Shown here piece by piece: positions 1 through 64,000 of a stretch of 64,000 nt of DNA; the stretch's first letter is position 1; every line of letters begins with the position of its first letter. Source of the stretch: Capitulum mitella (lineage: Eukaryota; Arthropoda; Thecostraca; Pollicipedomorpha; Pollicipedidae); the NCBI GenBank assembly GCA_030062745.1, contig CP099850.1, forward strand, positions 3,968,001 to 4,032,000, read 5' to 3'. Position numbers and translations under genes: made by a program. The notes beneath the pieces were generated by a model. It did no database searches and had not been told where the DNA came from. It was given only the letters and a program-made list of their open reading frames with translations.

Positions 1-352
1 CTCCATTGCTTTAAACACTTTGCACAAGAAGGTAACCCTTCAGAAGTCTATGTGAATCCTGTGAGTGATAATTTTCGGCGTTTAGCGCATGCGCCGAACA
101 AACGCTGTTTGCGTCATGTCGGCAACCATCGAAACATATCATAATTGTCATCGTCATCACCATCATCATCATCATTATTATCTTCACCATTCATCAAACG
201 TCATCCCAGACACAACGTTAAACCAGAACTATTTATTTGTGATGAATAACATTCCACAACAAACTCCGCTGCCACTAATAAACCAGCCTCAGCGGTCACT
301 TGTCGCTCGAAGCCAGTCGTAGAAGTCCCTCCTCGTGCCCATCACTGGCAGA
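1..352. other. No gene seen; short CAT microsatellite
   Basis: No supported gene. A CAT/CAC-rich trinucleotide run at about 145-182 gives a histidine run in one frame, which is a translation artefact of the microsatellite. The broken gene to the right reads toward this stretch, but nothing recognisable continues into it. Confidence 0.5.
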
Positions 353-1729
353 TCAGTGCTGGACCGGGCTTTTGCCAGTATCAGTGCATGACGTCCACTG
401 TGTCCCGCCTTCTTCTCTGCTGTTTGTGTGACTTCTTTCACCCATCTGATCCAAGGATGCTGTACCGTCTGATCCAAGCACCACTGGATGCGCATCGTTG
501 TCCCGTATCACGTCCAGCAACTCCTTCGCGATATCTGCAGTACTTCCGCTATTTGGAGACACGCGATCGACATACCGATGGCCGAGCTCGGTAACCACTA
601 CCTCGTGAAGTTCTTTGGTACACGCCAATTTCTTTCCAACTTTCTGCGGCGTCTTGTCCTCCCTACCGTCGTAATAGAATCCTGCTAAGCGGTCACGTCG
701 GTTTTGCAATGAGCTTTCAGCCACCTCTTCTTTACCACATTTGTCTCTTTGTCGCCGGATTTTGCTGCGGTCTGTCAGCTCAGCCTTGTTGTGCTCTGTG
801 ATTATCCCATAATCAACCAAAGCTGCGTTCAGCAAGCCAGCAGCGAAGCGATCAGAGATAACGCACCGATCACACATCCGCGAAAAATTCGGAAGCTGAT
901 GGCGGTTCTGTCCGGCGACATCGTCCGCGTCATCATCGGAACTAGGCGAATAAGAGCGGCTTGCATCAGCTGCTTCCGTATCACCCGTCTGACACTTTTC
1001 ACTGCTATCATCGTCGTCATCTGCATCCCCTTCGGTCAGTTGCCTTTCCTCAGGATCGTGCTGCCTGTCCCTCTTCTGTCTCTTTTCCGCTAGTTTCATA
1101 CTTTTCCCCCTTTTCTTCTGCCTTCAGACATTTTACTCAGTTGTCTTCCGGTCAACGCCGCCTATGTGGAGCTTTCTCTCTCCTCGTTGGTCTTTGAGGA
1201 AAGCTACTTCTTGAGCTGGCACCCTTTTAGAAGCTGGACACGTGCCGCAGGGGACATAAGCAAGATCGCATCGGCACCACATGATGTCAAATAAGCCATC
1301 GTACTCTCGCTGCATACTCACGAACTTTCGACCCTTGCCCCGTTCGCGTTTCGAAGACCATTGCATGAGGTTTTTCCCCGTTATGGCCAGTCTTTCTACG
1401 TTCTGAATTATCCTGTTCTCCGAAATAACATTTGACATCTCTCTCTCGGTCGTACCCGACGTGCCACCCATTTGAGACGTCTTTCCGTCGTCCACTGTAA
1501 TAAGATTGGCTCTGTCCCAGATGGCTACTATGGCATCCTTGACTGCTTTTGCTATTTCTCGTTTTGTCGGCTTCTTTCCAGAAGGAGTTACCCTTTCATT
1601 CCGTGTCTTCACGTAAAAGGCATACACTTCTCTTTTCCACAGTAGCTGGTTTATGGGAAGAGCGTCCGGGCATGTTTGCAGCAAAGGGTGTTTCGTTCTC
1701 TGTCTTGCTGATGGTCCTGGATTACTCAT
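353..1729 (-). pseudogene. Broken gene of a repetitive invertebrate protein family
   Basis: Two reading frames lie in the same register. The first starts at the ATG at 1729 and ends at TAA 1133-1135 (198 aa). A second in-frame stop, TGA 1124-1126, follows, and the second frame runs 1099-353 (248 aa). The first half carries LLWKREVYAFYVKTR and a cysteine-rich CRCDLAYVPCGTC patch. The second half has an acidic linker, then DRFAAGLLNAALVDYG, DRSKIRRQRDK and FYYDGREDKT. These motifs resemble a multi-copy uncharacterised family of invertebrate genomes that I associate with mobile elements, though I cannot name it firmly. After VVLGSDGTASL the protein leaves the family pattern and ends, so the 3' part looks lost. 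An intron spanning the stops is possible, but I see no convincing splice pair there. The function is unknown. Confidence 0.5.
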
Positions 1730-2433
1730 TTTAGTTCAGCTCAGAATGTCACTGTGTCACAGAATGTCACAGAATGTCACCCCCTGTGATCCGAATGCTG
1801 ACGGAACACACCCGAGTACTAAATCTCTGGTCACCACGCCACAGTCCATGGACCAGCGCTCTACTCCTCTGACGTGTCTGTCTGATTCGACCGCTCTCCG
1901 ATGACAACAAAGCGCTTCGCTGCGAGGTATCGTTTACCGGCACCGATCAAGGTTTTCAAGAGCGTCCTCAGAGATGAGCAGCGTGGGCAACGATATGTGT
2001 GGGAAGCCCACGAATTCGACTCGGACTCTGTAGTCCGCAGCTATTGCAGGTCGTGAGGCTCACTGGTGCGCGGTCTTAGTTCGTAAGGGCTACTGTCTGT
2101 CTACCACTTTATTCTACCTGACAGTCTCCTGTTATTTGCTCAAATCCATGCTCATCACCTATCCGTGAAATAGACACTAAAAGGTCCACAAAGCTACCGC
2201 ACAGCTACGGTGGATGGTGACCGAGGTGTTATTTTGCTATGCGTTATGCTAAACCAATGGAGACTTTAACGCTCGCGAACGGCGAAACTCACTTCAAAGA
2301 CGCTTCGTGCGCCCTTTCTAGAATATTTTTAATATCTTTTTACTCCTTATTTTCCGTGTTTTCAGATCCACGCGCACGCGTTTTGACCCCTAAGAAGTTG
2401 TTTTGCGACAAAAAATATATTTTCGATCCACCC
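1730..2433. other. No gene seen; short decamer repeat
   Basis: A short direct repeat of the type cagaatgtca occurs three times at about 1743-1782. The rest shows no coding signal or recognised family, apart from the R1 repeat that begins at its right edge. Confidence 0.4.
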
Positions 2434-4206
2434 TATTATACAGTCCAAAACAGCGCCAAATTGCTCGTCCTCATCTTCCTCGGGTTGTTCATGAACACGC
2501 TGCAGGTGCCGTGTAGTGGATGACCAGCAGCCAGCGACGGCGAAAAGGGGGGGGGGGCAGGAGGGTGGTCGCAAAACTACGTTTTTGTCCCCCAAAAATA
2601 TTTCGGTCACTGCATTGAGCAAGATCGTAAAAAATCAACCTTACGCTATCAAAAAAGATCATTGTGGTGCACGAATCCGAACGTTTTCAGACATGGTAGT
2701 CATTTAATTTGATCGCACTCGGCGCCCATTATAAGACGCGACAATTCTGGCGATGATTTCAGGAGTAATCAGCAGAAGTGTAAGCGGCAACCTTTTGTAC
2801 CAAACGTTGCGTCAATAGAAAGAAATTTAACCGTTTTTGTCGACATTAATACATAGGCATAGAAACAGGGAAGAGCGGAGTCATGGCCTCTACTTTTTCG
2901 AACTTTGACATTAGCCATATGGGGAAAATTATATTTGTTATATATTAGCTCTACGTGTTTTCAGCATCACTCCGCCTGATGTATATTGAGATTCTTTTTT
3001 TGTATACCAAGCGTAGTGGTGTTGGGCATGGTATTGATCGTTAATTCCTGGGGCACTCTGGCAAGATGGTTCCGTCCAAGGCCGTTTCCGTCCATTATGT
3101 CAGAGATTTGGCGCTGACATCATTGCATTATGTGTGTGTGGGGGACAGCCAATGCTGCTTTGGGAAGTGCTTGAGACGATGATTGCGTCCTCGTGTGCTA
3201 GTCTGTAAGAGCTTTGTTACTGAACTTGGAGCTATAATTTAACGTTGTGGCAGGAAAATGTCTTTCAACCGTTTGCAAATATATGTCATAATAATGTTCA
3301 ATTCGTGTTCCAAATGCAAACAACATAGAGGCAGAAGTTTGCATCATTCGCCATTGTGTAGACGGATGTCCAAGGGCAAAGACCTGAACAATGTCAATGG
3401 GCACAGGTGTAAATAAAGCACCCATGCATTTTACTACACAAGTGTACATCAGCGCCAGAACGTGACAAAAGTTTGTTTATTCAACGAAAAACTGGGCGAT
3501 AGCAAAAAGGAACGAAATTCAGTTATTTTTCTTTGGGGAGGAAAGTAATCCAAATGAGGTCCGACGTCAGAAAGAGCTTGTCCCCAGCCGAAAATGCAAT
3601 CCGCCGTCCTTGCCAGCCAGAGACGCAGCCACGGGGGCCAAGGGGACCATGGCGCCCAAAGTAAAGCGGTTTACACTAGATATATGGCGATTTTATAGGA
3701 ATACGCAATAGTTATCAGATATATGTTGCAAAAATAAACATTACATGCTTTCCCGTGCATTAAGTGCGAGCTCAATTACATAAAATTGCTGCGTTCTCCT
3801 TGTAAAGTTCGCCATATGCCAGTGGCATATGACAAAATTTTGCATTTGCCCCCTTCCCCACGAGGAAAATCCTGGCTATGTGCCTGCTGTCAGCAGGCCT
3901 TACTACATGCTTCTATATGTCTTCTCAGATTTCGTCAACAGATTTTTGATACCTGACTAAGCAATGGAATCCTGCGCATCTCCCTTGAACAAATCCTGGG
4001 GCGATGGCCCTCTCCAGTACCGAGACACGTCCAGGAGTCAGGGAAACTTCCGAGGTGGACGAGGAGCCATTCCGAAGATGGCTCATGGCGATTCTGAACC
4101 ATGCTTCCATGCACTGCGGTATTTGTCATCTAAACTGGGGAACGGTGGACATGGCCAGAAGTCGCTCCTCCTCCCGTTCCAACACCCTCACCTTGAATTA
4201 AGTACA
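2434..4206 (+). repeat. Interspersed repeat R1, copy 1
   Basis: This segment matches 18236-19800 in the same orientation, from the shared start ttatacagtccaaaacag to the shared end gtacaag. The two copies share long blocks: the dgaccagcagccagcgacgg-type block near 2520/18320, the block near 2860/18740, and the block near 3960-4190/19560-19790. Copy 1 carries a 270-bp insertion (3620-3893) that is absent from copy 2. No conserved reading frame is seen between the copies, so it is probably a non-autonomous element or an old untranslated retroelement part. Confidence 0.7.
3620..3893 (+). mobile_element. Small MITE-like insertion, copy 1
   Basis: This 270-bp block interrupts R1 copy 1 and is absent from R1 copy 2. 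Its reverse complement is at 7812-8072. Its ends are imperfect inverted repeats built on CAGxxACxxAGCCA, one end reading as agccacgggggcc and the other as aaaatcctggctatg in this orientation. It has no open reading frame. Presence in one R1 copy, absence from the other and a second copy elsewhere make it a mobile element. The class (MITE or SINE) is not settled. Confidence 0.6.
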
Positions 4207-5082
4207 AGTGCAAAAATGAAATCGTTGTTTATTAGATTTATATTATATTGTATTAGAGCGGCATGCTGTTTCAAGGAAGTAACATGTCCGCTTCGCGTTG
4301 GTTACACAGATTTCCGTGGATCAAAAACTGCACCGACAGGCGGCGAGAGTGCTGGGAGACAGGGGAGCCAATTTCTGTAAATGATTGTGTGGGCTGGGCC
4401 GTGTGCCCGACAGCCTAGGCTTCCCCCCAAATGTGGGTTTCTGAATGGATTTAGCCCACTTTATTCTGATCAATGGAAATTGTGGGGTTTTTGTTACTAT
4501 TTTTCAAATGAAGCATTATGTATATTCCATGCATAGGTTTATATACACATATATATGTATACAGAAGATAGATACATCACTTTATGCCTTATTCTATACT
4601 TTCTCTGTGTCTATCTATTGTGGCCGTTTCGTTCGTTATTTTTTGCCCATTTCCCTTTAAAATTGGCAGAAAATATTGGAGAGGCCCAAAGCAACATTGG
4701 AGGGGCCCAACTCAACACTGGGTGGGCCAGGGCCCGCTCGAAAGAATACAAATCGACATCCTTGGTGGAAGACGATTGAAACAAATATGGCGTCAAATGT
4801 CACAGTTTTTTCATGCCCAAAAGTAGAGGCCAGCAGAGGGCTTTCAATGATATGGAAGCACCGTATAACCAGCTACCACATGAAGAGGAATTTACCGAAT
4901 GATTCGAGTAGTGCATCCTGTTTCAAGGGAATGACGTCATTTCGATGAGCAATTATGGATGAAAAAATTTAAATGAAAAACCTGGAAAACACTCACCGGT
5001 TGTGAGAAAACGCCAGTAAAATAAAATGTCCACGAAAAACCTCAATCGGAATGAAAAAGCTCACAAAGTAAGCAAAACACTC
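4207..5082. other. No gene seen
   Basis: AT-rich, including a short TA/CA run at 4540-4560. No supported gene, RNA or recognised repeat. The outer edge of the large inverted duplication lies at its right end. Confidence 0.4.
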
Positions 5083-5319
5083 GCTATTGGCAACCCTGAT
5101 TCCTAGTTCATATTGTTCCAGAACACCTTACCTCAAACTGATACGTGCGGCATGCTATAGATGTCAAGTAAAATGAAACCATCAGTTCCAAATATTTACA
5201 AAGTTTCCTGTGTACAGGCGAACGCTGGCACAATCAATTCGCATACTGCGGTAGTGAATATGGCGCATAAAAGACATTTCTCAAGCAATAGCATCCCAGC
5301 AATTCATCAAACTCAGACG

Positions 5320-5662
5320 ACTGACTGACCCCCGACGAGACACAAGACGTCGACCCAAGACTGGACACCTGAGCCCAAGAGGCTGTGTGTCCCAACTCAC
5401 AAACAAGGAAACAAACAATTCATTAAACTTACAAACGCCTGACGAGACAGAAGACTCCACACTAAGCTCTGGAACACCTCAGTCCAAGAGGCTGTGTCCT
5501 AACCCGCAAACGAACGGAGCAACTCAGACGACTGCCAGTTGAGACACAAGACTCAAGATACTTAAGCTCAAGAAACTGTGTGTCATAGCTCACAAAGGGA
5601 CAAACAATCTTGTGACTGAGTCCCCAGTATGTATTAGGTATCTGGGGCCCTGATGTATTCAC
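5320..5662 (+). repeat. Tandem repeat of about 105 bp, three units
   Basis: Units contain gacgagacacaagac, then an aagaggctgtgtgt core, then actcacaaac. The mirror copy is at 35400-35640, and a single-unit relative lies at 43130-43300, so the array belongs to an interspersed element and not only to the duplication. Confidence 0.6.
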
Positions 5663-6129
5663 TGAGCTAAGGATGATAAATGTGTATCTGTAGTGGTGCT
5701 GAACTGCTTTTGCTTCTGTTATTAAGGCTTAACAGGAAAACATGCCACACTGCTGCAGTCTGCAGTGGTGGTGTAAAAACATCACAAAAGTAAGTATATG
5801 CATGTGTTTGTGCCTTGTCTTTTCTTACATTATCTTCCTACTAATAAGATTACTGTGCCTTATTTTCAAGGCAAGGCAGTAACCTTTTTAACCAACATGC
5901 ATGGAGGTAGTGGTATGGAAATTGTACACATCAGGGTGGCAGTCATGTCTCGTGACAGTCGGGCAGGCATGAACTCGCCCTAATCATCCGTCACCCGCGG
6001 CAGTGGCGCCCCTGACGGTGAACGGTGAAAACATAAAACAGTCCGCTCGCTAGTCCATTTGACTGACGTTCGTGGTGGGTAAAGAAGGGCATAGGGCGAC
6101 CTTATGTTGTCTCCAGCAACCGAGGAAGG

Positions 6130-6690
6130 GAAACCAGTCCAAGGTTCGTAAATCAAGGGTTCGTATGGGAAAAGGTTCGTTGCCAAATGTTCGTTAACAT
6201 GAGGTTCGTATCGGAGAAGGTTCGAATCTGACAAGGTTCGTATCGGACAAGGTTGGTTCCGGGTTTGAGCCAAAGACGCAACCCCGCGCCGAAGGTGCAG
6301 TATAAGATACTGGAGGCCACAGGCCGATAAAGGGTCCGATCGGACTTGGCTCGGACCAGCAAAGAGATTAGGTTAGGTTAGGTTATGTTAGGTTACGATT
6401 TTAGGGCCACTCCTGTTCCGATACCAACCATTTGGGATACGAACCTTTTCACAAACCTTTGATTAAGAACCACCGGCGAAGCCAAAGGAGGACCGGGTGG
6501 ACCGGGCCCAGTCCCCTAAGGCCTGCATTTTTTTGTGAAAACTATTGCACATCGTCTTCCCAGCAGACGGTTTTTGTATTTCAGTTCACACCGAGCTCCT
6601 GCCCCCCCTCCCTCGCCTTAGAAAATCCTGGCTGCTCCCGTGTTAAGAACCTTTTTCATTACGAACCTTTTCTCATGCGAACCGTTTTCG
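6130..6690 (+). mobile_element. Foldback-like element with short-repeat arms, left
   Basis: The left part (6140-6260) is a degenerate tandem array of an aaggttcgtatcgg motif (about six units). The right part (6425-6680) carries the same motif inverted (tacgaacctttt). Between them are a gatccgatcgg-like block and a TTAGGTTAGGTTAGG run. Inverted arms made of short direct repeats are the hallmark of foldback elements. No transposase is present. The mirror copy is at 34340-34900. Confidence 0.55.
6367..6397 (+). repeat. Interstitial TTAGG-type run
   Basis: Consecutive ttaggttaggttaggtta, with one variant unit and one more ttaggtta. The arthropod telomere repeat is TTAGG. Here the spacing is mostly six (ttaggt), and the run sits in the centre of a foldback-like element, so it is part of the element and not a chromosome end. 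Confidence 0.5.
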
Positions 6691-6937
6691 GACGTCCCTT
6701 TTACAATACGAACGTAGCCCAGCACGTTGTCGGTTACCTAATACCGCACTACGCGCGGCGTAACCTCTATTGGGAGGCACCTTAGTCCTGTCGCACACTT
6801 TTATCGGCCTGCAGCCTCTAGTATGTTATACAGCGCCTTCGGCGCGGCGTTACGCCTACCGCGCATCGAACCCAAATCAGTACGGCGTATCAAGAGGAAT
6901 GGGTCTCAAAACCCTGTCAGATCTCGGTAAAACCGAT

Positions 6938-7440
6938 TTAGGCTCTACCGACGGGGTCTGTTGGCGAGCTGGGGAAAACGGCGCTGACGTAGTCTGGAGA
7001 GGTCGGAGCTGGCTCCAGCTCTGGCTCGTGATCCGTTACACGTTTCGGCATCCTTTCCGTTACCCTGTTACTCTTGTCAACCTGAAAACTTGGCCGAGAA
7101 CAGGAAGGTACGTGACTGGGTTGTCGCACTGACGTTCGGTCATCTGACATGCGCACGGACCTGGGAGTTAATGCCTCCCGCGAGACCTATGTAAATGGCT
7201 CACGTAAACTTGATCGTCAACATGTTTGGATTCTCTGGATTCTCTCCACAACCCCACGGTTCGAACACTGTTTCTGCTGCGATTGGCGCTCTGGCACCAT
7301 TTCAAGAAGTCGTGGAGCATCCCGTATAACGGCATACGCAGCTGACAACCATGCTTCAGTTCAGCCTGAGAAACCTGTGTTGTTCCCCAAACGTCACGCC
7401 GCAGCGCAAAAGAAAACGGCTCAATGGCGGATACCCATGG
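6938..7440 (-). pseudogene. Gypsy integrase C-terminal remnant, left arm
   Basis: On the minus strand, the frame ending near 7168 contains GTTQVSQAELKHGCQLR, the region after the integrase catalytic core of Ty3/gypsy elements, followed by a poorly conserved ...VDDQVYVSHL segment. The next frame (7156-6938) carries EPELEPAP...SAVFPSSPTDP, the acidic/proline tail typical of these polyproteins. Catalytic integrase residues, reverse transcriptase and RNase H are absent. The equivalent in the right arm is 33530-34065, where the segment directly follows the protease. Here the two are separated by the 7441-10127 insertion. Confidence 0.65.
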
Positions 7441-7811
7441 GTGTGGTTTTTGGAAAATGATTGTGGGTGCCCAAAGGCATATGGGGATATACATACGTGA
7501 CGTATCGGGGGGGGGGGGGCGGGGGGTAGGAGGTAGGACGGGTTCATGACGAGCGGCTATGCCTAAAGTTCAGAGAAATTGATTTAAAAAGGTATTACGA
7601 GAGGTAAATTGCAGAAGGATGTTCTATGTCAATCATCGATGACTGAAAGGCGGCGGTATCCTTAAAGAAAATATATCTCTTCCCGGTACCCGATAAACAC
7701 ACTCGGGAAAATATTTAAAATTGGTTATGAATTATGTGAATGGAAGTGCATTTTGGACACCTTAGGCAAATATTTCACGCATTTTAGTCATTGTATTTAT
7801 CGACAGTGCTC

Positions 7812-8072
7812 AGGCACAGCCAGGATTTTCCTCAGGGGGAAAATGTCAATTTTCGTCATATGCGACAGGCATATGACGAAATTTACAAGAAAGGCAGTAA
7901 TTTTAGGCAATTTATGTTACATTTAATGCACGGGAAAACATGACGTTTGCTTTTGCATCATATCTATGATCACTATTACGTATTCATGCGAAATCGTCAT
8001 GTATCTAGTGTAGACCGCTTGGCTCAGGGGGCCCATGGCCCCCATGTCCCCTTGGCTACGTCCCTGATAGTG
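7812..8072 (-). mobile_element. Small MITE-like element, copy 2
   Basis: Reverse-complement match of 3620-3893. It starts caggcacagccaggatttt and ends near cttggctacgtccctg. The two ends form an imperfect inverted repeat with shared AGCCA. Related end sequences (tggctacgtc or tggctatgcc) also occur at about 24170, 38220, 39660 and 42285, suggesting an abundant family. Confidence 0.55.
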
Positions 8073-9039
8073 CTATCGGTACCCGAAATACAATAACAGT
8101 ATTAAAGAAAGGAACCAATCACCGAGTAGAAAATAGATACGTTGGTGAGCCTGGAACGCACCTGTTGCTTAGCCAACACCCTGTCTTGTACCAGGCGCAG
8201 TTATAAACGGCAGGAACGATTGTTTTTCAAGAACAGCACCAACGCATTTCGACATATTCACGTAATGCATACCTGTGGGGGAAATTCGTGGGACTGCAGC
8301 GGTACTTGCCTGAATACATGATGGCCGCCTTCATAAGTTCCATGTTCGTCAACTGTTGTCAGTTTTGACATCGCCGAGGCTAACGATACGCACGTTTTAA
8401 CATTTTATCGTTGATTTCAGTGGTGGAAAGAAACTAGGATGAACAGATAAAACTTGGGACGACAGCCGGCGTACTTACATCAGTAAAAACGAGCTAACGA
8501 GAGCGATTGGCAAGAATGAATGGTACAGCCGCTTCGATTCATAAAGATGTCCTAGAGTCGCACGTGTACAGTCAAAAATGAGTTGATACAGTGGAGTAGA
8601 TACGAGTAGATACAATGAGTAGACACGCGACTTCAGTAGATACACTCCCTTTAATGGAGAACCTTGCTCCTCGGCCCAGCTTGACACAATTTTACCAAGA
8701 GGGTAGCGGGGAAAAGCAGTTGGTGTGTGACAGTGGAATAAATAAGTCTCGATTTTTGTTCATGAGGCTGTTTTTAGGTGGTTAACGTCATGGGTCTGAT
8801 AATACAACTATATTGGAATATTTAAACACGTTAAGTTGTGGGTGCTCAAGTCGTATTGTGGGTGCCCATTTCCACTTTGTGGGTGCCCCGGCACCCACAC
8901 ACGTCCTGCCACCCGGCCTCAACCCTATTCCCTGAGGGCTAAACGATATGACCGATTCCCGGTTGGGCGCGGATCCGCCCCCCCCCCCCGAGATCTCGAA
9001 AACTACACATCCGGTTTCATCGCGTCAAACGGCAATCGA

Positions 9040-10127
9040 TTTGCCATGACGTAAAGTACACTTTTAAAAGAAGAAATTCTCAAAATTTTGAAGGGGTGGG
9101 TACGGGGGACAAAAACGTCAAAATGGGGGATGTTTTTGGGCTTTTTGTAACTCCGTTGTTTATGGACCGATTTCGATGAAATTGGCATGAACCGAGAGAT
9201 GATGAATGGGACTTTTACCATTGAAGCACACATTTGAAATTTTGAGAAAATTTATGGGCGTTCACGAGGTTTTAAAAATAGGAGGATAAGTTGTTCAACA
9301 ACTGAATGAACAAAAAAGTTAAAGCACTTTTTTGGCGTCTGCTGGTCATGTTATCCTGAAGAAGTACAAATCGTATTACAAAGTTTGCATAACGTTGGAC
9401 ATGGGCGGTGCCAGGGACGTGAAGAAAGGGAAACTGTTATGGTCACATGTTCTTTAGATCAACTTATGACCTTTGGTCTTCAATGATTTTCAGTGACCTT
9501 GGAGTCACTTGGAATGGTCTCGTGTGCCTTTGAGATTATTTGAGAACGTTGTCAGTCATTTGAATTGACTCTATCTCAAAAATTTCATTTTACGGCTATT
9601 GTGATCAGGGTACCTGTACTGACATTTTACGTCATAGCGCCGTGACCCAACATGATATCAAGCTGAAACTTGGTACACAAGTAGAGGGCACTCTTTTACG
9701 TCAATGTATTCCGGGTTTGGCATTTGAAGAAATAGTGCCGAAATTATTACTATAAAACCAAATTTTTACTGTTGACCTTGACCTGAGGTTCGAAAGTGAC
9801 CTCAGATAAACGAAATTGTATTCTGATGTTGTCCAACTATGTAGCTATACATCCATATGAGGTTTTAAGCTTTATCTTAAAAACACTATTTTTGGCACTA
9901 TTTCCTTTTATCCTGAACAGGACCAAAAATGGCCTGAGGTTCTTCCCAAAAACGTCGCCTGGTTTCGCCCCTGAGCAGAATAAAATTCCGAAATTTTGTC
10001 ACAGTACGAAGGAAGATAAGCTAGGAAAGGTCACCAAGTTTCGTGAAACTGCTTCAAAAACCCTGGAATTTGGAAGCAAAAAATGCGAGGGGGCGGATTC
10101 CGCCTCACTGCCGGTAATGGGGTTAAT
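9040..10127 (+). repeat. Interspersed repeat R2, copy 1
   Basis: Direct-orientation match to 36605-37656, from actacacttttc-like sequence through repeated tgacctt motifs to a gcgg..ggacggattc end. No shared reading frame is intact, so the class is unknown. Copy 1 ends exactly at the gypsy protease remnant (cttccagccagttacg). Confidence 0.6.
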
Positions 10128-10560
10128 GGCTTCCAGCCAGTTACGACCACGGAGGCACGGACCACTGCCTTCGGCGATTACGAGGGGCAGACGAACAACG
10201 TGATGCTGGTAGCGCACGCCAACCAGCTCCTCCTCGCACACTGAAAGCTGTTACCCGCTTTTCGTCCTCAGACTGTAGGGGCAGGGTTTCGGTACAGGAG
10301 GGTTGACCGGCCATAGTCTGGTATGTAGCCTCACCACAGACCGACAGTGCAGCCTCCGTATCCAGCTCCATGGAAGTGGTTTGATCGTTCATGTGAACGT
10401 TCACCATGATAGGCGGCCTTCAACCTCCAGGACAGGAACACCGCAAACAGCTTAACCGTTTGTACTTCCCTATTGGCCTGCGCAGCATCGGCTGACAAAG
10501 TGTACGAAGCACGCGCCACACAAGGCAGACCGGCCGGGGACGATGACACTGATTTGGTTA
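10128..10560 (-). pseudogene. Gypsy aspartic protease remnant, left arm
   Basis: On the minus strand, VHMNDQTTSMELDTEAAL matches the flap and active-site region of a Ty3/gypsy retropepsin. The usual DTG triad reads DTE here. Downstream in another frame is GPCLRGRNWLEAI, the second conserved protease/linker motif. The frame is interrupted, so it is non-functional. The same DTE change occurs in the right arm, so it predates the inverted duplication. Confidence 0.7.
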
Positions 10561-10689
10561 ATTCATTCCAGTGCTGAAATCATGCTGCTCGTCGGTCTGG
10601 AGCTGGCCAGTATCGCGATCCTTTGCTTTACAAGCAGCTCGAGTGTGTCACACCTTACCACGGGCAGTACACTCGCAAACGGAACGGAC

Positions 10690-11230
10690 TAGGCTACTAG
10701 GGGTGGGCGGTTGACCTTCCAATGACGTTTTTTGCCGAGAGAACGAACGAACGCAGTACTATGAAATTTCGTGTAAATTTCGCTTAACTTTTCATTGATC
10801 ATTTTTACACCTGGTGTCAAAGTTGTCACCTCAGGTCCAGTTAAGTTTCTGACCTTGGTCAGGTAAAACACGCTTATGTCCAGAAAAGTTTAACGCCCTG
10901 TTTTCTTTTCGGGAAGTATATCACAATAAAGCTGGGAGGGATTAGAGATCTTGATACATGCAACAAAGCTGCTATCTGAGATTTTTCGGAATTATCCGGC
11001 TCTGTGACACAAGGTCAACCGTATTTTTAAGAAATGTCGTCGTTTTTTCGGAAATTCACAGATTTTTTCATACATTGTTTAGTGTGGGGAGATACCGACA
11101 TTCAGTTACCGTCAATGGGCAAAGTATGAATGACTTCCAGCCATTTACCTGAGGTCAGGTCACGTCAATAACGGTTATGACTTATGAGCCAAAATGCACC
11201 GCCGTCAAAATCAGCGATTCAGTACTCAGA
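10690..11230. repeat. Non-coding block conserved in both arms
   Basis: Contains tgacctc/ggtca motifs and mirrors 32100-32650 in the right arm, including the ttcggaattatccgg-like block. No coding capacity is seen. It is probably a further part of the inserted gypsy or another repeat, lying between the protease remnant and the F-box/WD40 gene. Confidence 0.45.
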
Positions 11231-11722
11231 ACGGGTAGAAATGGCGGGACTGGCTCGCACAGTAGCAAATAATACCAGAAAGTTCAAAAAGTTTCCAAAG
11301 AACTGTGTTTTGGAAATCAACAGGCGGTTGCGAATAAAGCTCTGACAATTCTGTAGATTGATAACTAATGAATTTTTCCAAACTTTAAGCAAGCAAGGTG
11401 CAAGGTGCAAGCAGCAAGGTGGCCGGCCGCCGCACGGCCATTCACCCTGGACAATAACAACCCCAAGGAAAACATCACACAATCGGCCCATGAGTCAGTC
11501 GTCCTGGACGACCAATGACCACCCAAAACCAGCCATACCCGTAGATGTGGCCGACTTGTTTAAAAGGGCCATTTTCTTTGCAATCATCGCGGCTTTGGTT
11601 TTGCGTTGAAATTGTCCAGGTCATGTCTCCAAATGAGCCGAGTGCGGACATTTCAGACGTTTTTAGTCCCGTCACCCGAACCAGTGTAGTAAACGTGCAA
11701 GTTCATATACGGTTCGTTGCAG

Positions 11723-12076
11723 CCGTGCGGCTCGGCAGACCGGCAATGGGTCCGGCCGTGTCGGCGCCGTCTGTCGGCTCTGCTGCGCCCGCTGGTCAGC
11801 CGGCGCCATCGCCGTCCGTCCCAGGACTTCACCAGCTGGCTGCCGGACGAGGTGCGAGCCCGATCCGCCGCCTGTCTCCCCTCCCGTACTGGACCGTTCA
11901 GAGCTAGTGTGGACAGCCGTAGACACCTGTTATTCGGTCTGTGTGCTCGAGCAGCAGTATCTCGCGAGAAAAGCTGCGGAAGAGAAACTGAATACTGGTG
12001 TTTGATGTACGAGTGATGATACCGTTCAATGTACTTATTTTCTTGTTCTTGTTCTTCTTGGCTTAACATGGTTAAC

Positions 12077-12107
<31 letters not shown>

Positions 12108-15100
12108 GGACTGTCTACTGCTTATCGTTATCCTATGGTTTAAGGTCATCAACTTTGCTGGGGAATCGTTAGTTTCATGTCTCTCCTGGACACCACAAAG
12201 CGGTGTTTGTTTCCATCGTTAGTGCGGTGCTGATCAGATGTGTAGGCTGGATCCGTTCTTGTATAATGAGGCATGCTGTCCCGCGCTGCCGTTTTCTTCA
12301 GGCCTTATGCCTTGAAATTTTTCAAAGGTCCTAGCATGTTTGGTGTCTTGAGAAACAGTGGACAGTGTGCCGTTAGCGCGCCTCTGTGCGGACAGATTCT
12401 GGTGAACATCCTGTCGCTTCTGCCACCTCGTGACCTGCTAAACGCGGCCGACGTGTGCCAGCGATGGAGCGCGGTGGCCGCCGATGACGGCGTTTGGCGG
12501 CGCTGCTGCCGCCGACTTGGCCTCAGCCTGTCGGACGACGCCGTCAGCTGGCGCGAGCTGGGCGTGCTGCGCTTTGTCTGGGCCGATCAGCCACTGCCGC
12601 CGCCCAGCGTGAGGTCACAGCCGGGGCGGGGCCTGCTGGCCGCGCCGTCACCAGTTGGCTGGACAGGGCTGGAGGGAGCCTGACCATGCCGGGTCCCTTG
12701 ATCAGCTGATCACGGAACGGGGGAGGGGAAGGTCCTCCGATTGTGCCGTCACCACTAGCCAGGACAGAGTTGGAGGGAGCCTGGCCATGCCTGGTTTCGA
12801 TGCGGGCTAACGATCCCCGGTACGTACTTTATCGGGACTCATAATTACGTGGTGCGATGTTGCATGCCAGTTGGCATTTTCATGTATGGTAATATGAGAC
12901 ACTGACCACCTCTGACCACTGGTCTCCATTTCCGGAGAGCAGCGCTGCCGTGACCGTTCGTCTGCGCTGTGTCTGCAGAAGCTGGAGGGTGTCACTAACA
13001 GGCTGCGATGCCTGGCCGCGGACGGTGATCGGCTCATCATGTATTCAGAGTACAAAGGCCTGGCGGTTAGTCGTGTCCGTCATCACCCACGTATTTTATG
13101 CCTCGTTTTTTTCCTTTTTGTTTTTGTAAAACAGCAACATGTTGTCTCCTGCAGTTTCTGAATGGCATCAGAGCATTCCGCGTAGAACTTTCGTTGAGTT
13201 ACGCGGTATGGAGGATTGATATTTCCTATGGTAGTCAGTTATGCGTTCACGTAAAATTTAAGGAGTCTTTGTTTTACCTGGTCTTCCTTTCTGTATCTGT
13301 GATGCAGTGGATCAAGGTATTCGGAATTCAGCTGATGAGGGATTCAAACAAAGATTGTATACGTGCAATGCCAGCTTTTTAAGATACTTTGGTATTGTCA
13401 GTTTTATTCCTCGAGCTTGGAAGAGAATGTTGCGAAACGTCAGAGTTCATATCCTTGCAGACAAAAGGGACAAATTACCGCGCATTAATTACCACGACAG
13501 ATTACTTTCAGGGTAATCAAAACTAAGGAAACGTATAATTTAATAAACTGAGCAGCTATCATTCGTACCACATTTCAGCAATTGCAGCATGAAGTCGTAG
13601 GTACATTCCATATAACTGTACGAGATCCACTAAGCTTCAAACATTCCAGTATCAAGTAACACACCGTCTCATATCCACAAATATATTTCTATATGTGCGC
13701 GGAACCGTGTCCGTCATGGCGGCGACCATCGTCTGCGCCCCTGCCACTGGACCTGCCACTGCCGCTGAAGTAAGCTGCTGGAGGCAGGAATAGGGGCTGC
13801 GGGTTTAATGCGGCGACGCCACGGTGAACATGGGACCACATCTGGGCATCTTTTCTAAAGCAGGTGCTTTTAAGTCAGCATGGAAAGTGTTTGGTCTTGA
13901 GGGTTTTGTTGTCCGGTATTTGTGTTAGTTTTGAGGGAGAGGGAGGGGGGGGGGTGAAGCACGTGTTACGTTTGCAGATGTTATGGCAAAATAGCAGCTC
14001 TATCGATTCATGGTCTACGATTCTCCTGTGTTGCGACACGCGATACATACATACGTACGCACGTACATGCATGTATGCATACACTCATTCACAAACACAT
14101 ACAGGCACATACATACATTCACACGTGTACATAGATATATGCATAAATGCATACATACATGCATATATCCATGCCTAAATACATACATACATACATTCAA
14201 ATGTACATACTGCGAGACACACACACACATAAGCACATACATAAAAGGATGTCAAAGATGACCATGCGTAATGCAGTTAGTGGTGATTGGTGCGGTCAGT
14301 GGTGACTGGTGCGGTCAGTGATGACTGTGGTGCGGCCGCCAGGTGTGGTCGGCCTCCAGTGGCCGGGTGCAGCATTGGCTGGGCCATCTGGACGGCGTCA
14401 TCAGCTGCATCAAGGCGGACGCTGACCTGGTGGTGGTCGGCTCCCACAAGGGCACGCTGACCGTCTGGCGAGCGACCACTGGGTGTCGGCTGCACGTCAT
14501 CAACGCCGGCTATGAGGGCCGGATCTCGAGCCTGGCCATGAGGGGCACCAGGTGGGAGGCACGCACCGGCCGGCCACTTCACAACCGTTGGGAGGGCACA
14601 GAAGCTGATTAGGTGTCAGCACGAGTCTCAGAGTTTGGTTAGCACGTTGAGTCTGGTAAGAGCTATCAAACGTATGTACATCGGCCACAACGCGACAGCC
14701 GAGCTGACCATGTTGAGGGCGCTTGATTGTCGAGCTGACTGGCCCGGTCACGAGCCAGGGAGTAGCGGGCGGATCTGTGGTGGATCATTCATTGATCATG
14801 ATCGGATCATTCACCATGTGGCCGAACGTCATGCGGCTCGAGTCGAGGAGCCGACTGATGGCCGCAGTGGTGTAGTCTGGACGGCACCGTCTTCTGAAGC
14901 CGAGGCTCCGTGCAGTGATTGCCTAGTGCTTGCTTTTTTCGCAGCTACATCTTGGTGCCGTTCTTGATCGGTGAAATGCTGCATCCCGTCTTTGTCGATA
15001 TGGTGGGCGTCTCTGACAGCTGACACGATGCTATCATCACCATCACCATGATGGCAATTGCCACAGTCGTGGTCGTCGTTGTCAGGGCAGTAAGCGGCTC

Positions 15101-16667
15101 GGAGGACAGAACGATACTGCTCTGGGACCTGGAGTCCGGCTCTCAACAGGCCGTCCTGCGCGGCCACGCGACATGCGTGGTGCAAGTCTGCTTTGACGGC
15201 CGGTGGATCAGCTCTGGTGACCGGAACGGCTGCGTCCGCCTCTGGAATCCTGAGACGCACGCCGAAGAGGCCGTCTGGCAGACTGGTGGCAACCTGGTGA
15301 CGACGCTGGAGGTGAGCTCTGGCCTGATGACGGCCCGGCACGGCACTGCTTTGTCTTGGCCGTGCTAAGAGTGTAATGAGGCCGGAATCAGGCATTAATT
15401 TACATCGCTTGTGCGAGGTGGATAATAAATGACATCCGTGCTAGCACCTGGGAACGAAGTGGACCGATTCCAGGAGTGCGACCGTGATGAGTGCTTCGTG
15501 GCGTGCCACCAATGTTTTTCTTTAGTCCCGGCTAAGCCAGGCGATGCCGTCCTCGGTCTGAGGTTCTGTCGTCTGATACTGACTGAACCACAAAGCACCG
15601 GTGTCTGTGTGAAGTTCTGTCTTCTGACACGCGTGACCCGGTCCGTCCGCCCGACAGCACGGCTTCGGCGTGGTGGTCAGCGGTCACGAGAACGGCGTCA
15701 TCAGCGTGCTGGACATGACCACGCGCCGTGTGCGCTTCGAAATGCGCGGCGACCGCGGGTATCCGCCCTGCTTCAGTTTGCACGAGGACCGGTTGCTGGC
15801 CGGCTATGAAGGTGGCGCGCTGATGCTCTGGGACCTGAGCAGCGGCCGCTGCCTCCACAGCTGGTAGGCGAGAGCCAACAGGCGAGGCGGCTGGGAGCGC
15901 TGACTCGCAGCCGGCAAGCGTTGAGATGCCGTGTGCCTGGCGGAATGTGTTGGGATGGTTGCTATAGCCGAAAATGATTGGTTACAAACAGAGATGTGCG
16001 AGGAACCCGTTGGAATGCAGGTTAGCCTCGTTTCGCGTCTGATTCAAAGTTGACCAGGTACTGTTGTGTCACATCCACAGCGCCTTGCTCTGGCGGGACA
16101 CGACCTTTCCGAGATGACGCAATGACCCGCCCAGGTCAATGACGGGTTGCACACATCACAGGGATAACCTGGACTCCATCGGGATCCTGGCACATGTCTG
16201 GTTACAAGGCTGGTGTTACGGTGTATCTTTGTGAGGAGGAAATGTGGGGTGGCCGTGTCGCCCGATTTTGGGTGACCGGCCAGCACCGATAGGGGCGAGC
16301 CATTGGTGTGACCAAAATGGTGTGGCCGTTTCAGTGCCGTGACGGCCGCCTGGCCCTCGGTGACGGGCTCTGCTCTGGCGGCAGGGGGTCCGACCGGGAC
16401 AGCATCTGTGACCGGGTGTCTGGGGTGCGTCTGCTGGCCGGCCTGGCCGTGGCGTCCTCCTACCGCGGCTGGGTGCGGGTCTGGGACTGCCGCAGCGGAA
16501 CGCTGCTGCGCGAGATGGTGTCGACCAAGCGCAGCGGCAGCCACCTCGTCCATCGGCTGTGGGTCAGCCCGAACCGGCTAACGTGCAGCGTCAACACCAC
16601 AGACGACTGGGAGTGGGCGCAGGTACTCTTCTACGACATGTCGCTCCGCCAGCCACCGGAGACCTGA
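11723..16667 (+). CDS. F-box/WD40-repeat protein, copy A
   Basis: Probable substrate receptor of an SCF (Skp1-cullin-F-box) ubiquitin ligase. Exons read from splice sites: 11723-11851, 12396-12608, 12979-13065, 14343-14551, 15086-15311, 15658-15863 and 16335-16667 (TGA). Joining the first two makes an F-box: SQDFTSWLPDE then ILVNILSLLPPRDLL and CQRWSAVAADDGVWR. The later exons encode WD40 blades: GTLTVWRATTG, SGSEDRTILLWDLESGS, GCVRLWNPETH, GALMLWDLSSG and GWVRVWDCRSG. Phases agree at every junction except the last intron: exon 15658-15863 ends in phase 2 while 16335 must start in phase 0, so a small exon may be unseen. The true start codon upstream of 11723 is not identified. Copy B (27013-31623) matches it exon for exon. 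Family membership is clear, the exact orthologue is not. Confidence 0.8.
12075..12108 (+). repeat. CTGT tetranucleotide microsatellite
   Basis: Eight or so tandem ctgt units in the first intron of F-box/WD40 copy A. No equivalent long run is seen in copy B. Confidence 0.9.
14040..14240 (+). repeat. CATA-rich microsatellite in intron, copy A
   Basis: Imperfect cata/caca tetranucleotides in the intron upstream of exon 14343. The mirrored tatg array lies at 29180-29425 in copy B. Long tyrosine/cysteine/histidine frames here are artefacts of the repeat. Confidence 0.9.
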
Positions 16668-16684
16668 GGCGGCGCTTCGTGACC

Positions 16685-16800
16685 CTCTCCGGGCAACTCG
16701 AGAGGTGCCCTGGCGACTCGAGACGTGCCTCTCTCCGGGGAACTCGAGACGTGCCCTAGCGACTCGAGACGTGCCCACGGTGACTCGGGACGTGGGACGT
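16685..16800 (+). repeat. CTCGAG minisatellite after stop codon, copy A
   Basis: About five degenerate units of 20-25 bp with a cgactcgagacgtgcc core begin some 20 bp after the TGA of copy A. Copy C has a similar number (21780-21885). Copy B is clearly longer (26755-27000). Confidence 0.75.
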
Positions 16801-17660
16801 GTTCCTTTGGTTGTCCGATGTCTCCGTTGGACGGAATGGATGGCATCTTTTACACACTCTGAGGCGATGCTGTTTCGGCGCCTGTCTAGACCAGCAGCAC
16901 AAGCGATGCCGGTGTTCGTTACCGTGCGAATCGCAGCCGTGTCCCTGGAATGCTGACGGTTCCTCTCGGAAAAGGCTAGCTTCCACGGGTACTGCCAATA
17001 AGAAATTCGGACAGCACATTTTCCATTGGACCGTTTCGCCAGCAGCCCAGAGAGGCATGGACGTTGTCGAAATCTGTGAAGCTCTTTATTGTACGAGTCC
17101 CTGGTGTGGAGAGGACGTGCTTTGTGACTATTAAACGTGTTGGATGTTATCTGTACGCTTGATGTTGCCTTTGATTCATTTTCCTTGCACTTCTATTAAC
17201 GCTTGACATTCCGAAAAGGTGTGGCCCGGATGTACACACGGGCACGTTGGATTCATCTTCAACCTCACATGCTTGTGTTGTGCGTTTTGGTTTTGTAGCT
17301 CTGTTGGCATTCTTGCTGTTGCTAACTGCCTTTTGTTGCTTATTCTCGTGCACGGGCCAGTGTACACGGTTTCTTCTAGCCTCGTTTCACGCACAGCCTG
17401 CTTTCCATTTTCTTACTGTAACATCCCTCAAATAACTAGTGCCTCGCCATTTTTTCTGTTGTGTTTTCGAGACCACGAAATTGCTGTCGATGACAGTGCT
17501 ACTGCTGGTATTCCTACTGCATGACGCGATGCTGCTTCTCGTGAAGAAATGTCATCTTACCTGCGCTGTACTGCAGCCTGTTGTGCGCTGATACTCGGCT
17601 CGATTTCAGTCTCGGCCTTGAGAGGTGCGCTGGGTGTTACATATGTTGCGTGCTTTTGTA

Positions 17661-18235
17661 AATATGCGCAATTTTGTGCGTTCCTCAGTTTTGTTGCATT
17701 TTTACAGCCAGGAGCAACAAATGGTACTGCCGAACACAGCGGACCTGTATGGTTCTGATGGTCCGAGAAGAGTGCGGATTTTTCCCATCAGTTTGCTCCC
17801 CCCCATCCCCCATGTCTCCCGTGGTGCCGCTACTGCGCTTAATGTAAAGCATAAATTATCTGTTACCAGAAAAACATCTTGCGTCGCAGGTGATTGATTC
17901 TGCAGTTACGCTTTATGTGGCGATTATCCTATTTCGCTTCCCCACTTGTCCGATTTTCAGCATTTCTTGTTTGTTGTTCGGATTCCTAGCATTGTTGCCG
18001 ATTCCTTTTCAGAAAATACTCATTTTCGGCCCCCCAAAAAACTCGAAGAACTCAATTGGAGCCTCAGAAACACTGAACACTTAGTGCATTAGAACCATTT
18101 CTGCCCGAAATATTTTAGAAAATACTCAGTTTTCGTGCAAAAAAAATTCACCCGCGGTCTCGAGAAAAAATCACTTAATAATGTATTTTTAAAAAGCGCA
18201 CACCACTCACATTTACTTAAGAGCTCAGTCGAGGC
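17661..18235. other. No gene seen in spacer start
   Basis: Lies inside the inner edge of the inverted duplication. AT- and T-rich, with no supported gene or repeat family. Confidence 0.4.
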
Positions 18236-19800
18236 TTATACAGTCCAAAACAGCGCCAAACTGCTCGTTCCCGTCTTCCTCGGGGTGGTCCTGAACGCGC
18301 TGCTGGCACTGCGTAGTGGCTGACCAGCAGCCAGCGACGGCGGAAAAGGGGGACAGCAGGGGCGGTCGCCTCCCCAGCCTGACGGCAAGGGGGCAAAACT
18401 ATGTTTTTGCCCCCCCCCCAAAAAAAATTCGCTTATCACATTCGATTGCACTAAGCAAAATCGTTAAAAAATCAACCTCACACTATTAAAATAAACATTG
18501 CGGGGGTATCAGCGACAGACGATAACTATTTTCAAGAAGGTTAGTACAAAGCCGAAGGTTTTTCAGACATGGTAGTCATTAAATTTGATCGCACTCGGTG
18601 CCCATTACAATACACGACGATTCTGGCGATGATTTCAGCAATAATCAGCAAAAGTGTACGCGGCAGCCTTTTGTAACAAACGTGACGTCTATAAAGAGAA
18701 TTAAAACCGTTTTTGTGTACATTAATATATGGGCTTAGGAACAAAGGGAGAATGGTGGAGGGCGGGGTCATGATCCCCACTTTTTGGAAATTAAACATTA
18801 GCCCTATGGTTAAAATTATATTATATTTGTTATATATTAGCCCTAAGTGTTTTTAGCGTCACTCAGCTTGATGTATGTTGAGATTCCTTTTTGTATACCA
18901 TGCATGGTGGTGCTGGGTATGGTACTGATTGTTAATCACTTGGGCACTGGCAAGATGGTTCCGTCCATTATGTCAGAGGTATGGTGCTGGCATCATCGCA
19001 TTATGTGTGTGTGGGGGCAGCCAAAACTGCTTTGGAAAGTGCTTGAGATAATGATCGCGTTCTCGTGTGATAGTCTGTAAAAGCTTTGTTACTGAGCTTT
19101 AAGTTATAATTTAATGTTGTGCCACAGAACCGTCTTTGAATCGCTTACAAATATACGTTAAAATAGTGCTGAATTCGTGTTGTAAACGCAAACAACATAA
19201 GAGACCGAAGCTTACATCATTCGCCATTATGCAGATGGATGCCCAAGGGCAAAGGCCTGGAAAATGCCATTGGGTACAGACCTGTATAAAAAAGCCATGT
19301 ATTTTAGAGAACGCAAGTGTACATCAGCGCCAAAACCTGGGAAAAGGTTTATGTAAGGAAAAACTGACCGGTAGCAAAAAAGAACGAAATTCGATCATTT
19401 TTTTGGGGGGGTGGAGGAAACCCAAATGAGGCCAGCCGTTGATCCGATGAAGCTTGCCCCCCAGCCGAAAATGCAATTCGCCGTCTCTGCCAGTAGCCCT
19501 TACCACATGCTCCTCTATGTCTCCTCAGATTTAACCGACAAATTACTATTAAGGAATGGAACCCTGCGCGTCCCCTTTGAACAACCCCAAGGCGATGGCC
19601 CTCTCCAGTACCGAGACACGTCCAAGAGCCGGGGAAAACTTTCGAGGTGGAGGAGGAACCATTCCAAAAATGGTTCATGGCGATTCTGAGCCATGTTTTC
19701 CTGGACTGCGGTACTTGCCATCTAGACTGGGGGACGGTGAGCATGGCCAGAAGTCGCTCCTCCTCCCGTTCCAACACCCTCACCTTAAAACGAGTACAAG
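18236..19800 (+). repeat. Interspersed repeat R1, copy 2
   Basis: Direct-orientation match of 2434-4206 without the 270-bp insertion. It is cut at its right end by the LTR that begins at 19801: copy 1 continues past gtacaagtg into unrelated sequence while this copy runs into the LTR. A 156-codon frame on the minus strand (19819-19349) crosses the junction and is not conserved in copy 1, so it is not called. Confidence 0.7.
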
Positions 19801-20112
19801 TGTAGGTTGTATTTGACACGAATTAAAAGCAGACGAGAACACGCCAGAAACGAACGGAAAAGTAATGACCTCAGCTCCACTTCACTTCGTCGCGCGCAAC
19901 ACCGCCGGCGATCGCGCTCTCCGCACCTCCTCACCAACGCTCCGATCCCTGCACGGCCTGTCCTGCCCAGAAACGTTCTTACAACCCACCCCACCGACAT
20001 CGCCGCGCCCGCGCCACAACAACCAACTCTGCTAGCGCTGCCAAATCTACTCCATGACGTCACGCAGGCGTACTGCGGTAAATCGCGCTGCCGATTTGCA
20101 CCGTACGCCACA
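19801..20112 (-). mobile_element. 3' LTR of a Ty3/gypsy element
   Basis: Read on the minus strand, the LTR begins TGTGGCGTACGG and ends CCTACA, 312 bp with TG...CA ends. It directly follows a polypurine tract (AGGGGGAG, complement of 20113-20120) and the gypsy pol 3' end. Its other end abuts repeat R1. The matching 5' LTR is not in the window, because the element is cut by the F-box/WD40 copy C junction. Confidence 0.7.
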
Positions 20113-20199
20113 CTCCCCCTGATATACTAATCACAGCATGGGCACCTCCGGGGTCTCCTGACCCTCGCGGAGCGTCTTGGCTCACTACTGTCCGATTCA

Positions 20200-21300
20200 T
20201 CACTGCCCCTTGAACCTGTACTCGCTGCGCCTTCTGCATCTTTGGACCGGAAACCAATGAGCAGCCCACCGTCGTTGTCCTCCACGGGACGTCCGTCGTC
20301 CTGCGAGTTCACGGAAAGAGCGATGGCGCAGATCCCGGACGTGACGCGGGACGCCATTGACTTCGACTGATTGGTCTGACACGATGCTGGCGACGACGCC
20401 TCTTGCGTGCCGGTCGCTGCATGGGGCGCCCGGTGACTTAACCCAAACCTCGTCCCCGACGCGGCACGAGCTGTTCACCTCCTCTTCTCTCTCCCCAACG
20501 CGATCCACCTCTCGGACGCTGACGGGGCACCTGTACAGCACGTTGGCACGAGCCGTCGAAGACGTGCAGTCGTCCCGTGACATTAGATCATCGAGGCACA
20601 CCGCCTCTGCCACAGGACAGCCCTTCCTAGCGGCGATGACCTTTACTGTGCGGTGGCACCTCTCGATGATGCCATTCCCAGACGGCACGTGAGCGCATCG
20701 GAACCGGACGCGCACGCCCCACCTTGAAGCGAACAGCGTGAACAGCCGGCCACGGAAGGCGTAATCGTTATCGGTCAGGAGTTCTTCTGGCGGCCCGCGC
20801 TCGCAGAACACCGCTTCCAGCTGCCCGATGGCGTGGATGCTGGTCTGGAAGTTCACTGCTCGCCAGATGGCGAACCGGGACGGCCCGCAGTCTATGAAAG
20901 TGAGGTACGTTGGCCCACGATAGTGTGTGAAGTCCATCCCGACTCTCTGCCACACCCGATCCACTTCGAGGGTGTCCTTTCGCCACTTCACGGGCGCTGG
21001 GTCGATGGACTGGCACACTTGGCAATTAGCAACGAATGAGCGCACCTGTCGCCTCGTCACCGTCGGCTTGACTCGTCTCACAAAGTAGAGCGTTCGCCTC
21101 ACACCTGGATGCCCAGTGCCATGTTGAGTCCTGGTCACCTCGTCGCTTGCGTCGGCGGCCGCAGCGCACACGGGCGACGCCGCTGTGGAGCCGGCTGCCT
21201 GCACTTTCAGCCACGTCTGCGGTACGCGTGTCAGGACGTCTGCCTTGTTGTCAATGGGCGACACCTGAATGATGCTGAGTTGCAGTACACGCAGAACACA
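20200..21300 (-). pseudogene. Ty3/gypsy pol fragment: integrase
   Basis: One open frame of about 370 codons. It begins with the linker NKADVLTRVP between RNase H and integrase. The integrase follows in order: the HHCC zinc-binding module (H69, H73, C102, C105 in the open frame), and the catalytic core with D132 (GMDFTH), D186 (LLTDND) and E222 (GNGIIERCHR). The last two are 35 residues apart as in D,D(35)E integrases. A C-terminal module with VEVNGVPRHVRDLR follows, then the polypurine tract and LTR. Gag, protease, reverse transcriptase and RNase H are missing because the 5' side is joined to F-box/WD40 copy C at about 21300-21315. The first 13 or so residues of the open frame come from that copy, not from the element. 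All catalytic integrase residues remain, so the truncation may be fairly recent. Confidence 0.8.
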
Positions 21301-21314
21301 AGCCTGTGAGGTTG

Positions 21315-22795
21315 AGGATGAATCCAATATGCCCGTGTGTACATCCGGGCCACACCTTTTCGGAATGTCAAGCGTTAATAGAAATGCAAGGAAAAAGAAT
21401 CAAAGGCAACATCAAGCGTACAGATAACATCCAACACGTTTAATAGTCACAAAGCACGTCCTCTCCACACCAGGGACTCGTACAATAAAGAGCTTCACAG
21501 ATTTCGACAACGTCCATGCCTCTCTGGGTTCCTGGCAAAATGGTCGAATGCAAAATGTGCTGTCCGAATTTCTTATTGGCAGTACCCGTGGAAGCTAGCG
21601 TTTTCCGAGAGGAACCGTCAGCATTCCAGGGACACGGCTGCGATTCGCACGGTAACGAACACCGGCATCGCTTGTGCTGCTGGTCTAGACAGGCGCCGAA
21701 ACAGCATCGCCTCAGAGTGTGTAAAAGATGCCATCCATTCCGTCCAACGGAGACATCGGAGAACCAAAGGAACACGTCCCACGTCCCGAGTCACCGTGGG
21801 CACGTCTCGAGTCGCTAGGGCACGTCTCGAGTTCCCCGGAGAGAGGCACGTCTCGAGTCGCCAGGGCACCTCTCGAGTTGCCCGGAGAGGGTCACGAAGC
21901 GCCGCCTCAGGTCTCCGGTGGCTGGCGGAGCGACATGTCGTAGAAGAGTACCTGCGCCCACTCCCAGTCGTCTGTGGTGTCGACGCTGCACGTTAGCCGG
22001 TTCGGGCTGTCCCACAGCCGATGGACGAGATGGCTGCCGCTGCGCTTGGTCGACACCATCTCGCGCAGCAGCGTTCCGCTGCGGCAGTCCCAGACCCGCA
22101 CCCAGTCGCGGTAGGAGGACGCCACGGCCAGGCCGGCCAGCAGACGCACCCCAGACACCCGGTCACAGATGCTGTCCCGGTCGGACCCCCTGCCGCCAGA
22201 GCAGAGCTCGTCACCGAGGGCCAGGCGGCCGTCACGGCACTGAAACGGCCACACCAATGGCTCGCCCCCATCGGTGCTGCCCGGCCACCAAAGTGGGGCG
22301 ACACGGCCACCCGACATTCCCTCTTCATAAAGATAAACGTAACACCAGCCTTGTAACCAGACATGTGCCAGGATCCCGATGGAGTCCAGGTTATCCCTGT
22401 GATGTGTGCAACCCGTCATTGACCTGGGCGGGTCATTGCGTCATCTCGGAAAGGTCGTGTCCCGCCAGAGCAAAGCGCTGTCGATGTGACACAACACTTA
22501 CCTGGTCAACTTTGAATCAGACGCGAAACGAGGCTAACCTGCATTCCAACGGGTTCCTGGCACATGTCTTCTTGTAACCATTCATTTTCGGCTATAGCAA
22601 CCATCCCAATACATTCCGCCAGTCACACGGCATCTCAACGCTTGCCGTCTGCGAGTCAGCGCTCCTAGCCGCCTGGCCTGTTGACTCTTGCCTACCAGCT
22701 GTGGAGGCAGTGGCCGCTGCTCAGGTCCCAGAGCATCAGCGCGCCGCTTTCGTAGCCGGCCAGCAACCGATCCTCGTGCAGACTGAAGCAGGGAT
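21315..22795 (-). pseudogene. Truncated third copy (C) of the F-box/WD40 gene
   Basis: Minus-strand copy of the 3' end of the gene. The complete last exon is 22239-21907 with the same TGA, and only the 3' part of the preceding exon is present (22696 to about 22795). The upstream exons, with the F-box and first WD40 blades, are absent: at about 22795 the sequence switches to GGGCCCC minisatellite. The 3' flank continues to about 21315, where it switches to gypsy integrase sequence. The last exon keeps an open frame and differs little from copies A and B, with several substitutions of its own. Without a promoter or F-box it cannot encode the normal protein. Confidence 0.85.
21780..21885 (-). 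repeat. CTCGAG minisatellite, copy C
   Basis: Same post-stop array as in copies A and B, about five units of a gtctcgagtcgccagggc-type motif. Confidence 0.75.
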
Positions 22796-23480
22796 CATCT
22801 TTGGGCCATTTGACGCGTAGGGGCCATCTTGCCGTCTCAAGATCCACCAGAATTTCCTGGGACCCCTTACTGTTTCAAGAACCCCTCAGGGTATCAAAAG
22901 ACCACTTGTAGCCCACTTGGGGTCCCTCTCGAGCTTGAGATCATCCATGAATCTCCGTTCAGGGGGTCTCTCCGGCTGGTCAGGGTCTCTTTATGCCGTG
23001 CTAGGCACCCTCTTCCCAGGGGCCCCTGCAGAGTTTCATGGGCCATCTATCCATCTAAGGGCTATCTTACCGTCTCAGGGCCCCATTGACCCTCCCGGAG
23101 GCTCTCTGACTACATCAGGAACTGTCAGATTTTCACACAGGCGCATGAAGCCCATTCGGAGCTCCCATTGGCATTCCAGGGGCCCCTTTGCCGCCCTAGG
23201 GACTCAGTCCTCATCCTGTACGTTTCAGGGGCCCTATGACCCTTCTGGCGGTCTCAGGGGCACTCTATCATGTTGGGACCCTTTTTGTGGTCTCAGGGGC
23301 CCTTTGGGAGCCTCAAGAGTCCTCTGTGCGTCTCAAGGGTTATCTAACCCTCCTGGAGGCCAAACTGCATCAAGAACCCGTTAGGTTCATACAAAAACCC
23401 CGTGAACGTCATATGGGTTCCTTCGGGCCCCTTCTGAGTCTGAGAGGATCCCCTTCTCAGACATCGGAGGGGGGGACGAT
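22796..23480 (+). repeat. GGGCCCC / GTCTCAGG minisatellite, copy 1
   Basis: Degenerate units of about 30 bp, each with a gggcccct stretch and a gtctcaggg stretch at variable spacing. The open frames across it are repeat artefacts. The reverse-complement array at 40380-41840 is longer. Confidence 0.65.
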
Positions 23481-24184
23481 CGCCACATGTTCCCCTTGGA
23501 TCCGCGCCTGACTGTCGTAATCCGCGGGGTCCCATGTGGTTAAAATAAAAAAATCGACTTGTTAAGGGGCCCCGCTATAGTGTACAGAGGTTTCTGCATA
23601 ATTGTTAAGACGGTCCTGCCGAAATGGCAGGTATCCTTTCAGGTCGGCAGAAATATCTTTACAGGCAAGCAGGGGCTCTGAATGAACGTTTAGGGATCCC
23701 CGCTAGCGTGTAGGGAAGAGGGAGCACTGCCTGTCTGTAGAGGGCCCCTATCCGCCTATAAAGGGCCCCTATCAACCTCTGGAGGCAGGGTCAGGGGCCT
23801 TCTTGCAGACGGAAAGGAGGTCCCTCCAGAGGCCGACGAGGGCCCTGTATGGGCCGACATGAGGCCCTCCGCAGACTAGCAGTGAACTTTCCTACAAGGT
23901 AGTATGGGCCCTAAACACTCTTCAGACCACGGGCCTCTCCTTATAGCACACAAAGCCTTCTTTTATATTCTGAGTACGTTTTTATAGGATCATAAGCCTT
24001 TTTTAATGCTCAGAATATTCTTATTTTGCTTTAATTGTCTGTTTCGGACAGGCTTAGGCGCCCTGAGGGCGCCTAACACCATCAAAACAAGTGGGTCCCT
24101 CGGCCCCAGGGGGTGCCGTCCGGCCGCCTGGGAACCCTCTTTGGGTGGCCATGGCCCCTTTGACCTCCTTGGCTATGCCACTGC

Positions 24185-24360
24185 GCGCAAAGCGCGGTAT
24201 TAGGTTATATCTAAGTAGGCCATATTTAAATGTATTCTAATGGTTGTAAGGTTCATTAAGTGACAAGGTACCACACTAATTAAGTAGTATGGTTATAACC
24301 TAATTAGGATATATCTAAATAGGCCCTATTTAAATTTAACGTAATAACGCGCTCCGCGCG
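24185..24360. repeat. AT-rich imperfect palindrome
   Basis: gcgcggtattaggttatatctaa at the left is mirrored by atatctaaataggccc and ataacgcgctccgcgcgacc at the right, with taacctaattagg in between. A related palindrome is at 39440-39650. It forms the core of FB2. Confidence 0.55.
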
Positions 24361-24800
24361 ACCTAAGCTCTTTGTTGGACGAGTCAAATCCAATCGCACC
24401 CTCATATCGGCCTACGGCCTCTAGTATCTTAAACCGCGCCTTCGGCGTAACATTTTCCCTTTGATATTTATCTCACACTATCTTTTAACATACGATCCTT
24501 GGCTTACGATCTTTTGTCATACGATCTTTCACCCAGTTATCCAACAATGGCGTCACTACCCTGAGGAGAAAAATTATTTTAGTGGACCCACGGAACTTTT
24601 GCTTGGACTTCTGTGACGTCACGATCATTTGCGTTGCGCCGTAGAATCTTTCCATGAATCTTGAATTTTGGCCGTGGCGGTACACTTGTGAAGATTACCG
24701 CGGAATCCGTCTCCTGCAAAGACATTGATCTGGTAACAGAATAACACTTCCGCTTTACATTAAATGCAGTGCTCGCACTACAGGAGATGCCGGGGAGGGG

Positions 24801-25290
24801 CAAGTTGTATGGAAAAAATTCAAGTCTGGAAAAATCCGCTCTTTTCTCCGACCATCGGTCATTTAGGCTCGTTTTCTTGTTTCTGGTCGTAAAAATACGC
24901 TACATCGAAACTGACGGACGCATGTAAATACGTGTATTTACGAAAGTACGCGAATAGCTAGCAGTGGCAACTCGTGATCTCACAAACACCCGAGGCACGG
25001 CGCAAGTGTTGCACCAAATTATCTTCTGTACATTGTCTGTTAAATCGTAAATGATACCAGACCCTTATCAGATCGACGTATATAAAAGAGACGAAATCTT
25101 ACATGACGAATCACTTTTGTCCCAGGCAGAGATGGATACATGACCATCACTGCTGGGGCATACAGTCATTATCGAATCATCTGTGGACAGTTCCAGAACA
25201 TATATCCAACACTTTGAATGAATGCCAAATGAAAATATATTTCAGTTCATAGTTTTCCTACGAACACATCCCTTTCTCCTCCTCTGATGT
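24801..25290. other. No gene seen
   Basis: AT-rich with no recognised element. It ends in a pyrimidine-rich tract (cctttctcctcctctgatgtctag) that looks like a 3' splice site for the exon candidate that follows. Confidence 0.35.
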
Positions 25291-25294
25291 CTAG

Positions 25295-25523
25295 CCTCGT
25301 GCACTCCGGCGTCTTTTGGTCCGAATGTGGCGCCTCGACGGCGGCGACCAGAGGCAGTACTATATCTCGCCTCAGGGCTCTGTCAACTGTGTCGGGGTGG
25401 CCGACGTGAAGTTTGGCGGACGCTCACCAGGGGCGCTGTATTACACGGGATGGGCTGAGGCGGATGAGCTGGCTGCCTCGGCGGCCTTGCGCCGTGTGCT
25501 GGCGCGGACGGCCGACAGCGGGG
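25295..25523 (+). CDS. Orphan exon candidate, unknown protein
   Basis: After a good acceptor (polypyrimidine, tgtctag), GC-rich sequence of 229 nt stays open in one frame and ends before a possible donor (gggg/gtacgg). The translation includes VRMWRLDGGDQRQYY, SVNCVGVADVKFGG and ALYYTGWAEADELAAS. Base composition matches the coding exons nearby and contrasts with the AT-rich flanks. I do not recognise the family, and no partner exon was found on this strand. It lies just inside the inner edge of the right arm, so it may be an exon stranded by the rearrangement. It could also be chance. Confidence 0.3.
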
Positions 25524-26754
25524 GTACGGCGCGACGTGGAGAGCATGTTCATTGGTATGCTGATGAATGCAGGAGCCAAATACGCACATTATCCCAGTTT
25601 AATCATACATCCCATTTCATAAAAGGTGTTGGCACACACACATCACCTATGACTAATTCTACATTTCCCGACATTTTTGGTGTGGCAATGCCTGTTTCCT
25701 TTACTGATGAACCGCCACTGAGTTATTCGTATGACCACAGACTCATACAGATACATATAAGACCCAGCGCACCTCTCACGGTCAGCCAAGACTAAAGCCG
25801 AGCCGATCATCGCCGCAGCAACAGGCACAGTACGACGCAGGCAAGATGGCGTTTGTTCGAGAGAAGCAACATGGTGTCGTCCGATAGGAATGCCAGCACT
25901 GTCATCGTCATTAAATGTCACTGCCTCGTTCAGATGTACGAGGAAAATGATGAGGAATCAGTTATTCGAAGAATGCTGCAGTAGGCCAGTGGAAAGCAGG
26001 CTGTGAATGGAGCAAATGAACTTACCAAAACAATGGTCCCGGTTCGAGATTCAGCAAAAAGGCGGTTAGCAACAGCAAGCGTGTCAACAGAGCTACAAAA
26101 CAAAAACGGAGAACACAATTGTGTGAGGTCGAGGATGGATCAAAAGACCTAGAAAACGCGATAAGGTTCCATGCATTTGGGATACAAGGTCGCATATGAC
26201 GCCAGGGATCAAATGCAAATTCTCCGGCTTTCAAAAGGCAGGCTTTCATGTTCTTGCAGCCCATCTAAGGTGCAAGAATCTAACAAGGTGTGGCCATCTG
26301 GGCCACACCTATTCGGAGTGTTAAGCGTGAAACGCGCACGCAAACTGCGTAAAAGGCAACACGAAGCTTACTGATGATAACACCCGGCACGTTCAATAGT
26401 CACACAGCAAGCCATTTCCAAAACGAGAACTTCCACAATGAAGAGTCTGACACATCCCGGCAAAATCCATGCCTCTGGGTTGCTGGCGAAAAGGTCGAAT
26501 TCAATATATGCTGGCCGAATTTCCTATTGGCAGTACCCGTCGAAGACCCATTACAGGCATTATTGGCAATACTCATTCGCGACACGGTTGCGACTCGCTC
26601 GACAGCATCGCTTCTGCTGTTGGTCTGGATAGGCACCGAACCATCGTCGCCTCGGCCCAGCACCATTCCAGGACGAACACTTGGCCTTGCGCATGAACAG
26701 GAGGTGAAAGGCGCCCTCCGTCCCCCCCCCCCCAGCGGACACATCTTTGCGCCA

Positions 26755-27000
26755 CAGGAACATGTCTCACGTCCCGAGCGGAGCGAGAGCCATCGGACGC
26801 GCCTCTCGAGTCCCAGGTCACATCTCGAATTCCTGGGCACCTACCGAGTCACGGGACACATCTCGAGTCCCGGAGGCACGTCTCGAGTCCCAGTGACGTC
26901 TCGAGTCGCCAGGGCACGTCTCGAGTCCCAGGGACGCCTCGAATTACCGGGGCACATCTCGAGTCGCCAGGGCACGTCTCGGGTTTTCCGGAGAGGGTTA
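26755..27000 (-). repeat. CTCGAG minisatellite, copy B (expanded)
   Basis: About eleven units of a 20-25 bp motif (cgtctcgagtcnccagggca) next to the stop codon of copy B, about twice the length seen in copies A and C. Confidence 0.75.
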
Positions 27001-27012
27001 CGAAGCGCTGCC

Positions 27013-30000
27013 TCAGGTCTCGGGCGGCTGGTGCAGCGACATGTTGTAGATGAACACCTGTGCCCACTCCCAGTCGTCTGCGGTGTTGACGCTGCACATC
27101 AGCCGGTTCGGGCTGACCCACAGCCGATGGACGAGGTGGCTGCCGCTGCGCTTGGTCGACACCATCTCGCGCAGCAGCTTTCCGCTGCGGCAGTCCCAGA
27201 CCCGCACCCAGCCGCGGTAGGAGGACGCCACGGCCAGGCCGGCCAGCAGACGCACCCCAGACACCTGGTCACGGAAGCTGTCCCGTTTGGACCCCCTGCC
27301 GCCAGAGCAGAGCCCGTCACCGAGAACCAGGCGACCGTCACCGCACTGAAACGGCCACACCACAAGACCGCGGCTCGTCCCCATCGGTCCTGCCCGGTCA
27401 CCGAAATGGGGCGACACGGTCACCCCACATTTCCTCCTGATAAAGATACATCGCGGATACCAGCATTGTAACATTCATTGTCGGCTATAGCAACCACACG
27501 AACACATTCCGCCAGTCACACGGCATCTCAACGCTTGACCTCTGCCAGTCAGCGCTCCCAGCTGCCTCGCCTGTTGGCTCTCGCCTACCAGCTGTGGAGG
27601 CAGCGGCCGCTGCTCAGGTCCCAGAGCATCAGCGCGCCGCCTTCGTAGCCGGCCAGCAACCGGTCCTCGTGCAGACTGAAGTAGGGCGGATACCCGCGGT
27701 CGCCGCGCATTTCGAAGCGCACACGGCGCGTGGTCATGTCCAGCACGCTGATGACGCCGTTCTCGTGGCCGCTGACCACCACGCCGAAGCCGTGCTGTCG
27801 GGCGGACGGACCGGGTCACGCGTGTCAGAAGACAGAACCTCACACAGACACCGGTGCTTTGTAGTTCAGTCGGTATCAGACGGCAGATTCTCAGACCGAC
27901 GCCGGTGTCGTCTGGCTTAGCCGGGACTAAAAAAAAACATTGGTGGCACGCCACGAAGCACTCATCACGGTCGCACTCCTGGAATCGGTTCACTTCGTTT
28001 CCAGGTGCTAGCACGGATGTCATTTATTATCCACCTCGCACAAGCGATGTAAATTAATGCCTGATTCCGACCTCATTACACTCTTAGCACGGCCAAGACA
28101 AAGCAGTGCCGTGCCGGGCCGTCATCAGGCCAGAGCTCACCTCCAGCGTCGTCACCAGGTTGCCACCAGTCTGCCAGACGGCCTCTTCGGCGTGCGTCTC
28201 AGGATTCCAGAGGCGGACGCAGCCGTTCCGGTCACCAGAGCTGATCCACCGGCCGTCAAAGCAGACTTGCACCACGCATGTCGCGTGGCCGCGCAGGACG
28301 GCCTGTTGAGAGCCGGACTCCAGGTCCCAGAGCAGTATCGTTCTGTCCTCCGAGCCGCTTACTGCCCTGACAACGACGACCACGACTGTGGCAATTGCCA
28401 TCATGGTGATGGTGATGATAGCATCGTGCCAACTGTCAGAGGCACCCCATGTCCATAGACACGAGAAGAGTGCGGAATGCAGCATTTCACCGATCAAGAA
28501 CGGCACCAAGGCGTGGCTGCGAGAAAAGCAAGCGAGAGCCAATCTGTGCACGGAGCCTCGGCTTCAGGAGAAGGTACCGTCCAGACCACACCACTGCGGC
28601 CATCAGTCGGCTCCTCGACTCGAGCCGCATGACGTTCGGCGACATGATGAGCCACCACAGATCCGCCCGCTACTCCCTGGCTCGTGACCGGGCCAGTCAG
28701 CTCGACAATCAAGCGCCCTCAACATGTCAGCTCCGCTGTCGCGTTGTGGCCGAACATACGTTTGATAGCTCTTACCAGACTCCACGTGCTAACCAAACTC
28801 TGAGACTCGTGCTGACACCTAATCAGCTTATGTGCCCTCCCAACGGTTGTGAAGTGGCCGGCCGGTGCGTGCCTCCCACCTGGTGCCCCTCATGGCCAGG
28901 CTCGAGATCCGGCCCTCATAGCCGGCGAGTACGTGCAGCCGACACCCAGTGGTCGCTCGCCAGACGGTCAGCGTGCCCTTGTGGGAGCCGACCACCACCA
29001 GGTCGGCGTCCGCCGTGATGCAGCTGATGACGCCGTCCAGATGGCCCAGCCAATGCTGCACCCGGCCACTGGAGGCCGACCACACCTGGCGGCCACACCA
29101 CAGTCATCACTGACCGCACCAGTCACCACTGACCGCACCAGTCACTACTGAACACATTACGCACGGTCATCACTGGCATCCTTTTATGTATGTGCTTATG
29201 TACAAGTGTATGTCTCGCAGTATGTATATGTGTATGCATGTATGTATGTATTTATGCATGCACATATGTATGTATGTATGTATTTATGTATATATCTGTG
29301 CACACTTATGTACGTACGTATGTATGTGTATGTATGTATGTATGTATGTGTGTGTATGTATGTATGTATGTATGTATGCATGCATGCATGTATGCATGTA
29401 CGCGCGTATGTATGTTTGTATTAGGTGTCACAAGACAGGAGTCGCAACACAGGAGAATCGTAGACCATGAATCGATAGAGCTGCTATTTTGCCATGACGT
29501 ACGCAAACGTAACACGTGCTTCAACCCCCCTTCGTCTCCCTTAAAACTAACACAAATGCCGGACGACAAAACCCTCCAGACCAGACACTTTCCATGCGGA
29601 CTTAAAAGCGCCTGCTTTAGAAAAGATGCCCAGATGTGGTCCCGTGTTCACCGTGGCGTCGCCGCATTAAACCCGCAGCCCCTATTCCTGTCTCCAGCAG
29701 CTTACTTCAGCGGCAGTAGCAGGTCCAGTGTCAGGGGCGCAGACGATGGTCGCCGCCATGACGGACACGGTTCCGCGCACATATAGAAATATATTTGTGG
29801 ATATGAGACGGTGTTTTGCTTGATACTTGAATGATTGAAGCTTAGTGGATCTCGTACAGTTACATGGAATGAACATAAGAGTTCATGCTGCCATCGCTTA
29901 AATGCGGCACGAACGATAGATGCTTAGTGTAGTAAATTGTACATTTCCTTAGTTTTGGTTACCCAAAAAGCAACCTCTTTATCGCGGTAATTAATGCACG

Positions 30001-31623
30001 GTAATTTGTCCCTCTGGTCTGCGAGTATATGAACACTGACGATTCGCTACATCCCCCTCCAAAGTCGGGAAACAACAATGGCAATACCAAAGTATCTTAA
30101 GAAGCTGGTACTGCACGTAGACGATCGTTGTTTGAATCCCTCATCAGTTAAAGTCCGAACACCTTGATATACTACATCACAGATACAGAAAGGAAGACCT
30201 GATGAAACAAAGACTCTTTGAATTTTATGTTGACGCACTCATTGACTACCGTAGGACAAATCAAACCCCCATCCCGCATAACTCAACGCAAGTTCTGCTC
30301 GCATTGCTGTGGTACAACTGGGGAACTGTAACTGAGAACATGTCGCCCTTTAACAATCACATACACAGCCGTGGCACAGAATACGTGGGCGATGACGGAC
30401 ACCACTCACCGCCAGGCCTTCGCGCTCTGAAAACATGATGAGCCGATCACCGTCCGCGGCCACGCACCGCATCCTGTTAGTTACACCCTCCAGCTTCTGC
30501 AGACACAGCGCAGATGAACGGTCACTGGCAGCGCTGCTCTCCGGCAATAGAAACCGGTGGTCAGAGGTGGTCAGTGTCTGGTATTATCACACACGAAAAC
30601 GCCAACTGAGCTCGCTGGCATGCAACATCGCAGAGCGTAATTGTGTGCTCGATAAAGTAAGTGTCGGGGATCGCTAGCTCGCATCGAAAACAGACATGAC
30701 CAGGCACCCTCCTACCCTGTCCTGTTGGGCCCCGCCCCGGTTGTGACCTCACGCTGGGCGGAGGCAGTGGCTGATCGGCCCAGACAAAGCGCAGCACGCC
30801 CAGTTCGCGCCAGCTGACGGCGTCGTCCGACAGGCTGAGGCCCAGTCGGCGGCAGCAGCGCCGCCAAACGCCGTCATCTGCGGCCACCGCGCTCCACCGC
30901 TGGCACACGCCTGCCGCGTTCAGCAGGTCACGAGGCGACAGAAGCGACAGGATGTTCACCAGAACCTGTGCGCACAGAGGCGCACTAACGGTACGCTCTC
31001 CACTGTTTCTCAAGACACTAAACATCCTAGGACGCTTGAAAAATTTCACTACATAAGGCCTAAAGAGGAACGGCAGCGCGCAACAGTATGCCTCTTCATA
31101 CAAGAACGGATACAACCTATATATCTGATCAACACCGCACTAACGATGGAAACAAACACCGTTTTGTAGTGTCCAGGCGAGACAACAAACTAACGATTCC
31201 CCAGAGAAGCTGACGACCCTAAAAGCGTAAAATATCACAAAAAGCACACAAGTTTTATCCAAAACCAATCAAGCAAAGCCAACAAGAGCCACGCAAGAAA
31301 ATAATTACATTAAACGGTATCATCGCTCGTACATCAAACACCAGTATTTAATTTCGCTTTCGCAGCTTTTATCGGGAGATACTGCTGCTCGAGCACACGG
31401 ACCAAATAATAGCTGTCCGCGGCTGTCTACACTAGCCCTGTACCGTCCGGTACGGGAAGAGGACGAGGGAACAGGCGTCGGATCGGGCTCGCACCTCGTC
31501 CGGCAGCCAGCTGGTGAAGTCCTGGGACGGGCGGCGATGGCGCCGGCTGACCAGCGGGCGCAGCAGAGCCGACAGACGGCGCCGACACGGCCGGACCCAT
31601 TGCCGGCCTGCCGAGCCGCACGG
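27013..31623 (-). CDS. F-box/WD40-repeat protein, copy B
   Basis: Exon-for-exon paralogue of copy A, with the same proposed role as an SCF ubiquitin-ligase receptor. Minus-strand exons: 31623-31495, 30965-30753, 30496-30410, 29085-28880, 28366-28141, 27794-27589 and 27345-27013 (TCA complement of TGA at 27013). Exon lengths equal those of copy A except the fourth, which is one codon shorter (HVLAGYEG instead of HVINAGYEG). All GT-AG sites are kept, and the third exon has a better donor (gtgagt) than copy A. All frames are open. Amino-acid changes are few, for example RCLAADGDRLIMYSE to RCVAADGDRLIMFSE and GTLLREM to GKLLREM. The phase discord at the last intron is shared with copy A. Both copies could be active. 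Confidence 0.8.
29180..29425 (-). repeat. TATG microsatellite in intron, copy B
   Basis: Long imperfect tatg array, the mirror of 14040-14240. Open frames rich in Y, C, M and V here are repeat artefacts. Confidence 0.9.
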
Positions 31624-32099
31624 CTGCAACGAACCGTACATCAACTCGCACATTTACTATACTGCTACGGATAACGGACCTAAAAACGTCTGAAATGTCC
31701 CGACTCGGCTCATTTGGAGAAATGACCTGGACAATTTCAGCGCAAAACCAAACCCGCGATGATTGCAAAGAGAATGACCCGTTTAAACAAGCCGGCCACA
31801 CCTCCGGATATGGTTGGTTTTGGGTGGTCATTGGTGGTCCATCACGACTGACTCATGGGCCGATTGTGTGATGTTTTCCTTGGGGTTGTTATTGTGCAGG
31901 GTTCTAGTCCTTGCTGCTTGCAACTTGCACCTCGCATGCTTAAAGCTCGGTAAATCCAGTGGCTATGAATCTACACTACTGGCAAAACTTTATTCGCGAG
32001 AGCTTGTTTATTTCCAGAATACACAATTTTTTGAAAACCTTTTGAACTTTCTGGTATTGTTTGCAACTGTGCTAACCAGTTCTGCCATTTTTTACCTGT

Positions 32100-32650
32100 T
32101 CTGAGTAATTAATCGCTGATTTTGACGGCGGTGCATTTTGGATTATAAGTCAAAACAGTTATTCGTGAACTGACCTCAGGTAAATGGCTAAAAGTCATTG
32201 ATACTTTGCCGATTGACGGTAACTGAATGCCTACATCACCCCACACTAATCACTGTATGAAAAAATCCGTGAATTTTCGAAAAAAACGACATGTATTGAA
32301 ATGTATGGTTGACCTTACAACACGGACCCGGATAATTCCAAAAAACCTCAGATAGCAGCTTTGTTGCATGCATCAAGATCTCTAATCCGTCCCAGTTTTA
32401 TTGTGATATTATGCTTTCCGAAACGATTACAGGGCGCTTCACTTTTTTGGACATAGGTGCGCTTTACCTGACCAATGTCAGACACCTACCGTGACCTTAC
32501 GTCAAAACTTTGTGGCAAGGTGTAAAAATGATTAATGAAAACTTACACGAAGTTTCGTAGCGCTGCGTTCGTTCGTTCTCTCTGGAAAAGCATTAGGGGG
32601 CAGTCAACCGCCCCCCCCCCCAGTCGGGGCGAGTTAACAAAGAAGGGTTT
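32100..32650. repeat. Conserved non-coding block, right arm
   Basis: Mirror of 10690-11230, including the gaccttac..cacggacccggataattcc block and a poly-C run at 32611-32622. No coding signal. Confidence 0.45.
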
Positions 32651-32929
32651 AAGTGTGTGGCGTCAGCTGTGGGATCGGTCCAGCTTTTTGCTGGTGCTGC
32701 ACACTTTTCTGGCTGGAATGTTTGCGTACGACCCAATAGCCAGTAGCCTGTCAATGTCCGTTCCGTTCGCGAGTGTACTGCCTGTGGAAAGGTGGGACAC
32801 AGTCGAGCTGCTTGTAAGACAAAGGATCGCGATACTGGCCAGCTCCAGTGCGACGAGCAGCGTGATTTCAGCGCTGGAGTGAATCAATGAAATCATTATT
32901 ATCGTCCCCGGCCGGTCTGCCTTGTGTGG

Positions 32930-33420
32930 CGAATGGTTCGTCCACTTCGGCAACCGATGCTGCGCACGCCAATAGGGAGGTACAAACGGTTGAGCTATTT
33001 GCGGTGCTCCTGTCCTGTAGCTCAAAGACCGCCTAACACGGTGGACGTTCACATGAACGATCAAACCACTTCCATGGAGCTGGATACGGAGGCTGCACTG
33101 CCGGTCTGTGGTGAGACTACATACCACAGCCCATGGCCGGTCAACCCTCCTGTACTGAAACGCTGCCCTTACAGGGTTTCAGTACAGTCTGATGACGAAC
33201 TTTACAGTATTTTACTGATGACGAACTTTACAGTACTTTACAGTACTTAGTCTGATGACGAACAGCGGGGAGCAGCTTCCAGCGCACGGGGAGGTGATGG
33301 TTGACGTGCGCTACCAGAATCACGTTGTTCGTCTGTCTCTCGTAATCGCCGAAGGCAGTGGTCCGTGCCTCCGTGGTCGTAACTGGCTGGAAGCCATTGA
33401 GGTGGGATGGCAGGACGTGT
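32930..33420 (+). pseudogene. Gypsy aspartic protease remnant, right arm
   Basis: VDVHMNDQTTSMELDTEAAL gives the retropepsin active-site region with DTE in place of DTG. After a short local duplication of ctgatgacgaactttacagta (about 33190-33260) comes a second frame with SGEQLPAHGEVMVDVRYQ and GPCLRGRNWLEAIEVGW, the C-terminal protease and linker motifs of Ty3/gypsy pol. Several frames are needed to read it, so it is dead. Confidence 0.7.
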
Positions 33421-33486
33421 GTTGCATGTCACTTCATTCTCATATCCAACCCATTTGTTTCCTGAGGTGAATTACGGCTGATCCGT

Positions 33487-34065
33487 TTGCCGAGGTTCGC
33501 GAAGCAGGAGCTGGGCACGGTAACCGCCAGTGTGCCGTTTTCTTTTTCATTGCCGTGTTACGTTCAGGGAACAACACAGGTTTCTCCGGCTGACCTGACG
33601 CTTGGTTGCCAGCTGCGTACGCCGTTGAAAAGGATGTCTCCCGACCTCGCCAAACGGTGCCAGGTCGCCAATCGCAGCAGAAACAGTATCGGGACTGTGG
33701 GGTTGCGGAGAAAATCCAGAGAATCCAGATTTGTCGGCGATCAGGTTTACGTCAGATATCTGCACGGCTCTCGCCGCAGAAATTAGCTTCCAGGTCAGCT
33801 GGGGGACGGACAGGGAGTAAAACGTCCTGGGCGCATGCGAGATGGCCGAAGCCACATCCCAGTCACGCACGGCCCTGTTCTCGGCCAAGTTTTGAGACTG
33901 AAACGCGTGGCATGCGATCGGAAGGGGTGACGGGACGTGCACCGGATTCCGAGCCACAGCTGGAGCCAGCTCCGAGCTCTCCAAACGACTACGTCAGCGC
34001 CGTTTTCCCCAGCTCGCCTACAGACCCCGTCGGTACAGCCTCCATCGGTTTTACCGAGGTCTGAT
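33487..34065 (+). pseudogene. Gypsy integrase C-terminal remnant, right arm
   Basis: GTTQVSPADLTLGCQLRTPL is the post-core integrase motif of Ty3/gypsy pol, followed by RFVGDQVYVRYLHGS and, in another frame, PQLEPAPSSPNDYVSAVFPS. Reverse transcriptase, RNase H and the catalytic integrase core, normally between this and the protease, are missing. Protease and integrase tail lie less than 150 bp apart, so a large internal deletion occurred before duplication. Confidence 0.7.
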
Positions 34066-34165
34066 ACGGTTTGAGACCCATTCCTGTTGATACGCCGCAC
34101 CGATTTGAGTTTCATTGCGCGGTAGGCGCAACAAAAGCATCCCATCTGATATATCCTATATTAAC

Positions 34166-34210
34166 GCTAGCATCCTATACCGCGCCTTCGGCGCGGTATA
34201 GGATGCTAGC
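34166..34210. repeat. Perfect 21-bp-stem hairpin
   Basis: Two perfectly complementary 21-bp arms (34166-34186 and 34190-34210) separated by ttc. The arms read gctagcatcctatacc, then a CG-rich tip. Shorter versions of the ccgcgccttcggcgcgg tip recur at about 6835, 24430, 34730, 39370 and 42435. Confidence 0.9.
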
Positions 34211-34339
34211 GGCAGCAGGCCGGTAAAAGTGTGCAGTAGGACTAGGTGCTGTCCAACAGAGGTTGCGTCGCGCGAGGCGCGGTATTAGGTTACGGACAGC
34301 GTACTGGGCTACGTTCGTATTGTGAAAGGTCCGTCCGAA

Positions 34340-34900
34340 AACGGTTCACATGAGAAAAGCTTCTTAATGAAAAAGGTTCTCGACAGGGGCGCCGCAAGGA
34401 TTTCCTAAGGGGCGGGGGGGGACGGCTAGGAGCATGGTGTGAACTGAAACCATACGAAAACTGTATGCTAGGAAAACGATGTGCAATAGTTTTCACAAAA
34501 AATGTGAGCCTACGGGGATTGGGCCCGGACCCCCGTCCTCCTTTTGGCTGCGCCTGTGGTTCTTAATCAAAGAATTGTAAAAAGGTTCGTATCCGAAATG
34601 GTTGGTAGCAGAACCGGAGCGGTCCCTAAAATCGTAACCTAACATAACCTAACCTAACCTCTTTCCTGGTCCGAGCCAAGTCCGATCGGACCCTTTATCG
34701 GCCTGTGGCCTCCAGTATCTTATACTACACTTTCGGCGCGGGTTTGCGTCTTTGGCTCAAACCCGGAACCAACCTTGCCCGATACGAACCTTGTCAGATT
34801 CGATCCTTCTCCGATACGAACCTTATGTTAACGAACATTTGACTATGAACCTTTCCCCATACGAACGTTTTATTTACGAACCTTGGTCTGGTTACCCTTC
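34340..34900 (-). mobile_element. Foldback-like element with short-repeat arms, right
   Basis: Mirror copy of 6130-6690. The tacgaacctt-type array is at 34760-34890, the inverted partner at 34360-34600, and a cctaacctaacctaacc core at 34635-34660. It has no coding capacity. Confidence 0.55.
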
Positions 34901-35399
34901 CTCGGTCGCTGGAAATAACATGAGGTCGCCCTATGCCCTTCTTTACCCATCAGTAACGTCAGTCCAAAGGACTAGCGAGCGGACTGTTTCATGTTTTCAC
35001 CGTTCGTCGTCGGGGGCGCCACTGTCGCGGGTGACGGATGATTAGGGTGAGTTGACGCCTGCCCGACCGTCCCGGGACATGACTGCCACCCTCATGTGTA
35101 TAATTGCCATAGCACCACCTGCATGCATGTCGGTTAAAAAAGTTATTGCCTTGCCTTACAGTAATGTATGGTAATCTTATTATTAGGTAGATAATGTAAG
35201 AGAAGACAAGGCACAAACACATGCATATACTTACCTTTGTGATGTCTTTACACCACCACAGCAGACTGCAGCAGTGTGACATGTTGTTTTGGAATTAAAG
35301 CTTAAAAAAAGCAAAGGTAGTTCAGCACCACTACAAATACACATTTATCATCCTTAGCTCAGTGAACGCATCTGGGCCCCAAATACCTAATACATACTA

Positions 35400-35640
35400 G
35401 GAACTCAATCACAAGTTTGTTCGTTTGTGAGCTGACACACAGTCTCTTGGGCTTAAGTATCCAGCCTTGTGTCTCGTCTGGCGTCAGTTAGTCGTCTGAT
35501 TTGCTCGGTTTGTTTGTGGGTTAGCCTCTCGACACAGACACAGCCTCTTGGGCTGAGGTATCCCAGAGTATTGTGTGGAGTCTTGTGTTCCGTCAGGCGT
35601 TTGTCAGTTTGCTAAATTGCTCGACTGCTCTTCTTTTAGA
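35400..35640 (-). repeat. Tandem 105-bp block, right arm
   Basis: Mirror of 5320-5662, with two clear units containing agcctcttgggct and gtctcgtctggcg. Confidence 0.6.
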
Positions 35641-35835
35641 AATGTCTTTTTTGCGCCATGTTCACTACCACAGTGTACAAATTAATTGTGCCAGCCTTTG
35701 CCTGAGCAGAGGAAAGTTTGTAAATGTTTGGAACTGATGATTTTCTTTTACTAGGCATGCATAGCATGCGGCACATATCGGCTCAAGGTAAATTGTTGGG
35801 GAAGAATATAAACTAGGAATCACTGTTGCCAATCG

Positions 35836-36345
35836 TACTAAGGTAAAGTGGCGAAATGTAAAAATAGCGAATGCGTTTTTGGCGAATTCTAGATGGCGAA
35901 CGCTAAATGGCGACCTTTAAAAATGGCGACATGCTAGAATAACGAACGGCGAAATGGCGAATGGCCAAATGGCGACACGGGAAAAGGTGACATGTCAATA
36001 AGGTAAACTGCTAAATGGCATATCAGTAAATGGCGACTTGTAAAAAAGGCAACATGCCCAAATGACGAACTGCTAAATGACGAATGGCGAAATGGCAACG
36101 TGTAAAGAAGACGAAAAATAAATGTAAACGATACCAAAATAGCGAACTGCTAAATGGCGAATGGCCAAATGGGGACGTGTAAAAAAGGCCAGGTGCCAAA
36201 ATCGCGACAGGCTATATGGCGAATGGCTAAATGGCGACGTGTGAAAAAGGTGACATGCCCAAATGGCAAACGTCTAAATGGCAACGTGTTAAAAAGGAAT
36301 CATGGAAAAGTGTCGACCGAACAAGTGGCGAAGCATTTCATAAAT
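35836..36345 (+). repeat. ATGGCGAC short-repeat array, forward
   Basis: Some twenty degenerate copies of a 14-25 bp unit built on aaatggcgac / aaatggcgaatggcc. The same unit in reverse complement (gtcgccatttt) forms the arrays at 37740-38045 and 38790-39110, so the repeats flank R2 copy 2 as inverted arms. Confidence 0.8.
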
Positions 36346-36604
36346 GGACACGGTCGCCCCGCGCCAGGTCAGATCTCTCTAGTCAGTTGCCAGCTAGCCA
36401 CTTCATAACAGTGAATCTCCTTCGGGACCCGTGCTCGGTGCCATGGAACCCAAATGTTAGATCTCGTCCTCAGGTAATGGCGTAGTTAGTTTGAAGCTGC
36501 TGCGGAAATCCCCACCCTTGGGGTCTAGCAATGCGGCCGGAAACAAGACCGAACGGCAATCGGCATCCCTTGTCATTATCCATCCCCCTCCCTATAGAAA
36601 ATGG

Positions 36605-37656
36605 ATTCACTATGACATAAACTACACTTTTCCTTCGAGAGGGATGGATACAGGGGGCGGCAAAAACATGGGGAATATTTTTGGACGTATTATAACTCTG
36701 TTGTTTATGGACTGATTTTGATGTAATTGGCATGAATGTAGCAGTTATAGATGGGACGTTTGCTATTAGTCCAAACATTTGAAATTTTTAGAAAGTTCAT
36801 AGGTGTTCGCAGAATTTTGAAAATAGGATAAGTTTTTTCAAGAACTGAATTAAAAAAAGTTTAAGAGACATGTAGTTTCCACTAGTCACGTTATGCTAAA
36901 GAAGTGCAAATCATATTGTATTGTTTATATAATTTTAGCATAGACAGTGCCAGGGACATGAAAAAGGCGAACTGCCATGGTCACATCTTCATCAGGTCAG
37001 CTTACGACGTTTGACCTTCAGTGACCTCCAAAGACCTTAGAGTCACTTAAAATGATCTTGAGTGCATTTGATGTTGTTTGAAAACGTTTCCAGTCATTCA
37101 AATTCACGCTGTTTCTAAAATTACATTCTGCGGCTGTTGTGATATAGGGTACGCACACTGACGTTTTAGGTCAAGCTCCGTGACCCAACCTGATATCAAC
37201 CTGAAACTTGGTTCAAGGGTACTCTTTTACGTTATATATGTTCCGAGTTTGGCATTTTGAAAAATAATGCCTAAATAATGACTATGAAACCAAACGCTGA
37301 ATTTCACCTTGACCAGACTTCGTGAAGTGACCTCAGATTAACAACATTGTATTTGTGTGCTTGCTCAGCGACTTACCTATATACTTATAGAAAGTTTTAA
37401 GTTCTATCTTAAAAACACTATTTTTGGTAGCCATTTTTCTTTAACCCTCAACAGTGCCAAAAATGGCCTGACGTGGTTCCCAAGGACGCTGCCAGGCTCC
37501 GCCCTGAAAAAAGGATTACGAAATTTTGTTACAGCACGCAGAAGGAACAGACAGGAAAAGTGGCCGAGTTTCGTGAAACTGCGTCAAAAACCCAGCAATT
37601 GGCAAGCAAAAAGCTCCAGGGGGACGGATTCAGTCCCTCCCCTGCCGGAAATAGGT
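36605..37656 (+). repeat. Interspersed repeat R2, copy 2
   Basis: Direct match of 9040-10127. Here it sits between inverted ATGGCG arrays and may be the interior of one element. No intact frame. Confidence 0.6.
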
Positions 37657-37739
37657 TTTAAGTACACTGAGTTTAAAGGTGCATAAATCTGAACCCAAAA
37701 CCATCCTCGCACACCATTTGAATATTTTTTTCCAAAAAT

Positions 37740-38045
37740 TTCACAATTTTGCCGTTCGCCTTTGTCCGTTCGGGATTTTGACATGTCGCCTTTTTCAGGG
37801 TCGTCATTTTGCCGTTCGCCATTTGGCTGTTCTCCATTTTGGTATGTCGCCGTCATTTTGCCTTTCGCCGTTTGGCCAGTCGCAGTTTTAGCGTGTCGCC
37901 TGTTTTTCATATCGCCATTTTGCCGTTTGCCATTTGGCCAGTCGCCATTTTAATGTGTCGCCTTTTTACATGTCGTCATTCAGCATTCGCTATCTAGCAT
38001 TCGCCTAAAACTCAGTCGCCATTTTTACTTTTCTCCATTTTTCCA
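37740..38045 (-). repeat. ATGGCGAC short-repeat array, inverted
   Basis: Copies of gtcgccattttgcc / ttcgccatttggcc, opposite in orientation to 35836-36345. A related segment together with its left flank (ttaagtacact..ctgaaccc) is repeated at 38690-39110. Confidence 0.8.
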
Positions 38046-38140
38046 GACACCCAACAGGTCGGCAGGTGGCCCTACCGGCCTGTAGGGGCTTCCTGCCGAT
38101 CTGTAGGGCACTCTGCCAGCCTGTGGAGCCCCTGCTAGCC
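38046..38140 (+). repeat. CCTGTAGGGGC short array
   Basis: Four units of about 24 bp with cggcctgtaggggcttcctgcc. Similar units occur in FB2 at 23700-23900 and 39950-40250. Confidence 0.6.
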
Positions 38141-38689
38141 TTTTGAAGGCCACTGCTGTCCATGAGCCCCGCATGAGTGAGAGGGCCCACCGCTGGCCGA
38201 GGACCCCACGAAATTTTTTTCCCTAGCTGCGTCCCTGATTTTTGCAATGCGTACACCAACGCATTTATTTTTATCCCATGCTCCGGTGAATCCTTCGCAA
38301 GCTTGGGCCCATCAGGATGTTTTTTTAGAAACAAAATGATGTTTGTCCCCCAGCTTTGCGGAAGAGGGCAGCTGCCTCTCTTTCCTCCGCCTTCCCCCTT
38401 ATCCGTCGTCCATGATCCGTCCATCATCTTGCCTTGTCGTCTGACCATTTGTCGGTTCGTCAGAAAGAAAGACGGACGACGAATGGATCGTCTGTTTCTT
38501 CATTCGTTCGTCCATTCGGGCAGTCAGAACCAAGCAGATTTTTAGTCGGAGCGTCCGACTGTCACTCCATCCGGTCCGGACAGTCGAAACTGCTTCATTA
38601 CATCCTTCCGCATTGTCAGTACCAAAACTGCCTTTTCAGGATTTCCGCAGCAAAGACCGTCCGCCAATGAGTTGCGCCACTGAATGATG
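38141..38689. other. No gene seen
   Basis: Includes an end-like tagctgcgtccctg at about 38222 and a gtcgtctgaccattt / gacggacgacgaatgg direct and inverted cluster at 38430-38530. No coding signal. Confidence 0.35.
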
Positions 38690-39110
38690 GATTTCAGGTA
38701 CAGGCTTTAAGGTACATTGGGTTTAAGGTACATTAATCTGAACCCTAATTCACCCACGTAAACCATTGGGTAAAATATCTTCCAAAAAATGTCGCCATTT
38801 TGTCATTGCATTTATCCGTTCACCATTTTGGCTCGTCGCCTTTTTAACATGTCGCCATTTTGCCGCTCGCCATTTGGCCATTCGCCATTTTTAGCGTGTC
38901 GCCTTTTTTAACATGTCGTCATTTTGCCGTTCGCCGTTTGGCCTGTCGCCATTTTAACGTGTCGCCACTTTTACTTGTCGCCATTTTGCCAATCGCCATT
39001 TGGCCTGTCGCCATTTTAACGTATCGTCATTTTTACATGTCGCTCTTCAGCATTCGCCATGCGGCATTCGCCAAAAAGGCATTCGTCATTTTTACGTCTC
39101 CCCATTTTGT
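38690..39110 (-). repeat. Second copy of R2 end plus inverted ATGGCG array
   Basis: Repeats the order seen at 37650-38045: ggttttaagtacac-like lead, tctgaaccc, a weak AT stretch, then gtcgccattttgcc units (38790-39110). It is a segmental tandem duplication within the repeat zone. Confidence 0.65.
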
Positions 39111-39114
39111 CTGA

Positions 39115-41840
39115 ACACCGCCAGAATCCAAGGTTTGCAAAAAAACTCTACAGAGCTTACGCAAACGCTGATGGCGTCTCAGAAGTCCAAGTATAAGTTC
39201 CGTGGTCCACCGAAATAATTTTTCTCCTCAGCGTAGTGACGCAATTGATGGGTAACTGGATGAAAAATCGTATGGCTAAAGATCGCAAGCCTAGGATCGT
39301 AAAGCAACAGATTGCGTGAGATAAATATCAAAGGATAAATGTTGTGCCGAAGGCGCAATCCCGCGCCGAAGGCGCGGTGTAGGATACTAGAGGCCGCAGG
39401 CCGATAAGAGGGTGCGATCGGACCTGGCTCTCTCCAGTAAAGAGGTTGGGTCGCGCGGAGCGCGGTGTTAGGTTAATTCTAAATGGAGTCTATTTAGATG
39501 TAACCTAATTAGGTTATGGCCTTATAATTTAATTGGTATGGTGCCTTACTACCTAATGAACCTTATAAACATTAGGTTGTGTACGTACAACCCAATGATC
39601 AAGGTACATCTAAATGGGGCCTATTTAAATGTAACCTAATACCGCGCTTCGTGCGCAGTGACGTAGCCAAGGGGCAGCCAAAGGGGTCATGACCTCCCAG
39701 GGGCGGCCAAAAGGGCCATGACCTGCCCTAAGAGGGCTCCCGGCGTTTGAGCGGGCCCCCCTGGGGTCTGATACTCCAGTTGTTTGGACGGTGTTAGGCG
39801 CCCGCAGGGCGGCGCAGACTGCTCAACACAGAAAATTAAAGCGAGATAAGAATATTTTAAGCATTAAAAAAGGTCTACGATGCCAAAAAAGTACCCCGAA
39901 AACAACGGCTTTGTGTGCTATGAAGGGAGGCCCGTGGTCTGAATGCCGTACAGTATGTAATGCCCCTGCTGGCGTGTAGAGGAGTTCATTGCTTGTCTGC
40001 GGAGGGCCTTCTGTCGGTCCATACAGGGCCCCTGTCGGCCTCTGGACGAACCTCCTTTCGGTATGTAAGAGGGTTCCTGACCCTGCCTTTTATAAGCGGA
40101 CAGGGGTGCTGTACAGAAAGGCAATGCTCCCCCTCTCCCCTACAGGCTAGCAAAGGCCCCCTAAAAGTTCATTCAGGGGCCCCTGCTTGCCTGTAAAAAT
40201 GCCTCTGCCGACCTGTAAGGTCACCTTCGGTCGGCAGGAGCGTCGTAACAGAAAAGCAGAGAGCCCTTTACACTCCAGCGAGGCCCCTTTACAAACCGAC
40301 AACGTGATTTTTATCACATGGGGCCCCAGTGATTGCGAGGGCCAGGCGCGGATCCAAGGGAGGGGGAGGGATGGGGCGATCATCCCACTCCCCTGATGTC
40401 TGAGAAGGGGATCCTTTCAGATTCAAAAGGGCCCGAAGGGGTCCGTATGTACCTGAGGGCTCTCGATGCAATCTGGGGGCCTCCAGGAGGGTTAGATAAT
40501 CCCTGAGACGCATAGAGGACCCTTGAAGCTCCCAAAGCGTCTCTGAGACCACAAAAAGACCCCAACACGGTAGAATGCTCCTGAGACCGTCAGAAGGGTC
40601 ATAGGGTCCCTGAGACGTACAAGACGAGGACTGAGTCCCTAGGGCGGCAAAGGGGCCCATGGAATGCCATAGGGGCCCCGAATGGGTTTTATGGGCCTGT
40701 GTAAAAGCTGACGGTTCCTGATGCAGTCAATAGGCCTCCGGAAGGATTAATGGGACCCTGAGACAGTAAGATGGCCCTAAGATGAATAGAAGGGTCCATG
40801 AAACTCACCAAGGGCCCCTGGGACTGTAAGAGGGGCCCCAACAAGGGTTAATGAGACCGTTGAAAGTGTAGAGAAGCCCCTGAGACGGCAAGAACTTAAG
40901 ACAGTGTCCAGCACAGCATAAAGAGACCCTAGCCTGGCCTGGCCACCCAGAGAGACCCACTGAACGGGGATTCATGGGTGACCTGAACCCCGAGAGAGCC
41001 CCAAATGGGCTACACCGGTTTCTAAGAAAACTTGAGGGATTTTTCGTGCAGTAAGAGGGCCCCAGGGAATTCTGGTGGATCTTGAGACGGCCAGATGACC
41101 CCTATGCGGTAAACGACCCTGAGACCGCCAAAAAGTTCGTAGGGCCCCTGCGAGGCAAAGGCTATAAGAGGGTCTGTAAGATGGTATGGGGACCTTCGAC
41201 GGCCAGAGGGCCCCCAAGTGTGCTAGGCAGGCCCCCGGCACGGGAAAGGCCCTCCTGAGACTGTCAGTGAGGCTCCTGAAGCGCCAAAAAAGGCCCTTGT
41301 TACGACTAGAGGAGCCCCAAGACCGCCAGATATACACCATGTAACAGAGGAAGGTCTCTGATACAGCCATGGAGACCAGTGGACACGTTCAGAGGGCCCA
41401 TGACACTGCTTTGTAGCCAGAGGCCCCTTAGAGAGCAACAGTGTTCCCCAGAAACGACAAGAGGAGCACCTAGGACAACAGGGGCCCCCCTGAAACTACT
41501 AACCTTTGGAGTACAGAAACTTCTGGGACGGCCAAAGGACCTACAGGATTGCCAGAGGCGTCTCTGTCACGGGAGACACTAATAGAGGGCCTTTGTTATT
41601 ACCTGAGGGCCCCCTTAAGGGCTTGTTGTCGCCTGACGGCAAAAATGCCTTATGGATGACAGGAGGGAACCAGAGATGACTTAAGCGTCCCTGAGACTGC
41701 CAGATGGGTCCCTGATACTGTCTTTGGTGCCCCTGAAACTGCCAGAGGAGCGCCTGGGACGTCCCGAGGGACACGTCAAAAGGTACCTGGGGCCACTAGA
41801 GGGCCCTGACATGCAGACGCCCCGAGTCCACCAAAAGCGC
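39115..41840 (-). mobile_element. Foldback-like composite element FB2, copy 2
   Basis: Reverse-complement relative of 22796-24800, with the blocks in mirrored order: gtggtccaccgaaataatt block (39200), gatcgtatggc array (39255-39305), cgccgaaggcg hairpin (39350-39380), ttaggtta AT palindrome (39440-39650), gtagccaagggg end-like block (39665), cctgtaaag array (39950-40250) and the long GGGCCCC array (40380-41840). No coding capacity. Confidence 0.55.
40380..41840 (-). repeat. GGGCCCC / CCTGAGAC minisatellite, copy 2
   Basis: About 45 degenerate units of roughly 30 bp with cctgagac followed by agagggcccc. The array is about twice as long as that in FB2 copy 1. Frames across it are artefacts. 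Confidence 0.7.
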
Positions 41841-42289
41841 CCCTATGACTGCAAGAGGAAGCCTTACCTAACCTGGCAAAAAAGTCTCCAGAAACTACGA
41901 GGGATGGGGGTGGCAGATGGGCTTCTGGACCAGATACAGATAAGACATTTGAAATGGAAGGAGGGACGGAGTCGCCTAAAATCTCTCCGTTTATGTGATA
42001 TTTTGGCTACTTTGTGCGGCAATAAAATACAGAATTTTCAGAAATAAGATAAATCTTCAATTTTTTCGTTCACTTTATATGGTAGAAAACGCAAAATGAC
42101 ATCAAATATATCTTCCTGGACTCGCGCTATCAACGTTCTTTTCATGTCTGGAAGCAAAAAATGGGAGAACCGGCCAGGAAGGGGGTCCCGCGCTGACCAT
42201 TGTCCGCCCTCCCGGCTTGGCCACATCCTGAATCCGCCCCTTACGAGGGCCCCCATTGGTCACGAGGGTCCTCTTGATCCGACTTTCCT
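41841..42289. other. No gene seen
   Basis: Contains an AT-rich part with ttcgttcactttatatgg and a CG-rich part ending in cggaatcctggctacgcccatg, the end-like motif of the small MITE-like family. No supported gene. Confidence 0.4.
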
Positions 42290-42860
42290 CTCCCCGGGCG
42301 GAATCCTGGCTACGCCCATGTTCGCGAGACCTAACCTCTTTGTTGGACAGAGCCAAGTCCGACCGCATCCTCTCATCGGTCTGCGGCCTCTAGAATCCTA
42401 AACCGCACCTCCGAGGCGGAGTTGCGCCTTCGGCGCAACATTTGTGCTTTGTTATTTATCCCATACGATACTGTAACAGGCTCAACACACCATCATTTTT
42501 CATATATAACCCAATACCGCACTTCGCGCGACCGAACTTCTTTGTTGAGCAGAGCCAAGTCCGATTGCACCTTTTATTGGCCTGCGACCTCGAGTATCCT
42601 ATGCCGCACCTTCGGCGCAACTTCTCCGCCCTCTACTTCGATGTTTATCTTATACGGTCTTTTGCCTCACGACCTTTTGCTTGCGATCTTTTATCATGCG
42701 ATCTTTCGCCGAGCTGCCCAACGATAGTGTCCCTAAACTGTACAGAAAAATAATTTCAGTGGACCCACGGAACCTGTACTTCGTCTCCCGTGACGGCACC
42801 AGCATTTACGTTTGTGCGTAGAATTTTTCGGGATACCTTGAATTCTTGCCGTGGTGGTAC
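42290..42860 (+). mobile_element. Partial FB2 copy 3
   Basis: Two successive versions of the FB2 3' block: gacctaacctctttgttgg and ctgcggcctctagaatcc with a cgccttcggcgcaac hairpin at 42310-42445, and again at 42520-42625. Then come a tacggtcttttgcctcacgac array (42650-42705) and the aataatttcagtggacccacgg block (42750). Confidence 0.55.
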
Positions 42861-42989
42861 ATTTACAGTGAAGACTATCGATTCCGCGATTATGCTTTTA
42901 GTGCCAGTTATCCGATTTCACTGCCACAATGCTCTGATATTCCTGCTTCCTTTCTGCTGCCATTCCCATTTTATACCGTTCTGCAGCAT

Positions 42990-43300
42990 CCTCTTTGCGC
43001 CGGTATGACCTGTACCCTTCTATATCTATGCCCGGCATGCCAGAAACGCCAAATGAAAGAAAATCTTTATTTCCAAACATTTACACAATTTCCTTTGTAG
43101 GGGAAAAATTGGCATAACTACTACGGTGCTGAATATGGCGCATAAGAGACATTTCTCAAAACAGACACAACAGCCGTCCATACAGACTGGACACAAGACG
43201 CGGACGACTGACTGACGCACACATGACTTGACCCAAGACTCTGGACACCTGAGCCAAGAGGCTGTGTGTACTTGCAAACGAATAAACTGTCCATACATAT
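42990..43300 (+). repeat. Third copy of the element at the arm's outer end
   Basis: Matches 5150-5340 and its mirror near 35560-35750: cggcatgccagaaac, accatttacacaatttcc-like, then tgaatatggcgcataa, agacatttctc and one aagaggctgtgtgt unit. It shows that the outer end of the giant inverted duplication lies in dispersed repeat sequence. Confidence 0.55.
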
Positions 43301-46300
43301 GCAGTTCAAAACAGATATAGTCCAGTAACTAATAAGCCTTGCTAATGTGCAATAAACAAGAGCGAAATAGTATCGAACTTTGTTCAAGTTAACACGACTC
43401 CCTATCAAGGTAACAGCTACTGGGGCATGTGTGAGCCCTCGCTGGATGAGGGGATGGATGGATGGTCAGAGGGGATAATTATCGTGTTGTGAGATTTTTA
43501 TTACACTGCTGGTAAACATTTCTTATGGAGCCTGAAATCAGCAATGGCAGACCTGTTGTTTCTATGTAGAAACTGTTTTCAGGCCATGTCACACCAGAGA
43601 GTTATTGTGCTTTTTATGGGAGTTTGGTAGCCATTGTAGATCTGAAGTACTCTTCCTTGATTGCTGAACATGCACCATTTCATATGAATCACCCATTAGG
43701 CACAATAGAAGCACCTTGGGCAGCAATCGTGAAAAACAGCTAGTTGGGGCCGTGGGGGAAACATTAAACCGTCGGCTTGCTAGTGCATTGAAGTTTATTG
43801 TGCAACTTCCACATTAAAGTGCTCATGCATTCTGCAGTTGTAATGATGTCACTGATTTGTCCCTATTCCTGAAGTTTTTGCTTACAAGCCCATGAACTTT
43901 TACTGTCATCCTAAATATATTCCCATTCAGCAGAAAGACAATTGGCTGTAGATATAGACATGGAGATGTTCAATGCTCCCCACCTCCCAGTCAATGGAGG
44001 GTGACAGAATACCCCAGTGTATGCCAGGGTAACCAGGTAAAAGACTGTATGGCAAAAGATTGAATCATAAAAGATCAAAAGCAAAAGATCATATGGGACA
44101 AAGATGATCCAGGATGAAGATCATAAGAACAAAGGATTGTATTGGTAAGTCTGTTTGCAGTAGGCAAAGTAATCAGTTTACCTTAGGGGTACCTTGAAAT
44201 TGATTGCTAAGTAATTGGTTTTGCTGTAAGTGTAGGAATTGGTTTACAGTAAGAGTTAGGTTAGGTTAGGTAAGGTATTACATTATGGCTACCTTTGCCA
44301 TACCATCTCTTGCAAACAACATTTTGGCAGTGATCTTTTGTCCCATATGGCCTTTGTTGTATGATCCTTTGCATACAAACTGCTTCCATAGAATCTTTTG
44401 CAGTATGATCTTTTGCTTAGATCAGTCTTGTAGGCCCATACCAGGTTAGTGTGGAAAGTGAGTCTGGAATACCTGTAAAGTTTTGTGGCTTCTGTCTGTG
44501 GTGCCACTGTTCCAGATGATGAGCTATTATGGTGAGTTGATGCCTTCCTGATTGTTACTCTTTTGCTTCCTTCTCAGCAGTTTGATAAAATATGTTCAAG
44601 TGCATTTTTTGTTAAATGCACAGCAGTCGAAGCACTAACTTCCTGTGTTGATGAATGTTCTGAGGATCTGTGTATGTTGTGTATTGTTCATTCAGTTTGC
44701 ATTGTTCACTCATCTCACCAAAAGACAGAGAAGCATGTGCATTTGGGGTGTTTTGTGTATGCAATGGAGCTTTGTCTTTATGATATGAGTGAACGCTAAA
44801 CACATCAGAACCAGTGAACCTCAGAGCCATATAGATGTGAGTTATGATGCAAAACCATACACACCAAAACTTCTTCTGCTACTGATATCAAGAAAGGAAT
44901 TGATTCATACAGTACCTACAATTTTTGCTAGTCAGCAATCAGCCATCCATCTGAAAAATGAAGTGAGTAAACAATAATGCAACAACACTTTCACCTTTTA
45001 CAGTTACACAGTGGGCAAAATTTGTGGTCTGAGATTCAACCTGTCATACAAGGTCAGGTTCTCTGTTACATTCAGCTGGTAGTGGCTTGAAGATTGGAAG
45101 GGTCCATGTATTGCATGAAAGGTGTCTCAAAAACCTGGGACTGTTCCTGTGCCCACAATGGCATCAAAGCCAATATTTTCACCATCTGTCCACAGATGAA
45201 GCCCATGCCAGGTGCCATTTCCCAGTTTTGCACCAGTACCCTGTCCTGAAGGTGCAGTGGAATACTGTCATGCTGGCTGAAACAGCAGATCATACCATTT
45301 CTTCCAGCATTTGACTTTCTGTTTTTGACAGTGGTGATATGTTGTCATTTTTCAATGGCATGCCTGTTAATAATTTAGCACTTCATAATAGGATGTGGTG
45401 ATGCTATCAAACTGAATATTGCTTTTGCTGTTAATTTGATGCCACCTAACATTTTCTGTCAATTTCAGATGTTTCAGTTGCTCAGATATTCCAAATTAGT
45501 GACATCAAATCTGTGCCTGAGGGGTGCTACACAATGGGCAGCATCCCTTTCTTCCCATCAGAAATGCCTCAGATTGGTAAGTAAAAATCATGAAACTGTC
45601 AGTATTGGAATCATGCTTGAAGGCTCTTGGAAGTGTTCCATTTTACAGATGTGCCTGTGACACTGAGTTGGTTGTCAAATGATTCCAGTTTTATGTTGTG
45701 GACATGTCACTGCATGCATATTGGAAGAAAACCTCAGATTGTTCTTTTGGAACTTGGTGACACTTTTAACATAATGGATACAGAGCAGTCCATATTAGCA
45801 TATGGATTGCTTTATATTCTCTCATCTGTGGTGCATTTATAGCTAGCACTGTATGTTTCACATGTTCATGCCCTTGACAATAGAAATTAGGCATAATGAT
45901 CCAATATATACCAGTTCATAATGATTACATCTTGATTAGCAGCTCATTCACCAGGACACTGGTTTCCCTTACCTGACAAGGCAGGCTGAGGTTAAGCACT
46001 CAGCCTGCATGGTAGCTAGCATTTGGCTTAGAAGCAGTCATACTGCTTGCCACAAGACCGTGTTGTGTGTGCAATGATGTGAAGCTTTCACAACAAAATC
46101 CCCCAATAATTCGATCTTGCACTGTTGACTTTTGTACCCGGAGTATCCGCGAAAGTGTGCGTAACAGAGACATCGACATAGTATTTGAGTGAATGGGGGG
46201 TTTTCTGTGGAGATGCTTTTCATCTATTGTGGAAAAATTGTCTTGAAACGTCTATCATGGCTGTAGTCCTGTTTTGTTCCTGGAATGGGTGATAAATTTA

Positions 46301-46343
46301 GCCATGCTGTGACAAATGGGTACCCACGTATTTATGTTTTCAG
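43301..46343. other. CpG-depleted gene-free stretch
   Basis: No gene is supported. From about 43775 to 46045 only two CG dinucleotides were found by eye (near 44626 and 44793), with none from 44795 to 46040, although the flanks are rich in CpG. It includes a foldback-like element at 44040-44430. The missing first exon of TMEM70 may lie toward the right end, but no convincing start codon with donor was found. Confidence 0.6.
44040..44430 (+). mobile_element. Foldback-like element with decayed CpGs
   Basis: The left arm has aaaagatcatatggg-type repeats (44060-44160) and the right arm has the inverse (gatcttttgtcccatatgg, 44330-44420). The centre has gttaggttaggttagg (44255-44272). The architecture equals that of 6130-6690. 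The arm motif equals the gatcgtatg motif of FB2 with CG changed to CA or TG. Confidence 0.6.
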
Positions 46344-49021
46344 GTGCATGGAGGTAGTCTGCGACGGTGCCTGGGCACCGGCAAAGCCCCATCATCAGAG
46401 AACTCCGAGCCTAGGAAAGAACCACTGGTAATTCATTTACTTCGGAGTTAGTCCATGGGTTTGATTTTATGAAGACCAAAGCCTTAGGCTCGCGTATGCC
46501 TCGAAACAAGCTAATCATCACCTGCTGAGTAGAAAAGACATTACGGACACAAACCACTGATGAACTTGTGCCTGCTGTTTGGTCAAGTACAGCGCCAAGA
46601 ATTCCCATTAGTATTTAGAGCAGCATGAGTTTGTTCCAGCTGTACATCGGCCGGCTGTTGTTTGTCAGACGGTGTACGAGGACTGGTCGGATGCAGAAGT
46701 GGCTGAACGTTGTCTGTTGTCAGGTGGTGTACGAGGGCCCGCTGGCCGGGCAGATGAAGCGGCTGAAGGTGTTCTCGTTGTTCACCAGTGGCATTGGCGT
46801 CTACGCAGCGCCGGTCGTCATGCAAGAGATGAGCAAAGCTGGAATGGGGTAAGACTCTCCTATGCTTCCTCCCTTGTCTCAGCTCTGTCTTGGCGGCGAT
46901 TCTTCTGGCGCCGTTGTTGCGATGCCTTTGTTCGACGGAATAATTCATTTACATTGTATCATTTTAGGTTGTCATTTCTTTTGTCCTGTTTCTTGCATCG
47001 GCGGCTGGCTTGGTGTAGTTTTTCACAATCGTTCACCTGAACAGTCTTCTCTGCGTGTTTGGTTAGACGGGTCGTTTTCTCGATCGATGTTGGTTTTGGA
47101 GGCCGCCCTAAGTTATATTGTTGCTTAGATCCTTACCGTTTTGTCCGCGTCGTGAAGAATTTGGCCCGATCTCCGTGTTTTTTTTTTTTTTTTGTGGCAA
47201 GTGTATTCATGGTATGGAAGACTGCCGCAGCGACCTCTGGGACCGGAGAACATTTCCAGTTGATCGGATGGATGTGCCTAATGTTCTGTTCTGTTAATGG
47301 TTGTCGAGTACGGAAGGGTGAGTTCACAACTGATGACGGACGTTCCCATTTACGTCAGGATCGCCATCATGATGGGGTCAGTGATGGGCGTCTTCACCTT
47401 GCTCACGCCTCTGCTGATCCACCTGGTGGTCCGTAACTACGTGGTACGGATGGAGTACGACGAGACGACCGACACCTACACGGCCACCACGATCTCGCTC
47501 ATGCTGCGGAAACGCACCGTACGTTTGTCAGATGACGCTGCTCACCAGAGAGGCTGACGACAGGGAATCATGACCCGTCGGTTAAACCATCTTCGAGAGG
47601 CGGGGGAGGCGAAAATTGCCCCCGGGGTTATCTCTTAAGCTCTTGAGCTTCTTCTTAGGTCTGTGTCGCAGAATGTCGCGGAATTGTGACATCGGAACAT
47701 GAAAATCATTTTGTTTGGAACAAGGCGGTCAAGGTCAAACCAAAAGTTGTGATATAGGTTGACATTTTCGCCAAGACGAGGCAAGATGCCGTGGCAGTTA
47801 ATTCTTGCCCAGTCACAAATAGCTTACATGCTTGAAAACGTACCGTGTACATGCTAACCGATTTTTGATGAAGTTGAAAGCCAGTTGATAGTCCTTTATT
47901 ACACAACCTTAAGAATGCGGTAGGGCCTTTAAATGATTGGTTTAACTTGTTTTGTGGCAAACTGAAACCATGTTTAATAATTACAAATTGTTCAATGTTA
48001 CGTGTTTAATAATTACAAAAAAATGGGCACGTGACCTTTGATGGCCTGGTGTGAGGTGTAGGGTCATACACACTGACCTCGTGTGACGTAATAACACATA
48101 TTACGATTTACTAGTACCTTGGGATCCATGTTCACGGGTGAAGAACAAGAGAATTGATGGAGATGATGCGAACAGATTGAGATGACATTGTCACGATTCT
48201 AGCCTTCAGGACGTCATTTTGAGGTGACCTAAGACCTTCATAAAGAGCATTGCACCAAACTGTGTGACATTAATAGAAGAAAGAGTGGTGAAAGTCCGAT
48301 GTCGCTGACTCATTTCGTTTTTTATACATCTTGAAAATTTGCCAGGGTAGGAATTTTGCCCCCTCCCCGTCGATAGCACGCTCATCGAACGAGGCGTTGG
48401 ACCGAGCTAGTCTTATACTCCCATTCGAACTCTTTTCCGACGTTTTGTCGCGGACTCATGCCCTGTAATGCAGTTATAAATCTTTTGACTTCATGCTGTG
48501 CTTTTGCTGACGCACCGCGTCCCAGATGACGTTCGGCCGTGTTTCAGTTGACGTGGCTTCTCAGCTGACGCGCCGCGTTTCAGCTGACGTCATGCCGTGG
48601 CATGCGGCTGACGTCCTGTCGTTTTTAGGCTGACACGTCGTGCTTCAGCTGACGTGTGCTGTGTTCAGGTGATAGTCTGGTATTTCGGCTAAGGTTCTGT
48701 CGTGTTTCAGTCAGCGGCGGCGCCGTGTCGTGTTTCGTTAGACGTTGTGTTTCAGCTGGGATGCGCCGCGTACAGGGGGATCTGCCGTGTTTCGACTAAT
48801 GTTCCACCGCCTTCCAGGTGACGTTCGGCGTCGACGATGTGCTGGTGCCGGCCGTGCCGGGCATGTTCACCACGTTCGTGGTGCGCGGCCGGTCGCTGTT
48901 CGTCGACGCGGCTCAGTTCAGCCCGCTGGAACACTACGGCCGACTCATGGGCTTCGACCGGCCGGTCGACCTCAAACTGGGCAAGCCGCCGCCACGCCCG
49001 CCAGCTCCACCGAAGACGTGA
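46344..49021 (+). CDS. TMEM70: TMEM70, mitochondrial complex assembly factor
   Basis: TMEM70 is an inner-membrane protein of mitochondria that helps assemble ATP synthase (c-ring) and complex I. Exons: 46344-46427, 46724-46848, about 47317-47518 (or from 47323) and 48818-49021 (TGA). Phases agree throughout and give about 204 residues. Family hallmarks: VVYEGPLAGQMKRLKVFSL, a first membrane segment in that exon, then VPIYVRIAIMMGSVMG and FTLLTPLLIHLVVRNYV (second membrane segment), the matrix motif DETTDTYTATTISLM, then VPGMFTTFVVRGRSLFVD, HYGRLMGFDRPVDLKLG and a proline-rich end. The N-terminal exon with the mitochondrial targeting sequence was not located. It is convergent with the ANKRD11/12 gene 1.3 kb downstream. 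Two introns carry decoy-like copies of the acceptor region. Confidence 0.87.
47177..47195 (+). repeat. Poly-T run in TMEM70 intron
   Basis: About 15 consecutive T within TMEM70 intron 2, not next to the acceptor of the following exon. Confidence 0.9.
48500..48785 (+). repeat. Acceptor-like array before TMEM70 last exon
   Basis: About ten degenerate units of 25-35 bp ending in gtgtttcag followed by ctgacg or atgacg. The genuine acceptor reads cttccag then gtgacgttcggcg. The first unit at 48523 reads cccag then atgacgttcggcc, nearly the start of the real exon. Confidence 0.65.
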
Positions 49022-49371
49022 CGTCACCATGGCGACGTCCTTGTTAGGGGGCAACAGAGCCGTTGACGAGCGGCAAACCACGCAGGTGCTGCAACGCGAA
49101 TCAGGCCCAGCATGTCCCGCCGGGTCTCTTGTGCGAGGAGCTCACACCTTGGACCTGTGTGCTTGGCGTGGAATTCAGGCCTGGATACGTCAGTCTCGCA
49201 GGGAGTTAGTCCTCTAGACGGATCATGAGCTCTGGCACGAGCCGGAGAGGGCGCCGATGATTGTCGAATGTGTCGCAGTAAATAGACGTCGGTACGCCGT
49301 GAGATTAATCAATGGGCAAACTGGTGCCGCATTAGGGCAGTGTTAGGGGGGTGGCGTGTTAAGTGAAGTCT

Positions 49372-49445
49372 AGCGGTTGCCATGGTAGTAACCTTTTGAC
49401 CAAAAGGTCCCTGGTTCGAATGCGAGTAATAGCAGCATTTGACCG
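49372..49445 (+). repeat. tRNA-derived (SINE-like) segment
   Basis: An anticodon arm is visible (acctt, loop ttgacca, aaggt, giving anticodon GAC), followed by ggttcgaatgc, a good B box, and preceded by an A-box-like tagcggttgccatgg. The T stem does not pair and the acceptor stem is not convincing. This fits a tRNA-derived SINE head better than a working tRNA. Confidence 0.4.
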
Positions 49446-49803
49446 TCCCGCGACAGCCGGTATAAGAGGTCGCCACGCGACATGACGCAAACAGTTGTGT
49501 CGACAAGCAAACCCACGTCTCAAAAACTGCTGAGCCGTGACGAGCCGGAACATCTGCGCTGCCACTCAACAGGCGGCAGACAGCTTGGTCATATACTGAA
49601 CGTTTGGCCACAGATACATCTCCACAACATCTCCACACACCTAGCTGCTGACGGCATTCTGAGAGCTCGGTCGCGCGGCGGACGACAGCCGACACCACGC
49701 CGAAACACACACACACGGCTGACACGCCCTGGAATACGCCGTCCACGCGGAGCGGCGCCTGGCCGCCGACAACTGAGGTACACGGCCCGGCCAGCCCACG
49801 CCA

Positions 49804-49889
49804 CAGTGAAGGCCGGTGCGCTGCCACCACAGGGAACGTTTCCATGCAGTGAAGGCCGGCACGCTGCCACCACACGGAACGTTTCCACG
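49804..49889 (+). repeat. 43-bp tandem duplication
   Basis: Two adjacent copies starting cagtgaaggccgg and ending gaacgtttcca, differing at a few positions. Confidence 0.9.
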
Positions 49890-50306
49890 ACCACTGAGCT
49901 GAGTGAGCGCGCTCCTAAAACGGAACAGAGGGAGCAGGCGGAGCTCTCCCGCGGCTCGTGAACGGAAGAGCGCGTCACGAACGGCCAAAGCTCGGAACGG
50001 CGGCGCTGCGGACAGCTCCCGGCACAACCAGCGACGTCACGACGGCGTCACGGAACACGGACACGTGCGGGCGGCCCGCGCGGCGGCCGAGACACGGCGG
50101 ACGCGGGAGCAGAGCGACTACCTTCTGCCTGCGCTCGGCCATCCGTCTCACAGAGTAAACCGGCCACAGCCGCTCCAGCGGTCGGGCGTCGCCCTCGCCG
50201 ACATGCTCTCCTCCACAACATGGCAAGCCCGAGCTCGAACAACGGAGCGCGAGACTAACGCCATCTACAGCTAAGCACAGCCAACAAAAGTTCCAACACC
50301 GGCCGC

Positions 50307-54525
<4,219 letters not shown>

Positions 54526-57500
54526 CTGTGGACAGGCGGCACGCTTCGTCACAGGCAACCACTCACAGACGCCTGAATTCTGAAACGCGCCAGCAAGAAG
54601 CATAGACTAGCAAAACCGCAAAACAGTTTCGACACCGTCTGACCCAAATTCTCTGGCACATCTTCCCTATATAACACCTTTTGCAACAAGTAAAATCCTA
54701 GGTTAACAATGAAACTAGCATTACAAAGAACGCAAACGACACTCAACCGCTCACCTCCGGGCACAAACGCAATGCCGTATCATTCATTGGAAGAATCAGA
54801 CAGGTCCTCCACACTTCGCACACTCGGTTCGTTCAAAACCGGATGAAGCTTAATGCCTAAGATAAAGTGATGGTTCTTGGCTCATAGCCAATGTCCCCAA
54901 ATAAGATCCTGACCATGACAGATGACACCACAATGAAAGAATACGAAGCCGTGAAATGCCAGAACTCCATAAAGTGCAGAGCGTAATCCTTCATGTGTCT
55001 CATGTTCACCAAGCGTTTGCCAAATGCACTGGAATGTTGGTCACACTTTTCATTATATCATTTCAGGGACCGTGTGCCAAGGGGCGTGCTGTCGGTATTA
55101 CCCATGATCCTGTGATTTTTCGTACCAGCTATTTTATTTCAGCGTCAGGCAACGTGTCTACTGCACACCCACTCGTTTGCAGTAATCTCCGAACCGTGTC
55201 CGGGTTGTTAATAAACGACGCACGGGGGTTCAGGATGATGTCCGGGTCAGGATCATGTTTGCGTGGTTTCCGGTCAGTCGTCTCCAGATGTGAGCACCAA
55301 TTACCCTGCCTTCTCGAGAATTTCATTACGCACGGTGGGCAGATCGACCTGGCCTGCCATTTCGCAACACATTCGCCAACGCAGCATATTACCCAAAACC
55401 GGGAACGACAAACGGCAGGTGGCGAGCATCGTATCACACGGTCTCTAACGAGCTCCACACCAAAATCAAAGATAGCCGCATCCGGTTCTTCAAATCCCAG
55501 TGATCGGTTTTACCGTGTTTCAATAGGTTTCCTCCGCTGTTACTTTCCCATATTTAATGCACGACAGGAGCCATGAAAACAACTGCAGGAATGGAAGTCC
55601 GTAAGTAAACCTTTGCCAGATGACAAGGATGTTCGCCCCCCTTGAGGTTTTTCTTAGACTGCCGGCGAACGGCCAGCATCAAGAGCCTCAAAGAAATTTT
55701 CAAAACTAGCCTTACATTCATTTCCAATCTTTCTCCCTTGCAAACCCAGGACAAAAACGAGAAAGATAAACTACAAATCTTTACCAGGTCATGTCCAGTC
55801 AAGGAGCTGTGACGTCATTTCTATGTGATGTCGTCGAGGAGTTATGACGTCAAACGAAATAAAAATCGCCGTTTTTATGCAACCAAGGGGCATCTAGCAC
55901 GCACAACCATGGACGACACCTACCGCTATTATCATCGAGGTCTTGCATCTCGCATGTTACAACCGTTAATTATGATGCTATCGAGGCAATCAGCAGGAAA
56001 ACTTCAGCACAATCATACACCTCTTCGTGTTAAGGTGAAGGTCTGTAAATTAGGACTATGCCATGACGGGATCCAACGGAATAAATTTCGGCGAGGAAAG
56101 ATTCACGCAATCTTCGCAGCGAAGACGAAAATTCGACGACTTCCCTTGTGGTTGGAGCGCTGTTTAACCTTCGCTCATCGGGGGGGGGGGGGAGAAGTCT
56201 CGAGGACCCCCTTAAGTTTTCTAAACATGGCGGAAAAACAAGCTGTTTTTAACTCCCATTTACTCTTTATAAAATGCAAATTCTACATCTTTTTCGGGAA
56301 ACTGTTTGGCCCGACGTCAGATTAATCAGATTAATTAAACGCTGGATTTGGTCTTTCTGCCGGATATTGCTCCGTACAGGAATTTTTTGGATACGAAAAG
56401 GGATGCAAATCGTCTGACACGCTTTTTTAATGATGCAACATACATTTTGTGAGGGGTCAGTGACCTGACGTCAGGTCAACTGGTAATAAAATCAAATGCA
56501 CGACAAAATGGGTATGAAATGCATGTCATTCACTTCTGGTGAGACATGACAAGCGTACACTTCAGCTCATGCTCCTGACAGCTTTAGAATACCATGACAT
56601 TATGTTACATGGCATGATTTGATATCATTTCAAATGTCACTTGTCACTTGGGACCCCGTACAATTTCATGATCTTTCTTTAAAACAAAGTGTGGATTTGG
56701 TTTCGTTTGTGCACTTTTATTCATTTCTCAGCTACAAACAATTATTCGTTTGAGGATGACACTGTTTGACGGCAATGACCGTACCAGTTCTTGTTTTACT
56801 GACTTCGGGCTCTCTCTAGGATTTCAGACGAGTTTCAGTAACTCGTTTTGTTCTGTGGCACCGCCATTTTTAGACGAGACTGATACATGTTTCCTTTTAT
56901 CGTCTTCATCTAAACTGACCTCACCTGTCATTAACTTCCATACCATTTGAGAATACATTCGCACTGATCGATCAAGTGGCGTTTGTTTGACATACGTACT
57001 TTAACCAAGTGACGAGATATAAATGCTGTAAAATTTAACCTTAGGTCACCTCATATGATCAAAGACGACCTCTATTCATCTTTTCTGGGGAAAATTATCA
57101 TAACTGACCAAACATTCGCAACGGAAATTCCAAAATGTATGCCTGAAGTTTCTTTACTTAAATGACAGTTTCGATATGCATCATCGTTGTATTCCAATGG
57201 CTGTTGACCAAACCTGACGTGACCTGAGAAGCAGAAAATTACTTTCTGACGATGGAAAAAATGTTTCTTGCTCCTTCTGGGTTGTTCAGTACTCAGGATC
57301 AGTTTATAGCACAGTTATATCTACTTTTACTGACCACAAATTGGGCGTCGTGGCGTGATCTAGTTTGAGATCTTTATACCAAAATGCAACTCTGAGTCAA
57401 TAAATATCCCTTCAGTATTCACGAAATTTGATGGGCTTTCGATTCGATGGCGTCACCTCATCCCCGTAGCTCCCTCAGTTCCCGAGATCATGGGATTCTC

Positions 57501-58770
57501 GGGGACCCCCGCCCGGATAAGCAGAGCGGTTCGGACGGCTGGGAGTGGGCGGGTTAACCCCCGTCCCGCGGGCCTCCAAGGTCTTCTGCCTTCTCGAGAA
57601 GACAAAGAAAATCGGGAACGTGCGTTCAATCGTCCTCGACTTCCTGAATATGGAATCGAGCGACGATATATCTGAACGGTTTTTGACACGTCAGCTTAAG
57701 TCAAATTGTCAAAACACGCGTCCTGGACATTTCGTGCTCCCATATTTCAGCTGTTCTTTTCTGAAAGTTATTCCATTAAAACTTAAACTTGAATCTAACC
57801 AGGGTTCGTTGCAGCACACAGCACAGATTTGCGACGGCTGACACACATGCAACAATTGAGAGCTTCCACGAAATTGTTGGCACGTATTAATGTTTAACTA
57901 GCCGGTACGATCGCGGTCTTGATTCAGTCTCCTAGCCGACCATTTTGGTGTCACTCCCTACTGATATTTCCTTGGCAAACTTGTGCATTCTGCAATGTTA
58001 CAAAAGCTCACTGCCATACAACGTACAAAGTAAGAGTGCAAATGTTGCACATGTTTCGGACATTAGAAATGATACTTCAAGGACATGTCGTTCCATTACC
58101 ACGGATATTTCAGATACCTTTATCTTTCAAAGATAGTAACCATAGGTTTTTCCATCAGGTCATTCGCAGCTTTCGCGAAATTTAATACAACATAAACTTG
58201 ACAAGTAGGTCATATCTCTAAAACGGTTGGACGGTAAAGTTCAAATTATTATACATAACGTAAAAATGTGAAAACCCATCTACGGAAAACTCGGAACAAG
58301 TCAAACGCAGCAAAGGCTAGAACGGAAAACCTCTGAGGAGCCTCTGAGGTGCCCTCGCGAAGGTTAGTTCTCGACAATGACTATACCAGGGTTGATTCGA
58401 TATTTTTCTTTCAAACAGCAGTTCGACTGGTTGTTTGGCAACCTACGCTCCGGCATATCCAGCCGACTCAGAGCTCTGCTTTCTAACTACGCAAACTTAC
58501 GCAAACCTACGCAAACTTAAATGCCATCTGAAAAATGCAATGAAAATGCCACGGATGCAATTGTTCAAAAACGATGCATCGTCCGAAAATCCGCGGAATG
58601 GTGAAGTACAAAGGGCGACTGATAGTGCTGCAGATACCACGGAACTGTCAGGCAAACAAAGGTCACGATAATGCTCACCAGGAAACGATACGATAACGAA
58701 AAGTTTAAACCGCAAAAAGCTATCAGTCACCAGGGCATGAGCCCTTCAGCAAGACAAGTTTTCAGAATCA
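54526..58770. other. No exon recognised; intron or 5' flank of ANKRD11/12
   Basis: The upstream ankyrin exons of the minus-strand gene should lie here or further right, but none could be recognised. Poly-G at 56180-56192. Several tgacct/aggtca motifs near 56450-57260 resemble those of R2 without clear alignment. A cgcaaacctacgcaaactta triplicate is at 58490-58520. Confidence 0.4.
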
Positions 58771-60676
58771 CGTGACCACTGATACCGAATGCCGACTGTC
58801 GTGGACAGCTGATTTATCACCGCTAACATTTCTACCCGTGTCAGCCGCTACTGTCTCCTCCCGCCGTGCTGGCCGAGCCGGGGCGACGTCTCGGCTCTCA
58901 GGTGGCCGGGCGGGCCGGCTGACAGCCGCCTCCGGCGCCGTTGGCCGGCCACTGCTGCGCCGCTGCCGGCCGTGACGGGCCCCATTCTCCGGGACCGGCT
59001 GCCGCTCCATCACACCACCTCCGGCCCGGCGGCCCGACAGCCGGCCAACACAACAACGAAAACCGCCGCTCCCTGCCGGACTACAGACGACCGGAAACCC
59101 GAACCAAACCCACCCGGTCGGCCTTCGACCAACGATACAACACGCGTCTGGACGAAAAAATAACGCCGGCTTCAGTTATAATCCCACACGTGCCAGTCAC
59201 GATGAAAATATCAGCCTCAGAAAAATCGTAGAACGCTTAACAATTTGCACGAGGACACAACTTACGAGGAACTTCTGCCAGCACCTGTTTCACAGAACCT
59301 GGGATATACGAAGACCGTTCACGTTTTTAATACTGCTACGTCACTGACAGCAATATTAAACATAAGTCCAGAATCATTTAAAAAGTGTCCTTAAAACGTA
59401 TTAGACTGGAGGCAAGACTGAACTTTAAAGATGCGCTGTCAAACACACTACAAGGCACGTGCAGCATGTACTTCAGAACAGTTCTATACATCAGCTCCTT
59501 GCTTCAGCCTGCAGTAAATTTCCTGCGGAAATGGCATGAGGTTTCCCATTCATTGTGGAAAATGTGCGCAGACAAAGATGGGTGCAGTATGGATTCCTTC
59601 AACATATTAACCACATGGTAAGGACAAACAATTACGATACTACTGCACCCTGCAGTATTATTTTCTGCCACGAGGCGACAAAGTCTGAGGCTGAGTCTGG
59701 CTGGCTGCGTCTGTCTGCGTCAAATGCGGGCGGCACATTACACGACACGGCGGCAGAAGAGAGCAGGGAGTTTTGACAGCTAATGGGCTACTCTGGACGA
59801 TCCGAGCCATAAATGCACAGTCAGTGAGAAACGCTCGGTGCTTTGTAAGACTCTCCATTTGCTACTCTGACACGGCTGCCAATCACCCGCACCTTATCAT
59901 CAAGCCTATTTGCATTTGCAGCAACGCCACAGAGAATACGATGATTCTGATCACTCGAGACGTAAAGAACGTGTTCGACATGCCAAATGACACGAACAAC
60001 CATGACCCGTAACTCAGAAGAAAAGAGAAACGAACCATGAAATGACAATAGCCTCTCCTCTTCCACCAGCCTGATACTACTGATCTCGGCGTGGTCCTAT
60101 TCTGCTGGAGCTGCCTGACGGCGGGAACGCGCACCGTCGTCCCAGAGCGCACTCGGCACGATCAAACTCCTCCGCCCGTGAATGGGACCGGGTCCTCTCG
60201 GCACCTGTCGCCGGCGCGATGGCGGCCCTAGCGGTCACCGTCACCCCAACAACGCACCTCACCCCTGCCGACGCAGCAGGCACGTCGACAGCGCGCGAGT
60301 GCGCGCCGCCGCGGCCTGAACAGGTGCGCGGTTTGCATCTCTAATTGGCTGACGCAACGCGGCAGCCGCACCCGACCGGTCAACCTTGAGGCGTCTGGCC
60401 GGCCGGGTTCAGGGCTCCACGAGCCGGCCCGGTCACGGCCGCAGCCAGCCGGCCACGTGCTCCGCTGGCCGCCAGCATACCTCCCAGCTATCGCCGCCTG
60501 CAGCGCACAGACCACCCCATGCACCTGAATGAGCATCCCGGCATGTAAACCCACTCTTCCACGTCCGGGCGAGTGGGAAACGCGAGCGGCCGACTCAGGC
60601 CGATGATTCAAGGTACAGGAACTCTCCCATGACACTTTTATCATAGGGGCAGACGGTCGAGTTCCGATTCTGTAAA

Positions 60677-60705
60677 ATGGCGGACGAAAGTGCCCCGAGC
60701 TCACG
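60677..60705 (+). CDS. Possible first coding exon, unknown gene
   Basis: ATGGCGGACGAAAGTGCC starts a ten-codon frame (MADESAPSSR with its last codon split) that ends at a plausible donor, tcacg/gtacgc. An exon this short cannot be assigned to a family. The same motif could instead be a YY1 binding site in a promoter. Confidence 0.2.
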
Positions 60706-62229
60706 GTACGCAAGATTGCATTCTTATGCACATCAAATATCTGCCGATTACGACAGAACTAAGGCGACTTCCGTCACCCACCACCAGGATAACCGCACAG
60801 CAATTTAACTTCGCACAATCAGGCAGCTGGCACGAATCCCGCGTTTCCGTCGAGAATGGACAGGGAAAATCAATAGCGCCCGACGGGCGGTATGGGTCGT
60901 CTCCTCAGCCGTCACCTCCAACAGCTGCCGAGCGCGCCCTGCAAATGCAGGCGAGCGAAACCACGAGCGGCGAACGAAACCACGAGTGGACGGAGGACGG
61001 CGAATCGTGCCCCGCGGTGCTCAGCCGGGGATTGTACGGTTGGGTGAGCTGGGGGTGAGCATAATCCTCACGTGCAGGTCTTCCAAATCCAACCCCTCTT
61101 CCACGCTGGCTGAAGTGTTGCATAACTCTCGACGCTGAACACTGGATTAGTACGAAGAAATGCTTCCAACATCCGGGAGTTTGCTCACCCGTCTGGCTGC
61201 GTCAGACCCACTGCGCCGCACAGCTGAGGCGCAATACCGCGCGGGAAAGACGCAATTCCGGCCGAGGATTGTCTCAATCACCGGCAATCTACAACGGGTG
61301 GAATTCCGCGTCGTATCGACGCGACCGTACTCCGTCTGTGTTCCCAAAACGGCGGCGGCAGCAGCTATCTTTGAGCGGCAGCGGCGCGGACGCCAGAACG
61401 TTTTAAATGTGCGCCGACCCTCCGCGACACTTGCGGCCCCCATAATTTGTCCCTCTGCGCTGAAGTCGTGACGTCGCTGGTGCCAATCCCGCCGTGACCG
61501 CAGAGAGGCGGCTCTGAGGACGACCCGCAGAGGCCGGCCCGAGGACGACCCAGGGCAGCGCCCGCGGACGTGAGCGCGACGCGCGCCGCAGGCCACGCCG
61601 ACAAAATGGCGGCCGAGGTCTGCTGCCGTCTGGCGGCCGGCCGGACCGGCGGCAGCGGCGAGAGGAGGCAGCGCGGGCCTACCGAGCCACAACGGCCAGC
61701 TGCGATCAACGGACTACGCACGGAAATATCAGCTATATCTTTTGTCGTCTTCGAAGTCCAGTTTCACATCAACCTAAACGGCACGATAAAATTTTCCACT
61801 TCTAATAGGGCTAGTGAATCAGTGAAAGCAGTCTATCACCCTCTCCACCTACACGGGAAAACCCACATGACAAAGGAAAATGGCAGCGAACGAAATGCCA
61901 GTCGGATGCACATACATCTTCATTCTAACGAAGAAATCAACATTACGCTTATGACGTTTAATAAGAAGCATGGACTCCAAAATGGCGTTTGCGGTGTTAT
62001 CTATCTTGAAGAGCTCCACTTCCTCAACGCAGACCAATACACCTTGAGACTCAGAACAATCACTACCTACCATTAAATGCTCTACGAAACGTTCAAGCTC
62101 CTTTCCAACGAGTCCCAAGTACGCAGCAGATATATTAGGCGAGCAGGAGCTGCGCGGGGTGCGAAGGACGTCGCAGGACTATTCATGAATTGTTGGCAAT
62201 ATGCAAAAACAACCCAGCATAAAGTAACA

Positions 62230-62362
62230 TGACACTGGCGGCGGCGCGCCTTTTCTCCAGAGTTCCTCCTCTGTCCACGGCCGATACGTTCCGCTCGATC
62301 TGCAGCAGGCCAGGCGGCCCGTTTCCGGACGGTTCGCCTCGCTTCCCAGCCGCGGCCGCCAT
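62230..62362 (-). CDS. Possible first coding exon on minus strand
   Basis: From the ATG at 62362 the frame reads MAAAAGKRGEPSGNG, then GLLQIERNVSAVDRGG. Composition is exon-like until about 62240, after which the frame runs into AT-rich DNA. No strong donor is visible (weak candidate ccgcca/gtgtcat). It is in the right place and orientation for the ANKRD11/12 5' end, but the sequence does not prove a link. Confidence 0.2.
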
Positions 62363-62661
62363 CCTGTCTGTGGTCGTCACCGTCCGCGCCGCGCCGCGGG
62401 CCGGCAGAGCGCCGGCGGGTCGACCTGAGCAGCTTCGGGCCGTGTCGATCCCGTGCCTGGCGGTCTCGCGGTCTGCCCGGCCGGGCTCGGCCCGACGCTC
62501 CGCCGAGCCGCCGCAAAAACGGCCGACATACAGCGCGCTCCTGCGCCGCCCGTTTCCGAGGCGGCGCGGATCAAATCGCGGCTCACGCCAGGCCGACCGG
62601 CCCCAGCGAAAACCGAGCCCGAGGCTGAAACCTGGAGACCTGATCGGAAACCTGGGACTGT

Positions 62662-62775
62662 CGGCCTGCTGCACAGGCGGCCTGCTGCGCAGTCGGCCTG
62701 CTGCACAGTCGGCCTGCTGCACAGGCGGCCTGCCGCGCAGGCGGCCTGCCGCGCAGGCGGCCTGCTGCAGACAGA
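62662..62775 (+). repeat. 16-bp GC-rich minisatellite
   Basis: About seven units of cggcctgctgcacagg, with t/c and g/a variants. The period of 16 shifts frame in each unit, so the open frames here are not evidence of coding. Confidence 0.9.
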
Positions 62776-62827
62776 GCCTGCTGTGGAAACGACGCCCGGC
62801 GCCGCGACAAATCGATCGAACGAAGCA

Positions 62828-62975
62828 GGCCGGCCGGCCAGGGCTGACTGAGCTGCTGGGACTGGCCGGCCGGCCAGGGCTGACTGAGCCGCTGGGGACA
62901 GGCCGACCGGCCAGGGCTGACTGAGACGCTGGGGACAGGCCGACCAGCCAAGACTGAACTGTGCCGCTGCCCGGG
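62828..62975 (+). repeat. 36-37 bp GC-rich minisatellite
   Basis: About four units starting ggccggccggccaggg and containing ctgactgagc and gctgggga. The first units are the most regular, the last is degenerate. Confidence 0.85.
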
Positions 62976-63844
62976 GGCAGGCACTGGGCCGGAAATGTGG
63001 TTTTTCTTTTTGGCGTTAGAGTATAGTCTTTGTTTTGGAGTGCAAAATTTTGGAAACAGTAATAATGGTTTAAGTTGGCTTTCTTGGTGTAAGTCAGTTA
63101 TATCATGCCGGCTTCTTACTCAAACAGAGGCAGGAATCATTTACTTGCAAAGTCAGAAATCTTCCAGCGTGGTTATAATGAATGCAGCTTTTCGATGGAG
63201 GCACAAGACCAAACCTTTCAAGTATAAAATGTCTTTGAAGCACACATTTTCTGGTGTTCTTCAACACCAAAAACGAACACTTTTTCCAGCTTTGGGCAGT
63301 CCAGCCCAAACGGCCGGTGACTGGACGGCGACCGGCCGGTTCAGGCTGTCAATTCCGACTATCACGTATCACATATCACGTATCACACGAACCCAGTACT
63401 TTCGTTTCCGAAGACGTATATAGCCCGTAGTGCATTCCCATCTTCTGTGACAATGCGGTCCCCACCGCGGCAGATGGTCCGACTTTCCGAGACCAGCATA
63501 TCGCTCAAGACGAAGCTGATTGCCGTTCAATGGCCGGCCGGCCGTCCGCGCTGCCAGCGGCGAAAACACTCGGCGCGAGCGGCGGCCCTGCCCCTCCCCC
63601 CACGGCCGTCCGCCGCTGGCGCGCTGCCAGCCGCCGCCTGAACGGGGGCGGCCGACCCAGACCAACGGCGGCCGGCGCTGGCGGGAGGCCGGCGCGGCGG
63701 TTACCCGGAGCCGACCCCGTCTGTCTGCCACGGCCTCGGCCGCGCGGACGGTAGTGCCACGTCACGCAGCGGCTCCGTCGCCGCTCCACGTGGCGCTGTG
63801 CGGGCGGAACACTGCTGGCCGCTGCACGACGGCCGCGGCCGTCT
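62976..63844. other. AT-rich island then GC-rich block, no gene seen
   Basis: 62990-63300 is abruptly AT-rich between GC-rich neighbours and is probably an insertion. A short atcacgtatcacata repeat is at 63362-63390. 63500-63840 is GC-rich with open frames in all phases and no recognised family. Confidence 0.4.
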
Positions 63845-64000
63845 GCGGCGGCTTGAGCACGAGACAGAGCAGAAACAAAGGCAGGTACAGAGACAGACAG
63901 CAACAGAGATAGAAGCACAAGAAGCGGTCCAGACAGAGACACAAACTGAGACAGACAGGGGCAGCGACAGAAACAGAGACAGAGGCAGCGGCAGAGCCAA
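63845..64000 (+). repeat. CAGAGA-rich simple repeat at window end
   Basis: Irregular cagagaca/cagaaacagaga hexamer-like purine-rich repeat running to the window edge. Frames here are low-complexity artefacts. Confidence 0.8.

What the first reader, a model, noticed from the sequence alone, without database searches (positions are those of the whole stretch)
5083..35835. Giant inverted duplication with an F-box/WD40 gene in each arm
Arms of about 10 kb (12.6 kb on the left with its insertion) mirror each other in block order, including seven matching exons. An 8-kb spacer separates them. Both gene copies keep all frames and splice sites, while introns and flanks have diverged, so both may be maintained by selection or gene conversion. 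Such palindromes are prone to instability, copy-number change and hairpin formation.
Basis: seen in the sequence. Interest (0 to 1): 0.7.

Follow-up and report, generated by a model that had tools for sequence, protein, structure and literature searches.

The report
Inverted, gene-converted F-box/WD40 gene cluster
An animal genome carries two complete mirror-image copies of an F-box/WD40 gene beside two broken copies, and patches of the copies seem to have been overwritten by one another; this is a clear but familiar kind of local gene-family evolution.

Summary
The inverted duplication is real. Left arm 5086-17642 (+) pairs with right arm 35833-25755 (-), with weaker homology to 17906/24697. 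It does not look like a fold-back: background non-coding divergence is about 14%, and each arm has private insertions. Each arm holds a six-exon F-box plus WD40 gene (427 and 426 aa), in frame, dN/dS 0.41.

Two copies were missed. The spacer holds a 3'-only copy, C (22793-21289, -). A deleted copy, D, starts just left of the window, in direct orientation with A. So the "palindrome" is the largest inverted pair in a four-copy cluster, D(+) A(+) C(-) B(-). C shares with A an insertion of about 220 bp that B lacks.

Divergence is patchy: A and B differ at 3 of 205 sites in 14552-14760 and at none of 358 columns in 15024-15381, introns included. Shuffles reached runs of at most 143 (5000 shuffles). 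Different copy pairs are closest in different segments. Ectopic gene conversion explains this best, but it was not observed directly.

Related genes on another contig also form an inverted pair. Known kind (Drosophila Hsp70 and Amy, C. elegans hsp16). The organism may be a barnacle (inference).

The parts
5086..17906 (+). Left arm A of the inverted duplication. A belongs to a unit that shares sequence with copy D out to about 19802.
   Evidence: Self-BLAST; alignments
24697..35833 (-). Right arm B, with a B-specific stretch of about 790 bp at 24964-25755
   Evidence: block limits
12336..12608 (+). Copy A exon 1: start codon and F-box
   Evidence: Pfam F-box-like 1.6e-12 for the surrounding ORF; gene model
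12979..13065 (+). Copy A exon 2
14343..14551 (+). Copy A exon 3 (WD40 blades)
15086..15311 (+). Copy A exon 4, identical to copy B at 226 of 226 sites
15658..15863 (+). Copy A exon 5
16385..16667 (+). Copy A exon 6, last blade and stop; acceptor inferred from paralogs
30753..31025 (-). Copy B exon 1 (F-box)
30410..30496 (-). Copy B exon 2
28880..29085 (-). Copy B exon 3, one codon shorter than in A
28141..28366 (-). Copy B exon 4
27589..27794 (-). Copy B exon 5
27013..27295 (-). Copy B exon 6
21289..22793 (-). Copy C: last 98 bp of exon 5, intron 5, exon 6 and 3' flank; 95.5% to A, carries A's intron 5 insertion
15980..16200 (.). Insertion in intron 5 of A with imperfect self-complementarity, flanked by GTTACAA repeats; also in C (about 22357-22572), unfilled site in B at about 27472. 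Transposon-like by my reading only.
14552..14760 (.). A-B identity patch 1 in intron 3: 3 differences in 205 columns
15024..15381 (.). A-B identity patch 2, end of intron 3 through exon 4 into intron 4: 358 identical columns
2436..4210 (+). 3' part of unit D, pair of 18236-19802 in unit A. Copy D begins left of the window at -5627 and is interrupted by a transposon-like insertion spanning -166 to 2440.
18236..19802 (+). 3' part of unit A, direct-repeat partner of 2436-4210
22798..24685 (.). Dispersed repeat between C and arm B; inverted partner at 39116-41124
20200..21399 (-). Spacer stop-to-stop ORF with retrotransposon integrase domains (H2C2 and rve); its first 110 bp or so lie inside the 3' end of C

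Best explanation
A local cluster of four copies of one F-box/WD40 gene grew by segmental duplication in direct (D-A) and inverted (A-B, A-C) orientation, and has been partly homogenised by ectopic gene conversion. A and B are intact and presumably make substrate receptors of SCF ubiquitin ligases; C (3' fragment) and D (two internal deletions) are relics. Shown: copies, orientations, open frames, patchy identity, and the insertion shared by A and C but not B. Inferred: conversion as the cause of the patches, with donor and direction unassigned; the order of events; splicing of exon 6; SCF function. A likely order is: B split from the A/D lineage first; A and D duplicated later; the short insertion entered A's intron 5; the tail of A was copied in reverse into the spacer as C; conversion then overwrote patches between A-B, D-B and D-A.
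For: Non-coding A-B divergence is 13.0-14.5% in two upstream blocks, intron 1, most of intron 2, the middle of intron 3 and the second part of intron 5, but 1.5% at 14552-14760, 0 of 62 at 15024-15085 and 4.3% in intron 4. Longest identical run 358 columns against at most 143 in 5000 shuffles; non-coding columns alone 132 against 112. Fewest mismatches in 300 non-coding columns 6, against at least 13 in 3000 shuffles. Introns 1+2 against 3+4: P = 3e-9. Site patterns with C favour A=C over A=B by 135:8 in the 3' flank but 9:8 at 15766-15980. D matches B at 674 of 698 sites over -5617..-4919 and at 414 of 504 over -4819..-4304 (P = 3e-17), yet is closer to A in the 3' flank: 79-95% against 62-76% in three windows at 17000-17749. 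The insertion is in A and C with an unfilled site in B. Open frames, dN/dS 0.41.
Against: One genome assembly and no reads or other individuals: conversion is inferred from patchiness, not seen as shared polymorphism. Patch limits, and the D-B limits, were chosen after seeing the alignment; in the D-B count one transitional window (92 of 99) and three end windows (36 of 82, 60 of 86, 5 of 16) were left out. Shuffles treat sites as independent and ignore local rate or constraint differences; arm windows of 250 bp outside the patches mostly range from 76% to 92%. The 3' flank is 25-29% diverged, not 14%, so the arms do not share one age. Exons 3-5 are also the most constrained part (dN/dS 0.16). 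Two A-C stretches differ (24 of 332 against 18 of 913), so the origin of C may need more than one step. The synonymous contrast between exons 3-5 and the others is only P = 0.03.
Confidence: 0.8

Rival explanations
1. A plain old inverted duplication without conversion: low divergence in exons 3-5 and the flanking intron pieces reflects purifying selection on exons plus conserved intronic elements.
For: Exons 3-5 have dN/dS 0.16; exon 4 is conserved in six paralogous loci at 50-55% amino-acid identity.
Against: Intron 3 changes from 1.5% to 14.3% to 0% within 540 bp; 132 consecutive non-coding columns are identical; synonymous divergence also falls, 0.039 against 0.113 (P = 0.03); different copy pairs are closest in different non-coding segments.
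Confidence: 0.12
2. Assembly artefact: a fold-back, or allelic haplotypes of a very heterozygous animal joined side by side.
For: If this is a barnacle, allelic divergence can be large: median 5.3% over 66 genes and about 20% at fourfold sites in Balanus improvisus (PMC8270832, passages). Some segments are 97-100% identical.
Against: No N in the window. Arms have private insertions and deletions, 25-29% divergence in the 3' flank, and no inverted match beyond 5086/35833 that continues the arms. The copies are inverted and mosaic, and C and D have their own breakpoints. The same gene family shows another inverted pair about 102 kb apart on contig C14.
Confidence: 0.06
3. The arms are held together by ongoing selection for a palindrome that protects the genes by arm-to-arm repair, as proposed for mammalian Y palindromes.
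For: Inverted arms, genes in both arms, conversion-like patches.
Against: Arms are about 14% diverged outside the patches; human Y palindromes exceed 99.9% (PMC3723533, start of abstract in a listing). D, which lies in direct orientation with A, also shares a near-identical stretch with B and is 96-98% like A in exon 1, so mirror symmetry between two arms is not needed.
Confidence: 0.02

Closest known systems
Drosophila Hsp70 pairs and Amylase Amy-p/Amy-d
   Same: Tightly linked paralogs in palindromic orientation with ectopic conversion (PMC3924832, passages).
   Different: For Amy the passage says concerted evolution is confined to coding sequence; here introns are included in the patches, background divergence is large, and truncated copies lie in and beside the spacer.
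C. elegans hsp16-1/hsp16-48 inverted modules
   Same: Inverted modules of identical sequence inside diverged flanks, explained by conversion (PMC3966223, passages).
   Different: Modules 416 bp apart there against about 6.8 kb here; genes unrelated.
Palindromic gene blocks of the springtail Folsomia candida and of the rotifer Adineta vaga
   Same: Invertebrate inverted gene blocks; 11 palindromes in F. candida and 17 in A. vaga (PMC5490193, passages).
   Different: Those authors found a wide range of Ks and concluded that concerted evolution does not explain their blocks; here conversion-like patches are visible. Reproductive mode of this organism is unknown.
Human Y-chromosome palindrome P6
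   Same: Arms exchange sequence by gene conversion (PMC3723533, start of abstract only).
   Different: Arms over 99.9% identical against about 14% non-coding divergence here; sex linkage unknown here.
F-box/WD40 substrate receptors FBXW7, beta-TrCP, Cdc4
   Same: F-box followed by a WD40 propeller; phmmer of exons 1-5 gives E 2.4e-40 for FBXW7 chains.
   Different: Substrate-binding residues were not compared; orthology to a named FBXW was not established.

Membership tests
Inverted duplicate gene pair under ectopic gene conversion | Two gene-bearing arms in opposite orientation on one chromosome | tested here: met
   window lies in contig C12
Inverted duplicate gene pair under ectopic gene conversion | Identity patches with borders that ignore exon-intron limits | tested here: met
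   limits chosen after seeing the alignment
Inverted duplicate gene pair under ectopic gene conversion | Paralogs more alike within a species than orthologs between species, or shared polymorphism | not testable with these tools
   One genome only; the genome search states that it has no relatives here
Large near-identical palindrome (Y-chromosome type) | Arm identity above about 99% | tested here: not met
   13.0-14.5% non-coding divergence in most blocks outside the patches
F-box/WD40 (FBXW) protein | N-terminal F-box | tested here: met
   PF12937 E 3.8e-12 (A) and 3.4e-12 (B), above its cut-off
F-box/WD40 (FBXW) protein | C-terminal WD40 repeats forming a propeller | tested here: met
   PF00400 above its cut-off in both (47.3 and 52.3 bits against 27). 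Most of the more specific propeller models match below their cut-offs. Seven blades is my reading of the sequence; the fold was not predicted.
F-box/WD40 (FBXW) protein | Binds SKP1 and recruits substrates | not testable with these tools
   needs experiment
Assembly fold-back artefact | Uniform near-zero divergence between arms | tested here: not met

The most novel reading that the evidence does not exclude
This F-box/WD40 subfamily is expanding in its host by repeated inverted duplication: a tail-to-tail pair on contig C12 and a head-to-head pair on C14, with conversion keeping the propeller core shared while the F-box end and last blade diverge (dN/dS 0.42 and 0.63 against 0.16). It could be a diversifying set of ubiquitin-ligase receptors, comparable to plant S-locus F-box clusters (recalled), in an animal.
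Probability: 0.1. Interest if true: 0.5.

Novelty: new member of a known kind. Interest (0 to 1): 0.27.

Why it matters
It is a compact natural record of how inverted and direct copies of one gene seem to exchange sequence. An insertion shared by two copies and absent from the third, plus introns that jump between 0% and 14% divergence, make the exchanges readable from a single genome. It also warns that assigning reads or orthology in this gene family may mislead in exons 3-5.

Tried and rejected
An exon 6 start at the TTTCAG acceptor (16335) gave a phase clash with exon 5, and I considered an extra 28-nt exon and loss of the frame. Both were dropped when paralogs on C14 and C3 pointed to an acceptor at GGCGGCAG; the joined frame is open in A and B. 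Figures for exon 6 and intron 5, and the exon mask, predate this correction; searches use it.

I first took 2436-4210 / 18236-19802 for a transposon pair. Rejected: it is the 3' part of the D/A unit. D is interrupted by an insertion whose outermost 16 bases are inverted repeats of each other (76% over 179 columns) with TTATACAG on both sides; A has the unfilled site.

No Rfam match at gathering thresholds and no tRNA in the window. The bacterial promoter scan is uninformative here. Ten further ORFs gave no Pfam match at E up to 1, among them 25295-25795, which looked exon-like, 4 of 9 gave none. Of five paper searches, two looked for this kind of gene and locus (8 of 265 papers listed; 8 of 13 listed; listings only); the rows shown name no such animal cluster. 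That is weak evidence of absence.
Full report
WHAT WAS CHECKED. Self-comparison of the window shows collinear inverted blocks from 5086/35833 to 17642/25755, and a weaker block to 17906/24697. In a global alignment of the arms, 250-bp windows mostly lie at 84-92%; six of the seven windows starting at 14250-15750 reach 93-99% (the seventh, 14750, 88%), and the four starting at 16750-17500 fall to 64-75%. A has 7436-10124 of which B keeps only scattered columns, a 123-bp stretch in intron 1 and a 221-bp stretch in intron 5; B has about 790 bp of its own near the spacer.

THE GENE. Each arm carries one gene. Exons in A: 12336-12608, 12979-13065, 14343-14551, 15086-15311, 15658-15863, 16385-16667 (+). 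In B: 31025-30753, 30496-30410, 29085-28880, 28366-28141, 27794-27589, 27295-27013 (-). The last acceptor was inferred by comparison with paralogs on C14 and C3, without RNA evidence. The joined frames give 427 and 426 aa. F-box-like (PF12937) and WD40 (PF00400) are above their cut-offs in both; most of the more specific propeller models match below theirs. By phmmer exons 1-5 match Tako8 chains best (designed propellers, as I recall) and FBXW7 at 2.4e-40. I count six exons, not seven. NG86 for the whole frame: dS 0.075, dN 0.031, ratio 0.41; 29 nonsynonymous of 52 differences, P = 0.002 against neutrality. By part: exons 1-2 0.42, exons 3-5 0.16, exon 6 0.63, so constraint on the ends is modest.

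TWO MORE COPIES. Copy C, 22793-21289 (-), holds 98 bp of exon 5, intron 5, exon 6 and 3' flank, 95.5% like A. Its joints lie against a dispersed repeat (22798-24685) and inside an integrase ORF. A search of the genome (477,042,490 bases, 16 contigs; window = C12:3968001-4032000) showed another F-box 3 kb left of the window. The fetched flank contains copy D from -5627, in direct orientation with A. D has exons 1, 2 and 4 but lacks about A 13106-14595 (exon 3) and about 15684-17187 (nearly all of exon 5, all of exon 6) by BLAST limits (the alignment scatters a few columns inside these gaps). Its 3' part continues as 2436-4210 after an insertion spanning -166 to 2440; the matching part of A is 18236-19802. 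The protein search (exons 1-5 as query) gave 49 matches, 14 of them on C12, all in D, A, C or B. Counts are lower bounds by the tool's own note, and a copy with exon 6 alone would be missed.

MOSAIC RELATIONSHIPS. Non-coding A-B differences: upstream 287 of 1986 and 301 of 2153; intron 1 32 of 246; intron 2 166 of 1176 and, at its end, 11 of 93; intron 3 3 of 205, then 34 of 237, then 0 of 62; intron 4 15 of 346; intron 5 11 of 116 and 24 of 176; 3' flank 139 of 562 and 112 of 385. Exon 4 has 0 differences in 226. The longest identical run, 358 columns (15024-15381), exceeds the largest of 5000 shuffles (143); for non-coding columns 132 against 112. Six mismatches in 300 non-coding columns compares with at least 13 in 3000 shuffles. 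Site patterns among A, B and C (A=C: A=B: B=C) are 135:8:5 of 580 columns in the 3' flank, 22:5:0 of 333 at 16335-16667, 12:6:4 of 118 in the rest of intron 5, and 9:8:6 of 214 at 15766-15980; gapped columns, which include the insertion, were dropped. D matches B at 674 of 698 sites at -5617..-4919 but at 414 of 504 at -4819..-4304; one transitional window (92 of 99) and three end windows (36 of 82, 60 of 86, 5 of 16) were left out of that test. In exon 1 D is 96-98% like A and 91-96% like B; in the 3' flank it is closer to A, 79-95% against 62-76% in three windows at 17000-17749. No single tree seems to fit all segments; no tree was built. Conversion or equivalent patch copying among the copies is the simplest account; direction was not determined. 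The 25-29% divergence of the 3' flank also means that the arms are not of one age throughout.

A TIME MARKER. In intron 5 of A (15980-16200) and of C sits an insertion with imperfect inverted ends between near-repeats GTTACAA; B has the unfilled site. So C was copied from an A-like sequence after A and B parted, or the insertion was passed between A and C. The transposon-like nature is my reading; no database match was made.

GENOME CONTEXT. Paralogous stretches at 34-58% amino-acid identity lie on C3 (892631-900855) and C14 (17.60-17.73 and 18.77-18.81 Mb; one more hit at 17.11 Mb), others on C4 and C13, and single weak hits on C1, C6 and C7. The C14 copies at 17599k (-) and 17711k (+) form another inverted pair, about 102 kb apart, 88-97% identical in 23 of 23 windows of 400 columns within the fetched stretches, with a gap of about 6 kb in one copy (BLAST). 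A further plus-strand copy lies between them at 17.69 Mb. So inverted pairs occur at least twice in this family. The pair in the window is tail to tail, the C14 pair head to head.

ORGANISM. Not given. Sixteen contigs and 477 Mb resemble barnacles: Capitulum mitella has 463 Mb in 16 chromosomes (PMC8416341, passages), and a figure legend draws 16 chromosomes for C. mitella and Pollicipes (PMC11331182, passages). This is an inference from size and number only.

COMPARISON WITH WHAT IS KNOWN. Mirror-image gene pairs with ectopic conversion are established cases: Drosophila Hsp70 and Amy (PMC3924832, passages), C. elegans hsp16 (PMC3966223, passages). Invertebrate palindromic blocks are described in F. 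candida and A. vaga (PMC5490193, passages). The locus is therefore a new member of a known kind. It is not a near-identical palindrome of the Y type, since its arms are about 14% diverged outside the patches.

LIMITS. One assembly, no reads, no relatives. Patch limits were set after seeing the data, and shuffle tests ignore rate variation along the sequence. Gene function, expression, splicing and instability are inferred or untested.

Noticed in passing
window -166 to 2440 (C12:3967834-3970440): Transposon-like insertion inside copy D, with inverted ends of about 180 bp (76% alike), TTATACAG on both sides and minus-strand ORFs at 353-1123 and 1133-1735 without Pfam match.
   Followed up: partly
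50452-54562 (-): ORFs that look like exons of one gene: ankyrin repeats at 54053-54562 (Pfam) and a lysine/acid-rich stretch at 51607-53166; resembles ANKRD11/12 from memory, not tested.
   Followed up: no
35889-39043: Arrays of a 62-bp tandem repeat just outside the right arm, in both orientations (35889-36282 and 37802-39043), around 36640-37658, a relative of the 9092-10124 part of arm A's insertion.
   Followed up: no
16678-16776, 21799-21896, 26804-26981: Short tandem repeats rich in CTCGAG motifs just after the stop codon in A, C and B; longer in B (178 bp) than in A and C (98-99 bp).
   Followed up: no
25295-25795 (+): ORF in a B-specific stretch, looks exon-like by eye, no Pfam match.
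   Followed up: partly
L033 2120-2636 and L036 6736-7252 (C14): Two C14 paralogs each carry an inverted partial copy of exon 5 directly beside exon 5, a small inverted repeat inside the gene.
   Followed up: partly
53302-53529 and 62660-62969: Minisatellite arrays (37-bp units; 16/32/48-bp and 37/73-bp units).
   Followed up: no
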